This document shows, piece by piece, positions 1 through 64,000 of a stretch of 64,000 bases of DNA; positions within the stretch are counted from its first letter, which is position 1; the number at the start of each line of letters is the position of its first letter. Origin of the DNA: Kibdelosporangium persicum (GTDB lineage Bacteria; Actinomycetota; Actinomycetes; Mycobacteriales; Pseudonocardiaceae); NCBI RefSeq assembly GCF_013280595.1, contig NZ_JAAATY010000027.1:1-64000 (forward strand), written 5' to 3'. Both the position numbers and the translations under genes were made by a program. Under the pieces are notes generated by a model, which was given only the letters and a program-made list of their open reading frames with translations, was not told where the DNA came from and made no database searches.

Positions 1-19
1 GGGGTGCCTTGGTGGGTGG

Positions 20-1402
20 TCAATGCTGGAGTGGGGGTGGGGAGTGTGCCCGGTCGAACAGCAGTAGCCAGGCGTTGCGGTGGGGCCAGTGGGTGGGCAG
101 GCGCAGGGTGGTGCGGCGTGCTTGGCGGGTGAGTTGGGCGGCCACGGTGATCAGGGTGCGGCGCAGGGTGGTGGTGTGGGCGCGGGCGAAGCGTCCGGTG
201 GCCAGGCAGCCGGTGGCGCGCAGGAGGTTGTGGGTGATGGTGGCCAGGATCAGCCAGGCGGCGTTGGCGATGAAGGCGTGTGACGGGAAGTGGGTCAGGG
301 TGCTGGTGGCGAGTTGGCCCAGGACGTGTTCGATGCTGCCGGCTCGTTGGCGGTGGCAGGCCTCGGCTTGGGTCTTTTCGAGTGGGGAGTTGGTGAGGAT
401 GGCGTGGTAGCGGTAAGCGGGGAATAGTGGTTGTTGGTCGGTGTGCGGGGTGGTGATGGGCACGCGGCGCACGATCAGCCGGAGGGTGGCTGGTCCGGTG
501 GGGTGCCGGGTGATGTTGGTGAGAACGGTCAGGCTGGTCTCGGCGATCTCGGCGTGGGTGATCAGCTGCCCGGTGTCCTGGTCGCGGATGGGGGTGGCGA
601 AGGTGACCGGTTGCCAGTGTGGTTCGGGGATGTCGTGGATGGCGGCGGTGACGTTGCCGCTGTGGCGTGCGGTGATGGAAAACCATGCGCCGGCCGTGAT
701 CACCTCGGTGATGACCTCGCCGTTGAAGAACGCCGAGTCCATGCGTACCAGGATGGGGCCGGTCGCGCCGCAGGCTCGGGCGGTGGTCAGCGAGCGGCGC
801 AGCAGGCTGGCGGCGTTGCGGGCGGAGTGGGCGTTGCCGCCGCGTAGCCGGCTGTCGAGGATCACCGGAGCGGCCAGCGGGGTGCCCAGCGTGATGAGTT
901 GGTAGTCCAGGCCGAACAGGTTCTTGTGCCCGTACGCGGCACCTTGTTTCTTGCTGTGCACCTGCTGGGTTTTGGAATCCATGTCCACAAAGGCCAGCTG
1001 ATCGACGCCGGGCAGCAGCGGGGTCTGGGCGGCCAGCCTGACCAGCACCCCGTGAGCCACGTGCTGCAACTGGGTCAGGTGACCGATGCCGAAATACCGC
1101 AGGAAGCTGCCCAGCGTGGACGGTGCCCTGATACCGTCGAACAGCAGCGGCAGCCCGCCATGGCGGATCACGTCCAGATCGTCGATCGAGTCCGCGCCAC
1201 AGACCATGCCCGCCACGATCGACGCGATCTTCGCGCCGGCGTTGGCGCCGATCGAGCCACCCAGCCGGACATGCCTATCGGCCAGCTCAGACAGGCCCGC
1301 ATCCTGCGCTAATCGCATCGCCGGCACCAGCCCGGCCTGCGACACCAACGTCGGATGGTCGAACCTCGCGTCAATCCCACCACGGGTATGCGATGCTTTC
1401 AC
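20..1402 (-). mobile_element. IS1380-family transposase
   Basis: A 460-residue DDE transposase that cuts and rejoins the ends of its own insertion sequence. Candidate catalytic acidic residues are the Asp in FVDMDSK, the Asp in VRMDSAFF and the Glu in RAGSIEHVLGQL. The last motif, followed by a hydrophobic helix, is typical of the C-terminal half of IS1380 transposases. The length is normal for the family, so it appears intact. It starts with GTG at 1402. The left end of the element lies at or beyond the window edge, and I could not define the terminal repeats or target duplication. It sits downstream of the molybdenum hydroxylase operon and does not interrupt it. Confidence 0.85.
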
Positions 1403-1406
1403 TTAA

Positions 1407-1474
1407 CAGGTGCCCTCTTCTGTGATGGCTTGTTCCCTAGACAAGAACAATCATCCCAGCTCAGAGGGCACCTG
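1407..1474. repeat. 12-bp inverted repeat upstream of the transposase
   Basis: CAGGTGCCCTCT at 1407-1418 is matched perfectly by AGAGGGCACCTG at 1463-1474, with 44 bases between. It lies immediately upstream of the transposase start. It could be the subterminal or terminal part of the insertion sequence, or an operator controlling the transposase. Without the opposite end of the element the IS boundary cannot be fixed. Confidence 0.5.
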
Positions 1475-1557
1475 CCCGTCTACGACATACCCACCACCAA
1501 CACATTCACCGGTGGATCAGGGTTAGAACACGGATAAACACTCACGAGGTGGGGCAG

Positions 1558-3870
1558 TCACATCAGCTTGTCGGGCGTGATGGGCAGGTCGCGGATTCGC
1601 TTGCCGGTGGCATTGAAGATGGCGTTCGCGATGGCGGCTCCGGTACCGGTGATGCTGAGCTCACCAATACCGCGTGCGCCCATGGGTGTGTGCGGGTCGG
1701 GGATGCCGGTCCAGATCACGTCGATCTCCGGCACGTCCATGTGCACAGGGAGGTGGTACTCGGCGAGGCTGGGATTCATGATGCGGCCCTTGCGCTCGTC
1801 GAAGTGGGTCTGCTCGGTCAGGGCGAGGCCCAGGCCCATGATGATGCCGCCGCGGAACTGACTGGTGGCGGTTTTGGGGTTGAGAACGCGCCCGCAGTCC
1901 ATCGAGCCGAGGAACCGGCTGACCCGGGTCTCGCCGGTGACGCCGTTCACGCGAACCTCGCAGAACATCGCGCCGTAGGAGTGCATCGACCAGTTCATCA
2001 TCTCCACCGGCGGCGGGGCGCTCGCCTCGACCGCGATCTCGTCGCGCCCGGCTCCGGCGAGGATGGACGTGTAGCTCTCGTGCCGCGCGGGCTCATCGAG
2101 TTTGGCGAGGCCACCGTCGAGCACGCCGACCTGTTCCGTTGTGAGACCGGCGAGCGGTGAATCGTGACCGACGAGCTTGAGCAGCTCGGCCACCAGCACG
2201 CGCTGAGCCGCGGCCACAGCGGCTCCGACCGTGACGGTCTGACTCGACCCGAGGGCTGCCACCAGGCCAGGCATCCTCGAATCAGCGAACCGGAACGACA
2301 CCTGTTCCGGCTCAAGTCCCAGGCGCTCGGCGATGACCTGGCCCTGTGCGGTGGCGGTGCCCATGCCCGCGTCGTGCGCGGCGACGTCGACCGTGACGTT
2401 GCCGTCGCTGGTCAGTGTGATCCGTGCCGCGCCACCCGGCTGCCGAACGTACAGGTGCGTAGCGGCGGCGCAGCCCATGCCCACCAGCCACTCGCCGTCG
2501 CGCACCGTGCCGGGCGTCGGGTTGCGTTTCGCCCACCCGAACCGTTCGGCGCCAGCACGCCAGGCCTCGACGAGGTGCCGGGAGGAGAACGGTCTGCCAG
2601 TGATCGGATCGTTGTCGGGCTCGTTGCGGATGCGCAGCTCGATCGGGTCCATGCCCAGCGCGACCGCCACTTCGTCCACAGCGGACTCGATGGCGAAGCT
2701 GCCGACCGCCTCTCCCGGTGCGCGCATGGTGGTGTTGGTGACCATGTCCTGGTACGCCAGCTGAACGTCGATCTGGAAGCTGCCGGCGGCGTAGCTGCTC
2801 TGGGTCGGGAACGCGAACGCCTCGGGAGCCGCCTTGTCCCTGCCGGACACGGCGGTCCCGGTGTGGATGATCGCGTCGAAGCGGCCGTCGGCGCCTGCCC
2901 CGATGGCCACCCGCTGTTCGGTGCGAGCGCGACCGCCGACCAGCCGGTACACGCCTTCGCGGGAGAGCGCCAGCCGCACCGGGCGGTCGGCGAGCTTCGC
3001 CGCCGCCGCGGCCAGCACCTGATGGCTCCACAGACCTTTCCCGCCGAAGGCCCCGCCCACGTAGGGAGCGGTGACCCGGACCTGCTCTTCCTCGATACCG
3101 AAGATGTGGGCAAGTGACCAGGCCTGGTGCCCGACCAACTGCGACGCGTCGTGCATCACCAGTTCGTCGCTGTGCCATGCCACCGTGGTCGCGTGCGGCT
3201 CGATGGCGTTGTGGTTCTGGTACGGCGTGCGGTATGTGGCGTCCACCGACACGTGCGCCGCGGCCAGCGCGGCTTCCGCGTCGCCGATCTCGATGTGCAC
3301 GTCGTGGCCGAACAAGTGAGCGGTCTCGGTGCCGTTGGCCTTCGCCTGCTCGAAGGACGTGGTGGCGGGCTCTGTTTCATAGGTGACTCGGATCATCGAG
3401 GCGGCGTGGTCGGCCTGCTCTCGCGTCTCTGCCAGCACCACCGCGACCGCCTGGCCGTTCCAGCGGACACGGTCGTCCTGCATGATCGGCAGGCTGTCGG
3501 CACCGGCTGCCTTCTCGCTGGTTCCGAACAGCGGCATCGGCCGCATCCGCGGTGCGTTGCGGTGGGTCATCACGAGCACCACGCCAGGCGCGGCCTCCGC
3601 CACGGTGGTGTCGAGCGTCGCGATGCGGCCCTTGGCGATCGTGCTGAACACGAGCGCGGCGTAGACCATGTCGTCGAGCGCGAACTCGGCCGCGAACGGC
3701 GCCGCGCCCCGCACCTTCGGCCCTCCGTCGACGCGTGACACCGAAGCGCCGATCCGCCCGCCGTTGTGCTGGATCAACGGGTCGGGCCCGTTTCCGGGCG
3801 CCCAGCTGTCCGGAGCCAGCTCCAGAGGGCTGTTCATGGCGGACTGCTTGGCGTCTTCCACGTTGCTCAT
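1558..3870 (-). CDS. Molybdopterin-binding subunit of a xanthine dehydrogenase-family aldehyde oxidoreductase
   Basis: This 770-residue protein is the large catalytic subunit of a three-subunit molybdenum hydroxylase of the periplasmic aldehyde oxidoreductase (PaoABC/YagTSR) type. These enzymes insert a water-derived oxygen into aldehydes or N-heterocycles. Visible marks are the molybdopterin-site sequence APYVGGAFGGKG and, near the C-terminus, GARGIGELSITGTG, which carries the catalytic Glu. The length is normal for PaoC. Its ATG (3868-3870) overlaps the stop of the FAD subunit by ATGA, so the three genes are translationally coupled in the order 2Fe-2S, FAD, Mo. The substrate cannot be told. 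I see no Mo-cofactor insertion chaperone (XdhC/PaoD) beside it. Confidence 0.9.
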   Translation of the reverse strand: MSNVEDAKQSAMNSPLELAPDSWAPGNGPDPLIQHNGGRIGASVSRVDGGPKVRGAAPFAAEFALDDMVYAALVFSTIAKGRIATLDTTVAEAAPGVVLVMTHRNAPRMRPMPLFGTSEKAAGADSLPIMQDDRVRWNGQAVAVVLAETREQADHAASMIRVTYETEPATTSFEQAKANGTETAHLFGHDVHIEIGDAEAALAAAHVSVDATYRTPYQNHNAIEPHATTVAWHSDELVMHDASQLVGHQAWSLAHIFGIEEEQVRVTAPYVGGAFGGKGLWSHQVLAAAAAKLADRPVRLALSREGVYRLVGGRARTEQRVAIGAGADGRFDAIIHTGTAVSGRDKAAPEAFAFPTQSSYAAGSFQIDVQLAYQDMVTNTTMRAPGEAVGSFAIESAVDEVAVALGMDPIELRIRNEPDNDPITGRPFSSRHLVEAWRAGAERFGWAKRNPTPGTVRDGEWLVGMGCAAATHLYVRQPGGAARITLTSDGNVTVDVAAHDAGMGTATAQGQVIAERLGLEPEQVSFRFADSRMPGLVAALGSSQTVTVGAAVAAAQRVLVAELLKLVGHDSPLAGLTTEQVGVLDGGLAKLDEPARHESYTSILAGAGRDEIAVEASAPPPVEMMNWSMHSYGAMFCEVRVNGVTGETRVSRFLGSMDCGRVLNPKTATSQFRGGIIMGLGLALTEQTHFDERKGRIMNPSLAEYHLPVHMDVPEIDVIWTGIPDPHTPMGARGIGELSITGTGAAIANAIFNATGKRIRDLPITPDKLM

Positions 3871-4853
3871 GCGTCACTTCCTGCCAGCTCGCCGAGCACG
3901 GCGGTGATCGTGCGGATCGCGAGCTCGATTTTGAATCCGTTGTCGGGCAAGGGATTGGCGGCGGCGAGTTCGGCTTGCGCCGCGGCGCGGAAGGCCCGTG
4001 TGGTTGCCGGGCCGTCCCTCAACGCAGTCTCCGCTGCCCAGGCGCGCCACGGTTTGTGTGCGACACCGCCGAGCGCCAGCCGGACTTCCTTGACCCTGCC
4101 GTTGTCCACTTCGAGCGCGGCGGCGACCGATACCAGCGCGAAGGCGTAACTGGCCCGGTCGCGTACCTTCCGGTATGTCGAGCGCGCCGCCGCGGCCAGC
4201 GGTGGCAGTTCGACCGCCGTGATCAGTTCGCCGGGTTCGAGCACCGTCTCGATCTCGGGGTGGTCAGCGGGCAGCCGGTGCAGGTCTGTCAGCGGCACTG
4301 TGCGGGCGCCATCGGCTCCTTCGAGATGGACGGTCGCGCCGAGCGCGGCGAGCGCCACGCACATGTCCGACGGGTGGGTGGCGACGCACGAGGACGACGC
4401 GCCGAGGATCGCGTGCGTGCGGTTGAACCCGTCGATCGCGTCACAGCCCTGGCCCGGGGACCGCTTGTTGCAGCGTGACCCTTCGGTGTCGTAGAAGTAG
4501 GCACACCGCGTCCGCTGGAGGATGTTGCCGCCGACGGTCGCCATGTTGCGGATCTGCCCCGACGCGCCCGCCAGGACCGCGCGGGCCAGCACCGGGTAGC
4601 GGGTGCGCACGTCGCGATGCTCGGCCAGCGCCGTGTTCCGCACGGCCGCCCCGATCAGCAGGCCGCCGTTCCCGCGCGGCTCGATTGCCGAGGACAGCCC
4701 CGTCACATCGACCAGCGCGGCGGGCCGCTCGATCGTCTCCCGCAGAAGATCGACAAGATTCGTGCCGCCGCCGATGTACTTGACGTCACCCCGTCCGGCC
4801 AACCGGACGGCTTCCGCCGCGTCGCCGGCGCGGGTGTAGGTGAAGGGGATCAT
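3867..4853 (-). CDS. FAD-binding subunit of molybdenum hydroxylase, with 4Fe-4S insert
   Basis: A 328-residue middle subunit that passes electrons between FAD and the iron-sulfur subunit. The N-terminal FAD-binding stretch includes KYIGGGTNLVDLL, followed by ATVGGNILQRTRC. A Cys-rich insert (CAYFY...CNKRSPGQGC) matches the extra 4Fe-4S loop of PaoB-type subunits, which ordinary xanthine dehydrogenases lack. I chose the ATG at 4853 because it forms an ATGA overlap with the upstream 2Fe-2S gene and opens with MIPFTYTRAG, a usual start for the family. The reading frame stays open further upstream, but that part is not homologous. Confidence 0.88.
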   Translation of the reverse strand: MIPFTYTRAGDAAEAVRLAGRGDVKYIGGGTNLVDLLRETIERPAALVDVTGLSSAIEPRGNGGLLIGAAVRNTALAEHRDVRTRYPVLARAVLAGASGQIRNMATVGGNILQRTRCAYFYDTEGSRCNKRSPGQGCDAIDGFNRTHAILGASSSCVATHPSDMCVALAALGATVHLEGADGARTVPLTDLHRLPADHPEIETVLEPGELITAVELPPLAAAARSTYRKVRDRASYAFALVSVAAALEVDNGRVKEVRLALGGVAHKPWRAWAAETALRDGPATTRAFRAAAQAELAAANPLPDNGFKIELAIRTITAVLGELAGSDA

Positions 4854-5371
4854 TTCCGTTCCCCCGCACAGGTCTCGGCGATCGCGGCGACGATGCCGTT
4901 GTGCGCGCCGCATCGGCACAGGTTGCCGCTCATCCGTTCGCGCAGTTCGTCATGGGTGAGCTCGACCTCGCCGACCGTCAGGTCCGGCGTGACGTGGCTC
5001 GGGACGCCGCGACGCGCCTCCGCGGCCATGCCCACCGCCGAACAGATCTGGCCGGGCGTGCAGTATCCGCACTGGAAGCCGTCGTGCTCGATGAACGCCC
5101 GCTGCAGCGGATGCAGCTCGTCATCACCCGCCAACCCCTCGATGGTGACGACGTTCCGACCCACGTACTGCACGGCCAACGCGAGGCAGGACACGATCCG
5201 CTCACCGTCGGCCAGGACCGTGCAGGCACCGCACGCGCCCTGGTCGCAGCCCTTCTTCGTGCCGTGGAGCTGGAGCGTTTCCCGGAGCAGGTCGAGCAAC
5301 GAGACACGCGGATCGGCCGGCGGGCCGACCGCCGTTCCGTTGATCCGAATCGAGAAGTCCTTGGTGACCAT
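4850..5371 (-). CDS. 2Fe-2S subunit of molybdenum hydroxylase
   Basis: A 173-residue small subunit with two 2Fe-2S clusters. The plant-type ferredoxin motif is CDQGACGACTVL with a later Cys in IVSC. The C-terminal cluster is formed by CGYCTPGQ and CRCG. It is the first gene of the operon. The start at 5371 opens MVTKDFSIRING. The frame runs on without a stop to about 6.5 kb, but that extension is out-of-frame shadow of the neighbouring membrane-protein gene and is not part of this protein. No Tat signal is obvious at the chosen start, although PaoA-type subunits are often exported. Confidence 0.88.
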   Translation of the reverse strand: MVTKDFSIRINGTAVGPPADPRVSLLDLLRETLQLHGTKKGCDQGACGACTVLADGERIVSCLALAVQYVGRNVVTIEGLAGDDELHPLQRAFIEHDGFQCGYCTPGQICSAVGMAAEARRGVPSHVTPDLTVGEVELTHDELRERMSGNLCRCGAHNGIVAAIAETCAGERK

Positions 5372-5502
5372 GCCTCCACGATGCCCCGGCCGGATCGCAC
5401 CGTGAATGGTCGGCAGTTCGTATTTTTTGCTTGATAGTTCGGCATGCTTTGCCGTCGATCGAAGGATCACCACAGGGGTGGGGCAGGACGACAGCGACCA
5501 GC

Positions 5503-6504
5503 TCAGGGGCGTTCGTCCGTCGACGGGGCCGGTTTGGGGCGGGGCTCCGGGGGTGCGGTGGGTTCTGTGGTGTCGTCGGTCGGTTGTCTTTGGGGGAGTG
5601 AGTGCGGAAGGTTCCGGAAGTAGAACTGGGTCAGGTCGTCCCAGAGGAGGCGTTCGGCCGACAGGGTGGTGGGGGTTTCGAGGCCGAGGTGCTTGATGAG
5701 CTCGAGGCGGTGCAGGTCGAAGACTGTGCGGACGTGGTCGGCGTAGGTCCGTCCTAATTGGACGGCGGCGCGGTGGCTGATGGAGGCGACGAGCCAGGCG
5801 GTGAGGCTGGCGGCGGCGAGCCACCAGGACTGGGTGGTGGCGATGATGGTGATGGGCGCGACGATGCCGAAGGCTGTGCAGAGCGTCCGGAGGAGCAGGA
5901 GGCTTGCCATCGCGGTCCGGGTTTCCACCAGCTCGTCGACGGTTGGGGTAGGCAGGATGTGGCGTAGCCGGGGCCAGATGATCACGGCGTCGATGCCGTA
6001 GCGCTCGTGGGGGTAGATCTCCGCGGTGCGCAGCACGTTGCCCAGCCGCGTGGGCAGGAAAGCGTCTGGGCGCGTGCTGGGCGGATAGGATCGTGCGAGG
6101 GTGAGTTGGAGGTCGTTGGCGTCCTGGTGACGGCCCTCGGCGCGGGCCTGCGCTTCGGCGTCCGCCATCGCGCGCCAACGTCTCCGGTGGCGGGCGATCA
6201 TTCTGGTACGCAGGCGGCTGAGCCGGCGGGGCCAGTAACCCTCGTAGAACCGGGTCAGCGCCGGGTGGAAGCTCGACAGGATGTGCGCTGTGGTCGCCAG
6301 GACCAGCAGGACCCCGGCGAGCATCAGGGCCTGGGTCACGCCCGGCAGCCTGGCGAAACTCGTGAACACCGGTCCCGCTCGTCCTGTCGCGGCGAGGTAC
6401 AGCACAGCCGCGGCGATGAAGACCAGGAGTACGGGGTAGAACGTCCCGACGACAAATCGTCGGCTGAAGGTGCTCTGCAGCCGTGCGATCCCGGCGTCGA
6501 TCAT
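5503..6504 (-). CDS. Membrane protein, last gene of the CHAT operon
   Basis: A 333-residue protein that I do not recognise. Two hydrophobic helices near the N-terminus (about residues 20-40 and 60-75), and probably two more around residues 205-235, predict a membrane anchor with cytoplasmic loops rich in Arg. The C-terminus is a low-complexity Pro/Thr/Arg tail. Its ATG overlaps the stop of the upstream CBS-like gene by ATGA, which makes it the fourth gene of the TPR-CHAT-CBS operon. A membrane partner would fit a signalling or conflict module, but no specific function can be claimed. Confidence 0.65.
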   Translation of the reverse strand: MIDAGIARLQSTFSRRFVVGTFYPVLLVFIAAAVLYLAATGRAGPVFTSFARLPGVTQALMLAGVLLVLATTAHILSSFHPALTRFYEGYWPRRLSRLRTRMIARHRRRWRAMADAEAQARAEGRHQDANDLQLTLARSYPPSTRPDAFLPTRLGNVLRTAEIYPHERYGIDAVIIWPRLRHILPTPTVDELVETRTAMASLLLLRTLCTAFGIVAPITIIATTQSWWLAAASLTAWLVASISHRAAVQLGRTYADHVRTVFDLHRLELIKHLGLETPTTLSAERLLWDDLTQFYFRNLPHSLPQRQPTDDTTEPTAPPEPRPKPAPSTDERP

Positions 6505-7625
6505 GCCGGCCGCCTGCGGACCATGAGGTCACCGTGGCTGCACCGCGGCCGGTTCTCCGGATCGTAGTAGGGGATACTCATGCTTTCCTGGTGTGTGGCG
6601 CACTCGAACACCAGCTGGCTGACCGGGGAACCGGCCAAGCCACCGATGTGGCCGCTGCGAACGACTTCCCCGGCGACGATGGTCTCGACTCGTTCGGCGG
6701 TCAGGTAACCGATCGGGACGCCCCGCCCTGTCACCACCGCTCCGTCGAGGTCTGCCGGCGAGTCCGCGGCGCGAACCACTGACGCGATGTCGTCGAGCGG
6801 CGTTTCGACGTCGACGACGGGCACGGGCCAGCCTGTGACGGATGCCGCGGTCGCGCCCGCGGGCGCCGACCGCAGGCGATCGACGTCGACAACGCCCGAG
6901 ATCCCGCCCTCGGACGTGAGTACGCCGAATCTCCTGCCCTGGCTGGTCATCCGCTCCAGGACCGCTTCCGCGTCGTCCGCGAGGCCGAAAATCGTGACCG
7001 GCTCGATGAAGGCGCCGATCGGGTCCGTGTCCATTGTGGTGCTCTCTTCACTTGTCGTTGAGCCGGTGAACGCCGCGACACGTCGGCCGAGGCCGGGACT
7101 GTGCAGGACCGTCACGATGCGGAAGTCGACCACGGGTGACCTGGCGGGGAGCGGGCTGGCGCACAGGATCGTCAGCTCGGCGAGTCGTTCCGGTACGGCT
7201 GGCGTGGTCGGGTTGACGTCCCAGACAAGCGTGCCGTCCGGGGCGAGCCACCCGGACGTGTACGCGGGAAGGTGACCGCCGCCCGGTACGAGTTCGCGTT
7301 CGACCACCCCGCTGGGCATGACCCGGACGGCGGGTGTGACGCCGCTCGGTTCCGTGACCAGCTCGGGGAAGAGGCCCACGGGACGGCATTCGCCGCCCAG
7401 CCGGATTTCGGCCCGCAACCAGAGGCATTCCACGTGGGCAGGCGCGCGTAACGCGATCCCGGCCGTCACGAGCCACCGGCCCTGGTCGTCCGCCGGCTTG
7501 AACGTGCTGTCGAGCAACGCGCATGACAAGCCGCTCCAGAACTCCTGTTCTTCGGCGAGCGAACCCGCGGTCTCCTCCGCGGAACGCAGGAAGGGCACGG
7601 GCGTCGCGGGGACAATGACAGTCAT
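6501..7625 (-). CDS. CHAT-operon protein with CBS-like pair and Cys/His tail
   Basis: A 374-residue protein in three visible parts. The N-terminal ~180 residues form a beta-rich region I cannot assign. Residues ~205-325 read like two degenerate CBS repeats (RRFGVLTSEGGISGVVDVDR and PIGYLTAERV), a fold that often binds adenosyl ligands. The C-terminus (FECATHQES...RPRCSHGD) has a possible zinc-binding Cys/His pair. I chose the ATG at 7625 because it overlaps the stop of the CHAT gene (ATGA). The setting suggests it is a regulator or substrate of the CHAT protease. Function unknown. Confidence 0.6.
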   Translation of the reverse strand: MTVIVPATPVPFLRSAEETAGSLAEEQEFWSGLSCALLDSTFKPADDQGRWLVTAGIALRAPAHVECLWLRAEIRLGGECRPVGLFPELVTEPSGVTPAVRVMPSGVVERELVPGGGHLPAYTSGWLAPDGTLVWDVNPTTPAVPERLAELTILCASPLPARSPVVDFRIVTVLHSPGLGRRVAAFTGSTTSEESTTMDTDPIGAFIEPVTIFGLADDAEAVLERMTSQGRRFGVLTSEGGISGVVDVDRLRSAPAGATAASVTGWPVPVVDVETPLDDIASVVRAADSPADLDGAVVTGRGVPIGYLTAERVETIVAGEVVRSGHIGGLAGSPVSQLVFECATHQESMSIPYYDPENRPRCSHGDLMVRRRPA

Positions 7626-9800
7626 ATCGGCCGCCTTACAGGCGTTCCCAACACCACAAACGGCGCCCACACAGCGGGATGGTCCCAGCCCGGTTCGTTG
7701 AGCACGGCACGTTGCGCGGCATTGACAGCGGCCCACACGTCACCGGTCCCATGACTGTAGAACGCGTCATTGAACGCCGCCGCAACGTCATCGCGTACTG
7801 GCCACCATGACGCGACGACGGCCTGCGCGCCCGCGGCGAGCAATGCCGCGGCCAGCCCGTCACCTTCCCCGCCGGGGGGCGGTCAACTGCGCCGCCGTGC
7901 TGCAGCCACTGAGGTTGACCGCCGTGGCGCTCGCCGTCGCCAGCGCGATCTCGAACGCGAACACGGGCCGGTCGGCGAGCAACAGCCGCGCCAACAAGGG
8001 CGCCTGCGGTTCGAACGCCGCGTGCGACGTGACATGCAGCAAGCTGGACTCGGCGAGTCCAGTGAGGAACGCGGCCGCGGTCGCGTCCTCGCCCCGCAGG
8101 ATATCGGTGGTTCCCAGCCGGGCCGCGACGCGCTCGACCTCGTTCGCGGCGGCGGTCAGTCGCGGAAGGACCTCGTAGCACGGCTCGTCGACAGCCATGA
8201 CACGACTGCCGCCACGCTGCGGACGCGCCGCCGCGGGCTCCAGAAAATCGACGGATGGCAGGTAGACGACCTCCGTTCGCGTCACCAACGGAACGCCATC
8301 CACCATGACAGCGTGCAGCGGGAACGACTGGAAAAGCTGGGGTAGAACAACATACAGGCGACCAGCGTCCACAATGTACTCACGTACCGGGTCGAGGAGG
8401 GCGCGCCCGAGGCGTTCCAGTGCATGCGGCGACTGCAATGCGAGGCGTTCGAGCGCTGTGCTCTGCGCGAGCAACGCGGCTTCGATCTCGTGCAACCTGA
8501 TGCGATGGCTGCTCACGCCGTCCGCTCGCACGGCGATGGCCCAGATTGTTCCCGCCGCGGCCACGTACTCGATGACGGTCTCGCCCGGCCGAAGCCCCTG
8601 CTGCAGCCGCCGAACAGCCGACGTCATGTCGACAGCAGAGGCTTGTTCCCGGTTGCCGGCCAGGAGATCAGCGTGGTCGACCAGGTCGCCCGCCCGGTGC
8701 GAGAGCTGTCGGGCCGCGTCCAGATCACGCATGATCGTCGCGTTCGTGGCCGCTCGGGCCAGGTCCTTGGTGGCTGCCGCGATCTCACTGTCCAATGCGG
8801 ACGGCCCTGGCCGTAACCGGCCCGGCATGACGCTTTTCTCGTGGAAAAGCACACCCAGGGCGACATCAGCCCGGCCCTGCGTGAGCGCCACATGGAGGGC
8901 CTGGTCGAACACCGGCTGCAGCTGGGCACGGTCACTGGACCGGAACCTGCGGGTCAGGTGCCTGCGGACCGTGTCGCCCGCGGTCTCGACAGCGACCGTC
9001 AGGTCCTCCAACGCGGAATCGAGTTCGTTGCGCCGCAGCCGGATGCGTGCCCGCATCGAATAGGGCAGCACATGGTTGAACGTGGGCGCGTGACCGCGGA
9101 CTTCGGCGACCCAGGTGTCCACCAGCCCGGCCGCCGCGGTGACGTCACCGGATTCGAACAGGCAGATCGCCTTCTCCGAGACGACCACGTCCGGCACGAC
9201 GTCACCCGCGACATCCAGGTGAAGCAGGCCTTCCTCGTACAGCCCGGCCGACCGCGCGATCACCGCACGGTGGTAGGCCAACGCGGCGAGCCCCGCCTCG
9301 TCAGCTGCTTGTGAGAGAAGCACCTCCGCCTTGTCGTAGGCGATCAAGGCGTCGTAGGGGGCGCCGGCGTCACGCATGACCGTGCCGAGGTCAATCAGGC
9401 AACGGCCCCGCAGCCGGGCCACTGGGGGACCAGCGAAGCACTGCACGGCCTCGATGGCGATCGCGAGGAGCTCTTCCGGATGGGCGCGCAGCCGCAGCTG
9501 CTCCACCCGGACGGACAAAGCGGCGCCGAGCAGCGCCGTCTTTCCGTAGGGGCGCAGAAGCTTGATCGACTCGGCCACCGCCGCGGCGAGTGTCTCCCGG
9601 TCTGTGGCGTCGGCCTGCAGTAGCCGGGGAAGAAGGGCGATCGGGACAGGCAGGACCGGCACGGCCGCGCCGCCGTACCCACTGACAGCGCCGTCCTTCA
9701 TCTTGACGAGGGCCAGTCTGCCGTCGATTCCGGCCCGCCGCACCTCGTCTTCGAAGAACTGCTGCTCCTCGGCGATCACCGCGGTGAGCGGATCAGTCAT
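7622..9800 (-). pseudogene. CHAT-domain cysteine protease, frameshifted
   Basis: A caspase-like CHAT protein with an N-terminal helical, TPR-like part and a C-terminal CHAT domain. The catalytic His lies in LLHVTSHAAFEP and the catalytic Cys in VNLSGCSTA. The frame then runs into LTAPRRGR and stops near 7860. The missing end of the domain, with LLAAGAQAVVASWWPVRDD and HPAVWAPFVVLG, continues in another frame to 7622. Removing one base from the six-G run at 7874-7879 restores an unbroken protein of about 725 residues reading GGEGDGLAAALLAAG across the joint. Either the gene is inactivated, or it slips or phase-varies, or the base is a sequencing error. It overlaps both operon neighbours. Confidence 0.8.
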
Positions 9801-10944
9801 CGCGATCCCCTCCCGCGGCGAGGATCGTCCGTGCCCTGACCGCGATGTCGGTCGTCGGATCCATCCGCACGATCCGGGACAACAGGCTCAGCCCTTCGGC
9901 GCGCTCACCGAGTCGCATCAGCGCCAACGCCTTGAACCAGAAGGTTTCCGCTTCCGGCCGCAGGCGCACCGCGTACTCGGCCGCGCTGAGCGCGCCGCGG
10001 TTGTCGCCAAGCGCCAGTCTCGCTCCGGCCAGGTCCGCCCAGAAATAGTGCTGGCTGTGATCGAAGTGCACGGCCAGTTCGAACGCCTCGACTGTGGCGT
10101 GCAGAAGGCCCGGATCGTCCAGGCCGACGGAGACGAGCCCGTCCGCCGACCCGGCCTCCGGCACGAGTCCCGCGTCGATCGGCATCCTGCCCAGCAGCCA
10201 CCACCCCGGGGCGAACTCCGGTGCCCACGCCAGCAGTTGTTGCAGCTTCGCCTTGGCTGTCGTGGTGTCCTGGGCACCGACCGCCGAGATGACCTCCTCG
10301 TGCAGTGCTTCCAGGTCCTCGGGCTTCGGTGGCGGTCCCCGCCAGCCACGGTGCACGTCGACAATGCCCGCGTAGAGGCCGTTCTTGTCGGCTTGGGCGA
10401 GCAGATCGACTCCCAGTTCGACCGTGCTCGGGTCCGCGCTGGTGGAACGGGCCACGAGGATCAGGCGATGCAGACCTTTCGCCAGCGAAGGCGGATCGTC
10501 GCGGTGAATTCTCGACAACAGGGACATCGCGTAGCCGAGGCGCCCGGCGTGCTCGTAGGCCTCGACCAACAGGGGCGCCGCGTAGGGATGAGGACGTGGC
10601 AGCACCCTCGCGGCCACGAGGTCTTGACGTGCGCCGTCGACGTCCCCGGCCGCCAAACGCAGCCGCGCCCGCCGACCGTGCAGATCCGACAGGTACAGCG
10701 AGAGATCCAAGGCCCGGCCGGGCTCCTTCCGCACCGCCCCCGCCGCACCGGACTCCAGAAGCCGCCGAATCGCCTGCAGCCGCGCGATCTCGGCATTGAG
10801 AACCACGGTCGCGGCACCCGTGTCACCGTTCTCAAGCGCCGCATCCAACTGGGCGAACGTCTCGTCCGGCGTGACCACCGCGTCAGCCAACGACTCCGCT
10901 TCGACGTCGTACAGCAGGAAAACCACGTCAGACAGCGTCCCCAC
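9793..10944 (-). CDS. TPR-like repeat protein, first gene of the CHAT operon
   Basis: A 383-residue all-helical protein with recurring helix pairs. The clearest TPR-like units are at the C-terminus (FWADLAGARLALGDNRGALS, then FWFKALALMRLGERAEG). TPR proteins commonly recognise substrates for CHAT proteases. The GTG at 10944 was chosen because upstream residues translate the tRNA-remnant region and are not protein-like. The end overlaps the CHAT gene start by 8 bases. It opens a four-gene co-oriented operon (TPR, CHAT, CBS-like, membrane). Confidence 0.6.
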   Translation of the reverse strand: MGTLSDVVFLLYDVEAESLADAVVTPDETFAQLDAALENGDTGAATVVLNAEIARLQAIRRLLESGAAGAVRKEPGRALDLSLYLSDLHGRRARLRLAAGDVDGARQDLVAARVLPRPHPYAAPLLVEAYEHAGRLGYAMSLLSRIHRDDPPSLAKGLHRLILVARSTSADPSTVELGVDLLAQADKNGLYAGIVDVHRGWRGPPPKPEDLEALHEEVISAVGAQDTTTAKAKLQQLLAWAPEFAPGWWLLGRMPIDAGLVPEAGSADGLVSVGLDDPGLLHATVEAFELAVHFDHSQHYFWADLAGARLALGDNRGALSAAEYAVRLRPEAETFWFKALALMRLGERAEGLSLLSRIVRMDPTTDIAVRARTILAAGGDRDD

Positions 10945-11177
10945 CGACCAACCTTCCCCTGTGCCTGCCCAGTAACGCCTGTATCGATCCCCTAGGTGAC
11001 AAAGTATCTGTGGCGGGCTCTGGGCACCACCGCGACACGGATGTGCCCGCACGACTCCGCCAGGGAAGGAGACGGACGAAGGTCCGGCACAGCAGTCGTA
11101 ACGCCACACCTCACGATCATGCCGACGGTGCCGACGGCAGTTCTGTCCACTCAGGATGGTCGACACTGCAAAATGCC

Positions 11178-11219
11178 TGCGGGTCAAAGGGATCGCAGGT
11201 TCAAGTCCTGTTGTCCCGG
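11178..11219 (+). other. 3' half of a tRNA-Pro-like gene: likely attachment-site remnant
   Basis: A T-arm is clear: stem GCAGG / CCTGT around the loop TTCAAGT (11200-11206), followed by an acceptor strand TGTCCCG (11212-11218). The anticodon-side sequence GGGTCAAAGG precedes it. This resembles the 3' part of actinobacterial tRNA-Pro. No matching 5' acceptor strand (CGGGACA), D-arm or 5' anticodon stem lies upstream, so the gene is truncated at about the anticodon loop. That is the usual crossover site of tyrosine-recombinase integrative elements. The adjoining terminator hairpin supports a real gene end. No integrase is in the window. Confidence 0.6.
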
Positions 11220-11228
11220 CGGTCGAGA

Positions 11229-11264
11229 GGGTCCGCACAGGTCGGCGCCTGTGCGGACCCTTTT
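11229..11264 (+). terminator. Rho-independent terminator after the tRNA remnant
   Basis: GGGTCCGCACAGG (11229-11241) pairs perfectly with CCTGTGCGGACCC (11248-11260) around a six-base loop, and four T residues follow. A 13-bp perfect GC-rich stem with a T tract is a strong intrinsic terminator for plus-strand transcription. It sits where a tRNA transcript would end. Confidence 0.85.
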
Positions 11265-11301
11265 CTCGATCTTGAAAAGATGGCCGGTGGCTGTCCGGAT
11301 G

Positions 11302-13452
11302 TCATCCGTGCTGGTCAGACGGCAGGGTTGTGCGCACCCGCTTACGGCCTGGCGTCCACCAGGTGAGGTCGCCGAGCATCGCCATTGTGGCGGGGACGAG
11401 CAGGCAGCGGACGACGGTCGCGTCCACGGCGATCGCGACCGCCAGGCCGACACCGAACATCTTGATCGTCGGGTCGTTGTTGGGCAGGAACGCGAGGAAG
11501 ACCCCGACCATGATCGCCGCCGCCGCGGTGATCACGCGGCCGGTGCCGAGCAGGCCTTCGCGGACCGATCGCAGGTTGTCCCCGGTCATGTTCCAGCGGC
11601 GCTGGACGTCGCTGAGCAGGAACACCTCGTAGTCCATCGACAGGCCGAACAGCAGGGCGAAGAGCATGAGCGGCACGAAGCTCGGAATGGGTACCGGACC
11701 GGAGAGCCCGATCCACGTCACGCCCCAGCCCCAGGTGAACACGGCGGTCAGGACGCCGTAGGCCGCTCCGACGGAGATGAAGTCCATCACGGCCGCCTTG
11801 AGGGCGAGCAGCGGTGCCCGGAAGGCCAGCAGCAGGACCGCGACCGACAGCAGCAGCACGACCGCGATGACGAGCGGCAGCTTGTCGGTGACCCGGTCGG
11901 CGAGGTCTACCCGGGCGGCGGTGTTGCCGCCGACGTGCACGGTCATGCCCGGCACGGACTGGCTCCGCAGGCGATGGACGAGGTCCGCCGTCGCCGGGTC
12001 ACCGCCCGAGGTCGATGCGACCACGTGGACCGTGACGACCCGCCTGTCGTCGGACGGCGTCGGTGGCCCGACGTCGGCGACCCCTGGCTGGGTGCGCACC
12101 ATCGCCACGAGTTGGGACATGCGGGGATCTTGGGCATCGGTGACCGGCGTGGGCAGCCGGCCGAGCACGGTCACCGGTGTGCCCGCGCCGGGACCGAATG
12201 CCGCTGAGATGGCGTCGTTCGCTTGGCGGACGGCGGTGGACGACGGCGAGGACCCGGCGTCCAGCTGGCCGAGTCGCAGGTCGGTCGCCGGTGCCGCGAG
12301 CAGGGCCAGCAGCACGATCGCGAAACCACCGGCCAGCCAGGGCCGTCGAGTCACCCGGTCGGCCTGGCGTGCCCAGAAACCACCGGAGCCGGCGCGGCGA
12401 GCCAGCCGGTTGTACAGCATCCCGCCGCGGGCGAGCCGTCGTCCGGCGAGCGAGGTCAGTGCGGGGAGCAGGGTGAGCGCGGCGAGAACGGCGAACAGGA
12501 CCGCGATCCCACAGGTCCAGGCAAGCGTTTGCAGCAGCGGCACCTCGGTCAGGCTCAGTCCCGCGAGCGCGACCGCGACCGTCACACCGGCGACGACCAC
12601 GGCCGTGCCGGAGTCGGCGACCGCGCGTTCGATGGCCGCTGGCACCGCGAGGCCCGACCGCGTCAGCGTGCGGAACCGGTTGAGCAGGAACAGGGAGTAG
12701 TCGATGCCGACGCCGAGGCCGACCATGAGAGCCAGGGTCGACGCCTGGGCCGGCATCGAGGTCAGGTTCCCGGCCAGCCCCACGATCTCCAGCGTCGCGA
12801 GCACCGAGAGCGCCGCGGTCAGCAGCGCCAGTGCCGCACCGGCGAGGCTGCCGAGCGCGAGGAAGAGCACGAGGGCGGCCAGGATCAGGCCGAAGTACTC
12901 GTTGCCTGTGCTGCCCGAGCCGTCGATGACCTGGGCGAATGCCCCGCCGGGAAGGACCCGCAGGCCGGCGTCGGCGGCGGGCCGGGCGGCGTCGGTCACC
13001 TTGTGCGCCATGGCCTTGGTGAGCTCCGCACGGCGGACGTCCAAGCCCACCGTGAACCAGCCGGTGCGTCCGTCCGCGGACAGCGACCGGTCCCGCGGCG
13101 AGGGTGGTTTCACCGTCGTCACGTGCTCGGCTGCCTGTAGGGAGGCCGCCGTCGCCGCCAGCACGCCGGAGCGGGCCCCGTCGTCCAGCCGCCCGTCCGG
13201 GGCCACCAGGATCACGGTCCCGCCGGTGAGCGGCGTCGCCGATGACGCCGTCAGATCCCGCACGAGTTGGGCGTCGGTACCCGGCAGGCTCACGTCGTTG
13301 TCCGTTGGTGTGCCGATCATTCGCGCACCCGTCACGAGCGCCAGCACCAGCAGCACCCACGCGACGATCACGACGAACCGGTGCCGGACGCACACCCGGC
13401 CCACCACCGCGACGGCCCGGGCGGCCTGGCCGTCATGTACCGCAGCACGCAA
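11302..13452 (-). CDS. MMPL/RND-family membrane exporter
   Basis: A 716-residue inner-membrane transporter of the MMPL family, which exports lipids or small molecules using the proton gradient. It has about 12 hydrophobic helices in two sets of six, each preceded by a large outer loop. The second set contains the typical GLSMDYEVFLLSDVQ, and the first has GLGVGIDYSLFLLNRF. The start is uncertain: TTG at 13452 is the longest, and GTG codons about 15 residues further in are alternatives. It is not coupled to the biosynthetic cluster, and no regulator is adjacent. Confidence 0.88.
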   Translation of the reverse strand: MRAAVHDGQAARAVAVVGRVCVRHRFVVIVAWVLLVLALVTGARMIGTPTDNDVSLPGTDAQLVRDLTASSATPLTGGTVILVAPDGRLDDGARSGVLAATAASLQAAEHVTTVKPPSPRDRSLSADGRTGWFTVGLDVRRAELTKAMAHKVTDAARPAADAGLRVLPGGAFAQVIDGSGSTGNEYFGLILAALVLFLALGSLAGAALALLTAALSVLATLEIVGLAGNLTSMPAQASTLALMVGLGVGIDYSLFLLNRFRTLTRSGLAVPAAIERAVADSGTAVVVAGVTVAVALAGLSLTEVPLLQTLAWTCGIAVLFAVLAALTLLPALTSLAGRRLARGGMLYNRLARRAGSGGFWARQADRVTRRPWLAGGFAIVLLALLAAPATDLRLGQLDAGSSPSSTAVRQANDAISAAFGPGAGTPVTVLGRLPTPVTDAQDPRMSQLVAMVRTQPGVADVGPPTPSDDRRVVTVHVVASTSGGDPATADLVHRLRSQSVPGMTVHVGGNTAARVDLADRVTDKLPLVIAVVLLLSVAVLLLAFRAPLLALKAAVMDFISVGAAYGVLTAVFTWGWGVTWIGLSGPVPIPSFVPLMLFALLFGLSMDYEVFLLSDVQRRWNMTGDNLRSVREGLLGTGRVITAAAAIMVGVFLAFLPNNDPTIKMFGVGLAVAIAVDATVVRCLLVPATMAMLGDLTWWTPGRKRVRTTLPSDQHG

Positions 13453-13506
13453 TCGATCCTCCAGCCCTCACCGCGGTTGACGTGGGCTTCCCGCCGCTGG
13501 AAGTCG

Positions 13507-14415
13507 TCAGCTGGCCGGCGTCGGCGACGGCGTGCCCGCGTCGGCCCGGAGCATCGACTGTTCGCGGCCGGGATGCCGCCGCGCCGACAGCACGGTCAGC
13601 GCCGTGGCCGCCACGCCCAAGACCAGGGAAGTCCAGATGTTCAGGCGCAGACCGAGAATCAGGTTCGCCGGATCGACCCGGAGCGCCTCGATCCACACCC
13701 GGCCCGCCGTGTAGAGCGCCACATACAGTCCGAAGGCGCGGCCGTGGCCGAGCTGGTACCGGCGGTCCGCCCAGATCACCACGGCGGCCACCCCGAAGGT
13801 CCACAGCAACTCGTAGAGGAACGCGGGGTGGAAGGTCCCGAGGACGACGGGCTGACCGTCCGGGCCGAGGACGGCTCGGCCCGCGGACTGGTCCCACTGG
13901 TGGATCCGCAGCCCCCAGGGCAGGTCGGTAGGGCCGCCGTACACCTCGTTGTTGAACCAGTTGCCCAGGCGGCCGATCCCCTGTGCCAGCGCGATGCCCG
14001 GAGCGGCCGCGTCGGCCATCGGCGGCAGCCGCACACCGGCACGTCTGGCGCCGATCCAGGCCCCGAGCGCGCCGAGCGCGACGGCGCCCCAGACGCCCAT
14101 GCCGCCTTCCCAGATGTACAGCGCGTGGATCGGATTGCCGTCGGGACCGAAATACGGCTGCCAGGAGGTGGCGACGTGGTACAGCCTGCCGCCGACAAGC
14201 CCGAAGGGGACCGCCCAGGTCGCGATGTCCACGATGACACCGGGCTTGCCTCCACGCCGCACCCACCGGCGTTCGGTGAGCCACACGGCGACGACAATGC
14301 CGATGATGATGCAGATGGCGTAGGCCCGCACCGGTACCGGCCCGAGGTACCAGACACCCTGGACCGGGCTCGGAATGACGGCACGGACCACGGCCGGCCC
14401 TTCCCCCAGAATCAT
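13507..14415 (-). CDS. lgt: Prolipoprotein diacylglyceryl transferase
   Basis: A 302-residue membrane enzyme that moves a diacylglyceryl group from phosphatidylglycerol to the lipobox Cys of prolipoproteins. The family signature GRLGNWFNNEVYGG is intact, with IPSPVQGVWYLGPVPVRAY at the N-terminus and GGRLYHVAT in the first loop. About seven membrane helices are visible. The length is normal. The ATG at 14415 gives a slightly longer N-terminus than usual. Actinomycetes often carry more than one copy, so this need not be the housekeeping gene. Confidence 0.93.
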   Translation of the reverse strand: MILGEGPAVVRAVIPSPVQGVWYLGPVPVRAYAICIIIGIVVAVWLTERRWVRRGGKPGVIVDIATWAVPFGLVGGRLYHVATSWQPYFGPDGNPIHALYIWEGGMGVWGAVALGALGAWIGARRAGVRLPPMADAAAPGIALAQGIGRLGNWFNNEVYGGPTDLPWGLRIHQWDQSAGRAVLGPDGQPVVLGTFHPAFLYELLWTFGVAAVVIWADRRYQLGHGRAFGLYVALYTAGRVWIEALRVDPANLILGLRLNIWTSLVLGVAATALTVLSARRHPGREQSMLRADAGTPSPTPAS

Positions 14416-15002
14416 CGCGACAGCATAGCCACGGACCCCAGGGACAACGGGTCAGGTGACCAAGTAGTGATCAGTGAATCGTCGCCCGGCGGCATGACGA
14501 GGACTTCGAAGAGGTGGGCTCCGGACACCATCTGCCGGAGCTTGATCATGCGTATGTCGCGAGAGCACCGAGTACAGGTGACAACGAGTCACCGGACCTG
14601 ATCACTGCTTGTCCGGGTGGTGAGCCACCTGACGGAACAGGTGGATGTTGCGGCGCACCATTCTGCGAAGGTCCGGTGCTGAGGTATGCCGCGAGCGCGG
14701 TCGGCGGCGCGCGCTACGCGCTTGCCGCCGGGACACGCGCCGCGGAAGGTGCGGACCGGCGCCATGGCAGGTGTCTTGATCGGCTTGCACGGATTGATCA
14801 CTACCGCCGGTTTTGTCAATGACTCTCCGTTTCTGTTGCCTTAGTACGACAGTGGAATGTGGACGCCGATCAATTCTCCGCGGGTGTGCCGAAATGAATC
14901 ATGGGACGATCCAGCGGCTCCGCGATGTGGTTGTTATGATGTGGTCGTTATCGGCGCGCAATGATCGATTTCGGGTGCTGTGTCCGCCGTTGGCCGGTGG
15001 AG
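14416..15002. other. Intergenic region left of the biosynthetic cluster
   Basis: About 590 bases between lgt and the LuxR-type regulator. Short frames on both strands have no recognisable product, poor codon character and no convincing ribosome binding site. No strong hairpin was noticed. The AT-richer stretch at 14810-15000 is a plausible promoter for the regulator, but I cannot assign -10/-35 boxes with confidence. Confidence 0.4.
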
Positions 15003-15839
15003 ATGTCGGATTTGACAGTTCCCGTCGGCGTGGTTCGGCGGGAATACGGGATATCTGGGACAGTGTTTTCAGGGAATGGGGGTGCCGCGGTGGGTGGCAG
15101 GGATCCCGACCGCATCGCCGATTTCGCCGGACCCGGTATCCGGACACTGGTGTGCGACCGCCAGCCAGTGATGCGGGAGGGCTTGGCCGCCATACTCGGC
15201 CGGGAGCCGGGCATCTCGGTCGCCGGCGCGGCCAGATCCCACGACGAGGCCGTCACGGCCGCACGGACGCGGCATCCGTCCGTCGCGGTCATCAGCCACG
15301 ATCCGCCTGATCTCGACGGCTTCGAGCTGACCGGGCAACTCGGCCGGCTGGACGGTGCGGTACGGCCGATCCTGCTGCTGGATGTGCCGCCGATCGCCGA
15401 TTCGGTGACACGGTTTCTGCGTGCCGGTGCCAGAGCCGTGCTCGACAAGGAGTTGGCGCCGGTGATGCTGCCTGCCACCGTGCGCGCGGTGTCCTCCGGC
15501 GGCGTGGTCATCGCACCGCCCGAAGCCGGACGGTTGGTCGACCAGCTGGAGCAACACCCCGTTCGCACCGGCCAGTTGGATCGTTTGTTGTCCGAGCGTG
15601 AGCGAGAAGTCTATCGGTACGTCGCGCAGGGGCTGAGCAATCGGGAGATCGCCGAAGCCATGTCGCTCACGGTCGCGACCGTCAAGTCCCACGTGCACAG
15701 CGTGGCCCGCAAGCTCGACGTCCGGGACCGTGTGCAGGCGGTGATCCTGGCCTACGAGACGGGCGTGATCCGGCCGAACGGCGTCCGGCGTAGTCCGAAG
15801 CCGAACGGGGTCCGGCAGCCTCTCCAAGGTCAGCGCTGA
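15003..15839 (+). CDS. LuxR/NarL-type orphan response regulator with atypical receiver
   Basis: A ~278-residue DNA-binding regulator. The receiver-like domain starts at RTLVCDRQPVMREGLAAIL. It keeps the acidic pocket and the late Lys (VLDKELA), but the phospho-acceptor position in VAVISHDPPDLDG appears to be Ser rather than Asp. The C-terminal LuxR helix-turn-helix is clear (SEREREVYRYVAQGLSNREI ... SHVHSVARKLDV). No histidine kinase is adjacent. It is the first gene at the left edge of the cluster and is convergent with the LanB-like gene, whose end it overlaps. ATG at 15003 is preceded by GGTGGAG. ATG 14961 and a GTG near 15090 are alternatives. Confidence 0.82.
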   Translation: MSDLTVPVGVVRREYGISGTVFSGNGGAAVGGRDPDRIADFAGPGIRTLVCDRQPVMREGLAAILGREPGISVAGAARSHDEAVTAARTRHPSVAVISHDPPDLDGFELTGQLGRLDGAVRPILLLDVPPIADSVTRFLRAGARAVLDKELAPVMLPATVRAVSSGGVVIAPPEAGRLVDQLEQHPVRTGQLDRLLSEREREVYRYVAQGLSNREIAEAMSLTVATVKSHVHSVARKLDVRDRVQAVILAYETGVIRPNGVRRSPKPNGVRQPLQGQR

Positions 15840-18172
15840 CCGACGGTGGCGGCAGGCGCCGGATCGGTGATCTGCAGCCGGATCTCTCCGAAGTAGTGGT
15901 TGCCTGCCGCGTCGGGGATCCACGTCTGGTCCGGCGTCGGCAGCATCTCCGAGATCACCACGTCGACGCGGTCACCGTGCTCGTCACGGGTGGCGCGGAG
16001 CATCGTGCACAGTGACGCCACGTAGAGCGGGCTGGTGAAGTCCACATACACGGGTTTGCGCTCGGTGGCGATCTTGACGAAGCACCGGTCCGGCAGCCCG
16101 AGCCGGGCGACCAGTCGCCGGCCCGCGAGATACCGTGCGGCGTCTCCCTTGAGCGTCAACAAATCCGCGAGTTCGGCTACGCGCGTGCGCCATGTCTCCC
16201 GGAACAGCACGAGCCGGTCGATCGTCACGCGCGGCGTGTGGGCGGCCGTGGACAGGCCACGGAACATGTTCACGGCCGTGGTCGACAGGAAGTGGGCGAA
16301 GAACTCGAGCACCGGCACGTCCTCGCCGTCAGGCAGCCTGCCCATCAACCGGTCGCCCGTCATGTGCAGGCGGACTGAGACGGTCGGCACCACGCGCCGG
16401 GCGTCCACGCCGGTCGCCTTGGCGAAGCCGATGTGCCGATCGGTAGGCGCGTCCTCGATCTGGACGTTGCGGCCGGCGTCCCGCGACCACATCGCCGGGA
16501 ACAGCGGCACCATCCGCGTCCGGCCGAAGTCCTCGATGGTCTGCCGCAGCAGCAGGTCCGGCTCGTCCCGGGACCACGTGCACCACCGGTCGGTCATCGG
16601 CGCGTACGCCAGGTGCAACTCGCCCAGCACGGCGGTGAAGTCACCGGAGTTGATGTCCGCCACGGACTTCGCGCAGACGATCAGGTCCGGACTGTGCACC
16701 CGTGCCCACGACCAGCCCGGCCGCTCGGCCGCGAACAACCGGTCCACCTGGCCGGACAACGCGGTGGCGTCCCGCCGGACACGCTTGTCACCCGGACCGG
16801 CGGGGAACAGTTCGGCCCACCGGCCGGCCAGTGCCCGCGCGATCCGGTCCACCGGTTTGACGTCGTCGCCCCAGAACAGGTCGATCGCCGGATGCCACAG
16901 GTCGGCGAGTGTCGGGTGCGGGACGTCTTGCGCCACCTTCCCGAACAGCCGTCGCAGGCCCTGTTCGTAGGTCCGGCCCAGTTCACTGGTGAGCCAGCGG
17001 GCCGCCTGGAGCACGATGCCCAGTGCCGGCGCCAGGTCGTCGAGCAACCGCCGCCCGATGACCATCCGCAGGTCACGGCTGGTGTCCTCGTAGCAGATCC
17101 CGCGTCCGGCGTACATCTGGCCGGAGCGGCGTCGCGCGGGCTTGCCGGTCAGTTCGCTGAAAGTGTTCTCCAGCAGCGACATGGCGCTCGCCAGTGCGTC
17201 CGGGTCGCCCGCGGCCTTGGCGACCTGGTCGCGGGCCGCGCGCAGCCGGTCGAGCCCGGCTTGCGCGGCGAACCGCGGATCCGCCGGCTCGATCGCGGCG
17301 ATCCGTTGCGCCAGCAGTGTTTCGGTGTGCGGACTGACCGGGAGGTTCGGGTCCCAGCGCAGGACTTTGCGGCGCACCAGATCGTCCAGCAGCCCCGAAC
17401 CATCCCTTTCGGACATGCCGAGTGTGCGCAGGATGTCCGCGGCCGTTCGGGTGCCGTCGCACAACGCGACCACGGCGGCTTCGTCGGACGTCAGCTCCAG
17501 CGGCGGCGATCCGGGCCGGTGCAGCTGTTCGCCGTCGAGAAGGTGGTGTGGCATCGGCGACGGCGGGAGCCACAGTTTCGTGCGCGGATCTTCCGCGAGC
17601 GTCGCCGCGTAGGTGGTGAGCGCCCATGGCTCGAGGAACACCTCGCGTCGCGCCAGCAGATCATCGCCCGGTGTCGCCCGCACGTCCTGCTCGCGCGGAT
17701 CGAGCTTGATCCAGCAGCCCGGACCGAAAAAACCGATCGTCTCGGTCTTGGTGCAGTACCGCTGCCAGAACCGGGCCAGCACGACTTCGCGGTAGCGGCG
17801 CTTGCTGTTGCGCGGTTTCGGCGGCCCGCTGCGGCGCAGCGAGTCCAGCAGCCCGGCAACCGCGGGATTCTGCCAGGTGATCGCCTCACGCAGGCGGACG
17901 TCTCCGGCGATCACGTCGACCTGACCGGACGACTCGGTCAGTGTCTCGGCGAACCGCGCCTCGAACTCCGCCGTCCCGGCCTCGCCGGCCAGACAGGCGT
18001 CGGCGATCGCGGCGCACTCCGGCGCGGCCAGCCGATCCACCCAGGCTGCCGGGAAACCCGTCGTGCGCAGCAACGCGTCCCGCCAGATCGACCAGCCGGT
18101 GTCGCCGAGCGTGAACCGGTGTGCGGGCGACTCGCCGGCGCGAACGGCCGACGGCGAGAAGGTCGTCGTCAT
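15830..18172 (-). CDS. LanB-like dehydratase-family protein (glutamylation-type domain only)
   Basis: A ~780-residue member of the lantibiotic dehydratase N-terminal family. It shows the conserved helical segment RRYREVVLARFWQRY, the Gly-rich TIGFFGPGCW and, later, SVRLHMTGD and RLVLFRETW blocks. Full LanB enzymes (~1000 residues) glutamylate Ser/Thr using glutamyl-tRNA and then eliminate. This protein is short and shows no elimination domain, like the stand-alone glutamylation partners and the PEARL peptide aminoacyl-tRNA ligases. No precursor peptide is visible nearby, so it may add an aminoacyl group from tRNA to a small molecule or a carrier. ATG 18172 (MTTTFSPS) fits the divergent SARP-box promoter better than the longer frame. 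Confidence 0.75.
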   Translation of the reverse strand: MTTTFSPSAVRAGESPAHRFTLGDTGWSIWRDALLRTTGFPAAWVDRLAAPECAAIADACLAGEAGTAEFEARFAETLTESSGQVDVIAGDVRLREAITWQNPAVAGLLDSLRRSGPPKPRNSKRRYREVVLARFWQRYCTKTETIGFFGPGCWIKLDPREQDVRATPGDDLLARREVFLEPWALTTYAATLAEDPRTKLWLPPSPMPHHLLDGEQLHRPGSPPLELTSDEAAVVALCDGTRTAADILRTLGMSERDGSGLLDDLVRRKVLRWDPNLPVSPHTETLLAQRIAAIEPADPRFAAQAGLDRLRAARDQVAKAAGDPDALASAMSLLENTFSELTGKPARRRSGQMYAGRGICYEDTSRDLRMVIGRRLLDDLAPALGIVLQAARWLTSELGRTYEQGLRRLFGKVAQDVPHPTLADLWHPAIDLFWGDDVKPVDRIARALAGRWAELFPAGPGDKRVRRDATALSGQVDRLFAAERPGWSWARVHSPDLIVCAKSVADINSGDFTAVLGELHLAYAPMTDRWCTWSRDEPDLLLRQTIEDFGRTRMVPLFPAMWSRDAGRNVQIEDAPTDRHIGFAKATGVDARRVVPTVSVRLHMTGDRLMGRLPDGEDVPVLEFFAHFLSTTAVNMFRGLSTAAHTPRVTIDRLVLFRETWRTRVAELADLLTLKGDAARYLAGRRLVARLGLPDRCFVKIATERKPVYVDFTSPLYVASLCTMLRATRDEHGDRVDVVISEMLPTPDQTWIPDAAGNHYFGEIRLQITDPAPAATVGQR

Positions 18173-18206
18173 GGTGCCAGCGTGGTGGCGGCTGGTACAG
18201 CCGCGC

Positions 18207-18257
18207 ATACAGGTGCCATACAGGGACATGAATATCGCGCCTGTATGGCACCTGTAT
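18207..18257. promoter_or_regulatory. Divergent SARP-box array 1 (perfect 18-bp inverted repeat)
   Basis: ATACAGGTGCCATACAGG (18207-18224) recurs as its exact reverse complement at 18240-18257 across a 15-base spacer. Each arm holds two ATACAGG heptamers whose starts are 11 bp apart, the hallmark of SARP activator sites. It lies between the LanB-like gene (minus) and the radical SAM-cupin-cyclase-aminotransferase operon (plus), so each arm can serve one direction. The SARP encoded at 46.66 kb is the obvious candidate ligand. Confidence 0.85.
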
Positions 18258-18336
18258 CCAGCGCCGACACGCTGAGAACGCCGGTTGGTGATCGCCCGGC
18301 CGGACGGATCGCCGGTCGGTTTACGGGAGGAGTGCC

Positions 18337-19230
18337 ATGTCGGGGAGGAGCCGTACCGGCGCGCCCGGGGCTACGGTGGAGTCCGCACCGGGCCGGTCCG
18401 GGCCGGAGGAGGTCCCCGGGCTGTCCGTGGTCGAGATGGAAGTCTGTTCGAGGTGCAACCGGCGGTGTTCGTACTGCCCGGTGTCGTTGGACCCGATGCC
18501 GCCAGTGCCTGCGCGGATGTCCGACGAGGTGTTCCTGCGCACTGTCGAGCAGTTGGAGCGGGTGTCGTTCGCCGGCCGGATCTCGTACCACCTGTACAAC
18601 GAGCCACTGCTGCGGACCGACTTGGCCCGCCTGGTCGCGATCGTGGCCGAGCGGTTGCCGAACGCGCTGCAGATCCTGAACACCAACGGTGATCTGCTCA
18701 ACGAGCGCCGGTTCACCGACCTGCGGCAGGCGGGGATCGACTACTTCTACGTCACGCGCCACTCGCCTGGTGACTACCCGGAGCGGCCGTTCCAGGTGCT
18801 GCAGACGTGGCAGGACCTGACGTTGACCAACCGCGGCGGCACACTGACGCACCTGCCGATGCCCAAGCCGAGGACCACGCGGACACCGTGCTGGGCGCCG
18901 TCGGAGATGCTCATCGTGACGGTGACCGGCGACGTCCTGCTGTGCTACGAGGACGCGGACCGGGAACACGTGATGGGCAACATCATGCGCAGCGAACTGC
19001 CGGACATCTGGAACTCCGAGCGATTCCGCGCGATCCGCGAACGGCTGCGGCACGGCGAGCGCTCGGTGGACGGCATGTGCATGAAGTGTTCCAACGTGTC
19101 CCACTCGCGGCCGGGACTGTCCGCGCTGGAAGACACCGTGCTCGACGCGAGCGGCCTGACTCGTCGGTCACCGGCCGCGGTCGCTGTTCTCAAACGCCGG
19201 TCCACCGAAGCACGGACCGGCCGGTCATGA
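18337..19230 (+). CDS. Radical SAM/SPASM-type enzyme of the cyclitol operon
   Basis: A 297-residue radical SAM enzyme with the 4Fe-4S motif CNRRCSYC (C40, C44, C47). C-terminal cysteines (CWAPSEM, LLCYEDAD, then CMKC) suit a second cluster of SPASM or twitch type. Gene context (a cyclitol synthase and DegT aminotransferase in the same operon) recalls BtrN, the butirosin enzyme that oxidises 2-deoxy-scyllo-inosamine, so dehydrogenation or epimerisation of a cyclitol is a fair guess. Substrate unproven. It is first in its operon, behind SARP-box array 1. The stop overlaps the cupin ATG (ATGA). Confidence 0.82.
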   Translation: MSGRSRTGAPGATVESAPGRSGPEEVPGLSVVEMEVCSRCNRRCSYCPVSLDPMPPVPARMSDEVFLRTVEQLERVSFAGRISYHLYNEPLLRTDLARLVAIVAERLPNALQILNTNGDLLNERRFTDLRQAGIDYFYVTRHSPGDYPERPFQVLQTWQDLTLTNRGGTLTHLPMPKPRTTRTPCWAPSEMLIVTVTGDVLLCYEDADREHVMGNIMRSELPDIWNSERFRAIRERLRHGERSVDGMCMKCSNVSHSRPGLSALEDTVLDASGLTRRSPAAVAVLKRRSTEARTGRS

Positions 19231-19643
19231 CCCGGCAGGCGACACAGGAATTCCACCGGTGCAACATCTTCCGGCTGCCGTTGCGGCCCGAGGTCGCACA
19301 CGGGGGCACCGGCGTCATCGAGGCGGTCCGGATCGCCACCGGCGAGACGGTGGACGGCGGGTGCGACTTCATCGACTACGCCGTCGTGCCCGCGGGCACG
19401 TCCATCGGCGACCACCGGCACAGGCTCGACGAGGAGGAGTTCTACCTCGTGCTCAGCGGCATCGGCACCATGCGGCTGGAGGACAGGACTTTCCCGGTGA
19501 CCGCGGGCGACCTGGTCCGCAACCCACCGGGCGGACTGCACGGACTCGTCAACGCCGGACCGGATCCGGTGCGCCTGTTCATCTTCCAGTTGGCGGCAGG
19601 TCAGGAGAACTCGACGTGTGGAACTCGCGGGACATCGAGGTGA
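19227..19643 (+). CDS. Small cupin-domain protein
   Basis: A 138-residue single-domain cupin. The metal-binding motif appears as GDHRHRLDEEEFYLVLSG and the second motif as GDLVRNPPGGLHGLVN. Such cupins act as isomerases, epimerases, dioxygenases or sensors. Lying between a radical SAM enzyme and a cyclitol synthase, it most likely acts on the cyclitol or its sugar phosphate precursor. It is translationally coupled at both ends: ATGA with the radical SAM gene, and a 28-base overlap into the cyclase gene. No precise reaction can be assigned. Confidence 0.75.
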   Translation: MTRQATQEFHRCNIFRLPLRPEVAHGGTGVIEAVRIATGETVDGGCDFIDYAVVPAGTSIGDHRHRLDEEEFYLVLSGIGTMRLEDRTFPVTAGDLVRNPPGGLHGLVNAGPDPVRLFIFQLAAGQENSTCGTRGTSR

Positions 19644-20869
19644 CACCGGGCGCGCGGTGTTCCGGCGGCCAGATCTCGGCGTCGTCGACGCTGGAGGACT
19701 CCGGGCGCCTGATGGGACTGCAGTCAAGGCTGGACCGGGCGCACCACGTCGCCATGACCAGGAACGCGTTCGCGCCGGACAACGCACTCGTGCGGAACTG
19801 CCTGGCCGGACGGGACGCACTGGTCGTGATGAGCCCGTCGGTGCACCGCCTCTACGGACCGCGCATCCGGGCGTACTTCGAGGAGGTCACCGACGTCCAT
19901 TTCATGGTGCTGCACAGGACCGAGGCGTCGAAATCCCTGGACGCCGTGGTCGAGGTGACCGAACGCGCCGCCGCGGTGGGACTGCGCCGCACGTCGCCCA
20001 TTGTCGCGATCGGCGGCGGCGTGTGCACCGACATCAGCGGGTTGGCTGCCGCATTGCATCGCCGTGGCGTACCGCACTTCAACGTGCCGACGACGCTCGT
20101 GGGCCTTGTCGACGCGGGCATCGGCACCAAGAACGCGGTCAACCACGGCCGCCGCAAGAGCGCGCTCGGCACGTTCTACCCGCCCGAGCACACCGTGCTG
20201 GACATCGACTTCCTCGCCACCCTGCCACGCAGGCAGCTGGCCAACGGCCTGGCCGAGATCATCAAGCTGGCGGTGGTGAAGGATCGGCCGCTGTTCGAAC
20301 TGCTCGACCGGTACGGCATGAGGTTGCTGGACTGTGGATTCCGCAGGCCGGTACGCGCCGCCGACGAGATCGTCTGGCGCGCGGCCGCGGGCATGCTGGC
20401 GGAGCTGGCGCGCAACCAGTTCGAGATCGGGGACTTCCGGCGCAAGGTCGACTTCGGGCACACCTTCAGCCCGTACATCGAAGTCGCCTCAGGGCACTCG
20501 GTGTTGCACGGCGAGGCGGTCGCGATGGACATCGCGCTCTCGGCGCAACTGGCCCATGCTCTCGGCCTGCTCACCGAAGCCGATCTCGAGCGGATTCTCA
20601 CCATGCTGGAGACGACCGGCCTGGCGCTGGTGTGGCCCGGGCTGTCGGTCGACGCGCTGTGCGCCACGCTGCCGTCCATTGTGGAACACCGGAACGGGGA
20701 CCTGCATCTCGTGGTGCCGACCGGCATCGGCACATGCGAGTTCCTTGGTGCCGCCGACATCAACCCGGCCCTGCTGCGCGCGAGTATGGCCGAGTTGGTG
20801 CGGCGCACCTGCCGTGACGACATCCAGACCGTCCAGCGGCGGACTCTGGCGGCCTCCGGAGGACAGTGA
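19616..20869 (+). CDS. Sugar phosphate cyclase, 2-epi-5-epi-valiolone synthase-like
   Basis: A 417-residue dehydroquinate-synthase-fold enzyme. It has the NAD-binding GGGVCTDISGLAAALHRRG, then VPTTLVGLVDAG and FYPPEHTVLD, the metal ligand His in GHTFSPYIE and HGEAVAMD. These, with the late VPTGIG segment, match the valiolone-synthase (EEVS) branch, which cyclises sedoheptulose 7-phosphate to a C7 cyclitol, better than 2-deoxy-scyllo-inosose synthases (which read KQAVN and GHTIGH). Here the usual EEVS KTGVN reads KNAVN, so specificity is open. The GTG at 19616 was chosen for the upstream AGGAG eight bases away. Confidence 0.82.
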   Translation: MWNSRDIEVTPGARCSGGQISASSTLEDSGRLMGLQSRLDRAHHVAMTRNAFAPDNALVRNCLAGRDALVVMSPSVHRLYGPRIRAYFEEVTDVHFMVLHRTEASKSLDAVVEVTERAAAVGLRRTSPIVAIGGGVCTDISGLAAALHRRGVPHFNVPTTLVGLVDAGIGTKNAVNHGRRKSALGTFYPPEHTVLDIDFLATLPRRQLANGLAEIIKLAVVKDRPLFELLDRYGMRLLDCGFRRPVRAADEIVWRAAAGMLAELARNQFEIGDFRRKVDFGHTFSPYIEVASGHSVLHGEAVAMDIALSAQLAHALGLLTEADLERILTMLETTGLALVWPGLSVDALCATLPSIVEHRNGDLHLVVPTGIGTCEFLGAADINPALLRASMAELVRRTCRDDIQTVQRRTLAASGGQ

Positions 20870-20870
20870 G

Positions 20871-22178
20871 ATGACCGACGAGACGCTAGCCCTCTTCGGC
20901 GGACAGCCCATCCGTACGCAGCCGTGGCCCAGATGGCCGCAACCGACGCAGGACACCTACGACGCGGTCGCGGACGTGCTCGGCTCCACCCGCTGGGCCG
21001 TGAGCGGACCGTACGACGGCCGCGTCTGCTACGAGCGACAGTTCGCTCATGCCTTCGCTGCTTTCCACGAGGTGCCGTACTGCACGCCGACCACATCGGG
21101 CACAGCCTCGCTCACCATCGCGCTGCAAGCCCTCGGCGTGGGGCGCGGAGACGAGGTACTCGTGCCTGGCTTGACGTGGGTGGCATGCGCGTCGGCCGTG
21201 GTCCACCTCGGCGCGGTACCGGTGCTGGTGGACTGCGATCCGCACACGTTGGCGATGAGCGTGGACCGTGCGCGGGAAGCGCTGACGCCGAGGACTGCGG
21301 CGATCATGGTGGTCCACCCGTACTGCAGTGTCGCGGACTTGGACGCGTTCGTCGCGTTGGCGGAGCAGGCGGGCGTACCGCTGGTCGAGGACTGCGCACA
21401 GGCTCACGGCGCACGATGGCGGAACCGGCCGGTGGGCACGTTCGGTGCGGCCGGGTGCTTCAGCATGCAGCAGGCCAAGTTGTTGACCTCCGGGGAAGGC
21501 GGGGCGGTCGTCACCGCCGATGAAAGCGTCCACCAACGGTTGGAGCAGTTGCGGTCGGACGGCCGCCTTTTCATGGCCGGGCCACAGGTGGGACAGTTGG
21601 AACTGCGCGAGGTCGGTGGCGTGCTCGGTCGCAACCTGTGCCTTTCGGAACTGCAGGCCGCCGTTCTGCTGACCGGGCTGCGGAGGTTGGCGGCCGACAA
21701 CGAACGGCGGCACGAGCGTGCATGCCAGCTCACCGAGGCGCTCAGAGACTGCGAAGGCGTGTCCGCGCTTCCCGCCGATCCACGCGTGACCACCCGGACC
21801 TACTACAACTTCGTGCTGCGGTTGCGGCCGGAGGCGTTCGCGGGGAACACGGTGGACGCAGTCGCCCGTGCGCTGTCGGCCGAACTGGGCACGTCGGTGA
21901 ACCCGGTCTATCCGCCGTTGAACCGCCACCGGCTCTACCGCCCTGACCGGCTGCCACGTGGTGAAATGTCCGAAAAGGACATCAAACGGCTCGATCCGGC
22001 CCAGTACGAGCTTGCTGTGTGCGAGGAAGCACGCCGCACCTGCATGACGTTCACGCATCCGGTGCTGCTGGCCGGCAAGGACGGTGTGGACGACATCGTC
22101 GCGGCCATCCGGAAAGTCCACGGCCAGTCAGCAGGCTTGCTGCGAGCGCCGCAGGAGCCGTCCACACAGGCCATCTAG
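20871..22178 (+). CDS. DegT/DnrJ/EryC1 aminotransferase (cyclitol type)
   Basis: A 435-residue PLP aminotransferase. The Schiff-base Lys is K203 in SMQQAKLLTSGEGG, with the pyridine-contact segment VEDCAQAHG before it. The N-terminal LALFGGQPIRTQPWPRWP and overall length match the ketocyclitol aminotransferases (StsC, BtrS, NeoB), which use glutamine or glutamate to aminate cyclitol ketones. It directly follows the cyclase gene (one base between stop and ATG) with a GGAGG ribosome binding site. It is the last gene of the cyclitol operon and meets the condensation-like gene tail to tail with a 4-base overlap. Confidence 0.88.
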   Translation: MTDETLALFGGQPIRTQPWPRWPQPTQDTYDAVADVLGSTRWAVSGPYDGRVCYERQFAHAFAAFHEVPYCTPTTSGTASLTIALQALGVGRGDEVLVPGLTWVACASAVVHLGAVPVLVDCDPHTLAMSVDRAREALTPRTAAIMVVHPYCSVADLDAFVALAEQAGVPLVEDCAQAHGARWRNRPVGTFGAAGCFSMQQAKLLTSGEGGAVVTADESVHQRLEQLRSDGRLFMAGPQVGQLELREVGGVLGRNLCLSELQAAVLLTGLRRLAADNERRHERACQLTEALRDCEGVSALPADPRVTTRTYYNFVLRLRPEAFAGNTVDAVARALSAELGTSVNPVYPPLNRHRLYRPDRLPRGEMSEKDIKRLDPAQYELAVCEEARRTCMTFTHPVLLAGKDGVDDIVAAIRKVHGQSAGLLRAPQEPSTQAI

Positions 22179-23569
22179 GCCAGGGTCTTCCGCAGCGCCT
22201 TGACCGTCAGGTCCGGCCGTGTCGCCAGGAGCGTCACTGCCTCGGTGTACCGCTCGACGATCCGACGCATCACGTCGGTCGGATAGACGTCGGCGTTGTA
22301 GAGCAACGCGCCACCGTCACGCCGCATGCCGATCTCGATGCTGGGACCACAGCGAGCCAGCCAGGCACGGGAAATCGTCCGCGGCGCGAAGTGCTCGGGC
22401 TCGGGCACACGGCCGGCGATGAAGACCTGGTTCACCCGCAGCCCGGCGATCTCGGTCGTCATGTGCCGATAGGCCTGCGAGTAGATGTTGCCGTCGCACA
22501 GCTCGATGTCCGGCCATGGCCTGCTCCGGTCGAAGTCCGGGTTCACCGCCCGGGCGATCGCGGTGTACGGCACCAGGTTGGCTGTCGCCTCCGCCAGCGT
22601 GTCGTGCGTGACGCGCACGGCATCACCGAGAGTGAGATCGTCCGGCAGATCCGTTGCCACGTAGGGATCACTGGCGAACTGGGCCACCGCTTTCCATGAC
22701 CGTTCCGTGGTCCGGCCGAGTGTCGCCGTGCTCACCACCGTCCGGTCACTGCCGGTCTCCACCGAGAGAACCGCGTGGTACGCCGCCATCATGGCGACGA
22801 ACGGCGTGGTCCGCGCTCGCCATGCGACCCGCTTGAGCGCTGTCGCGACCTCGGCGGAGAAATCGAAGGGAAGCCTGTCGCGGGTGAGAAGGTTGGCTCC
22901 CGGCTCGTAACGTGGCTCGATGTGCGTGCTCGTCGGGAACGGGATGAGCTTGCTTCGCCAGTACGCCAGCCGTTCGTCGGTGATCCTGAGCCGCCTGGCC
23001 TGCATGTCGCGCACCTCGTCGAACGAGGGAGCGTCGTCGGGAAGGGGTGGGGACACCCCGATGCGCGCCCCGTATGCGGTGAGCAGGTCGGTGACGAAAA
23101 CCTTGGGCGCGTACCCGTCGGCGACCATGTGGGAGAAGCACAGCGTCAACAGATGCCTGTCGCCGCCGAGCCGGGAGACGGTCGCGTGCCACAGAGGACC
23201 GTTGACGAGATCGAAGGTGCGCCGGTTTTCGGCGTACACGAGCCGATCGATTCGTTCGCGCCGGCCACGGACGTCCATTGTGGTCAGATCGACGAACTCG
23301 ACCGGTGGGTCCCAGGTGTCCCGAATCCGCACCAGGGGATCGGGACCCAGGTTTCGGAACGCCAGTCGCAAGGTGTCATGCCTGCGCAGCACGTCGACGA
23401 ATGCCCTGGTCAGTGCCGTCTGGTCCAGCGACCCTCGTAAGTGGAGGTTGTCGACCACGACGATCCGCGAACGGCCCGGATCCTCCGGCGACAGCGCCGA
23501 CATGAACTCCCACTGGCTTTCCTGGCTCGGCGCGAGGGGCACCGCAGCTCCGGTGTCAGTCTTGGACAA
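22175..23569 (-). CDS. Free-standing condensation-domain-like acyltransferase 1
   Basis: A 464-residue single condensation-domain protein. The catalytic motif reads FSHMVADG, the SHxxxDG version of HHxxxDG: the second His is kept and the first is Ser. Such stand-alone domains join a carrier-bound acyl or aminoacyl group to an amine or alcohol. It is about 40% alike by eye to the protein at 52.7-54.1 kb (shared NRRxFDL, RPWxD and VYPTxVMR blocks), so the two are paralogues. A TTA codon lies at 23438-23440. It is cotranscribed with the upstream aminotransferase (14-base overlap) from SARP-box array 2. Confidence 0.82.
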   Translation of the reverse strand: MSKTDTGAAVPLAPSQESQWEFMSALSPEDPGRSRIVVVDNLHLRGSLDQTALTRAFVDVLRRHDTLRLAFRNLGPDPLVRIRDTWDPPVEFVDLTTMDVRGRRERIDRLVYAENRRTFDLVNGPLWHATVSRLGGDRHLLTLCFSHMVADGYAPKVFVTDLLTAYGARIGVSPPLPDDAPSFDEVRDMQARRLRITDERLAYWRSKLIPFPTSTHIEPRYEPGANLLTRDRLPFDFSAEVATALKRVAWRARTTPFVAMMAAYHAVLSVETGSDRTVVSTATLGRTTERSWKAVAQFASDPYVATDLPDDLTLGDAVRVTHDTLAEATANLVPYTAIARAVNPDFDRSRPWPDIELCDGNIYSQAYRHMTTEIAGLRVNQVFIAGRVPEPEHFAPRTISRAWLARCGPSIEIGMRRDGGALLYNADVYPTDVMRRIVERYTEAVTLLATRPDLTVKALRKTLA

Positions 23570-24836
23570 GAGCGGCCACCTTCGCCACCGCGGCCGCGAT
23601 GTCGGCCATGTCCGGCTCGCTGCCCAGCAGAGTGCTGTGGTGTGTCACCACGGAGTGCTCGTAGAACCGGCTCGCGTTCGGAAACGTGCGGTCCCGGTGC
23701 AGCGCCACGAACTGGTCCGCCAGCGGCGCCAGAGTGGACTTCGTCCACGGCCGCAGCAACGGCGTCACGTGCAACGGCGTGTCGGTGATGTAGAAGCTCG
23801 TGTGCAACTCGGCCGTCAACGCCCTGGCGATGTCCGCGTTCGTCATGCCCTCGGGCAGCCTGTCGAAGACGAACGGCACCTCGTAGATCGACATCCTGGT
23901 CTGGGCCGGTGCGGGCCGCAGCAGCCGGACGCCGGGGATCTCGTCGACCAGTGCCGCGAGGACGGCGAAATTGCGGGCGCGCACCTCGTGCTGCCGGTCA
24001 AGGATCTCCAGCTGGGCACAGAGCACGGCGGCCTGGAACTCGCCGAGACAGAAGTTCACGCCCATGATGCTGCCGGTCTCGACCAGCTCCTGCTCGCCCG
24101 GACGACCGGAATCGGACCGGTGGCGACGGGAGTCGGCACGCAACTCCTCCAGCCGGGGGGCCAGCGCGTCGTCGTCGGTGACGACCGCCCCGCCTTCCCC
24201 GCACGTCAGCACCTTTCCCTGCTGCATGCTGAAACAGCCGATCCGGCCCATCGATCCGGCCCGGCGGCCCTGCCACTCGGCGCCATGAGCCTGGGCGCAG
24301 TCCTCGACCACCACCATGCCGTGCCGGTCGGCCACGTCGGCGATCGCCGGGATGTCGGCCATCGCACAGGACCAGTGCACGGCGACGACCGCTCGGGCGT
24401 CCACGTCCAGGTCGAGGTCGTCCGGCCCGACGCAGCCGGTGACCGGGTCCACGTCGACCAGAACCGGCACGAGTCCCGCGCGCAAGGCCGCGCTCGCCGA
24501 GGCGGTCCAGGTGAGCGCGGGCACCAGCACCCGGTCCGCCGGACGCAGGCCGAGGGATTCGAGCGCGATCACGAGTGCGCTCGAGCCGTGATCGACGGGC
24601 ACGCAGTGCCGCGTTCCGGTGTACCGTGCGAACATTCGCGCGAAGCGGCGTTCGAACGACTCCGCCCGGCCGAGCGGTGCGGTCAGCGTCCAGCGGTCGC
24701 CGTGCAGCACGTGGAGCAGGTTTCGCTCCGCCTCCTGCGACGGCGCGGGCCAGCGCGGCCACGGCCGTGCGGGATCGCGCACCGGTGGCCCGCCATTGCA
24801 TGCGAGCGCGGTACGGGCGGAGGCGATTCCGGTCAT
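23556..24836 (-). CDS. DegT/DnrJ/EryC1 aminotransferase 2
   Basis: A 426-residue PLP aminotransferase with the active Lys at about K208 in SMQQGKVLTCGEGG and the partner block VVEDCAQAHGAEW. It resembles the aminotransferase at 20.9 kb but is clearly diverged, suggesting a second amination site, as in 2-deoxystreptamine-type pathways. ATG 24836 (MTGIASARTALACNGG) was chosen. The longer ATG at 24860 overlaps the SARP-box array and would add residues the family lacks. It heads a two-gene minus operon with condensation-like protein 1. Confidence 0.86.
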   Translation of the reverse strand: MTGIASARTALACNGGPPVRDPARPWPRWPAPSQEAERNLLHVLHGDRWTLTAPLGRAESFERRFARMFARYTGTRHCVPVDHGSSALVIALESLGLRPADRVLVPALTWTASASAALRAGLVPVLVDVDPVTGCVGPDDLDLDVDARAVVAVHWSCAMADIPAIADVADRHGMVVVEDCAQAHGAEWQGRRAGSMGRIGCFSMQQGKVLTCGEGGAVVTDDDALAPRLEELRADSRRHRSDSGRPGEQELVETGSIMGVNFCLGEFQAAVLCAQLEILDRQHEVRARNFAVLAALVDEIPGVRLLRPAPAQTRMSIYEVPFVFDRLPEGMTNADIARALTAELHTSFYITDTPLHVTPLLRPWTKSTLAPLADQFVALHRDRTFPNASRFYEHSVVTHHSTLLGSEPDMADIAAAVAKVAALVQD

Positions 24837-24858
24837 GAACCGATTGTCGTTCCGTGCC

Positions 24859-24928
24859 ATACAAAGGCGCTACAGCAGGGCTACCGGCGTTCCGCTCGGC
24901 GGATTCGCCGACTGTATGGTGCGTGTAT
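24859..24928. promoter_or_regulatory. Divergent SARP-box array 2
   Basis: On the plus strand ATACAAA, CTACAGC and CTACCGG start at 24859, 24870 and 24881, exactly 11 bp apart. On the minus strand two heptamers (plus-strand TGTAT at 24913 and 24924) repeat the 11-bp spacing. It lies between aminotransferase 2 (minus) and the hydroxylase-dioxygenase-tyrosine hydroxylase operon (plus). It is less symmetric than array 1, but the spacing rule is kept. Confidence 0.75.
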
Positions 24929-25004
24929 CCGTTCCATATGGGCCGGCTGAACACTCGGTGGCACAGATCGGTTTCCCGGTACGTTCATGACAGGAGAACG
25001 GCCC

Positions 25005-25859
25005 ATGCGGACGCATATGCTGGGGCATCTGGACATGGACGAGCTCAAGATATCCGAAGAGCTCGCGTCCGGTGCCCAGTTCCACTACGCGGAGCAGTAC
25101 CCGGAATTCCAGAGTGGTCGCCCGTGGAAGACATGCATGTTGTGGTCGTGCGGTGGCCAGGTCGGCGACGGCGTGATCGCCCATTACGACACCAGCAAGC
25201 CGGCGCAGCCGACCGAGTTCGGCGAGCGGCTGCCGTATCTGCGGCACATCGTCGAGGACTCGTTCGACGTCGACCACCTGCTGTTCGCGCGACTGGTCCT
25301 GATGTCCGACAACGTCCTCGTGCCACACCGGGACTTCATCGAGTTCTCCGAGAGGTCCACTGAGGACCGTTGCGGGCACCGGCTGCACGTGCCGCTGGCG
25401 ACCAGCCCGGACTGCCTGTTCATGGAGGACAACACCATCTACCGGATGCCGTTCGGTGACGTGTGGTCCCTGGACGTGACACGGATGCACAGCGCCGCGG
25501 TGCTGTCCGACATGCGCCGGTTCCATCTGATCATGGACTTCGCGGACGTGCCGGACGGCACCACACTGCTGAAGTTCGACGTCAACCCGCGGCCGGGTGT
25601 GCCGGAGGACCGGAAAGTCGACCGCCCCAGGCTGTCCGCGCGCGAGCGGGACGCGATCCGCGGTCTTGCCGGTGTCGTGGACCTGGAGAACCTGACCGAG
25701 GTGTTCGGCATCGTCATCCGCAAGCAGTACCGCAAGGACGGCGGCGAGAACTACGCGTGGGACGCCATCCGCGAGATCGCCAGGGACAGCGGTGATCCAG
25801 CTGTGCGGGCGCGGGTGGAGGAGCTGTACCGGCATTGTGCCCTTGCCAGGGCGGAGTGA
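25005..25859 (+). CDS. Fe(II)/2-oxoglutarate hydroxylase of the cis-proline-4-hydroxylase family
   Basis: A 284-residue aspartyl/asparaginyl-hydroxylase-like oxygenase. It follows the layout of free L-proline cis-4-hydroxylases: N-terminal MRTHMLGHLDMDELK, the metal motif PHRDFIEF (HxD), a HRLHVPL strand, EDNTIYRMPFGDVWSLD and the distal His in DMRRFHLIMDF. The family hydroxylates free amino acids, mainly proline and close analogues. Here it precedes two 4-alkylproline genes, so the alkylproline or its precursor is the likely substrate. ATG 25005 has AGGAG at a good distance. First gene behind SARP-box array 2. Confidence 0.82.
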   Translation: MRTHMLGHLDMDELKISEELASGAQFHYAEQYPEFQSGRPWKTCMLWSCGGQVGDGVIAHYDTSKPAQPTEFGERLPYLRHIVEDSFDVDHLLFARLVLMSDNVLVPHRDFIEFSERSTEDRCGHRLHVPLATSPDCLFMEDNTIYRMPFGDVWSLDVTRMHSAAVLSDMRRFHLIMDFADVPDGTTLLKFDVNPRPGVPEDRKVDRPRLSARERDAIRGLAGVVDLENLTEVFGIVIRKQYRKDGGENYAWDAIREIARDSGDPAVRARVEELYRHCALARAE

Positions 25860-25861
25860 AG

Positions 25862-26347
25862 GTGAGCACCGACATGGCCGGGACGCTGGTGCGGGCACCG
25901 AGTTTCCACCACGTGGGCGTGCAGACCGGCGATCTGGCCAATTCGGTGCGGTGGTACGAGGAGTTCTTCGGCTGCCGCCCCGCGTGGTCGCTGAGCACGT
26001 TCTCGCCACTGACACTGCGCCGGCTGCCGGGAATCCGGCGGCTGGTCGAGATGGTCGCCGGCGACGTCCGCGTGCACCTGTTCGAGCGGGACGGCCGGGC
26101 GGCGGACGAACCGGGCGAGAGCCTGACCCGGTTCCAGCACGTCTGCTTGTCCGTAGTGGACCCTGCCGACCTCGAAACGTTGCGGCTGCGGTGGATCGAG
26201 CTGTACGACTCGGGCCGCTTCACGTTCGCCCGTGACGAGCGGCCGACCGAGATCGTCGTCGACGACGACGGGGTGCGCAGCTTCTACGCGTTGGACGTCA
26301 ACGGCCTCGAGTTCGAGTTCACGCATGTGCCGAGTAGTGAGGTGTGA
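25862..26347 (+). CDS. L-DOPA 2,3-dioxygenase-like VOC enzyme (LmbB1 type)
   Basis: A 161-residue vicinal-oxygen-chelate protein. Metal ligands appear to be His in FHHVGVQTGDL, His in QHVCLSV and Glu in NGLEFEFTHV. Segments WIELYDSGRFTFARDERPTE and FYALDVNGLEFEF match the single-domain L-DOPA 2,3-extradiol dioxygenases (LmbB1, HrmE, SibV, Orf12) that open the catechol ring in 4-alkyl-L-proline biosynthesis. It sits immediately before the LmbB2-type hydroxylase, as in those pathways. GTG 25862 follows GGAGTGAAG; an ATG four codons later is the alternative. Homology is by recall of the family, not by search. Confidence 0.83.
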   Translation: MSTDMAGTLVRAPSFHHVGVQTGDLANSVRWYEEFFGCRPAWSLSTFSPLTLRRLPGIRRLVEMVAGDVRVHLFERDGRAADEPGESLTRFQHVCLSVVDPADLETLRLRWIELYDSGRFTFARDERPTEIVVDDDGVRSFYALDVNGLEFEFTHVPSSEV

Positions 26348-27291
26348 TGACCCGCGAGGTTGGTCTGGTGCTGACCAGGCCGCCGTCCGGTGTTGACTGG
26401 GACTTCGGCGGCTACTGCTACGGCGTGGAGCCGCTCACGCTGCCCATGCCCGGTGCGCCGGACCGGCCGGAGACGGAGCCGTCCGCGGACCTGCGGGCCG
26501 CCTGCGAGCAGATCAGGGCGATCGGGGAGTCCGGTGTGCCGGAGGGCCTGATCGAGCGGTGCCAGGACGAGGGGGAGCTGTACTGGTTCCGGTGGATCAC
26601 CGGACACCAGATCAGCTTCGCAGTCTGGCGGCTGATGAGCCAACTGCTCGACGACGTCACCGAGGGGCGGACGGACGCCGCCACCGCCACGCGGCCGTTG
26701 TGCAGTTACGTCCGGACGTACTGCGCCATGTTGCTGTACGCCGGCTCGTGCCCAATCGATGTGTACCGTGAGGTGATCCGGCCGAGCATGCGCTTACAGC
26801 ACAGGAGCTTCAGCGGTAGTTGGGCACCGGACTACTGGCCGGTGCGCAACCTGCTGCGCGCCCGGCCTTCGCCGTTCAGCCGGTTCCCCGAGCTGGCCGA
26901 GGAGATCCGGCTGCACCAGGTGGTGCACGACCACGTCGCGGCGAATCTGGTGCCGGACGGCAAGTCCCTGTTGCGGCAGTCCTCGGTCCGCCGTCAGGAC
27001 ATGCGGCTGCTGCACCTGTTCTACGACAACTACTTCCTCACCATGCGAGCGCCGGTCTCCCGTACCACGGTGGTGGCCCAGCTGATCAGGCGCATGGTGG
27101 CGATCGCGCAGGACGTGGCGGTGAACTCGCTGCACCCCGGCGGGGCCGCCGGCTCCGGCCAACGGGCCGACGAGGTGGTGGCGTGCGAGAACGGGATCAC
27201 CGAGATCCTGGCCCAGGCCGCGCACCACGCTGCCGGATCAGCACCGCGGTCACGGCCCGGGGTGCGGTCGGTGAGCCTCAGCCGCTCGTAG
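26347..27291 (+). CDS. Heme-dependent L-tyrosine 3-hydroxylase-like protein (LmbB2 type)
   Basis: A 314-residue helical protein resembling the LmbB2/HrmF/SibU tyrosine hydroxylases of the histidine-ligated heme aromatic oxygenase family. The conserved-looking core is YWFRWITGHQISF, RPSMRLQHRSFSGSWAPDYW and VPDGKSLLRQSS. It would use peroxide to turn L-tyrosine into L-DOPA, feeding the dioxygenase encoded just upstream (TGATG overlap). A TTA codon at 26794-26796 makes its translation depend on the rare Leu tRNA. The exact heme ligands cannot be named from sequence alone. Confidence 0.78.
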   Translation: MTREVGLVLTRPPSGVDWDFGGYCYGVEPLTLPMPGAPDRPETEPSADLRAACEQIRAIGESGVPEGLIERCQDEGELYWFRWITGHQISFAVWRLMSQLLDDVTEGRTDAATATRPLCSYVRTYCAMLLYAGSCPIDVYREVIRPSMRLQHRSFSGSWAPDYWPVRNLLRARPSPFSRFPELAEEIRLHQVVHDHVAANLVPDGKSLLRQSSVRRQDMRLLHLFYDNYFLTMRAPVSRTTVVAQLIRRMVAIAQDVAVNSLHPGGAAGSGQRADEVVACENGITEILAQAAHHAAGSAPRSRPGVRSVSLSRS

Positions 27292-27670
27292 CGATCGCGT
27301 CCATTTCGATCTCGACCAGCAGCCGCGGATCGAACAACCGGGACACCTCCACGATCGTGCTCGCGGGCAGGACGTGCCCGAAGAACTCCCGGTGGACCGC
27401 GCCGACCTCGCGCCACGTGTCGATGTCGGTGACGAAGACCCGAGTGCGCACCACGTCGCCCAGCCCGACGCCCGCCTGTGCCAGGGCGTCCGCGGCACGC
27501 CGAAGGATCTCCCTTGTCTGCGCGGCGACGTCGGCGCCGCCGACCGGGCCGTCCGGGCTCATCGCGGTCGTTCCGGCCACGCTGACGTGCCCGCCGACGC
27601 GGACCGCGCGGGAGTACCCGAACGTCTTCTCGGTCTGGCTGCCGCTGGAGATCAGTGTCCGGACCGGCAT
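27278..27670 (-). CDS. RidA/YjgF-family protein lacking the usual Arg
   Basis: A 130-residue RidA-fold protein that likely forms a trimer. ISSGSQTEKTFGYSRAVRVG and the C-terminal LLVEIEMDAIA are family marks. Canonical imine/enamine deaminases carry an active Arg in the PARSxVEV segment. Here the segment reads LPASTIVEV, so the Arg is absent and classical deaminase activity is doubtful. It lies in an alkylproline region where imines and cyclic enamines are intermediates, so an isomerase or scavenger role is possible. Ribosome binding site GGAGG precedes ATG 27670. The 3' end overlaps the tyrosine hydroxylase gene by 14 bases. Confidence 0.82.
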   Translation of the reverse strand: MPVRTLISSGSQTEKTFGYSRAVRVGGHVSVAGTTAMSPDGPVGGADVAAQTREILRRAADALAQAGVGLGDVVRTRVFVTDIDTWREVGAVHREFFGHVLPASTIVEVSRLFDPRLLVEIEMDAIATSG

Positions 27671-27717
27671 TCGCCGCCTCCTGTCGTGGTGGGTCCGTCT
27701 CGCGGGCGAGACATAAC

Positions 27718-27734
27718 ATGTCCACACTGGACAT
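27718..27734. promoter_or_regulatory. Short palindrome in a divergent promoter region
   Basis: ATGTCCA (27718-27724) and TGGACAT (27728-27734) form a perfect 7-3-7 inverted repeat between the RidA gene (minus) and the methyltransferase gene (plus). It does not show the SARP 11-bp heptamer pattern, so it may be an operator for another regulator. The cognate protein is unknown, and chance occurrence cannot be excluded. Confidence 0.35.
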
Positions 27735-27782
27735 CTTGTCGCGTGCCGGTGTGGCTCTCGTGCCGCTGTCACAATGTTAGGC

Positions 27783-28529
27783 ATGCGTTCCTACTCAGCC
27801 GGTATCTACGGCGATGCGATGGCCGACGTCTACGACGAGCTCGTCGAGCCGATGTCCGCGCAGACCCGGGCGACGGTCGATTTCCTCGCCGGCCTGGCCC
27901 GCGGTGGCCGGGCACTGGAGCTGGGGGTCGGCACCGGGCGGGTCGCGTTGCCGCTGGCCGCCCGGGGAATCGCCGTGCACGGGATCGACGCTTCGGTGAA
28001 GATGGTGGACCGGTTGCGCCGGAAGGCCGGCGCAACGCCGGTCACCACGAGCGTCGGCGACTTCGGTGATGTGGCCGTGTCGGGCATGTTCGACCTGGTC
28101 TACGTCGTGTTCAACACGTTCTACGGTCTGTCCACACAGGATGCCCAAGTGGAATGCTTCCGCCGGGTCGCGGCCAGGCTGCGGCCGGGTGGCGCGTTTG
28201 TCGTCGAGGCGTTCGTGCCGAACCACGCGCGGTTCGACGGCAAAGGACCGGTCACGGCCAACGGCGCCGACTCGGGGCGACTGGAAGTGGCGCGGCACGA
28301 TCCGGTGCGGCAGCAGGTTTTCGCTCGGCAGGTGCTGCACACCGGCGACGGGATGAGGATGTTGCCGGTGCACATGCGCTACGTGTGGCCGGCCGAGCTG
28401 GACCTCATGGCGCGAGTCGCCGGCCTGCGGCCGACCGGCCGGTACGGCGGTTGGTGCGGCGAACCGTTCATGGCCGCCAGCTCGGACCATGTTTCGGTCT
28501 ACAGCAAGCCTTTTGCCGGCGACGAGTGA
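27783..28529 (+). CDS. SAM-dependent class I methyltransferase
   Basis: A 248-residue methyltransferase with motif I ALELGVGTGRVALPLA, an acidic ribose-binding GIDAS, and the post-motif RRVAARLRPGGAFVVEAF. It is of the small single-domain type found in sugar and cyclitol N- or C-methylation. Start: ATG 27774 would include a TTA second codon (27777-27779) and ATG 27783 avoids it; neither has a strong ribosome binding site. It precedes the GGT-like gene and may methylate the alkylproline side chain or the cyclitol amine. Its substrate cannot be chosen from sequence. Confidence 0.78.
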   Translation: MRSYSAGIYGDAMADVYDELVEPMSAQTRATVDFLAGLARGGRALELGVGTGRVALPLAARGIAVHGIDASVKMVDRLRRKAGATPVTTSVGDFGDVAVSGMFDLVYVVFNTFYGLSTQDAQVECFRRVAARLRPGGAFVVEAFVPNHARFDGKGPVTANGADSGRLEVARHDPVRQQVFARQVLHTGDGMRMLPVHMRYVWPAELDLMARVAGLRPTGRYGGWCGEPFMAASSDHVSVYSKPFAGDE

Positions 28530-28543
28530 CTAGCCTCGTGGAC

Positions 28544-30355
28544 ATGGTGGTCAGCAAGCCGGAGTTGGTCGGACAGGTCGGCGCGGTGTCGTCGACGCAC
28601 TGGTTGGCGTCCAGCGCCGGGATGGCTGTCCTCGAACAGGGCGGCAACGCCTTCGACGCCGCGGCAGCCGCCGGATTTGTCCTGCAGGTGGTCGAACCGC
28701 ACTCGAACGGCCTCGGCGGCGATGTGTCCATAGTGGTGCATGAAGGCGCGAGTGGTGTCACCAAGGTCGTGTGCGGCCAGGGACCAACGCCGCGAGCGGC
28801 GACATTGGACGCTTTCCGGTCGTACGGCCTGAACCAGATCCCGGGCTCCGGCATGCTTCCCGCGTGTGTCCCGGGCGCGTTCGGCGCATGGCTGCGGCTG
28901 CTCGCGGAGTTCGGCACGTTGCCGCTCGCGCCGGTCATGGACGCGTCGATCGGGTACGCCGCAGGCGGTTATCCACTGGTTCCGGACGCGGCACGGGCGA
29001 TCGCCGTACTGGCGCCGTTGTTCGCGGCCGAGTGGCCCGAGTCCGGCCGGACCTACCTGGTCGACGGCCAGGCGCCCGAGGCCGGTACGAAGATGCGCAA
29101 CCTGCCGCTCGCCGAGACGATGCAGCGAATCCTGCACGAGGCCGAGGCGGCCTCGTCGGACCGCGAAACGCAGATCGAGACCGCGCGCGCCGCGTTCTAC
29201 GAGGGCTTCGTCGCCGAGACCATCGACGCGTACGTCCGGCGTACCGACGTACTGGACGCCACCGGACGCCGTCACCGCGGGCTGCTCACCGCGGACGACC
29301 TCGCGGCCTGGCGGGCACCCGTGGAGCAACCAGCCGCCATGAGGTACCGGGACTACTCGGTGTACAAGCCGGGCCCCTGGTCGCAGGGACCGGTGTTCCT
29401 GCAACAGTTGGCGATCCTGGACGGTATGGACTTGAGCGCGATGCCGTTCGGCGGCGGTGAGTATCTGCACACCGTGACCGAGGTGGCCAAACTCGCGATG
29501 GCCGATCGGGAGGGCTGGTACGGCGATCCGGACCGCGCGCCCGTGCCGATCGAGGAGCTGCTCAGCAGCGGCTACGCGGACACCCGGCGCGAGCTGCTCG
29601 GTCAAAGCGCCGCCACGTCACCGCAACCGGGTACGCCAGGAGGTCTGCGGTCATGGGTGCCGCGGCCGGAACCCGACCTGGTGGATCCGGCCGCGTTGGA
29701 CGCGGAGTGGATGCGGCAGTTGCAGAGCGGCATGCCGACCATCGTGCTGAAGGCGACCGTGAAGGCCGGGGACACGTGCACGGTCGTGGTCGCCGACCGA
29801 TACGGCAACCTCGCCGCGGCGGTGCCCAGCGGTGGCTGGCTGAAGAGCTCGCCGGTGATCCCGGGACTCGGGTTCCCGTTGGGCACACGCGGCCAGACGA
29901 TGTGGCTCGTGGACGGCCATCCGAACTCGCTGGGCCCGGGCAAGCGGCCGAGGACCACACTCAGCCCGACGGTCGTGCTGCGGGACGGCGACCCGTTTCT
30001 CGCGTTCGGCACGCCGGGCGGTGACCGGCAGGACCAATGGACGCTGGAGACGTTCCTCGCGATCACGGAGTTCGGATACGACCTGCAAGAGGCCACCGAG
30101 GTGACCATGTTCCACACCGACCACTTCCCGTCGTCGTTCACGCCGAGGGCGTGCCGGCCGGGTGTGGTGGTGCTCGAGGACGGCGGAGATCCGGACGCGG
30201 CCGAGGATCTGCGCCGGCGTGGTCACGAGGTCGACGTGGTCCCGGCGTTCTCGTTGGGCAGCAAGGTCTGTATCGCGGGAGTGGACTCCGGCCGGGGATT
30301 CGTCCGCGCCGCCGCCGGCCCACGCGGCCGGCAGGCGTACGCGAGTTGCCGCTGA
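28544..30355 (+). CDS. Gamma-glutamyltranspeptidase-like protein (LmbA type)
   Basis: A 603-residue Ntn-hydrolase of the GGT family. The self-processing nucleophile should be the first Thr of GDTCTVVVAD (about T411), and the downstream RPRTTLSPT and GTPGGDRQDQW blocks match the small subunit. GGT homologues LmbA, HrmD and TomL in alkylproline clusters do not handle glutamyl groups; they cleave a C-C bond that removes an oxalyl unit from the ring-opened DOPA product. The presence of LmbB1- and LmbB2-type genes 1-3 kb away supports that role. An alternative is gamma-glutamyl deprotection, as in butirosin-type chemistry. No signal peptide is seen. Confidence 0.85.
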   Translation: MVVSKPELVGQVGAVSSTHWLASSAGMAVLEQGGNAFDAAAAAGFVLQVVEPHSNGLGGDVSIVVHEGASGVTKVVCGQGPTPRAATLDAFRSYGLNQIPGSGMLPACVPGAFGAWLRLLAEFGTLPLAPVMDASIGYAAGGYPLVPDAARAIAVLAPLFAAEWPESGRTYLVDGQAPEAGTKMRNLPLAETMQRILHEAEAASSDRETQIETARAAFYEGFVAETIDAYVRRTDVLDATGRRHRGLLTADDLAAWRAPVEQPAAMRYRDYSVYKPGPWSQGPVFLQQLAILDGMDLSAMPFGGGEYLHTVTEVAKLAMADREGWYGDPDRAPVPIEELLSSGYADTRRELLGQSAATSPQPGTPGGLRSWVPRPEPDLVDPAALDAEWMRQLQSGMPTIVLKATVKAGDTCTVVVADRYGNLAAAVPSGGWLKSSPVIPGLGFPLGTRGQTMWLVDGHPNSLGPGKRPRTTLSPTVVLRDGDPFLAFGTPGGDRQDQWTLETFLAITEFGYDLQEATEVTMFHTDHFPSSFTPRACRPGVVVLEDGGDPDAAEDLRRRGHEVDVVPAFSLGSKVCIAGVDSGRGFVRAAAGPRGRQAYASCR

Positions 30356-30387
30356 GGCGACACATCGAAGCAACAGGGAGGTAGGAC

Positions 30388-31620
30388 ATGGTCTCGAACG
30401 TCCTGGACGAGGACATCCTGTCCGATCCCTATCCGCTGTACCGCCAATGGCGGTCGGAAGCGGCCGTGGGCCCGGTCACGTTTCCCAGCGGCCTCGTGGT
30501 CTGGCAGGTCACCGACGCCGAGGCGGCCAGGAGTGTGTTGGCCGACCGGCGGTTCACCAGAGCGCTGCGGGCGCTGCAACGCGCCGGCATCCTCGGGATG
30601 GACTTCGGCGTCGGCGCCAGCATGCTCACCAGCGATCCGCCACAGCACACCCGGTTACGCAAGCTGATCAGCTGGGCCTTCACCCCACGGCGGATCGCGC
30701 GGATGCGGCCACGTATCCAGTCTACAGTGGACAGGCTGCTCGACGGGGTCGCGGACGCCGACGAGGTCGACCTGGTCGAGGCGCTCACCGCGCGACTGCC
30801 CGGCATCGTGATGTGCGACCTCATCGGTGTGCCGGAAGCCGACCGGCCGCGGTTCGGCCAATGGACTCGGGCGCTCGTGACCACGGCCACCACGGGACAA
30901 GAGCGTGCCGCCCGCCGCGACGCGGTGCTGGCGCAGCGGCAGTACTGGCAGCAGCTGGTCCACGCCCGGTCGGCGACGATGGACACCAGCCTGGCTGTCG
31001 ACGACCAGCCGGACCTGCTGTCGGCGTTGCTGACCGCGCGAGGCGAGGTCCGGCTGAGCGAGCCTGAGCTGTTGGCCATGTTGAACCTGCTGGTGGTGGC
31101 CGGGCAGGAGACGATGTCCAGCATGCTGGGCAACGCCGTGCTGGCGCTGCTGAGCCATCCCGGCCAGCTGCGGCTGCTGCGGGAGCAACCGGCGCTGTTG
31201 CCGAACGCCGTCGAGGAGCTGCTGCGCTACGACCCACCGGTCCAGCGCTGCGATCTGCAGATAGCGCTGGAGGACGTCACGGTCGGCGGGGTGACCATTC
31301 CCCAGGGCGCTGCCGTGGTGGTCGTTCTCGGCGCGGCCAACCGGGATCGCGTACGCCATCCCGAGCCGGACCGGCTGGACATCCGCCGTGGATCACCGGA
31401 CCACCTCGCGTTCGGCCACGGCCCGCATTACTGCTTGGGCGCGCAGCTGGCGCGCCTGGAGACCGAGGTCGTGCTCGGCACGTTGTTCACCCGGTTCCCC
31501 GGCATCACCATGGCCGGACGGGTCGATCAGGTGCCGCGCGGCCCACGGAGCTTGTTCGTCCGCGGTGTCACCGCGCTGCGTGTCCACACCGCCGCGCCGA
31601 AGGGATCGGATTCGTTATGA
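30388..31620 (+). CDS. Cytochrome P450
   Basis: A 410-residue soluble bacterial P450. The heme-ligand loop is FGHGPHYCLGAQLARLE, the K-helix ExxR is EELLR, and the I-helix oxygen-binding motif reads VVAGQETM, with Gln where His or Asp is common. Ferredoxin and reductase partners are not in the window. Two TTA codons are present (30655-30657 and the final sense codon 30615 bases into the cluster side at 31615-31617). GGGAGG precedes ATG 30388. The stop overlaps the glycosyltransferase ATG. Its task is probably late oxidation; the substrate is unknown. Confidence 0.93.
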   Translation: MVSNVLDEDILSDPYPLYRQWRSEAAVGPVTFPSGLVVWQVTDAEAARSVLADRRFTRALRALQRAGILGMDFGVGASMLTSDPPQHTRLRKLISWAFTPRRIARMRPRIQSTVDRLLDGVADADEVDLVEALTARLPGIVMCDLIGVPEADRPRFGQWTRALVTTATTGQERAARRDAVLAQRQYWQQLVHARSATMDTSLAVDDQPDLLSALLTARGEVRLSEPELLAMLNLLVVAGQETMSSMLGNAVLALLSHPGQLRLLREQPALLPNAVEELLRYDPPVQRCDLQIALEDVTVGGVTIPQGAAVVVVLGAANRDRVRHPEPDRLDIRRGSPDHLAFGHGPHYCLGAQLARLETEVVLGTLFTRFPGITMAGRVDQVPRGPRSLFVRGVTALRVHTAAPKGSDSL

Positions 31621-32732
31621 GCCTTCGAATCGCTCAGGTCGCGACCATGGGTTTCCCGGTGCCGCCCAGGGGGTACGGCAGCGTGGAGAAGGTCGTGCAC
31701 GCGTTGACCGAGACGTTGGTCGGCGAGGGCCACGAAGTCCTGCTGATCGCCGCACAGGGCAGCACGTCGTCCGCGCGTCTGCACGAGGTCCCAGGCACGC
31801 CATGGGCTTTCAACCGCGTCGGTGAGAGCACACACAGCCTGGTCGACCGGATGCGTGTCGTCCGGCACATCCGCAACGTGTTGCTGCGGCACGTCGACGA
31901 GCTGGACATCGTGCACTTCCACTCGGCGTGGATGGCCGAGGCGCTGCAGCCGTCACTGCCGATCCCGTCGGTGACCACGCTCCACATGCAACTGGACAGT
32001 CCGGACAACCGCAACACACTGGGCAAGTGGGACGCGGGTCCGCTGGTCTCGGTGAGCGACGCCCAGCGGCAAGGCGTCCGGGATCTCGACCTGCCATGGG
32101 TCGCAACCGTCTATAATGGACTCCCACTGCACGAGACGACCTGGCTCGGCTCGGGCGAAGGCGGCTACCTGGCGTTCCTCGGCATGCTCTCGCCGACGAA
32201 GGATCCGGCCGGCGCGATGCGTGCGGCCATCGCCGCCGACATGCCCATGCGGGTGGCCGGACCGGCACCGTGGTACGAAGGGGAGTACATGCGGGAGGTG
32301 CTGAATCCGTTGCTCGCTCATCCGCTGATCGACTGGATCGGCGAGATCGGCGACTCGGAACGTGGCGCGTTCCTCGGCGACGCGGTGGGCACCGTGTGCA
32401 CGACACCTGGTCCGGAACCAGGTTCGCTCGCGATCATCGAGTCCCTCGCGTACGGCACGCCGGTGATCGGCAGGCATGTCGGTGTCCCACCGGAGAAGGT
32501 GCACGACGGTATCCACGGCTACCTGGCGACCACCGACGGCGAACGGGAAGCGGCGTGCCGCGCGCTGGGCCGGATCAGCCGGAGCACCTGCCGGACCTGG
32601 GCGTTGCAGCGGTTCTCCCAGCAGCGCATGACACAGGACTACGTTCGTGTGTACGAGACAGTACTCGGCGGACACCTGGTGTCGCAGATGGCCGACGACC
32701 ACCGCGCGGCGCAGCCCAAGTGGACGAGGTAG
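31617..32732 (+). CDS. GT4-type glycosyltransferase
   Basis: A 371-residue GT-B glycosyltransferase of the MshA/GT4 type. The N-terminal Rossmann half begins IAQVATMGFPVPPRGYGSVE. The nucleotide-sugar half has the EPGSLAIIESLAYGTPVI block, containing the E-x7-E-like pair that binds the donor ribose. No dedicated deoxysugar pathway lies in the window, so the donor is likely a common primary sugar nucleotide. ATGA overlap couples it to the P450. It implies that the aminocyclitol core or an acyl group is glycosylated. Confidence 0.88.
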   Translation: MSLRIAQVATMGFPVPPRGYGSVEKVVHALTETLVGEGHEVLLIAAQGSTSSARLHEVPGTPWAFNRVGESTHSLVDRMRVVRHIRNVLLRHVDELDIVHFHSAWMAEALQPSLPIPSVTTLHMQLDSPDNRNTLGKWDAGPLVSVSDAQRQGVRDLDLPWVATVYNGLPLHETTWLGSGEGGYLAFLGMLSPTKDPAGAMRAAIAADMPMRVAGPAPWYEGEYMREVLNPLLAHPLIDWIGEIGDSERGAFLGDAVGTVCTTPGPEPGSLAIIESLAYGTPVIGRHVGVPPEKVHDGIHGYLATTDGEREAACRALGRISRSTCRTWALQRFSQQRMTQDYVRVYETVLGGHLVSQMADDHRAAQPKWTR

Positions 32733-32736
32733 TCAA

Positions 32737-32769
32737 TGCCTGCCGTTCACAGCTCGTGAACGGCAGGCA
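32737..32769. terminator. Convergent hairpin between glycosyltransferase and F420-reductase genes
   Basis: TGCCTGCCGTTCAC (32737-32750) pairs perfectly with GTGAACGGCAGGCA (32756-32769) around AGCTC. A 14-bp GC-rich stem lies exactly where two operons meet, and it extends over the last codons of the minus-strand gene. There is no T tract. It probably acts as a bidirectional barrier or mRNA 3'-end stabiliser. Confidence 0.8.
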
Positions 32770-33631
32770 GCGCCGTGGCGGCGATGTCGTGCAACACGGC
32801 CGGATCACCGGCGTACACGCCTGATTCCCGTGGCCAGTGCACAACCAAATGCGTGATACCGGCCTTCGCGTACCTCTCAGCCAACGCCAGGCAGTCGGAG
32901 GCGGATCGCAGCGGATCGCCGGCCCATCCGGTGGTCACGAAGATCCGGTCGAGGTCCGTCATGGCGCGGCCGGCTCGATCGCATGCCCGCCGCAGCGCCT
33001 CGGTTTGCGCGGTCACGATGGCCAGGCACTCGTCCGGCCGGTAGTCGCGCGAGAAGTCCGTCGGTCCCATCGTTATCCACGCGTTGGCGTAACGCGCCAC
33101 CAACGCCATGCCGCGTTGTCCCGATGCGGCGACGGCGAGCGGTGGCGGGTATCGAGGGAGCATGTGCGCGCTGTCCACCGCGTAGAACCGGCCTGAGTGG
33201 CTGGAGACCGGCGCGTGCAGGAGTTGGTCGGTCAACGCCACGAACTCGGCGAACCGGTCCGCGCGCTCCTTGGCGCTCAAGGGCACGCGGTCCACGACCA
33301 GTGCGTCCCCGGCGCCGGACGATCCCGCGCCGACACCGAGGACGAACCGGCCGCCGGCGATGTCGTTGATGCTGATCGCGTCCTTGGCCATGACCACGGG
33401 ATGCCGCAGGTTGGGGGAGGCCACCATGACACCGATGGCCATCCGCCGCGTCACCGCCGCGGCAGCCGAAAGAACCGGCACCGAGGAGAACCACGCGCCG
33501 TCACTGAGGCTTCGCCACCACAGATGGTCGTAGGTCCAAGCCGAGTCGTAGCCGAGATCCTCCACGGTGCGCCATCGTCGTGCGTTGTCCGGCCATGACG
33601 TCTCCGGCAGGATCAGCACACCCAGCCGCAC
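32747..33631 (-). CDS. LLM-class F420-dependent oxidoreductase (LmbY type)
   Basis: A 294-residue TIM-barrel reductase of the luciferase-like, F420-dependent family. It has MRLGVLILPE at the start, a MVASPNLRHPVVMAKDAI strand and the GRFVLGVGAGSS loop that binds the deazaflavin. In lincomycin, hormaomycin and pyrrolobenzodiazepine clusters, LmbY-type members reduce the pyrroline double bond of the 4-alkylproline precursor. Position beside a methyltransferase and an LmbU-type regulator strengthens that assignment. It is the last gene of the minus operon driven by SARP-box array 3. Confidence 0.85.
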   Translation of the reverse strand: MRLGVLILPETSWPDNARRWRTVEDLGYDSAWTYDHLWWRSLSDGAWFSSVPVLSAAAAVTRRMAIGVMVASPNLRHPVVMAKDAISINDIAGGRFVLGVGAGSSGAGDALVVDRVPLSAKERADRFAEFVALTDQLLHAPVSSHSGRFYAVDSAHMLPRYPPPLAVAASGQRGMALVARYANAWITMGPTDFSRDYRPDECLAIVTAQTEALRRACDRAGRAMTDLDRIFVTTGWAGDPLRSASDCLALAERYAKAGITHLVVHWPRESGVYAGDPAVLHDIAATALPAVHEL

Positions 33632-33634
33632 GCC

Positions 33635-34681
33635 TCAGCCCTGCCGCGGCGTCAGTTCGTAAAAACACGTCCGGGGACCAGCGACGGCGTTGGTGTAGAT
33701 CCGGCGGCAGGTCAGCGAGGTCTTGCCGAACACGTCGAGCCATCCGGCCCGGTCACGGGGGATTCCCTGCGCGGTCAGCACATGCACGAGGAAGAAGTCC
33801 GAATCGTTCTCCCGGTTGTCGTAGCGCAGTTCCGGTTCGCCGAGCAGCAGGATCTTCTCGCCGGTGAGCACATCGGCGTATCTGTTCAGGATGTCCACGA
33901 CGGCCTGCTCCCCGTCGCGGAACTGTTCGTGCAGCACGCCGACACCGCAGATCACGTCCGCGCTGCGGCACGCCCGCGGCCAGGTGTCCGGCTGGAAGGC
34001 GTCCGCCACGACAAAATCCACCCGATCGGCGAGCCCGCTGGCCGCCGCCCGTTGCCTGGCGGCGTCGATCGCGGCGGGCGCGATGTCGATCCCGGCGCCG
34101 GTCAGCTCCGGCTGCTCCGCGCACATTCCGACCAGTAGCGCACCGCTGCCGCAGCCCAGATCCAACAAGCGTGTGGCGGACGTCCCGCGCATGGCGGTAC
34201 GGACGACAGCCGTGTACGACGTCGTTGTCACGGTCCCGGTGTGTTTGCTCAGCGAGCCGTCCGCGCGGGTGACGTCCACGCCGTACTTCAAAGTGCCCGT
34301 GAGCAGACCGGTGATGTTGCGCGTCACCGGAGCGTAGGCCTCCAGGTAGAAACCGAGGCGCGCCAACGCGACTGGTTCGGTCAACAGGCGCCCACGCAGG
34401 CTCAGCCGGTACGTGCTGTGCCATTCGTCCAGCACACCGCAGACGTGGAGATAGCGGAGCAGGCCGGTGCCGACCCGCTCGTCCATGCCGTCCAGCAGGT
34501 CACCGGCTTTCCTCGGTTCGTCACCACGCAGCCGGTCGAGCAGGCCGGAGTCGGCCAGCGCGAGCAACGCGTGGCACAGGTTCATCGAGCTGATCAGGTC
34601 CGGCATCCCGGAGAGGTGGTACTTCTGCCAGGCGTCGATCCGTTCGTCGTGCCACAGGTCGACGACCTCGGTCTCAGGCAC
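33635..34681 (-). CDS. SAM methyltransferase with N-terminal dimerisation domain
   Basis: A 348-residue methyltransferase. The first ~130 residues form the helical winged-helix dimerisation domain usual in O- and C-methyltransferases of natural product pathways. The catalytic domain has motif I LLDLGCGSGALLVG, then GAGIDIAPAAI and VVADAFQPDTW. In alkylproline pathways a methyltransferase (LmbW, TomG, SibZ) methylates the vinyl side chain of the ring-opened intermediate. This gene, next to the LmbY-type reductase, is the best candidate for that step. The 3' end is 3 bases from the reductase start, and the 5' end overlaps the LmbU-type gene by 8. Confidence 0.84.
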   Translation of the reverse strand: MPETEVVDLWHDERIDAWQKYHLSGMPDLISSMNLCHALLALADSGLLDRLRGDEPRKAGDLLDGMDERVGTGLLRYLHVCGVLDEWHSTYRLSLRGRLLTEPVALARLGFYLEAYAPVTRNITGLLTGTLKYGVDVTRADGSLSKHTGTVTTTSYTAVVRTAMRGTSATRLLDLGCGSGALLVGMCAEQPELTGAGIDIAPAAIDAARQRAAASGLADRVDFVVADAFQPDTWPRACRSADVICGVGVLHEQFRDGEQAVVDILNRYADVLTGEKILLLGEPELRYDNRENDSDFFLVHVLTAQGIPRDRAGWLDVFGKTSLTCRRIYTNAVAGPRTCFYELTPRQG

Positions 34682-35306
34682 TGCGCCTCCTCGGTGACAT
34701 CGTGGTGGTGGGCTTCAGTCGCACGTCACGCGCGGCGTCGTCGAGGACTGAGGTGATCCACGCGGTGAGGTCCGTACCCGCGTCGTCCGCCGCGGCCGAC
34801 CACCGCCGCATCTGGTCGGCGCCGAACGTCAGCTTCAACGAGGTGGCCACGGGCTGAGCGTCGGTGTCCGGCGCGGCGCTGGCGCGCATCTGGCGCCGCA
34901 GTTCGTCACGCCCCCAACGCATTCGTTCGGCGAAACCGAGCCAGTGGTCCTGGTCCCGTTGCGGCAGCGCGGCGACCTCGATGTGGTGCTGGAGACTGAG
35001 TTTGGGACGTCGCCGGGCGGGCGGGAACCGGCGCGCCGCCCACGCGTAGTTGCGCAGCGTCTGGTAGTCCAGCGATGTCTGGCGCATCGCCCGCTTGTAC
35101 CGGTCGGGGTACTTCCGTTCGCCGAACACGAGCCAGTCGCCCAGCCACCAGACCGACGACTCGGACACCGCGAGGATTTCCTCACCGAGTGCCCGCCATG
35201 TGTCGATGGCCATGTCGTCGGGCAACAGCAGGCTGGTGCGTGTGGTTTGGACGTTGCGGGGCATTCGCGTGCCCAGAACGCGAGGTGTCGTGCTGTTCGA
35301 CGGCAT
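34674..35306 (-). CDS. LmbU-family transcriptional regulator
   Basis: A 210-residue member of the LmbU regulator family known from lincomycin and hormaomycin clusters. Recognised segments are TRTSLLLPDDMAIDTW, VWWLGDWLVFGERKYPDRY and TSLDYQTLRNYAWAARRF, a presumed helix-turn-helix. LmbU activates structural genes in the lincomycin cluster. The association of LmbU-like proteins with alkylproline pathways matches the enzymes found here. The start is chosen from GGAGGGGCAG just before ATG 35306. It is cotranscribed with the ATP-grasp gene upstream and the methyltransferase downstream. Confidence 0.87.
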   Translation of the reverse strand: MPSNSTTPRVLGTRMPRNVQTTRTSLLLPDDMAIDTWRALGEEILAVSESSVWWLGDWLVFGERKYPDRYKRAMRQTSLDYQTLRNYAWAARRFPPARRRPKLSLQHHIEVAALPQRDQDHWLGFAERMRWGRDELRRQMRASAAPDTDAQPVATSLKLTFGADQMRRWSAAADDAGTDLTAWITSVLDDAARDVRLKPTTTMSPRRRSA

Positions 35307-35317
35307 CTGCCCCTCCC

Positions 35318-36574
35318 TCATCCGGCCACGACGTCGATCGGTCGCGGCGTTTGTTGGTGGTGCGTCAGGCCCATGTGTGTGCCGAGCCGGTCGATGGCGG
35401 TGCGCAGCTGGGCGTCGAGCCGTTCGGCGTCCGTGCCCCAACCGACCGCGTACCCCGCCCGGCCGTCTTCGCTCAGCGGCAGCCTGACGTGTTGTCCTGG
35501 CGCGGCGAGCTGGTTCGCGACCTTGACGTCCGGCAGGTCCGCGAGCACGGTGGCCGGCGGTACGAACTTGCGGACCTGACCGCCGCCGACCAGGAACCGG
35601 ACCTGGGCGTACGGTGTCACCGGTCCGGCTGGTCGCTGGGGCAAGGGGTCGAGGCCGAACGCGATCCTGGCCTGGACCTCGTAGAGGTGGACGCCGGTGA
35701 CGCGTGCGGTCAGGTCGGGAACCAGAGCACCGCCCGGCCGGAATGTGGCCTCCAGCAGCGTCCACCGGTCACCGTTGATCTTGAACTCGGCCTGCATGAT
35801 GCCCTCGCCGAGGTGCAGCGCGGTCACCACCTGGGCCATCGCCGGCCACGCCGCGGCCTGATCCGGTTGCACGGCGGCGTAGGCGGCCGACACGGCGAGG
35901 AAGCCCTCCGTCCCGGCGTAGTCCGCCTGGCAGACCGACACGAACACCGGCTGTCCGCCGCTGACCACGGCCTCGACACAGACCTCCCGGCCGTCGACGA
36001 AGTCCTCGGCGAGGACGGTGCGGGACGGTGACAACATACGGACCACGGGCCACTGCTGCCGCGCGGCGGCCAGATCGTCCACGCGCAGCACGCCTGCACT
36101 GCCCGCGCAGTCCACCGGTTTCAGCACCACCGGGCGTGTTCCGTCGGCGAAGAACCGGTCCAGGTCAGCACGGTCGCGGATGTGCCGCCAGCGCGGCACA
36201 TCCATGCCCGCCCTGGCGCACAGGTCGCGTTGTTCGAGCTTCGAACGCGCTACTTTCGCCGCGGCACGGCCTATTCCTGGCAGGCCGGTCTCCTCGGCGA
36301 CCGTGGCCGCCGTGATCTGCGAGTTGTCCGCGAGTGTCGTGACGCCGTCGCATGTCCGGGCCAGTTCGGCGATCCTTGTGATGTCGGCCGAACCGTCCCG
36401 CGGGTCCCACGGCACGAACTCGTACACCATGTGCTCGTAGCGTCCGGTGGTGTAGCCGTCCACCAGGACGATCTCGATCCCCATCTGTCGCCACAGGGCG
36501 AACGCCGACTCCCGCATCGGGCTGGTCCCGACGACCAGCAGCCGGCGGCCGGCATGGCTCGGTTGGCCGGTCAT
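35318..36574 (-). CDS. ATP-grasp ligase
   Basis: A 418-residue carboxylate-amine/thiol ligase of the ATP-grasp fold. The N-terminal Rossmann part begins RRLLVVGTSPMRESAF. The ATP-binding Lys lies in PVVLKPVDCAGSAGV, and metal-binding acidic residues lie in MQAEFKINGDRWTLLEATFRPGG. The family activates a carboxylate as acyl phosphate and joins it to an amine, often in dipeptide or amino acid ligation. It is first in a four-gene minus operon behind SARP-box array 3. Together with the LanB-like enzyme and condensation proteins it adds another amide-forming catalyst to the cluster. Confidence 0.87.
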   Translation of the reverse strand: MTGQPSHAGRRLLVVGTSPMRESAFALWRQMGIEIVLVDGYTTGRYEHMVYEFVPWDPRDGSADITRIAELARTCDGVTTLADNSQITAATVAEETGLPGIGRAAAKVARSKLEQRDLCARAGMDVPRWRHIRDRADLDRFFADGTRPVVLKPVDCAGSAGVLRVDDLAAARQQWPVVRMLSPSRTVLAEDFVDGREVCVEAVVSGGQPVFVSVCQADYAGTEGFLAVSAAYAAVQPDQAAAWPAMAQVVTALHLGEGIMQAEFKINGDRWTLLEATFRPGGALVPDLTARVTGVHLYEVQARIAFGLDPLPQRPAGPVTPYAQVRFLVGGGQVRKFVPPATVLADLPDVKVANQLAAPGQHVRLPLSEDGRAGYAVGWGTDAERLDAQLRTAIDRLGTHMGLTHHQQTPRPIDVVAG

Positions 36575-36597
36575 GGCACCGATGCTCGCCACGGTCG

Positions 36598-36660
36598 ATA
36601 CACCGGCCGTACATGGCGGATACGTGCGCCGGCACATCACCGATGTATGGCCGGTGTATG
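36598..36660. promoter_or_regulatory. Divergent SARP-box array 3
   Basis: Plus-strand ATACACC, GTACATG and ATACGTG begin at 36598, 36609 and 36620, an exact 11-bp ladder. The opposite strand carries two heptamers read as TGTAT at 36644 and 36655, again 11 bp apart. It lies between the ATP-grasp-LmbU-methyltransferase-F420 operon (minus) and the long BtrH-ligase-decarboxylase-carrier operon (plus), and so would control the largest part of the cluster. Confidence 0.82.
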
Positions 36661-36704
36661 TGCCGGGGGCACGCTGTGAGGCCAGGACGTCGAAGGAGAA
36701 ACCG

Positions 36705-37898
36705 TTGCAGGCACCGGACTGGCAGGCAGCCGCGCGGCACCCTTGGGACACCACGTTGTCGGGGCTGCGCGCGGACGCGCTCGACTGTCTGCAGACCACT
36801 GTGGCCCTGGTGGCCGACCATGCCCACGGCCCGGGAACACATCTGGCGCTTGGCTGCCGGTGGCGGTTCCCCGAGGCGGACGCGAATGGCGCCGCCCGAA
36901 TCCAGATGCCGGTACAGGACCGGTTCGCTGAGGCGATGCGGTTGCTCGGCCTACGTGCCGAGCGGATCGAAGCGTCCGACGGGCCCGCTGTTCGCGATCA
37001 GCTGGCCGGCGGCCAGCCGTTGTACGTGATCGCGGACGCGTTCCTGTTGCCCTGGCTGCCCTACGCCGGTCACGCGCACATGTCCCACAGTTTTCTCATC
37101 GAGCCGTTCGGTGAGCGGTTCCTGGTGGTGGACGCGTACCACAACGACACACAGTGGGGGCCCGCCCGGCCGGGCGCGTGGACGTTGTCACCGACTGCGG
37201 TGGACCAGGTCATCGCCGGTGACGTCACGACGATGGACGTCCGGCCGGCCACAGGTCCACTGTGGCTGGACCGGTCGAAGGTGCTGGCGGACAACGCGAC
37301 GCTCGCGCGGGCGGCCAAGCCCGCCACCGACGCGTACACCGAGCGGCTGCGTGAACGACTGGCCGAGCCGGGCGTGATCGACGATGTCGTGCTGGACATC
37401 TGGCTGTTGAGCCGGGAACGGTCCCTGCACGCCGCCTGGCTGGCCGATCACCCGGCCGCGCGCCAGGTGTCGGCCCGCGCGGAAGCGTGGCAGCGGCTGT
37501 CCACGCAGAGCTACCTCGTGGCACGGCGGATGCGCCGCGGCGGGCGGCCGAACCCGGTTCTGATCGACGACCTGGCACGGCTGCTGCACGAGGACATGGC
37601 GCTCGCGATCGAGCTCGCCGAACCGTCCACAGTGGATGATGCAGTGGACGCGGTCGTGTTGGCCGAGCTGTGCGCGACCCTCGGTCTTGACGAGGCGGTC
37701 GTGCGCGCCACGGACACGCTGCGGTCGTTGCCGGGATTCGATTCGTTCCGTCTGGTGGACGCCATCGACCGGATCGAACAGCGGCTCGACACCGCGCTGC
37801 CGGACGATCTGGCCGTGGACGACCTGCGGGACGTCGCCGGTCTGTGCCGGTTGTTCCGCTCGGCCAAGCATCAGGCCAAGGCGGTGAGCACGGGATGA
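36705..37898 (+). CDS. BtrH-like cysteine acyltransferase fused to a carrier protein
   Basis: A 397-residue two-domain protein. The N-terminal domain resembles butirosin BtrH, a papain-like acyltransferase that moves an acyl group from a carrier to an amine. Candidate triad residues are C28 in DALDCLQTT, His in AGHAHMSHSFLIE and Asp in FLVVDAYHND. The C-terminal ~85 residues are a carrier domain with the phosphopantetheine Ser at about S347 in GFDSFRLVDAID. The fusion would let one protein hold and transfer its acyl group. TTG 36705 was chosen because AAGGAG sits eight bases upstream and no other in-frame start fits. ATGA coupling to the next gene. Confidence 0.78.
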   Translation: MQAPDWQAAARHPWDTTLSGLRADALDCLQTTVALVADHAHGPGTHLALGCRWRFPEADANGAARIQMPVQDRFAEAMRLLGLRAERIEASDGPAVRDQLAGGQPLYVIADAFLLPWLPYAGHAHMSHSFLIEPFGERFLVVDAYHNDTQWGPARPGAWTLSPTAVDQVIAGDVTTMDVRPATGPLWLDRSKVLADNATLARAAKPATDAYTERLRERLAEPGVIDDVVLDIWLLSRERSLHAAWLADHPAARQVSARAEAWQRLSTQSYLVARRMRRGGRPNPVLIDDLARLLHEDMALAIELAEPSTVDDAVDAVVLAELCATLGLDEAVVRATDTLRSLPGFDSFRLVDAIDRIEQRLDTALPDDLAVDDLRDVAGLCRLFRSAKHQAKAVSTG

Positions 37899-39364
37899 CG
37901 ACCCTGCTGCACGAGTTCCTGGACACCGCGGCCGAGTGTCATCCGGACCGGCCGGCGGTCCGCCATGGGGGCACTGAGCTGACTTACCGTTCATTGACGG
38001 CACACAGCGAACGAATCGCGGCCTGGCTCGCGTCCGTCGGTGTGCGCCGCCAGGATCGAGTGATTGTCGCGTTATCGGTGGATGTGCTCGTTCCCGCTGT
38101 GTTGTACGCATGCTCACGGGTCGGTGCCGTGTTCGCCGTCCTGCGCGAAGACACACCATCCGTCGTCGCCGCGCACGTTCTCGACGACGCTGAACCGGTA
38201 GTCGTGCTTACGGACTCGTCGACATTCACCGAGCTCGCCGCACAACGCGGGATCGCTTGCCACGGCCTGGATACAGTACGGACCGCTGACACCGGACATC
38301 CGCTCGCCGGAGGGCCGATCCCGGTCGATCCGGTGTGCTTCATCTACACGTCGGGCACAACGGCGATGCCAAAAGCCGTGGTCTCCACTCACCAGCAGGT
38401 CACCTTCGCCGCCCAGGCGATCCAGTCCCAGCTGGAATACCGGGTCGGCGATGTGGTGTACTGCGCGCTTCCCCTGTCCTTCGACTACGGCCTCTACCAG
38501 GTCTTCCTGTCCACAGTGGCCGGATCACTGCTGCACCTCGCGGTGACCGGCGGGCACCGGCTCGGAATCGACCTGCGTGACACGGGCGCCACGATCCTCC
38601 CCGCGGTGCCTCCCTTGGCCGCCAACCTCGCCAAGTTGCTCTCCCGGCGGCCACAGCCCTTGCCGCGGCTGCGGTTGCTGACCAACACCGGCGCCGCCAT
38701 GCCCGCCGACGTGCTCGGTGTGCTGCGTGAGCATCTTCCCGGGCTGCGCGTGCAGCTGATGTACGGTCTGACCGAGTGCAAACGGGCCACCATCATGCCG
38801 AAGGACGAAGACGTGAACCGGCCGGGCGCGTGTGGCCGTGCCCTGCCAGGGACCGAGGTCTTCGTCGTCGACGCGGACGGGACGCGGCTTGCCGCCGGTG
38901 AGATCGGTGAAGTGGTCGTCCGCGGCCCGAACGTGATGGCCGGGTACTGGCGCAGGCCCGAGCTGACCGCTCGCCGGTTCCCCCGCGCCGACGGCTTGTT
39001 CGCACAGTTGCGGACCGGTGACTACGGCTGGTTGGACGCGGATGGTTACCTGTATTTCGCAGGTCGCCGTGACGACCTCTACAAGGAGCGCGGTTTCCGT
39101 GTCAGCACGATCGAGGTCGAGGCGGCCGCGTATCGCATTCCCGGTGTGGAGGCGGCCGTCGTGCTGCCACCGGCTGACGGGCGAGACGGCGCGACATTGC
39201 TGGCACAGGGAAAACTGAGCGCCGACGCCGTGCTGCGCGCGTTGCGTGACCATCTCGACGAGGTGAAGGTGCCTGCCCGATGCGTGATGGTTCCTGAGAT
39301 CCCGGTGAACGCCAACGGAAAAGTCGTGCGCGCGGCCCTGGCGGGACTGGCGGGGGAGGGATGA
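37895..39364 (+). CDS. AMP-dependent acyl/aminoacyl ligase
   Basis: A 489-residue ANL-superfamily ligase that adenylates a carboxylic or amino acid and loads it onto a carrier thiol. The phosphate-binding loop is FIYTSGTTAMPKAV, the adenine site is MYGLTECKR, the hinge region is TGDYGWLDADGYLYF, and the C-terminal Lys is in NANGKVVRA. Placement before a PLP decarboxylase and a discrete carrier mimics butirosin BtrJ-BtrK-BtrI, where glutamate is loaded and then decarboxylated on the carrier. The substrate is unknown. A TTA codon is at 38072-38074. Confidence 0.88.
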   Translation: MTTLLHEFLDTAAECHPDRPAVRHGGTELTYRSLTAHSERIAAWLASVGVRRQDRVIVALSVDVLVPAVLYACSRVGAVFAVLREDTPSVVAAHVLDDAEPVVVLTDSSTFTELAAQRGIACHGLDTVRTADTGHPLAGGPIPVDPVCFIYTSGTTAMPKAVVSTHQQVTFAAQAIQSQLEYRVGDVVYCALPLSFDYGLYQVFLSTVAGSLLHLAVTGGHRLGIDLRDTGATILPAVPPLAANLAKLLSRRPQPLPRLRLLTNTGAAMPADVLGVLREHLPGLRVQLMYGLTECKRATIMPKDEDVNRPGACGRALPGTEVFVVDADGTRLAAGEIGEVVVRGPNVMAGYWRRPELTARRFPRADGLFAQLRTGDYGWLDADGYLYFAGRRDDLYKERGFRVSTIEVEAAAYRIPGVEAAVVLPPADGRDGATLLAQGKLSADAVLRALRDHLDEVKVPARCVMVPEIPVNANGKVVRAALAGLAGEG

Positions 39365-40563
39365 GCGTGCGGGATGTGCCCGTCGAACCACCGGCCTACG
39401 TCTACGACCTCGACGAAGTCGGCCGGTCACACGCCATGCTGACGGCCGCGCTGCCGCGACCGTCCCGGCTTTACTACTCCCTCAAGGCCAATCCGCATCC
39501 GGCGGTTGTGCGTGCCCTCGCCGAGCGGGGATGCTGGGCGGAGGTCTGCTCACCGGGCGAGCTCGCAGCGGCGGTGCACGCCGGTGTGGCGCCGTCCCGG
39601 ATTCTCTACACCGGACCGGGGAAGCGGGACGCCGAGGTGGCCGACGCGGTCACCGCCGGTGTCCGGTGGTTCTCCGTCGATTCACCGCAGGGCATCGCGC
39701 AGGTCGAGAAGGCCGCCGCGGCCGCGGGCGCGGATGTCGAATGCCTGTTGCGGGTCAACGACGACACACCGGTCACCGGTCAGAGCCTGACGATGACCGG
39801 TGTGTCCTCCCAGTTCGGCGCGGATGCCGGCTGGGTGGCGGCGCGACCGGCCGAGTTCACCGGGCCGATCGCCGGTTTCCACCTCTACATGGGCAGCAAC
39901 CTGACCGAAGAGGACGATCTGGTGACGCAGTTCGCCACGGCGATCGGCACCGCACGCCGGCTCGCCGACATCCTCGCTGTCCCGGTGCGTGTGCTGGATC
40001 TCGGTGGCGGTTTCGGCGCGCCTTTCGCCCGTGCGGGTGGTCTGCCGCGGTTCCCGGGACTCGCCGGCCGAGTGGCCTCGTCGCTGGACGACGCGTTTCC
40101 GCGGTGGCGGCACGGCGATCCGGTGATCGCCTTCGAATCCGGCCGCTACCTCGTCGGTACGTGCGGCTCGTTGGTCACGCGAGTCGCCGACACGAAACAG
40201 TCCCACGGCCGGCCAGTGGTCGTCCTCGAATCCGGCATCAACCACCTGGGCGGCATGTCCGGCCTGCGCAGGCTGCCGCCGATCGTTCCGGACATCGAGG
40301 CCGGTGGCGCCCGGACACCCGGTGCGATCGTCGCCGGTCCGCTCTGCACCACCTTGGACACCTGGGCGAGATCGGCGGACGTTCCCGCCGTGCGCCCCGG
40401 CGACATCGTGCGTGTGCCGAACGTCGGGGCGTACGGCCTGACCGCGAGCCTTCTGGCGTTTCTCGGACATCCGGCACCCAGCGAGGTGGTGGTGTCCGGC
40501 GGCCGGATCGCCGACGTGTCCCGGCTGGCGGTCGTCCGGCGGCCCGTCACGGAAAGGACGTGA
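39361..40563 (+). CDS. PLP-dependent decarboxylase, alanine-racemase fold (BtrK-like)
   Basis: A 400-residue group-IV amino acid decarboxylase (LysA/ornithine decarboxylase fold). The PLP Lys is in RLYYSLKANPHPAVV, the Gly-rich phosphate loop is VLDLGGGFGAP, and substrate-site residues lie near GPLCTTLDT. The same family includes BtrK, which decarboxylates a carrier-bound glutamyl thioester. With an AMP ligase before it and a discrete carrier protein after it (6-base gap), the same on-carrier logic is likely. Free diaminopimelate or ornithine decarboxylation is the alternative. ATGA overlap with the ligase. Confidence 0.86.
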   Translation: MSVRDVPVEPPAYVYDLDEVGRSHAMLTAALPRPSRLYYSLKANPHPAVVRALAERGCWAEVCSPGELAAAVHAGVAPSRILYTGPGKRDAEVADAVTAGVRWFSVDSPQGIAQVEKAAAAAGADVECLLRVNDDTPVTGQSLTMTGVSSQFGADAGWVAARPAEFTGPIAGFHLYMGSNLTEEDDLVTQFATAIGTARRLADILAVPVRVLDLGGGFGAPFARAGGLPRFPGLAGRVASSLDDAFPRWRHGDPVIAFESGRYLVGTCGSLVTRVADTKQSHGRPVVVLESGINHLGGMSGLRRLPPIVPDIEAGGARTPGAIVAGPLCTTLDTWARSADVPAVRPGDIVRVPNVGAYGLTASLLAFLGHPAPSEVVVSGGRIADVSRLAVVRRPVTERT

Positions 40564-40569
40564 GCAGGA

Positions 40570-40803
40570 ATGGACACCGAATTCGTCGCGGTGCTGCGGC
40601 CGTACCTGAAGTACGCGGGCGACCGGGAGATCACCGCTGACGCGCGCCTGCGTGACCTCGGCCTCGACTCGATGCGGGCGATCGAGTTGCTGTTCGCGAT
40701 CGAGGACACCTTCGGCGTGTCCATCCCGGACGAACGGCTGACCGACGAGACGTTCGAGACCGGCCGCAGCCTGTGGTCGGTGGTGGAGGAACTGCGGACA
40801 TGA
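40570..40803 (+). CDS. Discrete acyl/peptidyl carrier protein
   Basis: A 77-residue carrier protein with the phosphopantetheine site at S34 in LRDLGLDSMRAIELLF. Helix spacing and length are normal for a free-standing carrier. It sits between the PLP decarboxylase and two acyl-CoA-dehydrogenase-like genes, whose products probably act on the acyl chain it carries. The stop overlaps the next ATG (ATGA). The PPTase encoded at 43.0 kb is the likely activator. Confidence 0.92.
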   Translation: MDTEFVAVLRPYLKYAGDREITADARLRDLGLDSMRAIELLFAIEDTFGVSIPDERLTDETFETGRSLWSVVEELRT

Positions 40804-41957
40804 GCGACACCGTCGAAGCCGGCCCGGTCGAGCTGACGTGTTCCGTGGCCGGGCAGCACGCGGACAGCACGGACGCCGAGGCGAGGTTCCCGGACGAAGC
40901 GCTCACCGCCATGCGGCAGACCGGTTTGCTGGGCCTGATGGCGCCCGCCGAGTTCGGTGGCGGCGACGGGACGCTCACCGACCTGGTGACCACCACGATC
41001 GAGCTGGGCAAGGCGGACATGTCCGTCGCGATGATCTTCGCGATGCACTGCCAGCAGGTGGCGACGCTGGCCAGGTACGGCGGCGGGCGGCTGCGGTCCG
41101 AGGTACTGCCCGCGGTGGCCGAAGGCAAGATGTACCTGGCGTCGGTCACCACCGAGGCCGGCAAGGGCGGCCACCTGCTGACCTCCGAGTCGCCCGTGGA
41201 CCAGGCCGGTGACGTGCTCCGGATCGACCGGCGCGCACCGATCGTCACCGGTGGGGCGCACGCTGACGGCTTCCTGATCACCATGGCGATGCCCGGCGCC
41301 ACCTCGCCAGCTCAGGTCGACCTGCTCTACGCCGCACGCGACCAGGTCACTCTTGAGATACTCGGCGACTGGCAGCCCCTCGGCGCACGCGCGACCGAAA
41401 GCCTGCCGATGCGGCTGGTCGGCGCGGTGCCGGAGTGGCAAGTGATCGGCGAGCACGGTGGTTTCCGTGCGGTCGCCGCCGGGTTCTTCGCGCCAGTCGG
41501 CCACATCGGCTGGGCGGCCGCGTGGCTCGGTGCGGCGGCAGGCGCGTACAGCCGGGTGCTCGGGTACATCCGCAGCGCCAATGGCCGCAAGCAGTTCGAT
41601 CCGTCGTCCGAGCTGTTGCTGACCCGGCTGGCCGATGCCCGTGCCCGGCTGGACGTGGTCCATGCCCTGCTCAGGCACACGGTGTCGGTGGTGGAGTCCG
41701 CGGCGGAGCTCACCACACCGTCGGTGCAACTGCTGGTCAACGCGCTCAAGACCGAGGCCGCGACCGGGTGTTTCGCGGTGGCGGACATGTTGGTCGAGCT
41801 GACCGGGTTGCGGCACGGTTATCTCACCGGCTCGCCGCTGCGCCTGGAACGTACCTTCCGCGACCTGCGGTCGGCCTCGCTGAACTACGGTAACGACCGG
41901 TTGCGCCTGGCGAACGGATCGCTCGCGTTGATGGACACCGGGGTCCGCCTTGCCTGA
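40800..41957 (+). CDS. Acyl-CoA dehydrogenase-like flavoprotein 1
   Basis: A 385-residue acyl-CoA-dehydrogenase-fold protein. The N-terminal helical domain has GLLGLMAPAEFGGGDGT, the mid barrel is diverged, and the C-terminal helices carry ANGRKQFDPSSELLLTRLAD. I do not see an obvious catalytic Glu from this reading. In natural product clusters such proteins oxidise carrier-bound aminoacyl or acyl chains at the alpha-beta bond or act as flavin oxygenases. Its pairing with a second, shorter homologue suggests a heteromer. ATGA-coupled to the carrier gene, with an 8-base overlap into the next gene. Confidence 0.82.
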   Translation: MSDTVEAGPVELTCSVAGQHADSTDAEARFPDEALTAMRQTGLLGLMAPAEFGGGDGTLTDLVTTTIELGKADMSVAMIFAMHCQQVATLARYGGGRLRSEVLPAVAEGKMYLASVTTEAGKGGHLLTSESPVDQAGDVLRIDRRAPIVTGGAHADGFLITMAMPGATSPAQVDLLYAARDQVTLEILGDWQPLGARATESLPMRLVGAVPEWQVIGEHGGFRAVAAGFFAPVGHIGWAAAWLGAAAGAYSRVLGYIRSANGRKQFDPSSELLLTRLADARARLDVVHALLRHTVSVVESAAELTTPSVQLLVNALKTEAATGCFAVADMLVELTGLRHGYLTGSPLRLERTFRDLRSASLNYGNDRLRLANGSLALMDTGVRLA

Positions 41958-43002
41958 CTTCCGGGAACTCGTCACGGCCGCCGCGACGGCGACGGACCGC
42001 CGCTCGCTGTGGCGGAACCTCGGCGAGTCCGGTGTGCTCAGGCAAGTCTGTGGCCGATCCGAAGTGGACGAACGGTTGCTCGGCACGCTCCTGGCGGAAC
42101 TGGACGCAAGGGCGGCCATGAGTGACGTCCTGGCGGTGTGTGTCCAGGTCGCGACTGTCATCCCGTTGCTGCACGGTATGGCGGACGACAGCGGCCTGGT
42201 CCGTGCCCTCCTCGCGGACATGCTCAACGGCAAGGCGATCGTCGCGTTGGCGGCCACGGACGCTGAGGTGTCCGGCTCCGCGCTGATGGACATCCGGACG
42301 ACCGTGAAGTCCACACAGGACAGCGCGGTGCTCGATGGCGGCAAGGAATGGATCACCAACGCGCTCGACGCCGACTACGCACTGGTGCTGGCGAGGCACA
42401 GGCAGGCGCGCCACGTCACCAGCTTCCGCTGGGCGCTGGTGCCCATGGACCGGCCAGGTGTGTCGAGCAGACCGAGCGGTTCGGCGTTCCCCGCGGTCGG
42501 CCATCTTCGGTTCGACAACGTGCCACTCGGCGGTGAACACCTGGTCGGCAGGCCGGGCCGGGCACTGGCGGAGTTCGCAAGGCAGATCGGAACCGAGCGG
42601 CTCGCGGGTGCGTTGTGGGCCCGTGCGCTCACTCGTCGTGTGCTGGTGGGTACGTATGCCTTCTTGACCACGAGGTCCACAGGGGACGGTGTGGTGTGGG
42701 ACAACGCGGCGGTGCGTGACCGGTTCGCCCGCGGCGTGCTTGAGTGGCGCCGCTTGGCCGTGTTGTGCCGGCGTCCGGCGACGACCGCGGACGGCATGGT
42801 GCTGAAGGCGGCATGTGGCCAGAGCGTAGACCGGATTCTCGGCGAATGTGTGGGCCTGCAGGGCGCTGCGGCGTTCCGCGACGGTGGTGTGGCCTCCGTG
42901 CGGGACCAGGCGGCGATGTTCGGCATCGCCGGCGGAGCCACCGGCACCATGCTCGCCGGGATCGCCGACCACGCGGAAGAACTGTTGGAGAGTTCGCCAT
43001 GA
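41950..43002 (+). CDS. Acyl-CoA dehydrogenase-like flavoprotein 2
   Basis: A 350-residue second acyl-CoA-dehydrogenase homologue, shorter at the N-terminus than usual. The FAD-contact region reads GKEWITNALDADYALVLAR and the C-terminal helix bundle has VGLQGAAAFRDGG. It begins at a TTG inside the end of its partner gene. The tandem arrangement with the preceding gene recalls two-subunit dehydrogenases in which only one chain is catalytic. A role in desaturating or hydroxylating the acyl group on the discrete carrier is inferred from position. ATGA overlap with the PPTase gene. Confidence 0.8.
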   Translation: MPDFRELVTAAATATDRRSLWRNLGESGVLRQVCGRSEVDERLLGTLLAELDARAAMSDVLAVCVQVATVIPLLHGMADDSGLVRALLADMLNGKAIVALAATDAEVSGSALMDIRTTVKSTQDSAVLDGGKEWITNALDADYALVLARHRQARHVTSFRWALVPMDRPGVSSRPSGSAFPAVGHLRFDNVPLGGEHLVGRPGRALAEFARQIGTERLAGALWARALTRRVLVGTYAFLTTRSTGDGVVWDNAAVRDRFARGVLEWRRLAVLCRRPATTADGMVLKAACGQSVDRILGECVGLQGAAAFRDGGVASVRDQAAMFGIAGGATGTMLAGIADHAEELLESSP

Positions 43003-43634
43003 AACCGGTGCGAGTGGCTGCCGGCGTCTACGCGATTGCCGGCTCGATGACGGATCTCGCGGACGCGGCACCGCACCCGGCGGACTCGTGGTCCGCCAGA
43101 AGGATTCCACGGTGGCGTGTCCGGGAGTACCTGAACGCGCGAATCCTGCTCCGTCGGCTGCTCGCCGAGGTCGCGGACATGGCGGCGGGATCGCCGATCG
43201 CGGCGCGGGCCCACGGCGGCCCGTATCTCGTTCGGCGACCAGAGGTCGGTGTCAGCCTGTCGCACACCGGTGAATGGGTGGCGGCGGCCGTCCACCTGAC
43301 GGGAACAGTCGGGGTGGACACCCACGAACCCGTGCGGGCCGACGACCGGATGGTGCGCCGATGCTGCACGCGCACGGCGCGTGCGCGTCTGGCTCGGCTG
43401 CCGGAGCGGGACCGCGCTGTGGAACTCGCGTGGATCTGGTCGGTCCAGGAAGCGTGCGTCAAATCGACCGGTGCCGGTGTCGCCGACCGGCCGTGGACGA
43501 TCCCGGTCGAGGTCGGCCAGCACACCGGGCGATGGCGAGCGGTCGAGTGGATCGAACTGCGTGGTGAGTGGCCGGTGCCGGTCAGCTGCGCTCACGGTAC
43601 GCCGACGGCTGGAGGTGGCGCGTGCAAGGACTGA
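42999..43634 (+). CDS. 4'-phosphopantetheinyl transferase (Sfp-like)
   Basis: A 211-residue PPTase that converts carrier proteins to their active holo form with CoA. Motifs are SLSHTGEWVAAAVH, the metal site VGVDTHEPV and WSVQEACVKSTGAG. The usual WSxKEAxxK has Gln in place of the first Lys, and GVDxE has His between Asp and Glu, so the enzyme is somewhat diverged. Ribosome binding site GGAG precedes ATG 42999. A dedicated PPTase is apt for a cluster with three unusual carrier domains. Confidence 0.87.
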   Translation: MKPVRVAAGVYAIAGSMTDLADAAPHPADSWSARRIPRWRVREYLNARILLRRLLAEVADMAAGSPIAARAHGGPYLVRRPEVGVSLSHTGEWVAAAVHLTGTVGVDTHEPVRADDRMVRRCCTRTARARLARLPERDRAVELAWIWSVQEACVKSTGAGVADRPWTIPVEVGQHTGRWRAVEWIELRGEWPVPVSCAHGTPTAGGGACKD

Positions 43635-44539
43635 GCTGTTACACCGCGAACCTGCATGCGTATCTGGCAGGGGAGTGGGACGCGGATGCGATGCTCGGCC
43701 AGTCCGTCCGGCTCGCGGTCCGTGTCGACCTGCCGGACGGGCAACTCGCGTTCTCCCACCACGATCCGCCACTGGACCGGCTGCCGGACGGAACACGGCT
43801 CTGTTACGCCGGTGCGGACGCGGTGCAGCAGGCCCTTCCCGGCGTGATCGGCGAGCTGGCCACGTACGGCCGGGTCCTCGTCGTCGTGGACGCGTCCCGG
43901 TTGCCCTGGTCGGTCATCCGTGGCCGGGCACCGACACCGCATTGGCTGCTGATCGACGGACGGCGCAGTGGCCGACACGGTGGTCAATGGCATGTTGTGG
44001 ACCGCTTCACCGCGCTGATGCCCGCCGGAGAGCAATTGCCGCACGAGGGATGGCTGTCCGACTGGGAACTCCGGGACGCCATGTCGTTGCCGCCACGCTG
44101 GGAACCGGAGCAGGAGCAGCGCAACGCGTTGGCGTTCGGCGCACCCGTCCCGGTTCCCGCCACACGCACGTTGTGGTTGCGGCGTCGCCCCGACGACCTC
44201 GGTCGCTGTGCTTCGCTGGCCGGCCGCTGGCTGTGCGGCGATGACCAGGTGCTGCCGTTCCTGATGAACTACCTGCTCGACCACAGCTCGGGAATCACCC
44301 GGCACCTGGACGACCTGTGGGCCGCGGTCGGCCATCGTGGTTTCGCCTACCGCAGACGGCTTGCCGGCGGGATCACCGGACATGAGCGCGGGGCACTGCG
44401 TGCCGCGCTGACCAAGTGGGAGAACCTGCCGCGGATGCTCCGGATCGCGGCTGAGTCCGCCCAGCGTGGCCGGCCCCGCCCGGTGCTTGCCCGAGCGGCC
44501 ATCGAAGTACTTTCCCGTGCCGAAGAAGGAATCCGGTGA
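43622..44539 (+). CDS. BtrH/CcbD-like cysteine acyltransferase 2
   Basis: A 305-residue protein of the BtrH-like papain-fold group. Candidate triad residues are C6 in VQGLSCYTANLHAYL, His in PTPHWLLIDGR and Asp in WHVVDRFTAL. A helical C-terminal half follows, as in BtrH-type enzymes. The lincosamide condensing enzymes CcbD/LmbD, which join alkylproline from a carrier to an aminosugar, are thought to use a similar fold. Location directly before the LmbC-type adenylation gene makes this the best candidate for alkylproline transfer. GTG 43622 is chosen for GGAGG upstream and overlaps the PPTase gene by 13 bases. Confidence 0.65.
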   Translation: MQGLSCYTANLHAYLAGEWDADAMLGQSVRLAVRVDLPDGQLAFSHHDPPLDRLPDGTRLCYAGADAVQQALPGVIGELATYGRVLVVVDASRLPWSVIRGRAPTPHWLLIDGRRSGRHGGQWHVVDRFTALMPAGEQLPHEGWLSDWELRDAMSLPPRWEPEQEQRNALAFGAPVPVPATRTLWLRRRPDDLGRCASLAGRWLCGDDQVLPFLMNYLLDHSSGITRHLDDLWAAVGHRGFAYRRRLAGGITGHERGALRAALTKWENLPRMLRIAAESAQRGRPRPVLARAAIEVLSRAEEGIR

Positions 44540-45996
44540 GCATGCTCTACACGTGGTTCACGGACACCGCACGCCGGTTCCCCGACACGACGGCGCTGGA
44601 GGTCGGCGGCCATCACCTCACGTACGCGCAACTGAGAGGCCTTGCCGAGCGGGCCGCCAGTGTGGTCGGTGGACGCCGTGTCGGCTTGCACTGCTCGCGC
44701 AATGTGAGCGCGTACGTGGGGTATCTGGCGGCGTTGTGCGCAGGCGCGACTGTGGTCCCGCTGAGTCCTGGTGCACCGTTCGCCCGCAACCAGGCCATCT
44801 GCCGTGCCGCAAGCGTGGACGTCGTGGTGTCGGAAGATCCGGCGGCCGCGGGTTTGGTGCCGTCAGGGCGTTTCGTGCACATGACCGGTGCGACAGTGAC
44901 CGGAGCGTCGGTCGCGTGTTCGTCGGCGGCCGACGATGTGGCGTACGTGCTGTTCACGTCGGGGTCGACCGGTCGGCCCAAAGGCGTTCCGATCCGGCAG
45001 CACCAGCTGGCCGAGTATCTTCCGTACTGCGTCGACCGCTACCAGGTCGGCCCGGGATGCCGGCTGTCCCAGGCGTTCGACCTCACCTTCGATCCGTCCG
45101 TCTTCGACATGTTCGTGGCGTGGACCTCGGGTGCGACCTTGGTCGTGCCCCAACCGGACGAGGTGCTGACGCCGGCCGGATTCGTGGCTGGGCACGGGAT
45201 CAGCCACTGGTTCTCCGTGCCGTCGGTGATCTCGCTGGCCCGGCGGCTGCGTGGGCTGCGCCCGGGCAGCATGCCGCACCTGCGCTGGGCACTGTTCGCG
45301 GGTGAACAGTTGACTCGCGCCCAGGCCGCCGCGTTCGCCTCGGCGGCACCGGGCGCGACTGTCGAGAACCTGTACGGGCCAACGGAGTTGACCATCACCT
45401 GTACTGGATACCGGTTGCCGCCTGACCAGGACGCCTGGCCGTTGACCGGTAACGGGACCGTCCCCATTGGACAGCCGTACCCGCACCTTGAGGCGACCGT
45501 GGGGCGCGACGGTGAGCTGTGCGTGCGTGGATCGCAACGGTTCGACGGTTATCTCGATCCGGCGGACAACGCCGGGCGGTTCGTCCGGATCGAAAACGGT
45601 GTGGCGAGTCCCGTGTCCGGACCACCCGCGCAGACGCACTGGTACCGCACGGGGGATCGGGTTCGCTGGGAAGGGGGTGAACTCGTCCACGTCGGCCGGA
45701 TCGACGACCAGGTGAAGATCGACGGTCACCGGGTCGAGCCCGCTGAAGTCGAAGCCGGGCTGCGCGCCCTCGACGGCGTCGACGAGGTCGTGGTGATCCC
45801 GGTCGACGACCACGGACGGACCACGCTGTGCGCGCTGTACACGGGCGAGTCGCGGCCGGATGTGCCGGAGCGGCTGCGTGACCGGCTCCCCGGTTATCTC
45901 GTGCCCGCCGAAATCCGGCACGTACCGAGTTTCCCGGTCACCACGAACGGCAAAATCGACCGCGCGACGCTGCGCCGGATGGTGACACCGAGTTGA
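44536..45996 (+). CDS. Free-standing amino acid adenylation protein (LmbC type)
   Basis: A 486-residue NRPS-style adenylation domain without a carrier attached. Core motifs: VLFTSGSTGRPKGVPI (A3), FDLTFDPSVFDMF (A4), NLYGPTELTITC (A5), YRTGDRVRW (A7), GRIDDQVKIDGHRVEPAEVE (A8) and TTNGKIDRATL (A10). Lincosamide pathways use such a stand-alone protein (LmbC, CcbC) to activate 4-propylproline or proline and load a separate carrier. With alkylproline genes in this cluster, the same substrate class is plausible. The binding-pocket code was not worked out. GTGA overlap with the acyltransferase gene, and it ends the long plus operon. Confidence 0.88.
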   Translation: MSMLYTWFTDTARRFPDTTALEVGGHHLTYAQLRGLAERAASVVGGRRVGLHCSRNVSAYVGYLAALCAGATVVPLSPGAPFARNQAICRAASVDVVVSEDPAAAGLVPSGRFVHMTGATVTGASVACSSAADDVAYVLFTSGSTGRPKGVPIRQHQLAEYLPYCVDRYQVGPGCRLSQAFDLTFDPSVFDMFVAWTSGATLVVPQPDEVLTPAGFVAGHGISHWFSVPSVISLARRLRGLRPGSMPHLRWALFAGEQLTRAQAAAFASAAPGATVENLYGPTELTITCTGYRLPPDQDAWPLTGNGTVPIGQPYPHLEATVGRDGELCVRGSQRFDGYLDPADNAGRFVRIENGVASPVSGPPAQTHWYRTGDRVRWEGGELVHVGRIDDQVKIDGHRVEPAEVEAGLRALDGVDEVVVIPVDDHGRTTLCALYTGESRPDVPERLRDRLPGYLVPAEIRHVPSFPVTTNGKIDRATLRRMVTPS

Positions 45997-46003
45997 TTCG
46001 CCC

Positions 46004-46384
46004 TCACCGGTCGAGGAAAAGGCAGAAAGGGTGGCCGATGGGATCGAAATAGACCCTGACGTGCTCCTGGGGCTGGAAGTCCGCCGGCTTCGCGCCCAGT
46101 TCGACCGCGTATTGTCCGGCTTTCTCGATATCGTCGACGCCGATATCGAGATGCACCATCATCTGCTGTTCGCCCGCCGTGCTCGGCCACACCGGCGGTA
46201 CGTAGTCCGGATCTTCGTGAAAGGACAGTCCCGGTCCGCCGTCCGGCGCGGCCAGCTTCACCCACCCCGGCTCGTCCTTCTGCACCGGCCAGCCGAGCAG
46301 TCGCTGGTAGAACGCCGCCAAGGACCGCGGATCGGGTGCGCTGAACACCACTCCGGAGACTCTCATCGGAGTCGGGGCCGCCAT
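46004..46384 (-). CDS. VOC (glyoxalase/bleomycin-resistance-like) protein
   Basis: A 126-residue vicinal-oxygen-chelate protein of two beta-alpha-beta units (SGVVFSAPDPRSLAAFYQRL and VHLDIGVDDIEKAGQYAVEL). Members include drug-sequestering resistance proteins, fosfomycin transferases and small lyases, and the fold does not decide between these. It stands alone on the minus strand between two plus operons of the cluster and diverges from the SARP gene. Self-resistance or an unrelated passenger are both possible. It is not close to the DOPA dioxygenase at 25.9 kb. ATG 46384 fits the family start. Confidence 0.75.
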   Translation of the reverse strand: MAAPTPMRVSGVVFSAPDPRSLAAFYQRLLGWPVQKDEPGWVKLAAPDGGPGLSFHEDPDYVPPVWPSTAGEQQMMVHLDIGVDDIEKAGQYAVELGAKPADFQPQEHVRVYFDPIGHPFCLFLDR

Positions 46385-46658
46385 GGCGCCTCCAGATCGA
46401 CCGAGCGGGCAGGGCGTGTCGCCATCCGACTGTAACGCCCCTTCTCCGCCGCCGCAGAACGAGAACCGGTGATTCAATCGCTGGTATGAACTCCGGTGCA
46501 CGAGTCAAACCACAGGAGGAAGACAGGCAGGTCACTACGCGGTAACGTGCTCGAATATCGGGGATTCTCCCAGCGTTTCCCCATTCCTGCCGGGATGGGC
46601 CGACGGGTGATCGGGCGAGTCCCGCCGACCATATACCTCGGACGTTCGGGTGCAGCCT

Positions 46659-48818
46659 ATGAGGTTCTATGTCCTGGGGCAGCTTGAAATTGTCACGAGC
46701 CGTGGACCCGTGGCCATCCGTGCGAAACGGTTACGCGCGCTGCTCGCCATTCTGTTGCTGAACACGTCCCAGGTGGTTCCGATCGACCGGATCATCGAGG
46801 GGATCTGGCCCGACCAGCCGCCGCGTTCGGCGCTGGAGAACGTCCGGACCTACGTCTCGCAGCTGAGACACCTGCTGTGCCTGGCCAACGACCGGGAACG
46901 GCTGCAGAGCCACCCGGGCGGCTACCGTTTGCTGGCCGATCCGGAAGAGCTCGACCTGCTCCGGTTCACCACACTGGCCGCGGATGGCAGGCAGGCACTG
47001 CACGCCGGTGACCACTCCGGCGCGGCGGTGCTGCTCGGTGAGGCGATCGACCTGTGGCGCGGCGCGCCGTTGCCGGAGCTCGAACTCGGGCCGACGATCC
47101 GCGCGAAGACCGTGGCGCTCGAGGAGCAGCGCTGGCAGGTCCAGGTCGACTGGATCACCGCGCGGCTCGCCCTCGGTGAGCACGCCGAAGTCGTCGCTGT
47201 GCTCCGTGAACTGATCGGAGAACGGTCGCTGGACGAACGGCTGTGGTGTTGCCTCGTGACCGCGTTGTACGGCATGGGCCGTACCGGCGAGGCCTTGTCC
47301 GCGGTCGCCGAAGCACGACAGGTCTTCGTCACCGAACTGGGGATCGAGCCTGGGCCGGAACTGCGCCGGGTGCAGGCCGCGGTGCTCGGTGGTGAGGAGA
47401 TCCAGGGCAGTCCGAAGCTGGGCGCCGCGCCCGGCACGAGCGGGACACCTCACCAGCTGCCCGCGGGCGGGACAGGGTTCGTGGGCCGCGGGGAGGAACG
47501 GGACCGGGTGCGTGAACTGGTGGAGAACCACCAGCATCAGGTGATCCTGTTCTCCGGACCGCCCGGGGTCGGGAAGACCGCCAGCGCGATCGCGGTGTCG
47601 ACGCAGATCGCCGACGGCTTCCCCGACGGACAGCTCTATGTGGACCTCCGCGGATCCAGCGGGATGCCGTTGGACCCCGCCGATGCCGTCGGCACCTTGC
47701 TCGGCGGCCTGGGGGTCACCCCGGAAGCCATGCCGGACAACGCGGAACGGCGCACCACTCTGTACCGGACGCTGCTGGCCGAACGCCGGATGCTGGTCCT
47801 GCTCGACGACGCCGCGGACACCGCACAGGTGATGCCGTTGCTGCCCGGCCCTGGCAACAGCCTGGTCATGATGACGAGCCGCAGATGGCTCGCCGGTGTC
47901 GAAGCGGCGGCGCACCTGCACCTGGAACCGTTGCGCCACGAGGATGCGCTGGCCATGTTGGCCGGTGTGATCGGGCAGCGGCGGGTGGACGACGAACCGG
48001 CGTACGCGGCGCAGATCGTCGAGGCGTGCGGCAGGCTGCCCGCCGCGATCCGGATCATCGCGGCGCGGCTGGCCGCACGGCCGCGGCACTCGCTGCGGGT
48101 GCTCGCCGAGCGGTTGTCCGTACCGGACCAAGTGCTGGACGAGTTGACTGTGGACGGTCTGTCCATCCGGCGGTTGTTCGAGGTCAGCTACCAGACTCTG
48201 GCACCGCGCACCCGCGCCTGCTTCCGCATGCTCAGCCAGTTCGATCCCCAGCACGTCACCGCGGGCGGTCTCGGTGAGCTGTTGCACGTGCCGGTGCACG
48301 AGGCGGATCGGGAACTGGAACGCCTGCTGCACGAGGGACTGCTGAGCCCGGGATCGACCGACGACGGAGTCCCGAACTACCACATGCCGGTCGTGCTGCA
48401 CACGTTCGCCCACGAACGGTTCACCGCCGAGGGCACCGTGCTGCGGTCGGTGACCGGCATCAACCGCGGTCGCGGCCGGGCCCGCACGTCGGCGAAGCCG
48501 CGGATCGACCGACGACTGATCGACACGGAGAGAAGAGGACGCATGAACGCCGAGCAGGAGATCTGCCACCTCATCGAAAACCTGCTGGCAAGCCAGGGCA
48601 GGGCGGACGAGCACCTGGTGGTGACGCCGCAGACCTCGCTGGCCGACGACGGCCTTGCCCTCACGTCACTCGAGCTGGTCCGGCTGTTGGTGAGCCTGGA
48701 GGAACGGATGGACGTCGAGCTGGACGACGTGGCGATCATGAACGCCAGCTTCGACAACGTCGGGGACATCCTCGCGCTGGTCGGCGCCTCGCGGACGCCG
48801 ACCGGCCGGGCGGGATGA
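46659..48818 (+). CDS. SARP-NB-ARC transcriptional activator fused in frame to a carrier domain
   Basis: A 719-residue open frame. Residues 1-95 are the OmpR-like DNA-binding domain (MRFYVLGQLEIVTSRGP, RSALENVRTYVSQLRHLL). Residues ~95-245 are the bacterial activation domain and ~275-600 an NB-ARC ATPase with Walker A GPPGVGKT and Walker B RMLVLLDDAAD. After a winged-helix region and a basic linker the frame continues without a stop into a carrier domain (DGLALTSLELV). The SARP is the expected ligand of the four heptamer arrays. A TTA codon lies at 46731-46733. No SARP boxes or good ribosome binding site were seen before ATG 46659. Confidence 0.82.
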   Translation: MRFYVLGQLEIVTSRGPVAIRAKRLRALLAILLLNTSQVVPIDRIIEGIWPDQPPRSALENVRTYVSQLRHLLCLANDRERLQSHPGGYRLLADPEELDLLRFTTLAADGRQALHAGDHSGAAVLLGEAIDLWRGAPLPELELGPTIRAKTVALEEQRWQVQVDWITARLALGEHAEVVAVLRELIGERSLDERLWCCLVTALYGMGRTGEALSAVAEARQVFVTELGIEPGPELRRVQAAVLGGEEIQGSPKLGAAPGTSGTPHQLPAGGTGFVGRGEERDRVRELVENHQHQVILFSGPPGVGKTASAIAVSTQIADGFPDGQLYVDLRGSSGMPLDPADAVGTLLGGLGVTPEAMPDNAERRTTLYRTLLAERRMLVLLDDAADTAQVMPLLPGPGNSLVMMTSRRWLAGVEAAAHLHLEPLRHEDALAMLAGVIGQRRVDDEPAYAAQIVEACGRLPAAIRIIAARLAARPRHSLRVLAERLSVPDQVLDELTVDGLSIRRLFEVSYQTLAPRTRACFRMLSQFDPQHVTAGGLGELLHVPVHEADRELERLLHEGLLSPGSTDDGVPNYHMPVVLHTFAHERFTAEGTVLRSVTGINRGRGRARTSAKPRIDRRLIDTERRGRMNAEQEICHLIENLLASQGRADEHLVVTPQTSLADDGLALTSLELVRLLVSLEERMDVELDDVAIMNASFDNVGDILALVGASRTPTGRAG
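48543..48818 (+). CDS. Carrier protein readable from an internal start at the end of the SARP gene
   Basis: An ATG at 48543 with AGAGGACGC before it could start a separate 91-residue carrier protein (phosphopantetheine Ser about S42 in ALTSLELVRLLVSLEE). It shares the SARP frame, which has no stop ahead of it. Both a free carrier and a SARP-carrier fusion could be made from one mRNA. The next gene, an AMP ligase fusion, starts at its stop (ATGA), so this is the natural loading partner. Confidence 0.7.
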   Translation: MNAEQEICHLIENLLASQGRADEHLVVTPQTSLADDGLALTSLELVRLLVSLEERMDVELDDVAIMNASFDNVGDILALVGASRTPTGRAG

Positions 48819-51673
48819 GCATGACCCTGCCGGAGGCGTGGTACAACGTCCTGCCCGACCTGGATTTCGACCTGCCACCAGACGTGGGCACGGCGCCCGG
48901 CGCCCGGTCCCGGCTGTCCGTTCCCGCCACGCTGATCCGTCAGGAGATGAGCGGGCAGCGGTGGCTGGCCATTCCGGACGAGGTGTTGTCCCGATACCGG
49001 CAGTGGCGGCCCACGCCACTGCGCCGTGCGCTGGCCTTCGAACGGTCCATCGGGACGCGGTGCCGGATCTACTACAAGTACGAAGGCGGCAACCTCAGCG
49101 GCAGCCACAAGCTGAACACCGCTGTGGCGCAGGCGTTCTACTACCGCCGGGCAGGTGTGCGGAGACTGACGGCCGGAACCGGTGCGGGGCAGTGGGGGAC
49201 CGCGGTCGCCGCGGCGTGTTCCATGTTCGGTCTCGGCTGCGGTGTCTACATGGTCCGGTCGAGTTCCGAGGCCAAGCCGTACCGCCGGACCATGATGGAG
49301 TTGCTCGGTGCGACTGTGCGCGCCAGTCCCAGCGAAGCCACCGAGGTCGGGCGTGCCGCCACCGAGCGGGACGGCAACCTGTCGGTCGCGCTCGCCGAGG
49401 CTTTGGCGGACGCCGAACAGGAAGGTTCCGCCTTCTGTACCGGGAGCGGCGAGACATACTCCTTGCTGCACCAGACCGTCATCGGGCTTGAGGCACAAGA
49501 TCAGCTGGCCGAGTCGGGCGATACCGCGGACGTCGTGGTGGCATCGCTCGGCGGCGGCAGCAACTTCGGCGGCCTGACACTGCCGTTCCTCGGTGCGATG
49601 GCCAGAGGCGAACGGCCCGTTCGCTGTGTGTCCGTCGAGCCGGAAGCATGTCCGAAGCTCACACGCGGGCAGTACGCCTACGACTTCACTGACGCCTCCG
49701 GGCAAACACCGTTGCAGAAGATGTACACGCTCGGCCACTCGTTCAGCCCACCGGCGATGCACGCGGGCGGCCTCCGGTACCACGCGACCAGCAAACTCGT
49801 CAGTGCCCTGCGCTATCACGGGATGATCGAGGCAGTCGCCTACCGGCAGCGTGCGGTGTTCGCCAGCGCGGTGAGGTTCGCCGAGACTGAGGGGATACTG
49901 CCCGCGCCGGAGAGTGCTCACGCGGTGCACGGTGCGGCCGTTGAGGCCAAACGCGCCGACGAACGCGGGGAATCGGCCTGCATCGTCGTGGGCGTGAGCG
50001 GACACGGCTACCTCGATCTCGCCGCGTACCAGGCATTCCACGACGGGACGATGGCGGACACCGCACCGTCCGACGAGCAGATAGCGCAGTCGCTGGCCGC
50101 ATTGCCGCGCCAGCCCGCAACAACGGCACGTACCGCCGAGTCGCCCGCAGACTGGGTAGCGCGGTGGGTGCGAGAACGTCCGGACGAAATCGCAGTCATC
50201 GACGACGCTGACGGGACGGCCAGGACGTGGACGTGGCGTGAACTGTCCACACAGGCCGACCGGTTCGCCGAAGTCCTCGTCGGACTGGGCGTCCGGCCCG
50301 ACGAACCGGTCGGGCAGTGGTTGCCCAACCGAGGCGAGTCGGCGGTGGCCGCGCTGGCGGTACTGCGCGCCGGAGCAGCGTGCTGCTTCCTGCTGCCGTC
50401 GCTCGGGATCAGCGAGATCACCCGATTGCTTGACCAGGCGTCGATCCGCGTGCTCGTTGTGGCATCAGGCGACCAGCGTCGCGCCGCGTTGGCCGCCGGG
50501 GTGGAACATGTCATCGTCGTCGGCGAGAACGACGTGCCACATCCTGAGGGCACCGCGAAGCAGCGGCCATGCGGCGATCGGATCGGGCAACTCGCCTTCA
50601 CGTCCGGCACAACCGGAGAACCGAAACCGGTCCTGCACAAGGTGAGTACGTTGACCACGGCGGCCAGGGCGGTGATCGACCGGATGGGGATCACCGCGGC
50701 GGACCGCGTGTTCGTGCCGTGTCCCATCGCACACCACAGTGGATTCCTGTACGGCATGGTGCTGGCGTGGATCGCCGGCTGTGCACAGCTCTATCAGGGA
50801 AAGTGGGACGTTCGCCGCGCGTTCGCGGTGCTCGACCGGCACGCCGGCACGTTCGCCCAGCTGGCGCCGCCGATGGTGGTGGACATGCTGGCCGAGGTCG
50901 ATCACGGTTCACGGCCGCCGCGGAGCCTGCGTGCCTGCGTGGTCACCGGCGCGCCGGTACCCGACAGGGTGGCCGCCCGAGCCAACCGGGAACTGGATGC
51001 GACGGTCTGCCGGGCCTGGGGCAGCACTGAGACGTGCATGGCCACATTGTCCGATCCGGACGATCCGGCCGATGTGTCGTCCGCTACGGACGGAAAGCCG
51101 CTCGCCGGTGTCCATGTCCGGATCGCCCGGCCGGATGGCGGACCGCCGGTACGCGGAACCGAAGGGATTGTGGAGGTCCGTACTCCATGCCTGTTCGCCG
51201 GATACGGTCTCGGCCCGGCGTTCGACCGGTCGGCGTTCACCGCCGACGGCTGGTACCGGACGGGTGATCTCGGCGTTCTCGACGAGGCCGGACGACTGCG
51301 TGTCACCGGGCGACTGGGCGACGTCGTCAACCGCGGTGGCCAGAAGGTCCCGGTGACGATGGTGGAAGGACTGCTGGCCGGCCACGTTTCGGTCGCGGAC
51401 GTGGCCATCACCGGGATGCGCGACGCCCGGCTCGGCGAGCGGGCCTGCGCGTTCGTCGTCCTGCGGCCCGGCACCCGGCTCACCCTCGCCGACGTCCAGC
51501 GGTACCTCGACGCGCGCGGTGTGACCAGGCACTACTGGCCGGAACGGCTGGAGGTGCTCGACCGGCTGCCGCGCAACGAAGCCGGCAAGGTGCGCAAACT
51601 CGTGCTGCGCCGGTCCGTCGAACACCCCGCGCTCGGGTTACTGGGAGAGGAGAGCGGCAGCAATGCTCGATGA
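48815..51673 (+). CDS. TrpB-like PLP synthase fused to an AMP-dependent ligase
   Basis: A 952-residue fusion. Residues 1-~420 are a tryptophan synthase beta-2-like PLP domain: Schiff-base Lys about K99 in NLSGSHKLNTA, phosphate loop SLGGGSNFGGL, and TGAGQWGTA. The Glu that precedes TGAGQ in TrpB enzymes is Gly here (TAGTGAGQWG), so normal indole addition is unlikely. Residues ~440-950 form an ANL ligase (FTSGTTGEPKPV, CRAWGSTETCM, YRTGDLGVLDEAG, NEAGKVRKLV). The design suggests that an amino acid is made by beta-replacement and directly adenylated for the adjacent carrier. A TTA codon lies at 51638-51640. ATGA start, 11-base overlap with the radical SAM gene. Confidence 0.87.
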   Translation: MSMTLPEAWYNVLPDLDFDLPPDVGTAPGARSRLSVPATLIRQEMSGQRWLAIPDEVLSRYRQWRPTPLRRALAFERSIGTRCRIYYKYEGGNLSGSHKLNTAVAQAFYYRRAGVRRLTAGTGAGQWGTAVAAACSMFGLGCGVYMVRSSSEAKPYRRTMMELLGATVRASPSEATEVGRAATERDGNLSVALAEALADAEQEGSAFCTGSGETYSLLHQTVIGLEAQDQLAESGDTADVVVASLGGGSNFGGLTLPFLGAMARGERPVRCVSVEPEACPKLTRGQYAYDFTDASGQTPLQKMYTLGHSFSPPAMHAGGLRYHATSKLVSALRYHGMIEAVAYRQRAVFASAVRFAETEGILPAPESAHAVHGAAVEAKRADERGESACIVVGVSGHGYLDLAAYQAFHDGTMADTAPSDEQIAQSLAALPRQPATTARTAESPADWVARWVRERPDEIAVIDDADGTARTWTWRELSTQADRFAEVLVGLGVRPDEPVGQWLPNRGESAVAALAVLRAGAACCFLLPSLGISEITRLLDQASIRVLVVASGDQRRAALAAGVEHVIVVGENDVPHPEGTAKQRPCGDRIGQLAFTSGTTGEPKPVLHKVSTLTTAARAVIDRMGITAADRVFVPCPIAHHSGFLYGMVLAWIAGCAQLYQGKWDVRRAFAVLDRHAGTFAQLAPPMVVDMLAEVDHGSRPPRSLRACVVTGAPVPDRVAARANRELDATVCRAWGSTETCMATLSDPDDPADVSSATDGKPLAGVHVRIARPDGGPPVRGTEGIVEVRTPCLFAGYGLGPAFDRSAFTADGWYRTGDLGVLDEAGRLRVTGRLGDVVNRGGQKVPVTMVEGLLAGHVSVADVAITGMRDARLGERACAFVVLRPGTRLTLADVQRYLDARGVTRHYWPERLEVLDRLPRNEAGKVRKLVLRRSVEHPALGLLGEESGSNAR

Positions 51674-52670
51674 ACGCGACATCGTGGAGATGCTCCAACT
51701 CAGAGGTTCCGACCAGGAGCAGTTGTTCGCGGCCGCGCGGGACAAGCGGCACGAGGTCTTCGGTGACGAGGTGGTCGTCCGAGGCGTCACCGAGATCGCC
51801 AACCACTGCCGGGTGAACTGCCAGTTCTGCCCGATGCGGCGGGAGAACACCCGGCACAACGAAGGCTTCCGGCTGACCGTGGACGACCTGGTCGACGCGG
51901 GCAGGACGGTGCACGCCAACGACATCAACGTGGTGTTCTTCCAAGGCGGCGAGATACCGCAGACCACGCGCGTGGTCGGCGAGGCACTGCCGAAGATCCA
52001 TGACCTGTACCACGGCGACGTGGAGATCCTGCTGAATCTCGGCAACAAGTCCCACGACGAGTACGCGTACCTGCGCGACCAGGGTGCGACGAGCTACATC
52101 ATCAAACACGAGACCAGCGACCCCGGCCTGAACGAGCGGATGCGGTTCGAGACGCTGGAATCACGGCTGGACTGCATGCGGGACCTGCTGGATCTGGGCT
52201 ACTGGGTGGGAACCGGTGCGATCGTCGGCCTGCCGGGGCAAAGCCTGGCCAGCATCGCCCGCGACATCCTGCTTGCCAGGGACATCGGGGCGCACATGTG
52301 CAGCATGTCGCCGTTCGTCCCCGCGCCGGACACGCCGCTGGCCGGCCAGCCGCCCGGCGACGTCGAGGTGACGTTGAACGCGCTCGCGGCCAGCAGGCTG
52401 GTCGAGCCGAACTGGCTCATCCCGTCGGTCAGCGCGCTGGCCAAGAACCAGAAAGGCGGCCAGTACCGTGGTTTCGCCGCGGGCGCGAACGTGATGACGG
52501 TGAACTTCACGCCGACCGAGCAACGCGACCGTTACCTGATCTACGGCAAGGATCGGTTCGTCGTGCGCCGCGACTACGCGACGGGCCTGATCGCCAGTAC
52601 CGGCCTCAGGCCGCGCAAGTCGGTCTTCGCGGGCCGGACACCCGCGCGCCGCAAGGAGTTCATTCCGTGA
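51663..52670 (+). CDS. Radical SAM enzyme of the BioB/HydE/PylB group
   Basis: A 335-residue radical SAM TIM-barrel enzyme with the cluster motif CRVNCQFC (C49, C53, C56), a GGEIPQTT SAM-contact loop and a C-terminal region of the BATS type. HydE and PylB (methylornithine synthase) share this layout with biotin synthase, and the family performs radical rearrangement or carbon-skeleton chemistry on amino-acid-like substrates. Directly after the TrpB-ligase fusion it may remodel the amino acid made there. GTGA overlap with the second condensation-like gene. Confidence 0.82.
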   Translation: MLDERDIVEMLQLRGSDQEQLFAAARDKRHEVFGDEVVVRGVTEIANHCRVNCQFCPMRRENTRHNEGFRLTVDDLVDAGRTVHANDINVVFFQGGEIPQTTRVVGEALPKIHDLYHGDVEILLNLGNKSHDEYAYLRDQGATSYIIKHETSDPGLNERMRFETLESRLDCMRDLLDLGYWVGTGAIVGLPGQSLASIARDILLARDIGAHMCSMSPFVPAPDTPLAGQPPGDVEVTLNALAASRLVEPNWLIPSVSALAKNQKGGQYRGFAAGANVMTVNFTPTEQRDRYLIYGKDRFVVRRDYATGLIASTGLRPRKSVFAGRTPARRKEFIP

Positions 52671-54088
52671 CCGTCGACTCGCCGGCATCGATAGTGCCCA
52701 CCCAGGAGATGCAGTGGGAGTTGATGTACGCGCTGTCCCCGTCAGATCCTGGCGCGTCCCGGGTGCTGATCGTGGACAACCGGTATCTCGACGGCCCACT
52801 TGACCGCAAGGCGATGACGGCCGCGTTCGACGACGTGATCGCTCGTCAGGACGCGCTCAGGCTCACCTTCACCACGGTGGCACCGGACCCGGCCGTCGTC
52901 GTCAACGACCGGATCGACCCGCCGGTGGAGTTCCTTGACCTGTCCGGCTGGACGGAAACCGCCCAGTCCGACCGGGTACAGGAACTCGCGTACCAGGAGA
53001 ACCGGCGCCGGTTCGACCTCGGCGGGCCGTTGTGGCACGCGTGGGTGGTCCGGCTCAGCGAGGTGACCTGCCTGGTGAACGTGTCGTTCTCGCACGTGAT
53101 CGCCGACGGTGCGGCGTGCGACGTGTTCATGCACGACCTGTTGACGGCGTACCAGGCGCGCACCGGGGACGGTCCAGGATGGACAAGCGATGCCCCGTCG
53201 TTCGCCGAGATCCACACCATCCAGTCGCGCCGGTTCGAGGCACGGGCCGATCGCGTGGCCCATTGGCGGGCGAACCTGGCTCCGGTGCCGCAGAATCCCG
53301 TCTTCACCCGTTCCGCACCACCGGACGCGGACCTGCTCGGCCGTGCGCGGGTCGGGTTCGAACTGCCGACGCCGACCGCGACCGAACTCCGGCGGATCGC
53401 TTGGCGTGCTTCCACAACGCCGTTCGTCGTGGTGCTCACCGCGTACCACGTCCTGTTGTCCCTGTTGGGGCACAAGGAACGGACGGTGATCGCGAGCGGG
53501 ACGTTGGCGCGGCCGACGAAGGCGGAGAGGCGCTCGGTCATGCAGTTCGTGACCGACACGTACGTCTGCGTCGACACACCGGATGGCGCGGCCTTGCGGG
53601 ATGTGGTCGGCAACGCGCACCGGTCGATGTCCGAGGGTGTCGAGAACCTGTTGTCCTACAAGACGATCGCCCGGGCGGTGAATCCACGGTTCGACTCGGC
53701 CCGGCCGTGGGCCGACTACCACCTGTGTGACGGACACTTCTACTCCGGCGCGTCCTACCGTCCAGCGTCCGAGGATTCCCGGTTGCGGCTGCGTCATGCC
53801 TACATCCCGGGGCGTCCGCCCGCCGAACAGTCGTCGGACCTGGTGGCCGGTGCGCTGCCCGCGGATTTGTTCGAGGCGTGGGACGCATGGTGCGGTCCCA
53901 GTGTGGCGATGGGCAATCCTCGCAACGGTGGTGTGTTGCTCTACAACGATCAGGTCTACCCGACCGAGGTGATGCGCGGACTCGTGGACACCTACCTGTG
54001 GATCGTCGAGGCACTCGCGTGGTCTCCGCAGACCAAGGTGGGCGATCTGCGTGAGGAGTACGAACGTGATCGAAGGCTGGGAACATGA
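52667..54088 (+). CDS. Free-standing condensation-domain-like acyltransferase 2
   Basis: A 473-residue condensation-domain protein, paralogous to the one at 22.2-23.6 kb. The active-site motif is FSHVIADG, again Ser for the first His. Shared blocks include QEMQWELMYALSPSDPGASR near the N-terminus and VYPTEVMRGLVDTYL near the end. The GTG at 52667 has AAGGAG upstream and overlaps the radical SAM stop. It would use the carrier-bound product of the TrpB-ligase/radical SAM pair as donor. Ester and amide formation are both possible. Confidence 0.83.
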   Translation: MTVDSPASIVPTQEMQWELMYALSPSDPGASRVLIVDNRYLDGPLDRKAMTAAFDDVIARQDALRLTFTTVAPDPAVVVNDRIDPPVEFLDLSGWTETAQSDRVQELAYQENRRRFDLGGPLWHAWVVRLSEVTCLVNVSFSHVIADGAACDVFMHDLLTAYQARTGDGPGWTSDAPSFAEIHTIQSRRFEARADRVAHWRANLAPVPQNPVFTRSAPPDADLLGRARVGFELPTPTATELRRIAWRASTTPFVVVLTAYHVLLSLLGHKERTVIASGTLARPTKAERRSVMQFVTDTYVCVDTPDGAALRDVVGNAHRSMSEGVENLLSYKTIARAVNPRFDSARPWADYHLCDGHFYSGASYRPASEDSRLRLRHAYIPGRPPAEQSSDLVAGALPADLFEAWDAWCGPSVAMGNPRNGGVLLYNDQVYPTEVMRGLVDTYLWIVEALAWSPQTKVGDLREEYERDRRLGT

Positions 54089-55101
54089 CGGGCCTCGCCC
54101 CGGTGATGACCCGTGAGGGCGCGGTGGGCTGGCGCGACATCCCGTTGGACGGCATGACCTGCTACCACCGCGGCGTCGAAGCCGTTCTGCGAGGCGGCGG
54201 CATGTCAGCGGACGAGATCGTCGCCGAGATGAGCGGCCCGATCACCACTCGCTTCCATCGCGACGGCAGGCCACAACTGCGCATGCGCACCGCCACCGCA
54301 CGCTGGATGAGCGCGCCGAACGGCGGCAGCCGCTGGGATGTGGTCGAAACACGGCTGGCGGCCGGTCGTCCGATCCTGATCTGGCCGGACGGGTACTTCT
54401 GGCCCGGCGACCCGTACGAAGGCCGTCGGCACATCCACCACCACGCGGTGCTGGCGACCGGAATCGACGGAGGCACGTTGCGGTTTCTCGACGTCGACGC
54501 GGACGAAGCGGGCGGCTTCCGTGGCGAGGTACCGGTGACCGAGCAGACCAGACGGGCCTGCACGCGGGTGCTCGACCTGGACCTGTCAAGACCTCGTCGA
54601 CCACTACGGCCGGTCGACGTCCGCAGAACCATCACGGCGTCCGCCAGGCCGCTTGGCCGGCTCGCCAGGGCCACAGCCGATCTCGCCCAGTGGTGGGCAG
54701 CGGGTCCTACCCGTCGGTTGGCGCACGCGGTCGACTTGTTCGCACTGGGCGACGTTCAGCCGCAGGTGTACCTGTTCGCGGCGTTGTGTGAGCGATATGG
54801 CCATTCGGACCTGGCGGCGCTGGGCTACCAGACGGCCGCGACCGCGAAGAAGATCAGCTTGTTGCTCTTCGCGCTGCACCGCTACAAACCGATCGCGCCG
54901 TACGACTTGTGTCTCGGCGACATCGAGTCGCTTGCCGTGCGACTGGAAGCGATGTGGCGGGCGGCCAGCCCTGGTGAGGGCGACGACGACACTACGCACA
55001 GCAGCGCCTGGTTGTGGCGGCGATTGGACGCGTTGTCCATGTGGCACTTCAACTCCAGCATCGGCAGATGTCCGGAGTCGGTCACCGTGCGCGCTTCCTG
55101 A
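54085..55101 (+). CDS. BtrH-like cysteine acyltransferase 3
   Basis: A 338-residue protein of the same papain-like group. C26 in LDGMTCYHRGVEAVL, His in HIHHHAVLATG and Asp in LRFLDVDADE form a candidate catalytic triad. The helical C-terminal half ends in a His- and Ser-rich stretch without a carrier domain. It is coupled by ATGA to condensation-like protein 2, so a C-like enzyme and a BtrH-like enzyme may act in sequence or as partners. Assignment to the BtrH group rests on motif order and context. Overall similarity to the other two is low. Confidence 0.62.
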   Translation: MTGLAPVMTREGAVGWRDIPLDGMTCYHRGVEAVLRGGGMSADEIVAEMSGPITTRFHRDGRPQLRMRTATARWMSAPNGGSRWDVVETRLAAGRPILIWPDGYFWPGDPYEGRRHIHHHAVLATGIDGGTLRFLDVDADEAGGFRGEVPVTEQTRRACTRVLDLDLSRPRRPLRPVDVRRTITASARPLGRLARATADLAQWWAAGPTRRLAHAVDLFALGDVQPQVYLFAALCERYGHSDLAALGYQTAATAKKISLLLFALHRYKPIAPYDLCLGDIESLAVRLEAMWRAASPGEGDDDTTHSSAWLWRRLDALSMWHFNSSIGRCPESVTVRAS

Positions 55102-55109
55102 GAAACGGT

Positions 55110-56213
55110 ATGGTTCGAGTGGTGAGCGAGAAACTGTCCTGGCGACAGGCGCTTGCCTGGCGCATGCGCAGGCACCATTTGGTGGAACCGGCGCGTGACG
55201 CGGTCACGGTCGCGAGCACGCTCTGCGGGCTGCACGCGCAGGTGATGTCGTCCGCCGAGCTGAGCTTGTGGGCACGAACCGACACATTGCCGCGCAACGC
55301 GTTGGCCGACGCCTTGTGGGAACGCCGCACGCTCGTGAAGCTCTGGGCCGCGCGTGGCACGCTCCACATTCTGCCGTCGTCGGAATTGGGCCTGTGGCTG
55401 GCCGCACTCGGCACGCAGACGAAGTTCGGCAACGTGGGCAATGCGAAGATCGACAAGCTGGTCGACGTGATCAGTGCGGCGCTCGACGACAAGGTGCTGA
55501 CACGCACCGAACTGGCCTCGGCTGCCGAGCGGATCAGCGGCGATCCGGCGCACGCCGAATGGATCGGGTCCAGCTGGGGTTCGTACCTGAAAGCCGCGTC
55601 GTTCCGGGGAAAGATCTGCTTCGCGAAGGGCGACGGCACTCAGGTCAGGTTCGCCGCGCCGGATACGTGGCTGCGCGAGCCGATTCGCCGTCCGCCCGCG
55701 CAGGACGCGCTCCGCGAGATCACCCGGAAGTTCCTCGCCGCCTACGCGCCCGCGACGCCGGAGGACCTCACGCGGTGGTGGCTGGGGCCGCCGGTGCCGA
55801 CGCGCGGTCACAAGTTGATCGCGGCGTTGGGAAAGGACGCGGTGGAAGTCGATGTGGAGGGTCACCGGGCGTGGGTGCTCGCTTCGGATCTGGCCGACAT
55901 CCGCGCCGCGGCAGCTCCGGGCACCGCCTGCCTGCTTCCGGCGTTCGACCCGTGGGTGATCGGGATGAGCCGCCGGCCGCCGTTGCTGGACCCGAGACAT
56001 CGGGACGAGGTGTTCCGCAAGCAGGGCTGGATCTCGCCGGTGCTGGTGGTCAACGGACGGATCGCCGGCGTGTGGCGGCACGAGGGGACCGGCGACCGGG
56101 TGAGCGTGGAGCTGCGCCCGTTCGGCCGCTTGCCGGCCTGGGCAGGCCGGCGACTGCGGGCGCGAGCGGAACAGGTGCGTGATTTCCTCGCGGGCGCTCA
56201 GGATCGGCTGTAG
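55110..56213 (+). CDS. AlkZ/YcaQ-like winged-helix DNA glycosylase homologue (HTH_42)
   Basis: A 367-residue member of the three-winged-helix HTH_42 family. The family includes AlkZ, which unhooks azinomycin crosslinks in its producer, and YcaQ. The catalytic QxQ/QxD motif position reads LCGLHAQVMSS, so the first Gln is His (H42-A43-Q44). LWAARGTLHIL and LLPAFDPWVIG are typical family blocks. Placed at the end of a biosynthetic operon, it is a candidate self-resistance glycosylase and hints that the product damages DNA. Start ATG 55110 has only a weak ribosome binding site. The 3' end overlaps the PhyH gene by 16 bases. Confidence 0.8.
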   Translation: MVRVVSEKLSWRQALAWRMRRHHLVEPARDAVTVASTLCGLHAQVMSSAELSLWARTDTLPRNALADALWERRTLVKLWAARGTLHILPSSELGLWLAALGTQTKFGNVGNAKIDKLVDVISAALDDKVLTRTELASAAERISGDPAHAEWIGSSWGSYLKAASFRGKICFAKGDGTQVRFAAPDTWLREPIRRPPAQDALREITRKFLAAYAPATPEDLTRWWLGPPVPTRGHKLIAALGKDAVEVDVEGHRAWVLASDLADIRAAAAPGTACLLPAFDPWVIGMSRRPPLLDPRHRDEVFRKQGWISPVLVVNGRIAGVWRHEGTGDRVSVELRPFGRLPAWAGRRLRARAEQVRDFLAGAQDRL

Positions 56214-57052
56214 ACCACCGGGAAGTAGTCGTCGAAGTCGATCGGGTCGCCGACCTTGATCGTGGCCAGGATCTCGTTGGGCAGGATGTTGGGCGTGCCG
56301 TTGTACGTCGCGCCACACGGCATCCACGAGATGGCGAAGGCGGGGCGTGGCCGCGGCGTCATGTTCGCGCACGAGGCGTGCGCGGTGTCTCCGTTGTGGA
56401 CGATCATGGCACCGGCGCGCACCGGGCAGGCCGCCGGTTCGGCGTTCTCCCATTTCGGGTTCAGGTGCTTGAGGCTGTCTATCCGCATGCCGCCCTTGGT
56501 GCGCATCCGGGCCTTGTGGCTGCCGGGGATGTAGTGCATGCAGCCGTTGCTCAGGTCGCAGTCCACCAGTGCGAACCAGAACGTGGACGCGGACGAGTGG
56601 GTGAAGGAGAACGCGGGGGTGTCCATGTGCCAGCCGGTCGGCTCGCCCCATGCCGGTTTGAACATCGTCTGGTCGTGCCACAGCCGGACGCCGTCGACGT
56701 CGCCGAGCACGGCCGCGATCCGGCCAAGCCGGGGGTCCAGGCTGAACTTGCGCACCTGCTCGTCGGTCTGCCAGAGGTTGACGTGCTGCGACAGCACCCG
56801 CGTCCACGATCGACGGTGCTTGAGAAACGCGTCACGCAGCCGTTTGCGATCGGCCGGCTGGGACACGTTCAGGCTCTCACCACCACCGGTGGTGGTCTCG
56901 TTCGCCATCCGCGCCTCACCACGGTTCTCCACCGCCGCCGTGAGATTCAGGTGCAACCTGTCGACTTCGGCGCCGTCGAGGAAGTCCTCGATGACGAGGT
57001 AACCGTTCTCCTGGTAGAACTCGATCTGTTCGTCGGTCAGCTCGTCGCGCAT
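56198..57052 (-). CDS. PhyH-family Fe(II)/2-oxoglutarate dioxygenase
   Basis: A 284-residue phytanoyl-CoA dioxygenase-family oxygenase. The metal triad is H and D in PTGWHMDTPAF with a distal His in the VHNGDTAHASCANM region; the Arg that binds 2-oxoglutarate is likely in TPRPRPAF. The family hydroxylates, halogenates or desaturates natural products. It keeps HxD, so it is a hydroxylase type rather than a halogenase. It is a single minus-strand gene behind SARP-box array 4. ATG 57052 is preceded by GGGAGAG. Confidence 0.88.
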   Translation of the reverse strand: MRDELTDEQIEFYQENGYLVIEDFLDGAEVDRLHLNLTAAVENRGEARMANETTTGGGESLNVSQPADRKRLRDAFLKHRRSWTRVLSQHVNLWQTDEQVRKFSLDPRLGRIAAVLGDVDGVRLWHDQTMFKPAWGEPTGWHMDTPAFSFTHSSASTFWFALVDCDLSNGCMHYIPGSHKARMRTKGGMRIDSLKHLNPKWENAEPAACPVRAGAMIVHNGDTAHASCANMTPRPRPAFAISWMPCGATYNGTPNILPNEILATIKVGDPIDFDDYFPVVYSRS

Positions 57053-57133
57053 GGCCGCTCTCCCAACCTGTGTTGTGCGCCGATCACTGAGGGACACGCG
57101 TGTGCGTCATGACCACGACAATGTCGCTAAGGC

Positions 57134-57179
57134 ATACAGTCCACCTACAGAGTAGGTATCCTGTACGGCCGATGTATGG
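57134..57179. promoter_or_regulatory. Divergent SARP-box array 4
   Basis: ATACAGT at 57134 and CTACAGA at 57145 are 11 bp apart on the plus strand. On the opposite strand two heptamers read as TGTA at 57162 and 57173, also 11 bp apart. It lies between the PhyH oxygenase (minus) and the ABC exporter operon (plus). An upstream ATG at 57176 lies inside the array, which argues for the later exporter start at 57200. Confidence 0.78.
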
Positions 57180-57199
57180 CGTCGCGCGATCGTCGTGGC

Positions 57200-58177
57200 A
57201 TGACCGGAATCTCGGCGACACCGGCCGTCCACGGACACGGCCTGGCCACGGGCGAGCCGGTCGTCCGTGCCAGGAGCCTGGTCAAGCGGTTCGGCGACAT
57301 CACCGCCGTGGACGGTGTCGACTTCACGATCCGGTCAGGGGAGGCCTTCGGTTTCCTCGGCCGCAACGGCGCGGGCAAGACGTCCACGATGCGGATGATC
57401 GGCTGCGTGTCGCCGCCGAGTGATGGCCGGCTGACCGTACTCGGCATGGATCCTGTACGAGAAGGCGCTTCGGTCCGGGCACGACTGGGTGTGTGTCCCC
57501 AGGAGGACAACCTCGACCTGGAGCTCACCGCGCGGCAGAACCTGACCACGTACGCGCGTTACTTCCGGATCACCCGTGCCGAAGCCCGGCGGCGGGCGGA
57601 TGACCTGCTGCGGTTCGTGCAGCTTGACGATCGCGCCGCCAGCAAGGTGGAACCGTTGTCCGGCGGGATGAAACGCCGGCTGACGATCGCCCGTGCGCTG
57701 ATCAACGATCCGGAGATCGTGCTGCTGGACGAGCCGACCACCGGCTTGGACCCCCAGGCCCGGCACCTGGTGTGGGAACGGCTGTTCCAGCTCAAGCAAC
57801 GCGGCATCACGCTCGTGCTGACCACTCACTACATGGAGGAAGCGGAGCAGCTCTGCGACCGTCTGGTCATCATGGACGGTGGCCGGATCGTCGCGCAGGA
57901 CGCGCCCCGTGCGTTGATCGACGCCCACTGCACCAAGGAAGTGGTCGAACTCCGCTTTGCCGCCGAAGACCACGAGTCCTGTGCGGACAAACTGGTCGGC
58001 ATCGGCAGCCACGTCGAGGTTCTGCCTGACCGGCTGTTGCTCTACACGGATGACGGCGACGCGATCGTTCCCACCGTGTACGAGCGTGGTCTGCGGCCGT
58101 CGGGAGTTCTGGTGCGGCGCAGTGGTCTGGAGGACGTGTTCCTGCACCTGACGGGCCGCACGCTGGTGGAGGCATGA
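57200..58177 (+). CDS. ABC exporter ATP-binding protein (DrrA type)
   Basis: A 325-residue ATPase of the drug-resistance/NodI group. Walker A is GRNGAGKTST, the signature is LSGGMKRRLTIARAL, Walker B is VLLDEPTTGLDPQ and the switch His is in LTTHYMEEAEQL. A ~90-residue C-terminal extension is normal for DrrA-type proteins. With two following permeases it should pump the cluster product or an intermediate out of the cell. ATG 57200 (MTGISATPA) was chosen over 57176. Confidence 0.93.
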   Translation: MTGISATPAVHGHGLATGEPVVRARSLVKRFGDITAVDGVDFTIRSGEAFGFLGRNGAGKTSTMRMIGCVSPPSDGRLTVLGMDPVREGASVRARLGVCPQEDNLDLELTARQNLTTYARYFRITRAEARRRADDLLRFVQLDDRAASKVEPLSGGMKRRLTIARALINDPEIVLLDEPTTGLDPQARHLVWERLFQLKQRGITLVLTTHYMEEAEQLCDRLVIMDGGRIVAQDAPRALIDAHCTKEVVELRFAAEDHESCADKLVGIGSHVEVLPDRLLLYTDDGDAIVPTVYERGLRPSGVLVRRSGLEDVFLHLTGRTLVEA

Positions 58178-58942
58178 ATGGCGCATCCCTCGGTCGCGGT
58201 TCTGGAATACCACTTGGCGGGCTACCGGCGAGTGTGGCTCAGCACCGTGGCCAGTTCGCTGGCGATGCCGATCCTGTTCTTCATCGGTATGGGACTGGCG
58301 GTCGGTTCCTTTGTGGACCGCGGTGGCGCGCTTCCGGTGCCGTACCTGCAGTACATCGCACCGGGTCTGATCGCCTTCGCCGGTCTGCAGATCGCGGTCG
58401 GCGAAGGTGGTTTTCCGGTGCTGACCAATTTCAAGTGGCAGAAGGTCTACGACAGCATGGCCGCGGCGCCGTTGCGCGTCGGTGACATGATCCTCGGCAG
58501 GCTGGGATACATCGCAATCCGTGTGATGGTGGCGGCCATCGCCTTTCTGGTGGTGATGCTCGCTTTCGGCACGGTCGGGTCCGTCCTCGCGGTGGTGACG
58601 CCGGTGGTCGTGGCCTTGGTGGGCGTGGCGTCCGCGGCGCCGATGTTCGCCCTGGCGGCCAGTGTGAACAGTGCGAACGCCATGGCGGTGATCAGCAGAA
58701 TCGGGGTGCTGCCGATGATGCTCTTCTCCGGCGTGTTCTTCCCGGTCGAGCAGTTGCCAGCTTTCGTTCGTCCGGTCGCTTATGTGCTGCCGCTGTGGAA
58801 CGGCGTGGAATTGTGCCGCGCGACAACGCTTGCGATGACCACCACCTGGCCCGCGTTCGTCCATGTCGCGGTACTCGTCGCGTGGGCGGCCGGTGGATTC
58901 TGGCTGGCGTGGTCGAGATTCCGCAAACGGTTGGGGAGCTGA
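58178..58942 (+). CDS. ABC-2 type permease 1
   Basis: A 254-residue membrane protein with about six helices and the ABC-2 pattern: KVYDSMAAAPLRVGDMILG in the cytoplasmic loop and MMLFSGVFFPVEQLPAFVRP before the last pair of helices. It starts one base after the ATPase stop. It probably forms a heterodimer with permease 2. Confidence 0.9.
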   Translation: MAHPSVAVLEYHLAGYRRVWLSTVASSLAMPILFFIGMGLAVGSFVDRGGALPVPYLQYIAPGLIAFAGLQIAVGEGGFPVLTNFKWQKVYDSMAAAPLRVGDMILGRLGYIAIRVMVAAIAFLVVMLAFGTVGSVLAVVTPVVVALVGVASAAPMFALAASVNSANAMAVISRIGVLPMMLFSGVFFPVEQLPAFVRPVAYVLPLWNGVELCRATTLAMTTTWPAFVHVAVLVAWAAGGFWLAWSRFRKRLGS

Positions 58943-59760
58943 TGGTCGCGGTGATGCTCGGTCGTGTCGTGGCCGGAGACGTCGTGCGTCCAGCCCACGT
59001 GGGCGCGGTGACCGCACGTGACCTGACGCTGATCCGTAGCGCTGGTTCGTATTTCTGGCTTGTGCTGTCCGGTTTCGCGGAGCCGCTGCTGTACCTGCTC
59101 GCGGTCGGTTGGGGTGTGGGGTCGTTGGTCGGTGCCATACCGCTCGAAGACGGCCGTTCCATTTCATACCAGGCTTTCATCGCGCCGGCTCTGCTGGCCA
59201 CGTCGGCGATGAACGGCGCGCTGGCCGAGGCCACCATCAACTTCTTCGCGAAACTGCGCTACCTGAAACACTACGACTCGGTGCTCAACACTCCGGTGAC
59301 ACCGGCGGAAGTCGCGTTCGGCGAACTGATGTGGGCAACGATCAGGGGCGCGCTGTACAGCGGGGCCTTCCTGCTGGTGATGATCATGATGGGCTTGGTC
59401 ACGCCATGGGCGGCACTTGCCGCGTTCCCGGCAGCGCTGCTGATCTGCCTGGCGTTCAGCGCGGTGGGACTAGCGATGTCCACCTTCATGCGTGACTGGT
59501 CGGACTTCGAATACTCCGGTGTCGTGCAGTTCGCGTTGTTCGTCTTCTCGGGGACGTTCGTGCCGCTGTCGGTGTTCCCGGAACCGGCCCGAATCCTGGT
59601 CGAACTGACGCCGCTCTACCACGGTGTGGAACTGACCCGAGCGATGACACTCGGCCCGCTCGACTCCACCTCGCTGGTGAACCTGCTCTACCTCCTTGTG
59701 CTGATGGTGGCGGCGACGGCGGTGGCGGCCCGTCGGATGCGCCGTCGGCTGCGGCGGTAG
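58942..59760 (+). CDS. ABC-2 type permease 2
   Basis: A 272-residue permease paralogous to permease 1 (KLRYLKHYDSVLNTPVTPAE and LFVFSGTFVPLSVFPEPARI match the same loops). The start overlaps the permease 1 stop as TGATG, with GGGGAG upstream. It is the last gene of the exporter operon and the likely right edge of the biosynthetic cluster. Confidence 0.9.
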   Translation: MVAVMLGRVVAGDVVRPAHVGAVTARDLTLIRSAGSYFWLVLSGFAEPLLYLLAVGWGVGSLVGAIPLEDGRSISYQAFIAPALLATSAMNGALAEATINFFAKLRYLKHYDSVLNTPVTPAEVAFGELMWATIRGALYSGAFLLVMIMMGLVTPWAALAAFPAALLICLAFSAVGLAMSTFMRDWSDFEYSGVVQFALFVFSGTFVPLSVFPEPARILVELTPLYHGVELTRAMTLGPLDSTSLVNLLYLLVLMVAATAVAARRMRRRLRR

Positions 59761-60127
59761 CACGCCGGAGTTCTCATGTCCATGTTCGCCGATCGCGACG
59801 TGACCGGTGCGAAGACCACAGTGGACAGGCGGCCGCGGACCCGCAAGCGTGCGTGTCCCGCCACGGTGATCAACAGCGAGGCGGCCCGTTGGCAACGCCG
59901 ACGAGTTCGAGCGATGCCGTTGGCTCGGAAGCGGGACGAAGATTCGACGCGGCGCCTACTTCCCCTTCGCCCTCCGGCCCGAGAGCCTGCATCGGCGCGG
60001 CGGTGGCCGCGACAGAGATACGCACCGTGGTGGCCTGGTGGCCGAACTCCGCCGCAACTTGGTTCACCGTCTCCGACCCGGAAACCGTGCGGCTCCAACC
60101 AGCCTTGTCCCTCCGCCCCGCCGGTCG
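59761..60127. other. Intergenic region at the right edge of the cluster
   Basis: About 370 bases between the exporter operon and the converging repeat-protein gene. Overlapping frames exist on both strands but none has a family signature, a good start or strong codon character. No clear terminator hairpin or SARP-type heptamer ladder was seen. Confidence 0.4.
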
Positions 60128-62092
60128 TTAGCGGACTTTGCGGACGAGGTTGGTGTAGCCGGCGATGGCGAGCGTGGCCAGGGCCCAGAGGGTGGCTTGC
60201 AGGAGCCAGATGGTGGCGGTGAACCATTGGCCTGCGGTGCTGGTGGTGTCCAGGTCGCAGCGGGTTCGCACGCCGGTGGAGGCGAGGGGCAGGCCGCGGT
60301 CGATGCCAAGTCCGATTTGTTCGACCAAGGAGCACTGCGCAGGCGCGGATGTAGTGGTCGCGGGCGGGCTCACTGGTTGCGTGGGCTGAGTGCTTGGTTG
60401 GGGCGGGCGTTGGGCGGCGTGCTGACCGTTGGTGGTGGGGGTGTTACCGGCCCACACGCCCAGTGCTCCCGCAAGGGCCAGGACGGCTAGAAGGGCGAGG
60501 GCGATGCGGCCGGTGCGGTAGCCATACCCGCCCAGTGCGCCCCAGGTTGCGTGCAGCGTGCGGCGGAGCGGGCCGCCAAGATCACCCCGAACACGGTGAT
60601 CTTGTTGTTGGACGATGAGAATCTGGCGGCTGTCGCGGTCGTGTCCGGCGGCGGTACGTACCGCGGCCAATTGCTGGTAGGGCTGTGGCCGGTAGTCGGA
60701 GGTGTGGTGACGCAGCAGGTGTAGCCACTGACCCCACGACACCTCAGCCAGATCGGTGTAGGTGAACCCGTTCAGGCCGATCACACGGTCGGAGTCCGGG
60801 CACGTTCGGCTCACCTCCCGTCGGCCGGACGGACACATGACGCTGGCGGGCAGAACCAGCAACGAACAGCGCGCATTAGCCACGTTCAGCGTAGGTCCGG
60901 TCTTGTTGCTCAATTGGGCCGTGCTGAGGTCGAGTCGGCCGGTGATGTGGGCGCCGAGCAGTCGGACGGCGCTGTGCTCGCCTTCCCCGGTCGCGGTGAA
61001 CCCTTCCCGCAAGAACAGGCTGCCGTCGACCCGGAGCCTGTCCGCGCCCAGGGCCGGTCCGGTGTCGTTGGTCAAGCGGGCCGTGCTGAGGTCGAGTGAG
61101 CCGGTGATGTGGGCGCCGGGCAGTCGGACGGCGCTGTGCTCGCCTTCCCCGGTCGCGGTGAACCCTTCCCGCAAGAATAGGTCACCGTCGACCCGGAGCC
61201 TGTCCGCGCCCAGGGCGGGTCCGGTGACGTTGCTCAGCTGTGCGCCATCGAATTCAGCGTTTCCACTGATTGCGGCGCCGAGCAATCGGACGGCGCCGAG
61301 TTCCCCTGCGCCGGTCGCGGTGAGCCCGTTGCGCAAGAACAGGTCACCGTCGACCCGGAGCCCGTCCGCGTACAGGGCGGGTCCGGTGCCGTTGGTCAAC
61401 CGGGCCGTGCTGAGGCTTAGTTGGCCCGTGATGTGGGCGCCGAGCATTCGGACGGCGCCGAATTCGCCTGTGCCGACGGCTGTGAACCCTTCCTGCAGGA
61501 ACAGGCCGCCGTCGACCTGGAGCCTGTCCGCGTTCAGGGCGGGTCCGGTGTCGTTGGTCAAGCGGGCCGTGCTGAGGTCGAGTGAGCCGGTGATGTGCGC
61601 GTCGAGCAGTCGGACGGCGCCGTGTTCACCTGTGCCGGTCGCGGCGAATCCCTCTGTCAAGATCAGGTCGCCCTCGACCCGCAGACCTTGCGCGTCTAGT
61701 ACGGACAGGTTGCAGCCGGTCAGCGTCAGCCAGGGCAGGCGTGCACGGCGGAATTGTGCGGACTGGTCGATCACGCAGCGGTGAAGTACAAGGCCGACGT
61801 CGGCTTTGACATGGTTGGCGTCGAATTCGCCGGTGACCCGTGCCCCAGTAAGGCGGACCCCTCGAGGGTCCAGGTCTCCGTGCCAGCCCAGCAGCAGTTC
61901 CCGCAGCAACCTGGCGCGTACCAGATGGTCTGGACTGGTTGACGTTCGTAGTTCGTCCACTTCAAGGCGGCTGCATACCCGTTGCCGGCCACGGCGGGCG
62001 GCGTCGATCAACGCCCGCTCAGTCTCGGTGAGATCGGTCAGCACGCCAGGACGCGCGGCCGGGTCCGCGCCAGTAGCTACCACACCCGGCAT
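60128..62092 (-). CDS. Membrane-anchored repeat protein
   Basis: A ~654-residue protein. Residues ~145-415 are five tandem 54-residue repeats built on VRLLGAHITGSLDLSTARLT and GALxADRLRVDGDLFLREGF, which resemble the right-handed beta-helix repeats of pentapeptide-like or bactofilin-like proteins. A His/Arg-rich linker, one strongly hydrophobic helix (ALALLAVLALAGALGVWAG), a Pro/Thr/Gln-rich stretch and a final hydrophobic helix follow. This suggests a cytoplasmic beta-helix with a C-terminal membrane anchor. ATG 62092 is proposed; the frame is open to 62221. Function unknown and not obviously tied to the cluster. Confidence 0.65.
   Translation of the reverse strand: MPGVVATGADPAARPGVLTDLTETERALIDAARRGRQRVCSRLEVDELRTSTSPDHLVRARLLRELLLGWHGDLDPRGVRLTGARVTGEFDANHVKADVGLVLHRCVIDQSAQFRRARLPWLTLTGCNLSVLDAQGLRVEGDLILTEGFAATGTGEHGAVRLLDAHITGSLDLSTARLTNDTGPALNADRLQVDGGLFLQEGFTAVGTGEFGAVRMLGAHITGQLSLSTARLTNGTGPALYADGLRVDGDLFLRNGLTATGAGELGAVRLLGAAISGNAEFDGAQLSNVTGPALGADRLRVDGDLFLREGFTATGEGEHSAVRLPGAHITGSLDLSTARLTNDTGPALGADRLRVDGSLFLREGFTATGEGEHSAVRLLGAHITGRLDLSTAQLSNKTGPTLNVANARCSLLVLPASVMCPSGRREVSRTCPDSDRVIGLNGFTYTDLAEVSWGQWLHLLRHHTSDYRPQPYQQLAAVRTAAGHDRDSRQILIVQQQDHRVRGDLGGPLRRTLHATWGALGGYGYRTGRIALALLAVLALAGALGVWAGNTPTTNGQHAAQRPPQPSTQPTQPVSPPATTTSAPAQCSLVEQIGLGIDRGLPLASTGVRTRCDLDTTSTAGQWFTATIWLLQATLWALATLAIAGYTNLVRKVR
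60890..61690. repeat. Five tandem 162-bp coding repeats
   Basis: Units recur every 162 bases; for example the same ARLT codons fall at 60917 and 61079, and again near 61405 and 61567. The copies around 60960-61020 and 61125-61180 are almost identical, while the middle copy (about 61240) is diverged. The number of units could change by recombination or be mis-assembled from short reads. Confidence 0.8.
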
Positions 62093-62382
62093 GGTGCACC
62101 AGAGATGCGGTTCGGTACACGGCGCCTCGACAGCGGCACGTCCCTGGACACTTATCGGATGCGCTAACCGGTCTTCGACTATGCGACCGGCTATTGAGTC
62201 GAGTGCTGACCATCCGCTCAAGAAAGCTGTTCTGGATCATTTGATCAATACTGGAGGCCAGGACGCGGTACAGCCTTTGGTGGCCCCCACAAGGCGGCCG
62301 TGTCGTAGTCGCCGTCCCACCGGCGGGATAGCATCCGACCGACGGCGGCAGCCGATCCTTCGCTTGTCCTGAGCTGGTGTGG

Positions 62383-63318
62383 TCAGGAGCATGTCCAGGT
62401 GGCTGGTACCCAGGTTCGGTCGTCTGCTGACCTGCGCTGCCCGGCGAGTTCGCCGGTCTCCATCACCGCGTAAACCCGTTCACCGGCAGGGACATTGCCG
62501 ACGAAGGTGGCCTCGCGCCACACGCCCAGTGTCCCCGCGGTGCCGCCTGTCGGGGTGTACCAGGCAACGAGCTGCCCGCGGGAGTTGATGCCTCGAGGAG
62601 TGGGGCGGTTTTGAGCCTCGTATCGGTATACCAGGCTTCCCATGGTGTCCCACTTGTGCATGCCGGTGTAGTCGCCGAACGTGTGGCCGAGAGCGTGACC
62701 GTGTTGGAACAGCTGGACTTGGAGGTTGGGCGAACCGGCGAGCCGGCTGGTGGTCCCGTCCGGCGACCACACCAACCCTTTCTCTGTCACCACGTGGCCC
62801 GCATTGTCGATGCCGACTGCCACGTCGTCGGCGATGATCTGGTAGGTGCCGGGCTGGTTCCGCTTCCATACGACGCTGCGGTAGGGCACCGGGAAGCCGT
62901 AGGCGATACCGACGATGTCGCCCGCATCGTTGATGGCGCTGGCAGACGCGTCGCTCCCAGGAGGGCTGGGAAGCGTCTGGAACGAACCGTCACGGTACAC
63001 GAACGCCGTGCGCGAACGCCCGTCCCAGCCAACGATTTCGCCACTGCCGTTGACGCCGGAGACATCGATGGAGGTGCTGACTGGAGCATCCACATCGACG
63101 AGTTCGCCGTTATGCCAGAGCAGCAACATTCCGTTGGTCGCCTGACCGGCCAGGTAGCCGTTCGACCCTGCCGCCCACACCGCGCCGCCTGTCACACCCG
63201 CTGGCAGCGGCAGATACGACGGCGTCCACGTGCACAGATCCTGAGTCTGGGCCTGCACGGGAACGGCCCCCGCCATCAATAACGAGAACGCCGCACAAAC
63301 GGCCATCATGCTACGCAT
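62383..63318 (-). CDS. Secreted HAF-like repeat protein
   Basis: A 311-residue exported protein. A Sec signal peptide is clear (MRSMMAVCAAFSLLMAGA, cut probably after VQAQ). The mature part has short repeats of the form SGVNGSGEIVGW, SAINDAGDIVGIAYG and VGIDNAGHVVT, alternating with YRDGSFQTL and WSPDGTTSRL, the pattern of HAF-type beta-propeller or strand-repeat proteins. ATG 63318 is preceded by GGGGGTCAG. No enzyme motif was recognised. Flanking genes offer no functional clue. Confidence 0.7.
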   Translation of the reverse strand: MRSMMAVCAAFSLLMAGAVPVQAQTQDLCTWTPSYLPLPAGVTGGAVWAAGSNGYLAGQATNGMLLLWHNGELVDVDAPVSTSIDVSGVNGSGEIVGWDGRSRTAFVYRDGSFQTLPSPPGSDASASAINDAGDIVGIAYGFPVPYRSVVWKRNQPGTYQIIADDVAVGIDNAGHVVTEKGLVWSPDGTTSRLAGSPNLQVQLFQHGHALGHTFGDYTGMHKWDTMGSLVYRYEAQNRPTPRGINSRGQLVAWYTPTGGTAGTLGVWREATFVGNVPAGERVYAVMETGELAGQRRSADDRTWVPATWTCS

Positions 63319-63720
63319 CTGACCCCCAAGAAAGTATGCTACCGCAATGCTCGGAACGTACCACGTCAGTGACTTGTCGCACCATCGTTCACGTTTCTGA
63401 GGCGCATTCATGAAACGGCGGGGCGGACGGACGCCGGCTCGCTACGTCATGTGGGCTATTGCGGTTGTTGGCTTCGTGAACGTCTGACAAGGAAACGGCG
63501 GATTGTGACTGCGCCGCCCGCCTTCCCTGCACGATTCCCAGCACTGCGGGTCGGCGCACCTGGCGGCAGGGACGGCCGCGGCTCGTGTGGCCCCGGAACA
63601 GTGGATCGGTCACTGGCGGTGTATGGGCTTCACGAGCCGCCCGAGGACGATAATGCACATCCGAGCGCGTGGAAGCCGGTCCGAAGCAGCGTCCCTACCG
63701 GACCGAGCAGCATAGATCGC
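63319..63720. other. Intergenic region with no recognised feature
   Basis: About 400 bases upstream of the secreted-protein gene. Short frames on both strands lack recognisable products. The part nearest 63319-63400 is AT-richer and may hold the promoter of the secreted protein. Nothing else is evident. Confidence 0.35.
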
Positions 63721-63918
63721 TCACTCGGGATTCCCGGGTGGAGCGTCGTCGCAGTCGGTCGCCATCCCGCGGTGGCACCCTGCGGCCGAGGACGTATGGC
63801 CACCCTTCTCGGTATGGCTCAGCTCCATTGTCCTTACCGTCGGTGAGCCACCTTCATCAGTACGAGTGATTGCGGTTCCCGGACCGGGGAAACCCCCTGG
63901 CGCCACAAGGGAGTCCAT
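63721..63918 (-). CDS. Possible small protein, unknown
   Basis: A 65-residue frame starting MDSLVAPGGFPGPG and ending DDAPPGNPE, with CAGGAG seven bases before the ATG. Its start is one base from the stop of a frame that enters from the window edge, a coupled-operon arrangement. The sequence is Gly/Pro/Thr-rich with two Cys and matches no family I know. It may be a small regulatory or precursor peptide, or chance. Confidence 0.25.
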   Translation of the reverse strand: MDSLVAPGGFPGPGTAITRTDEGGSPTVRTMELSHTEKGGHTSSAAGCHRGMATDCDDAPPGNPE

Positions 63919-63919
63919 G

Positions 63920-64000
63920 TCAGGCTCCTGGTGCGAAGCAGTCGGACAGGATTCGAGCGGTCCGTTCCGCGTCGGTACTCCCGGCAACCGCTGTCCCGGA
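63920..64000 (-). CDS. C-terminal fragment of a gene entering from the right edge (tentative)
   Basis: An open frame from the edge ends with SDCFAPGA and a TGA at 63920-63922. Only about 26 residues are visible, too few to identify it. It is reported because the small downstream frame appears coupled to its stop. Confidence 0.2.
   Translation of the reverse strand, partial: SGTAVAGSTDAERTARILSDCFAPGA

Follow-up and report, generated by a model that had tools for sequence, protein, structure and literature searches.

In Bacillus circulans, butirosin biosynthesis involves a 2-deoxy-scyllo-inosose synthase (DOIS), a 2-deoxy-scyllo-inosose-type aminotransferase and the dehydrogenase BtrN, together with the decarboxylase BtrK and an acyl carrier protein (ACP). 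Validamycin-type C7 cyclitol pathways rely on an EEVS-type cyclase (ValA), which in validamycin is accompanied by kinase and epimerase steps. Certain macrolactams, presumably vicenistatin and incednine, have beta-amino-acid loading sets consisting of a ligase, an ACP, a PLP decarboxylase and a capping adenylation (A) domain. The lincomycin and celesticetin clusters have alkylproline-type genes, an LmbU-family regulator and a CcbD-fold enzyme, and azinomycin is associated with AziU3-fold enzymes and an AlkZ-type glycosylase. In hormaomycin, the alkylproline branch operates without LmbX, according to the accessible part of PMC4780272.

The locus described here occupies 15.0 to 59.8 kb of the window, the whole 64,000-nucleotide stretch of Kibdelosporangium persicum contig NZ_JAAATY010000027.1 that was analysed, and is a single biosynthetic cluster of about 40 genes (Table 1). 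Alongside a C7 cyclase of the EEVS type and a radical SAM dehydrogenase of the BtrN type, it encodes two aminotransferases of the 2-deoxy-scyllo-inosose type and five of the six alkylproline-type genes. The left flank is consistent with a cluster edge: nine of ten scanned proteins sit left of 14.4 kb (a transposase, two xanthine-dehydrogenase-type subunits, CHAT, TPR, MMPL and LGT proteins, and two without a family). The cluster resembles that of butirosin in its BtrN-type dehydrogenase, aminotransferase, BtrK-type decarboxylase with ACP and weak BtrH_N matches; however, an EEVS-type cyclase replaces DOIS, and a VinN-like ligase and alkylproline-type genes are extra. The cyclase is shared with validamycin-type pathways, but BtrN/DegT processing replaces the kinase and epimerase steps. 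The three lincomycin/celesticetin features recur, the CcbD-like fold in a model that lies closer to AziU3, whereas an LmbC-type A domain, LmbX, LmbE and aminooctose genes were not found in the window. Like the hormaomycin branch, the alkylproline genes come without LmbX; unlike the hormaomycin cluster, the window has cyclitol genes and no multi-module NRPS. The macrolactam-type loading set is matched in each component, but Pfam scans of the window found no polyketide synthase family, and acyl-CoA dehydrogenase (ACAD)-like and AziU3/CcbD-fold enzymes are added. The comparison with azinomycin covered the AziU3-fold enzymes and the AlkZ-type glycosylase, and gave no evidence of an aziridine. The sequence-only reading knew of no described product uniting a C7 cyclitol with an alkylproline; likewise, a full-text search of the open, searchable literature found no paper joining a C7 cyclitol or aminocyclitol with an alkylproline.

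Table 1. Features of the K. persicum cluster, with positions in the window
Feature	Position	Strand	Evidence
LuxR-type response regulator, left edge	15003..15839	+	Pfam GerE + Response_reg
LanB-type protein (Lant_dehydr_N), possible tRNA-dependent aminoacyl transfer	15830..18229	-	Pfam PF04738, 69.9 bits
BtrN-type SPASM radical SAM dehydrogenase	18337..19230	+	Best match BtrN 4m7s, 167.2 bits
Cupin	19227..19643	+	Pfam Cupin_2
EEVS-type C7 sugar phosphate cyclase	19616..20869	+	Best solved-structure match ValA 4p53, 258.6 bits
DegT1, 2-deoxy-scyllo-inosose-type aminotransferase	20871..22178	+	407.1 bits to 5w70
Stand-alone condensation (C) domain 1	22175..23569	-	Pfam PF00668, 120.3 bits
DegT2, aminocyclitol aminotransferase, common to inositol-route clusters	23556..24860	-	314.9 bits to 5w70
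Asp/Asn hydroxylase-like amino acid hydroxylase	24987..25859	+	Pfam PF05118; NCBIfam TIGR04531 below cut-off
VOC dioxygenase, LmbB1-type by context	25856..26347	+	Pfam Glyoxalase, 30 bits
Heme tyrosine hydroxylase (TyrH), LmbB2-type	26344..27291	+	254.7 bits to 8r2s
RidA-type protein	27278..27784	-	Pfam PF01042
SAM methyltransferase 1	27774..28529	+	Pfam
GGT homolog, LmbA-type C-C cleaving enzyme by context	28538..30355	+	Pfam, 348.8 bits
Cytochrome P450	30388..31620	+	Pfam
GT4-type glycosyltransferase	31617..32732	+	Pfam
F420-type LLM reductase, LmbY-type by context	32747..33631	-	TIGR03619, 107.2 bits, below cut-off
C-methyltransferase (MT2), LmbW-type by context	33635..34681	-	ApyS, ketoArg_3Met models below cut-off
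LmbU-family regulator	34674..35321	-	NF038070, 221.2 bits, cut-off 125
ATP-grasp amino acid ligase, start picked among several	35318..36592	-	Pfam/NCBIfam
AziU3/CtaG-fold domain + carrier protein (PCP1)	36705..37898	+	Pfam PP-binding; AF2 pLDDT 93.4
Acyl-ACP ligase like 3wvn/3wv4	37895..39364	+	379.6 bits
BtrK-type PLP decarboxylase	39361..40563	+	183.9 bits to BtrK 2j66 (profile A1)
Acyl carrier protein	40570..40803	+	Pfam
Acyl-CoA dehydrogenase-like 1	40800..41957	+	Pfam
Acyl-CoA dehydrogenase-like 2	41950..43002	+	Pfam
Phosphopantetheinyl transferase (end = ORF end)	42999..43634	+	Pfam ACPS, 36.3 bits
X2, AziU3/CcbD/CtaG-fold enzyme	43568..44539	+	AF2 pLDDT 91.5; Foldseek
Stand-alone amino acid adenylation enzyme like 6akd	44536..45996	+	311.2 bits
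Glyoxalase/bleomycin-resistance-type VOC protein	46004..46501	-	Pfam PF18029
SARP regulator, in-frame C-terminal carrier protein	46650..48818	+	Pfam BTAD; carrier read by eye
TrpB-like PLP domain fused to AMP-ligase domain	48815..51673	+	Pfam PALP 128.7, AMP-binding 211.6 bits
HydE/PylB-like radical SAM enzyme	51663..52670	+	TIGR03956, 213.2 bits, cut-off 254.6
Stand-alone condensation domain 2	52667..54088	+	Pfam
X3, BtrH-like, weak sequence match	54085..55101	+	BtrH_N, 19.0 bits, cut-off 29.7 (below threshold)
AlkZ-like DNA glycosylase, candidate self-resistance	55110..56213	+	168.8 bits to AlkZ 5uuj
PhyH-type hydroxylase	56198..57097	-	Pfam
ABC exporter, three genes	57176..59760	+	Pfam

The cyclase, the two DegT proteins and the radical SAM enzyme had been read as C7 aminocyclitol genes, and structure-match scores far beyond chance bear this out. 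After ValA, the cyclase scores best with 5tpr (196.6 bits), the best other 3-dehydroquinate synthase (DHQS; 158.4 bits) and DOIS (103.1 bits); by these scores against solved structures, it is nearer EEVS than DDGS, DHQS or DOIS. The 5tpr entry, labelled 3-dehydroquinate synthase, is one that we take to be DDGS. No DOIS was found in the cluster, the cyclase being EEVS-type. In the alignment, the cyclase shares with ValA the Asp of its VDFGH and the His of its HRNG, residues replaced in 5tpr by Ala and Thr; these positions, which we assume to separate EEVS from DDGS, make up at most two of 14 diagnostic sites. Both residues are retained in the EEVS of Kribbella albertanoniae (MDLGH, HRDG). A 14-site residue set for EEVS-type cyclases is mentioned in the accessible part of PMC4426668.

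The next different enzyme after BtrN gives the radical SAM enzyme just 24.2 bits. Both DegT1 and DegT2 match best to 5w70, an L-glutamine:2-deoxy-scyllo-inosose aminotransferase; by best match, then, both the dehydrogenase and the aminotransferase of a 2-deoxystreptamine-type pathway are present. DegT2 is 63 to 67% identical to four orthologs, from C6 and C7 clusters alike. DegT1 is only 35 to 40% identical to DegT2 and its orthologs, and its own ortholog (59%) occurs in Kribbella alone among eight compared regions. Since two aminotransferases and a BtrN-type enzyme suggest two ring nitrogens, butirosin logic makes a C7 diaminocyclitol the most likely ring. On the other hand, DegT2 serves inositol-type clusters, so the two DegT enzymes might substitute for each other instead of acting in turn. 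We infer that the substrate of the BtrN-type enzyme is EEVS-derived, a use for which we know of no precedent.

Of the lincosamide-type genes proposed from sequence, the LmbB2 and LmbU types are present, along with candidates for the LmbA, LmbB1 and LmbY types, whereas the LmbC type was not found. The tyrosine hydroxylase is LmbB2-type at the family level and clusters in a tree with those of Actinomadura and two Amycolatopsis-type clusters (SH-aLRT 89). The LmbB1-, LmbA-, LmbW- and LmbY-type genes are of the right families and in the right context, and are thus identified by family and context. In 24 of 29 loci, a VOC homolog and the TyrH gene are at most about 1.5 kb apart, and an LLM reductase homolog is close to TyrH in 16 of the 29. 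The GGT is 66 to 70% identical to homologs in Actinomadura syzygii and two further genomes, G086 and G097; homologs of MT2 (53 to 66%) are found close to GGT/VOC/TyrH genes, and homologs of the ATP-grasp ligase (50 to 60%) in all five compared clusters having TyrH/VOC. Pfam scans detected no PhzF/LmbX-family match among the window proteins; three PhzF matches lie on other contigs of the genome. Nor was there a DinB-type Pfam match for LmbV in the window, though LmbV itself is only weakly DinB-like in the partial description available.

The additional carriers, first read as a sign of more acyl groups, are assigned here to a VinN/BtrK/IdnL7-like cassette of the beta-amino-acid type, which is widespread and includes CcbD/AziU3-fold enzymes. 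We take 3wvn/3wv4 to be VinN and 6akd to be IdnL7. The stand-alone adenylation enzyme was considered as an LmbC-type prolyl ligase and rejected: it scores 311 bits with 6akd and 149 bits with a prolyl-carrier ligase, and its pocket is almost identical in clusters without alkylproline genes. No LmbC-type (proline/propylproline) adenylation gene was found in the window, the ligase half of the TrpB-like fusion protein being judged by Pfam and by eye. In G086, G097 and Actinomadura, the SARP regulator and its carrier are encoded separately. In Foldseek comparisons with solved folds, the X2 model is closer to AziU3 (2.8e-10) than to CcbD (7yn1, 8.9e-7), and the model of the PCP1 gene is nearest to AziU3 (1.1e-9), with CtaG at 1.3e-7, and not to CcbD. 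Residues C24, H125 and D145 of X2 are invariant in 20 of 20 rows, and C28, H128 and D143 of the PCP1 gene are present in 24 of 24. Judging from its model, X2 may bring back a lincosamide trait in another form, as a fold like those of AziU3, CcbD and CtaG. The two condensation domains are 46% identical.

The proposal that C7-cyclitol and alkylproline-type genes belong to one cluster is supported, and their union is no accident of the K. persicum genome, because K. albertanoniae, alone among the other bacteria searched, has it in part. There, a BtrN-cupin-EEVS-DegT1 run (67, 56, 56 to 58 and 59% identity, respectively), TyrH and VOC lie in one cluster of different gene order, with DegT2 about 11 kb beyond the run; neither a GGT nor an LmbW-type gene was found within the 80 kb searched. 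This recurrence argues against two adjoining clusters with two products, a C7-aminocyclitol (about 18.3 to 24.9 kb) and the product of an unrelated alkylproline/cassette cluster, which we consider quite unlikely. Such a division would fit G086 and G097, where the compared regions hold alkylproline and cassette genes and no match to EEVS, BtrN, DegT or the C domain. However, the window's C domain 1 and DegT2 genes share a strand and overlap; a homolog of C domain 1 is close to DegT2, with the carrier cassette, in six Micromonospora/Dactylosporangium loci; and in Actinomadura the alkylproline genes come with DegT2, although the ring genes there are those of an inositol route. DegT2, the C domain, MIPS, IMPase and IDH all occur in the same 6 of 80 cassette loci. 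Neither EEVS nor BtrN was detected in the 80 loci (E 1e-15), whose flanks of at most 10 kb leave Kribbella's own EEVS and BtrN outside its locus.

The sequence-only reading favored a lincosamide-like molecule, with the alkylproline amide-bonded directly to an aminocyclitol in place of the aminooctose. This prediction now appears distinctly improbable. On the one hand, alkylproline-type genes are present, and the X2 model matches CcbD, the counterpart of LmbD, which deletion work ties to lincomycin condensation (accessible part of PMC4351081). On the other hand, Pfam scans of the window genes revealed neither an LmbE-type nor an aminooctose gene, the A domain is 6akd-like with a pocket shared beyond alkylproline clusters, and nothing would remain for the cassette genes to do. 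It is also unlikely that the VOC/heme/GGT set makes a tyrosine-derived unit other than a 4-alkylproline, as the missing LmbX and the family-and-context identity of VOC, GGT, LLM and MT2 might suggest. In Kribbella, VOC and TyrH are accompanied by a thiamine-diphosphate enzyme, and, as no GGT or LmbW-type gene was found in the 80 kb searched, this pair may make another product. However, five of the six alkylproline-type genes co-occur in the window, Actinomadura, G086 and G097, and alkylproline production, in unsaturated form, persists when lmbX is deleted (accessible part of PMC4780272). These three explanations are not mutually exclusive.

We lean toward one cluster with one hybrid product, assembled from three separately supplied units: ring, alkylproline and chain. 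Judged by the gene families present, the folds of the models, the invariant residues and the patterns of conservation and linkage, the reactions, their order, substrates and product would be as follows. EEVS would cyclise sedoheptulose 7-phosphate to 2-epi-5-epi-valiolone, the ketone of which DegT1 would aminate; the BtrN-type enzyme would oxidise a hydroxyl of this aminocyclitol, and DegT2 would aminate the new ketone, giving a C7 diaminocyclitol, the seven-carbon counterpart of 2-deoxystreptamine. Tyrosine hydroxylase, VOC dioxygenase, LmbW-type methylation, C-C cleavage by GGT and the LmbY-type reductase would yield a 4-alkylproline, predicted to keep its side-chain double bond, as in hormaomycin, because LmbX is missing; the ATP-grasp enzyme is the likeliest candidate for its coupling. 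For the chain, the VinN-like ligase would load an acidic amino acid onto the ACP, the BtrK-like enzyme would decarboxylate it, the IdnL7-like enzyme would cap it, and the two ACAD-like enzymes would oxidise it. The AziU3/CcbD/CtaG-fold enzymes and free-standing C domains would acylate the ring amines from carriers, the glycosyltransferase and P450 would tailor the product, and the ABC genes would export it. The exporter genes have Actinomadura homologs at 73, 59 and 52% identity; the RidA-type protein is also found in Actinomadura, G086 and G097, and the LanB-type protein has two homologs in Actinomadura and occurs in a Nocardioidaceae MAG.

The AlkZ-like protein would remove DNA adducts of the product. 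It has HAQ at positions 42-44, aligned with QAQ of AlkZ, in agreement with (Q/H)-aliphatic-Q, the catalytic motif of AlkZ-like (AZL) glycosylases according to the accessible part of PMC9040887. At E 1e-10, AlkZ had no match within the Actinomadura, G086 and G097 regions, in a search that also missed the AlkZ-like gene detected by Pfam in Kribbella. The presence of an AlkZ-type DNA glycosylase in the cluster suggests that the product is DNA-reactive. We tentatively raise the possibility that this cluster and its partial Kribbella counterpart found a new class of antibiotics, DNA-reactive C7 diaminocyclitol peptides, in which EEVS would feed a BtrN-type dehydrogenase, AziU3/CcbD-fold transferases would attach both a beta-amino acid chain in oxidised form and an alkylproline that is unsaturated, and an AlkZ-type glycosylase would protect the producer.

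The window comes from contig 27 of a 10.35-Mb genome, and a positional-GC gene finder together with a six-frame ORF list places about 40 tightly packed genes, frequently with 4-base overlaps, between 15,003 and 59,760 (see the table). The proteins left of 14.4 kb are a transposase, xanthine-dehydrogenase-type subunits, CHAT, TPR, MMPL and LGT proteins, and two without a Pfam family. On the right side, the stretch from 64 to 84 kb matched window proteins twice, through a P450 at 29% and a SARP at 35%; the cassette had no match there. The sequence-only reading had assigned the cyclitol and alkylproline genes to one hybrid cluster; this observation holds up, and a second genus shows part of the same union.

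Positions of the genes discussed, in the window or, where a locus handle is given, in a comparison cluster
Feature	Position	Part or organism
LanB-type gene	15830-18229	
BtrN-type radical SAM	18337-19230	ring
EEVS cyclase	19616-20869	ring
DegT1	20871-22178	ring
C domain 1	22175-23569	
DegT2	23556-24860	ring
AspHydrox	24987-25859	
VOC1	25856-26347	alkylproline-type
TyrH	26344-27291	alkylproline-type
Rid	27278-27784	
GGT	28538-30355	alkylproline-type
LLM	32747-33631	alkylproline-type
MT2 (LmbW-type)	33635-34681	alkylproline-type
ATP-grasp	35318-36592	
PCP1	36705-37898	cassette
VinN-like ligase	37895-39364	cassette
Decarboxylase (PLPdec)	39361-40563	cassette
X2	43568-44539	cassette
A domain	44536-45996	cassette
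SARP regulator and carrier protein, one frame	46650-48818	
PALP_A (TrpB-like + AMP-ligase)	48815-51673	
HydE/PylB-like radical SAM	51663-52670	
X3	54085-55101	
AlkZ relative	at 55,110	
Thiamine-diphosphate enzyme	L209:10352-11905	Kribbella
Penicillin amidase-type Ntn hydrolase	L209:4400-6352	Kribbella
AlkZ-family, GHMP kinase and SIS-domain genes	L210:10010-14399	Kribbella
HalD-family gene	L214:12346-14055	Actinomadura

Judging by the best matches of its cyclase, BtrN-type and DegT proteins, the ring route looks like that of butirosin with the cyclase exchanged. ValA is the best match of the cyclase, the next chain scoring 62 bits lower and 2-deoxy-scyllo-inosose synthase 155 bits lower; in alignments its Asp (VDFGH) and His (HRNG) are as in ValA, the second chain, 5tpr (which we take to be DDGS), having Ala and Thr. 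The radical SAM enzyme is a BtrN relative (167 bits; the next different enzyme, 24 bits), and the Arg of its NRGG motif aligns with BtrN residue 152, presumably an important one. For both DegT1 and DegT2, glutamine:2-deoxy-scyllo-inosose aminotransferases are the best match. A strong BtrN relative was found only in the window's own genome, both among 386 genomes of the family (E 1e-30) and among 374 drawn from the class (E 1e-25), two sets that overlap. The corresponding EEVS count (386 of 390 family genomes) is uninformative, because ordinary 3-dehydroquinate synthases match too.

A contig scan with the single TyrH protein found no relative, and the decarboxylase alignment (A1) was therefore chosen as the query; it returned 244 decarboxylase relatives, of which the best 80 are the cassette loci used here. 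Of 40 of these loci, 38 were covered, in 37 genomes (two loci share one); BtrN-type matches at E 1e-3 were present in 36 of the 37, and the only strong one was in Kribbella albertanoniae (67%, E 9.2e-118; the next, 2.1e-13). An EEVS search of 12 genomes (E 1e-45) matched two: the Kribbella gene adjoins its BtrN gene, and that of Dactylosporangium roseum lies 2.4 Mb from the cassette. Within about 38 kb, Kribbella has VOC, TyrH, ATP-grasp, LLM, BtrN, cupin, EEVS, DegT1, C domain and DegT2 genes and the cassette, in an order different from the window's. Since no match to GGT or the LmbW-type gene was found across the 80 kb compared, this cluster is a partial counterpart. In our matrix of 40 window genes against eight hand-cut regions, Alig1 is missing from Kribbella, though a separate comparison gave a 60% match; most likely the ligase half of PALP_A occupies its slot. 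The Kribbella cluster also holds a thiamine-diphosphate enzyme and an Ntn hydrolase near VOC and TyrH, and GHMP kinase and SIS-domain genes resembling a heptose route.

Other clusters carry a different ring route or none that we detected. Actinomadura syzygii has matches for 25 of the 40 window genes, including five alkylproline-type genes and the exporter; no EEVS match was found in its cluster, and its DegT2 ortholog is adjoined by a myo-inositol-phosphate synthase (MIPS), an inositol monophosphatase (IMPase) and a GFO/IDH/MocA dehydrogenase. This cluster has two paralogs of the LanB-type gene, for which tRNA-dependent amino acid transfer is a possible role, and its product may be halogenated, given a HalD-family (PF23169) gene. 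Of the 80 loci, five from Micromonospora and one from Dactylosporangium sucinum have homologs of DegT2, the C domain, MIPS, IMPase and IDH by the cassette; within flanks of 10 kb these six gave no match to TyrH, VOC or GGT. Two Amycolatopsis-type clusters (G086 and G097) combine alkylproline-type genes with the cassette, and no ring gene matched in the regions compared. Whatever the ring route, DegT2 orthologs share 63-67% identity with that of the window, and among the eight regions a DegT1 ortholog occurs in Kribbella only; from this we infer that DegT2 would install the amine that all these rings share, and that DegT1 and BtrN together would add a second amine on the C7 ring.

Four other genomes (G098, G127, G139, G240; loci L227-L235) have an EEVS-like gene some 3-29 kb away from an AMP-ligase and a divergent member of the TyrH family. 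They were not counted as carriers of the same hybrid: their TyrH relatives show 36-40% identity along part of the sequence, and neither VOC1 nor GGT was matched (E 1e-6) in the stretches read. A metagenome bin (G402) with partial TyrH and GGT matches (128 and 152 bits) was left out as a full alkylproline cluster. The family-search lists show similar nearness of EEVS and TyrH in a further genome, G099.

TyrH matches occur in 72 of 390 family genomes. Of the 29 best loci, the window's own excluded, 24 have a VOC1 homolog no more than about 1.5 kb away; flanks of the same length contain LLM in 16, GGT in 6, AspHydrox in 3, and MT2 and Rid in 2 each, the GGT and MT2 counts being underestimates on such short flanks. 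The five loci without any of these neighbours form the most distant branch of the tree, in which the window groups with Actinomadura and the two Amycolatopsis-type clusters (SH-aLRT 89, below the starred level). Family and context suggest a putative Lmb-type identity for VOC, GGT, LLM and MT2. Pfam scans found no PhzF/LmbX match among the window proteins; the genome's three PhzF matches are on contigs other than this one. According to one study, the hormaomycin cluster likewise lacks LmbX, and deletion of lmbX gives unsaturated side chains (PMC4780272); on this precedent, the alkylproline side chain is predicted to be unsaturated, the expected unit being a propenylproline in which one carbon comes from methionine. 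Among the compared regions, a RidA gene occurs in exactly the four clusters with five alkylproline-type genes; that it replaces LmbX is speculation.

An LmbC-type assignment was considered for the A-domain gene, and we reject it. Its best match is 6akd (311 bits), which we take to be IdnL7, over a prolyl-carrier ligase (149 bits). Its pocket, D-P-F-F-L-A-L-I-T (read by eye from an alignment, with an assumed residue numbering), is unchanged in the orthologs of Actinomadura and Kribbella. Those of Micromonospora and D. sucinum, whose clusters are without alkylproline genes, differ by a single I-to-V change, and that of a Nocardioidaceae bin by a single F-to-H change. Because the pocket is nearly unchanged in clusters without alkylproline genes, the A domain is unlikely to select an alkylproline. 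The ATP-grasp gene appears the better candidate, since its homologs track TyrH/VOC: each of the five TyrH/VOC clusters in the comparison has one (50-60%), none was found in the two compared MIPS clusters without TyrH/VOC, and D. roseum, without TyrH, gave a weak 32% match. The prediction of a lincosamide-like product was the weak point of the sequence-only reading; butirosin logic fits better.

In the carrier cassette, the ligase scores 380 bits against 3wvn, which we take to be VinN, and the decarboxylase is BtrK-like (184 bits); an ACP, two ACAD-like genes and the A domain accompany them, and the set recurs widely. Of the 80 loci (L099-L178), which were selected by decarboxylase as above, 61 combine matches to the ligase, ACAD1 and the A domain, in several contexts, and 52 of the 61 also have PCP1. 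Carrier-bound decarboxylated acidic amino acids are made in the butirosin and macrolactam starter pathways, and by analogy we read the cassette as supplying such a unit. We know of no description of the cassette as a unit. One actinomycete-type cassette (PLPdec 57%, Alig1 58%) lies on a contig labelled Burkholderia multivorans (L177), through either contamination or transfer. In the window, a SARP regulator and a carrier protein share one open frame; they are separate genes in three relatives, and a fusion, an internal start or a frameshift are candidate readings. The HydE/PylB-like radical SAM gene, also within the cluster, matched nothing in the eight regions of the comparison (E 1e-10) or at the 80 cassette loci (E 1e-15).

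X2 and PCP1 were modeled from alignments of 20 and 24 sequences (pLDDT 91.5 and 93.4). Foldseek matched X2 to AziU3 (2.8e-10), CcbD (8.9e-7) and CtaG (1.1e-6), and PCP1 most closely to AziU3 and CtaG, with carrier proteins weaker; thus the closest fold is AziU3 of azinomycin, for X2 ahead of the lincosamide protein CcbD. In both families one Cys, one His and one Asp never vary (20/20 and 24/24 rows). LmbD, 55-57% identical to CcbD, was assigned by deletion to lincosamide condensation (PMC4351081). Given this role, amide transfer from carriers to amines is the likeliest function of X2 and PCP1, even though AziU3, their nearest fold, is an azinomycin protein. X3 has a sub-threshold BtrH_N match, and its family search matched 15 of 390 genomes, all but the window's own at 1e-4 or weaker.

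The gene at 55,110 is an AlkZ relative (169 bits) with an HAQ motif, which is associated with a cluster-linked AlkZ-like subfamily; the QLD type was never seen in Streptomyces clusters (PMC9040887 for both statements). A homolog in the Nocardioidaceae bin (53%) has HAQ too, and the Kribbella AlkZ-family gene, detected by Pfam, has QLD. Actinomadura, G086 and G097 gave no AlkZ match in a search at E 1e-10, which overlooked the Kribbella gene as well. On account of the AlkZ-like gene, the product is a candidate DNA-damaging agent; that it is in fact DNA-reactive is a guess, rather more apt to fail than to hold.

The earlier statement that no described product unites a C7 cyclitol with an alkylproline agrees with the open-access literature searched, where we found neither this union nor a BtrN-type enzyme paired with 2-epi-5-epi-valiolone, and no paper on AziU3 in azinomycin either; subscription papers and MIBiG lay outside that scope. 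These actinomycete clusters sort into three exchangeable parts (ring, alkylproline and carrier cassette), which opens the predictions to single-gene deletion tests. A C7 diaminocyclitol ring, if true, would mean that C7 rings can be substrates of BtrN-type enzymes. Many aminoglycosides are built on 2-deoxystreptamine, and a natural C7 counterpart arising by a cyclase swap would, if true, give antibiotics that bind ribosomes or nucleic acids a new core.
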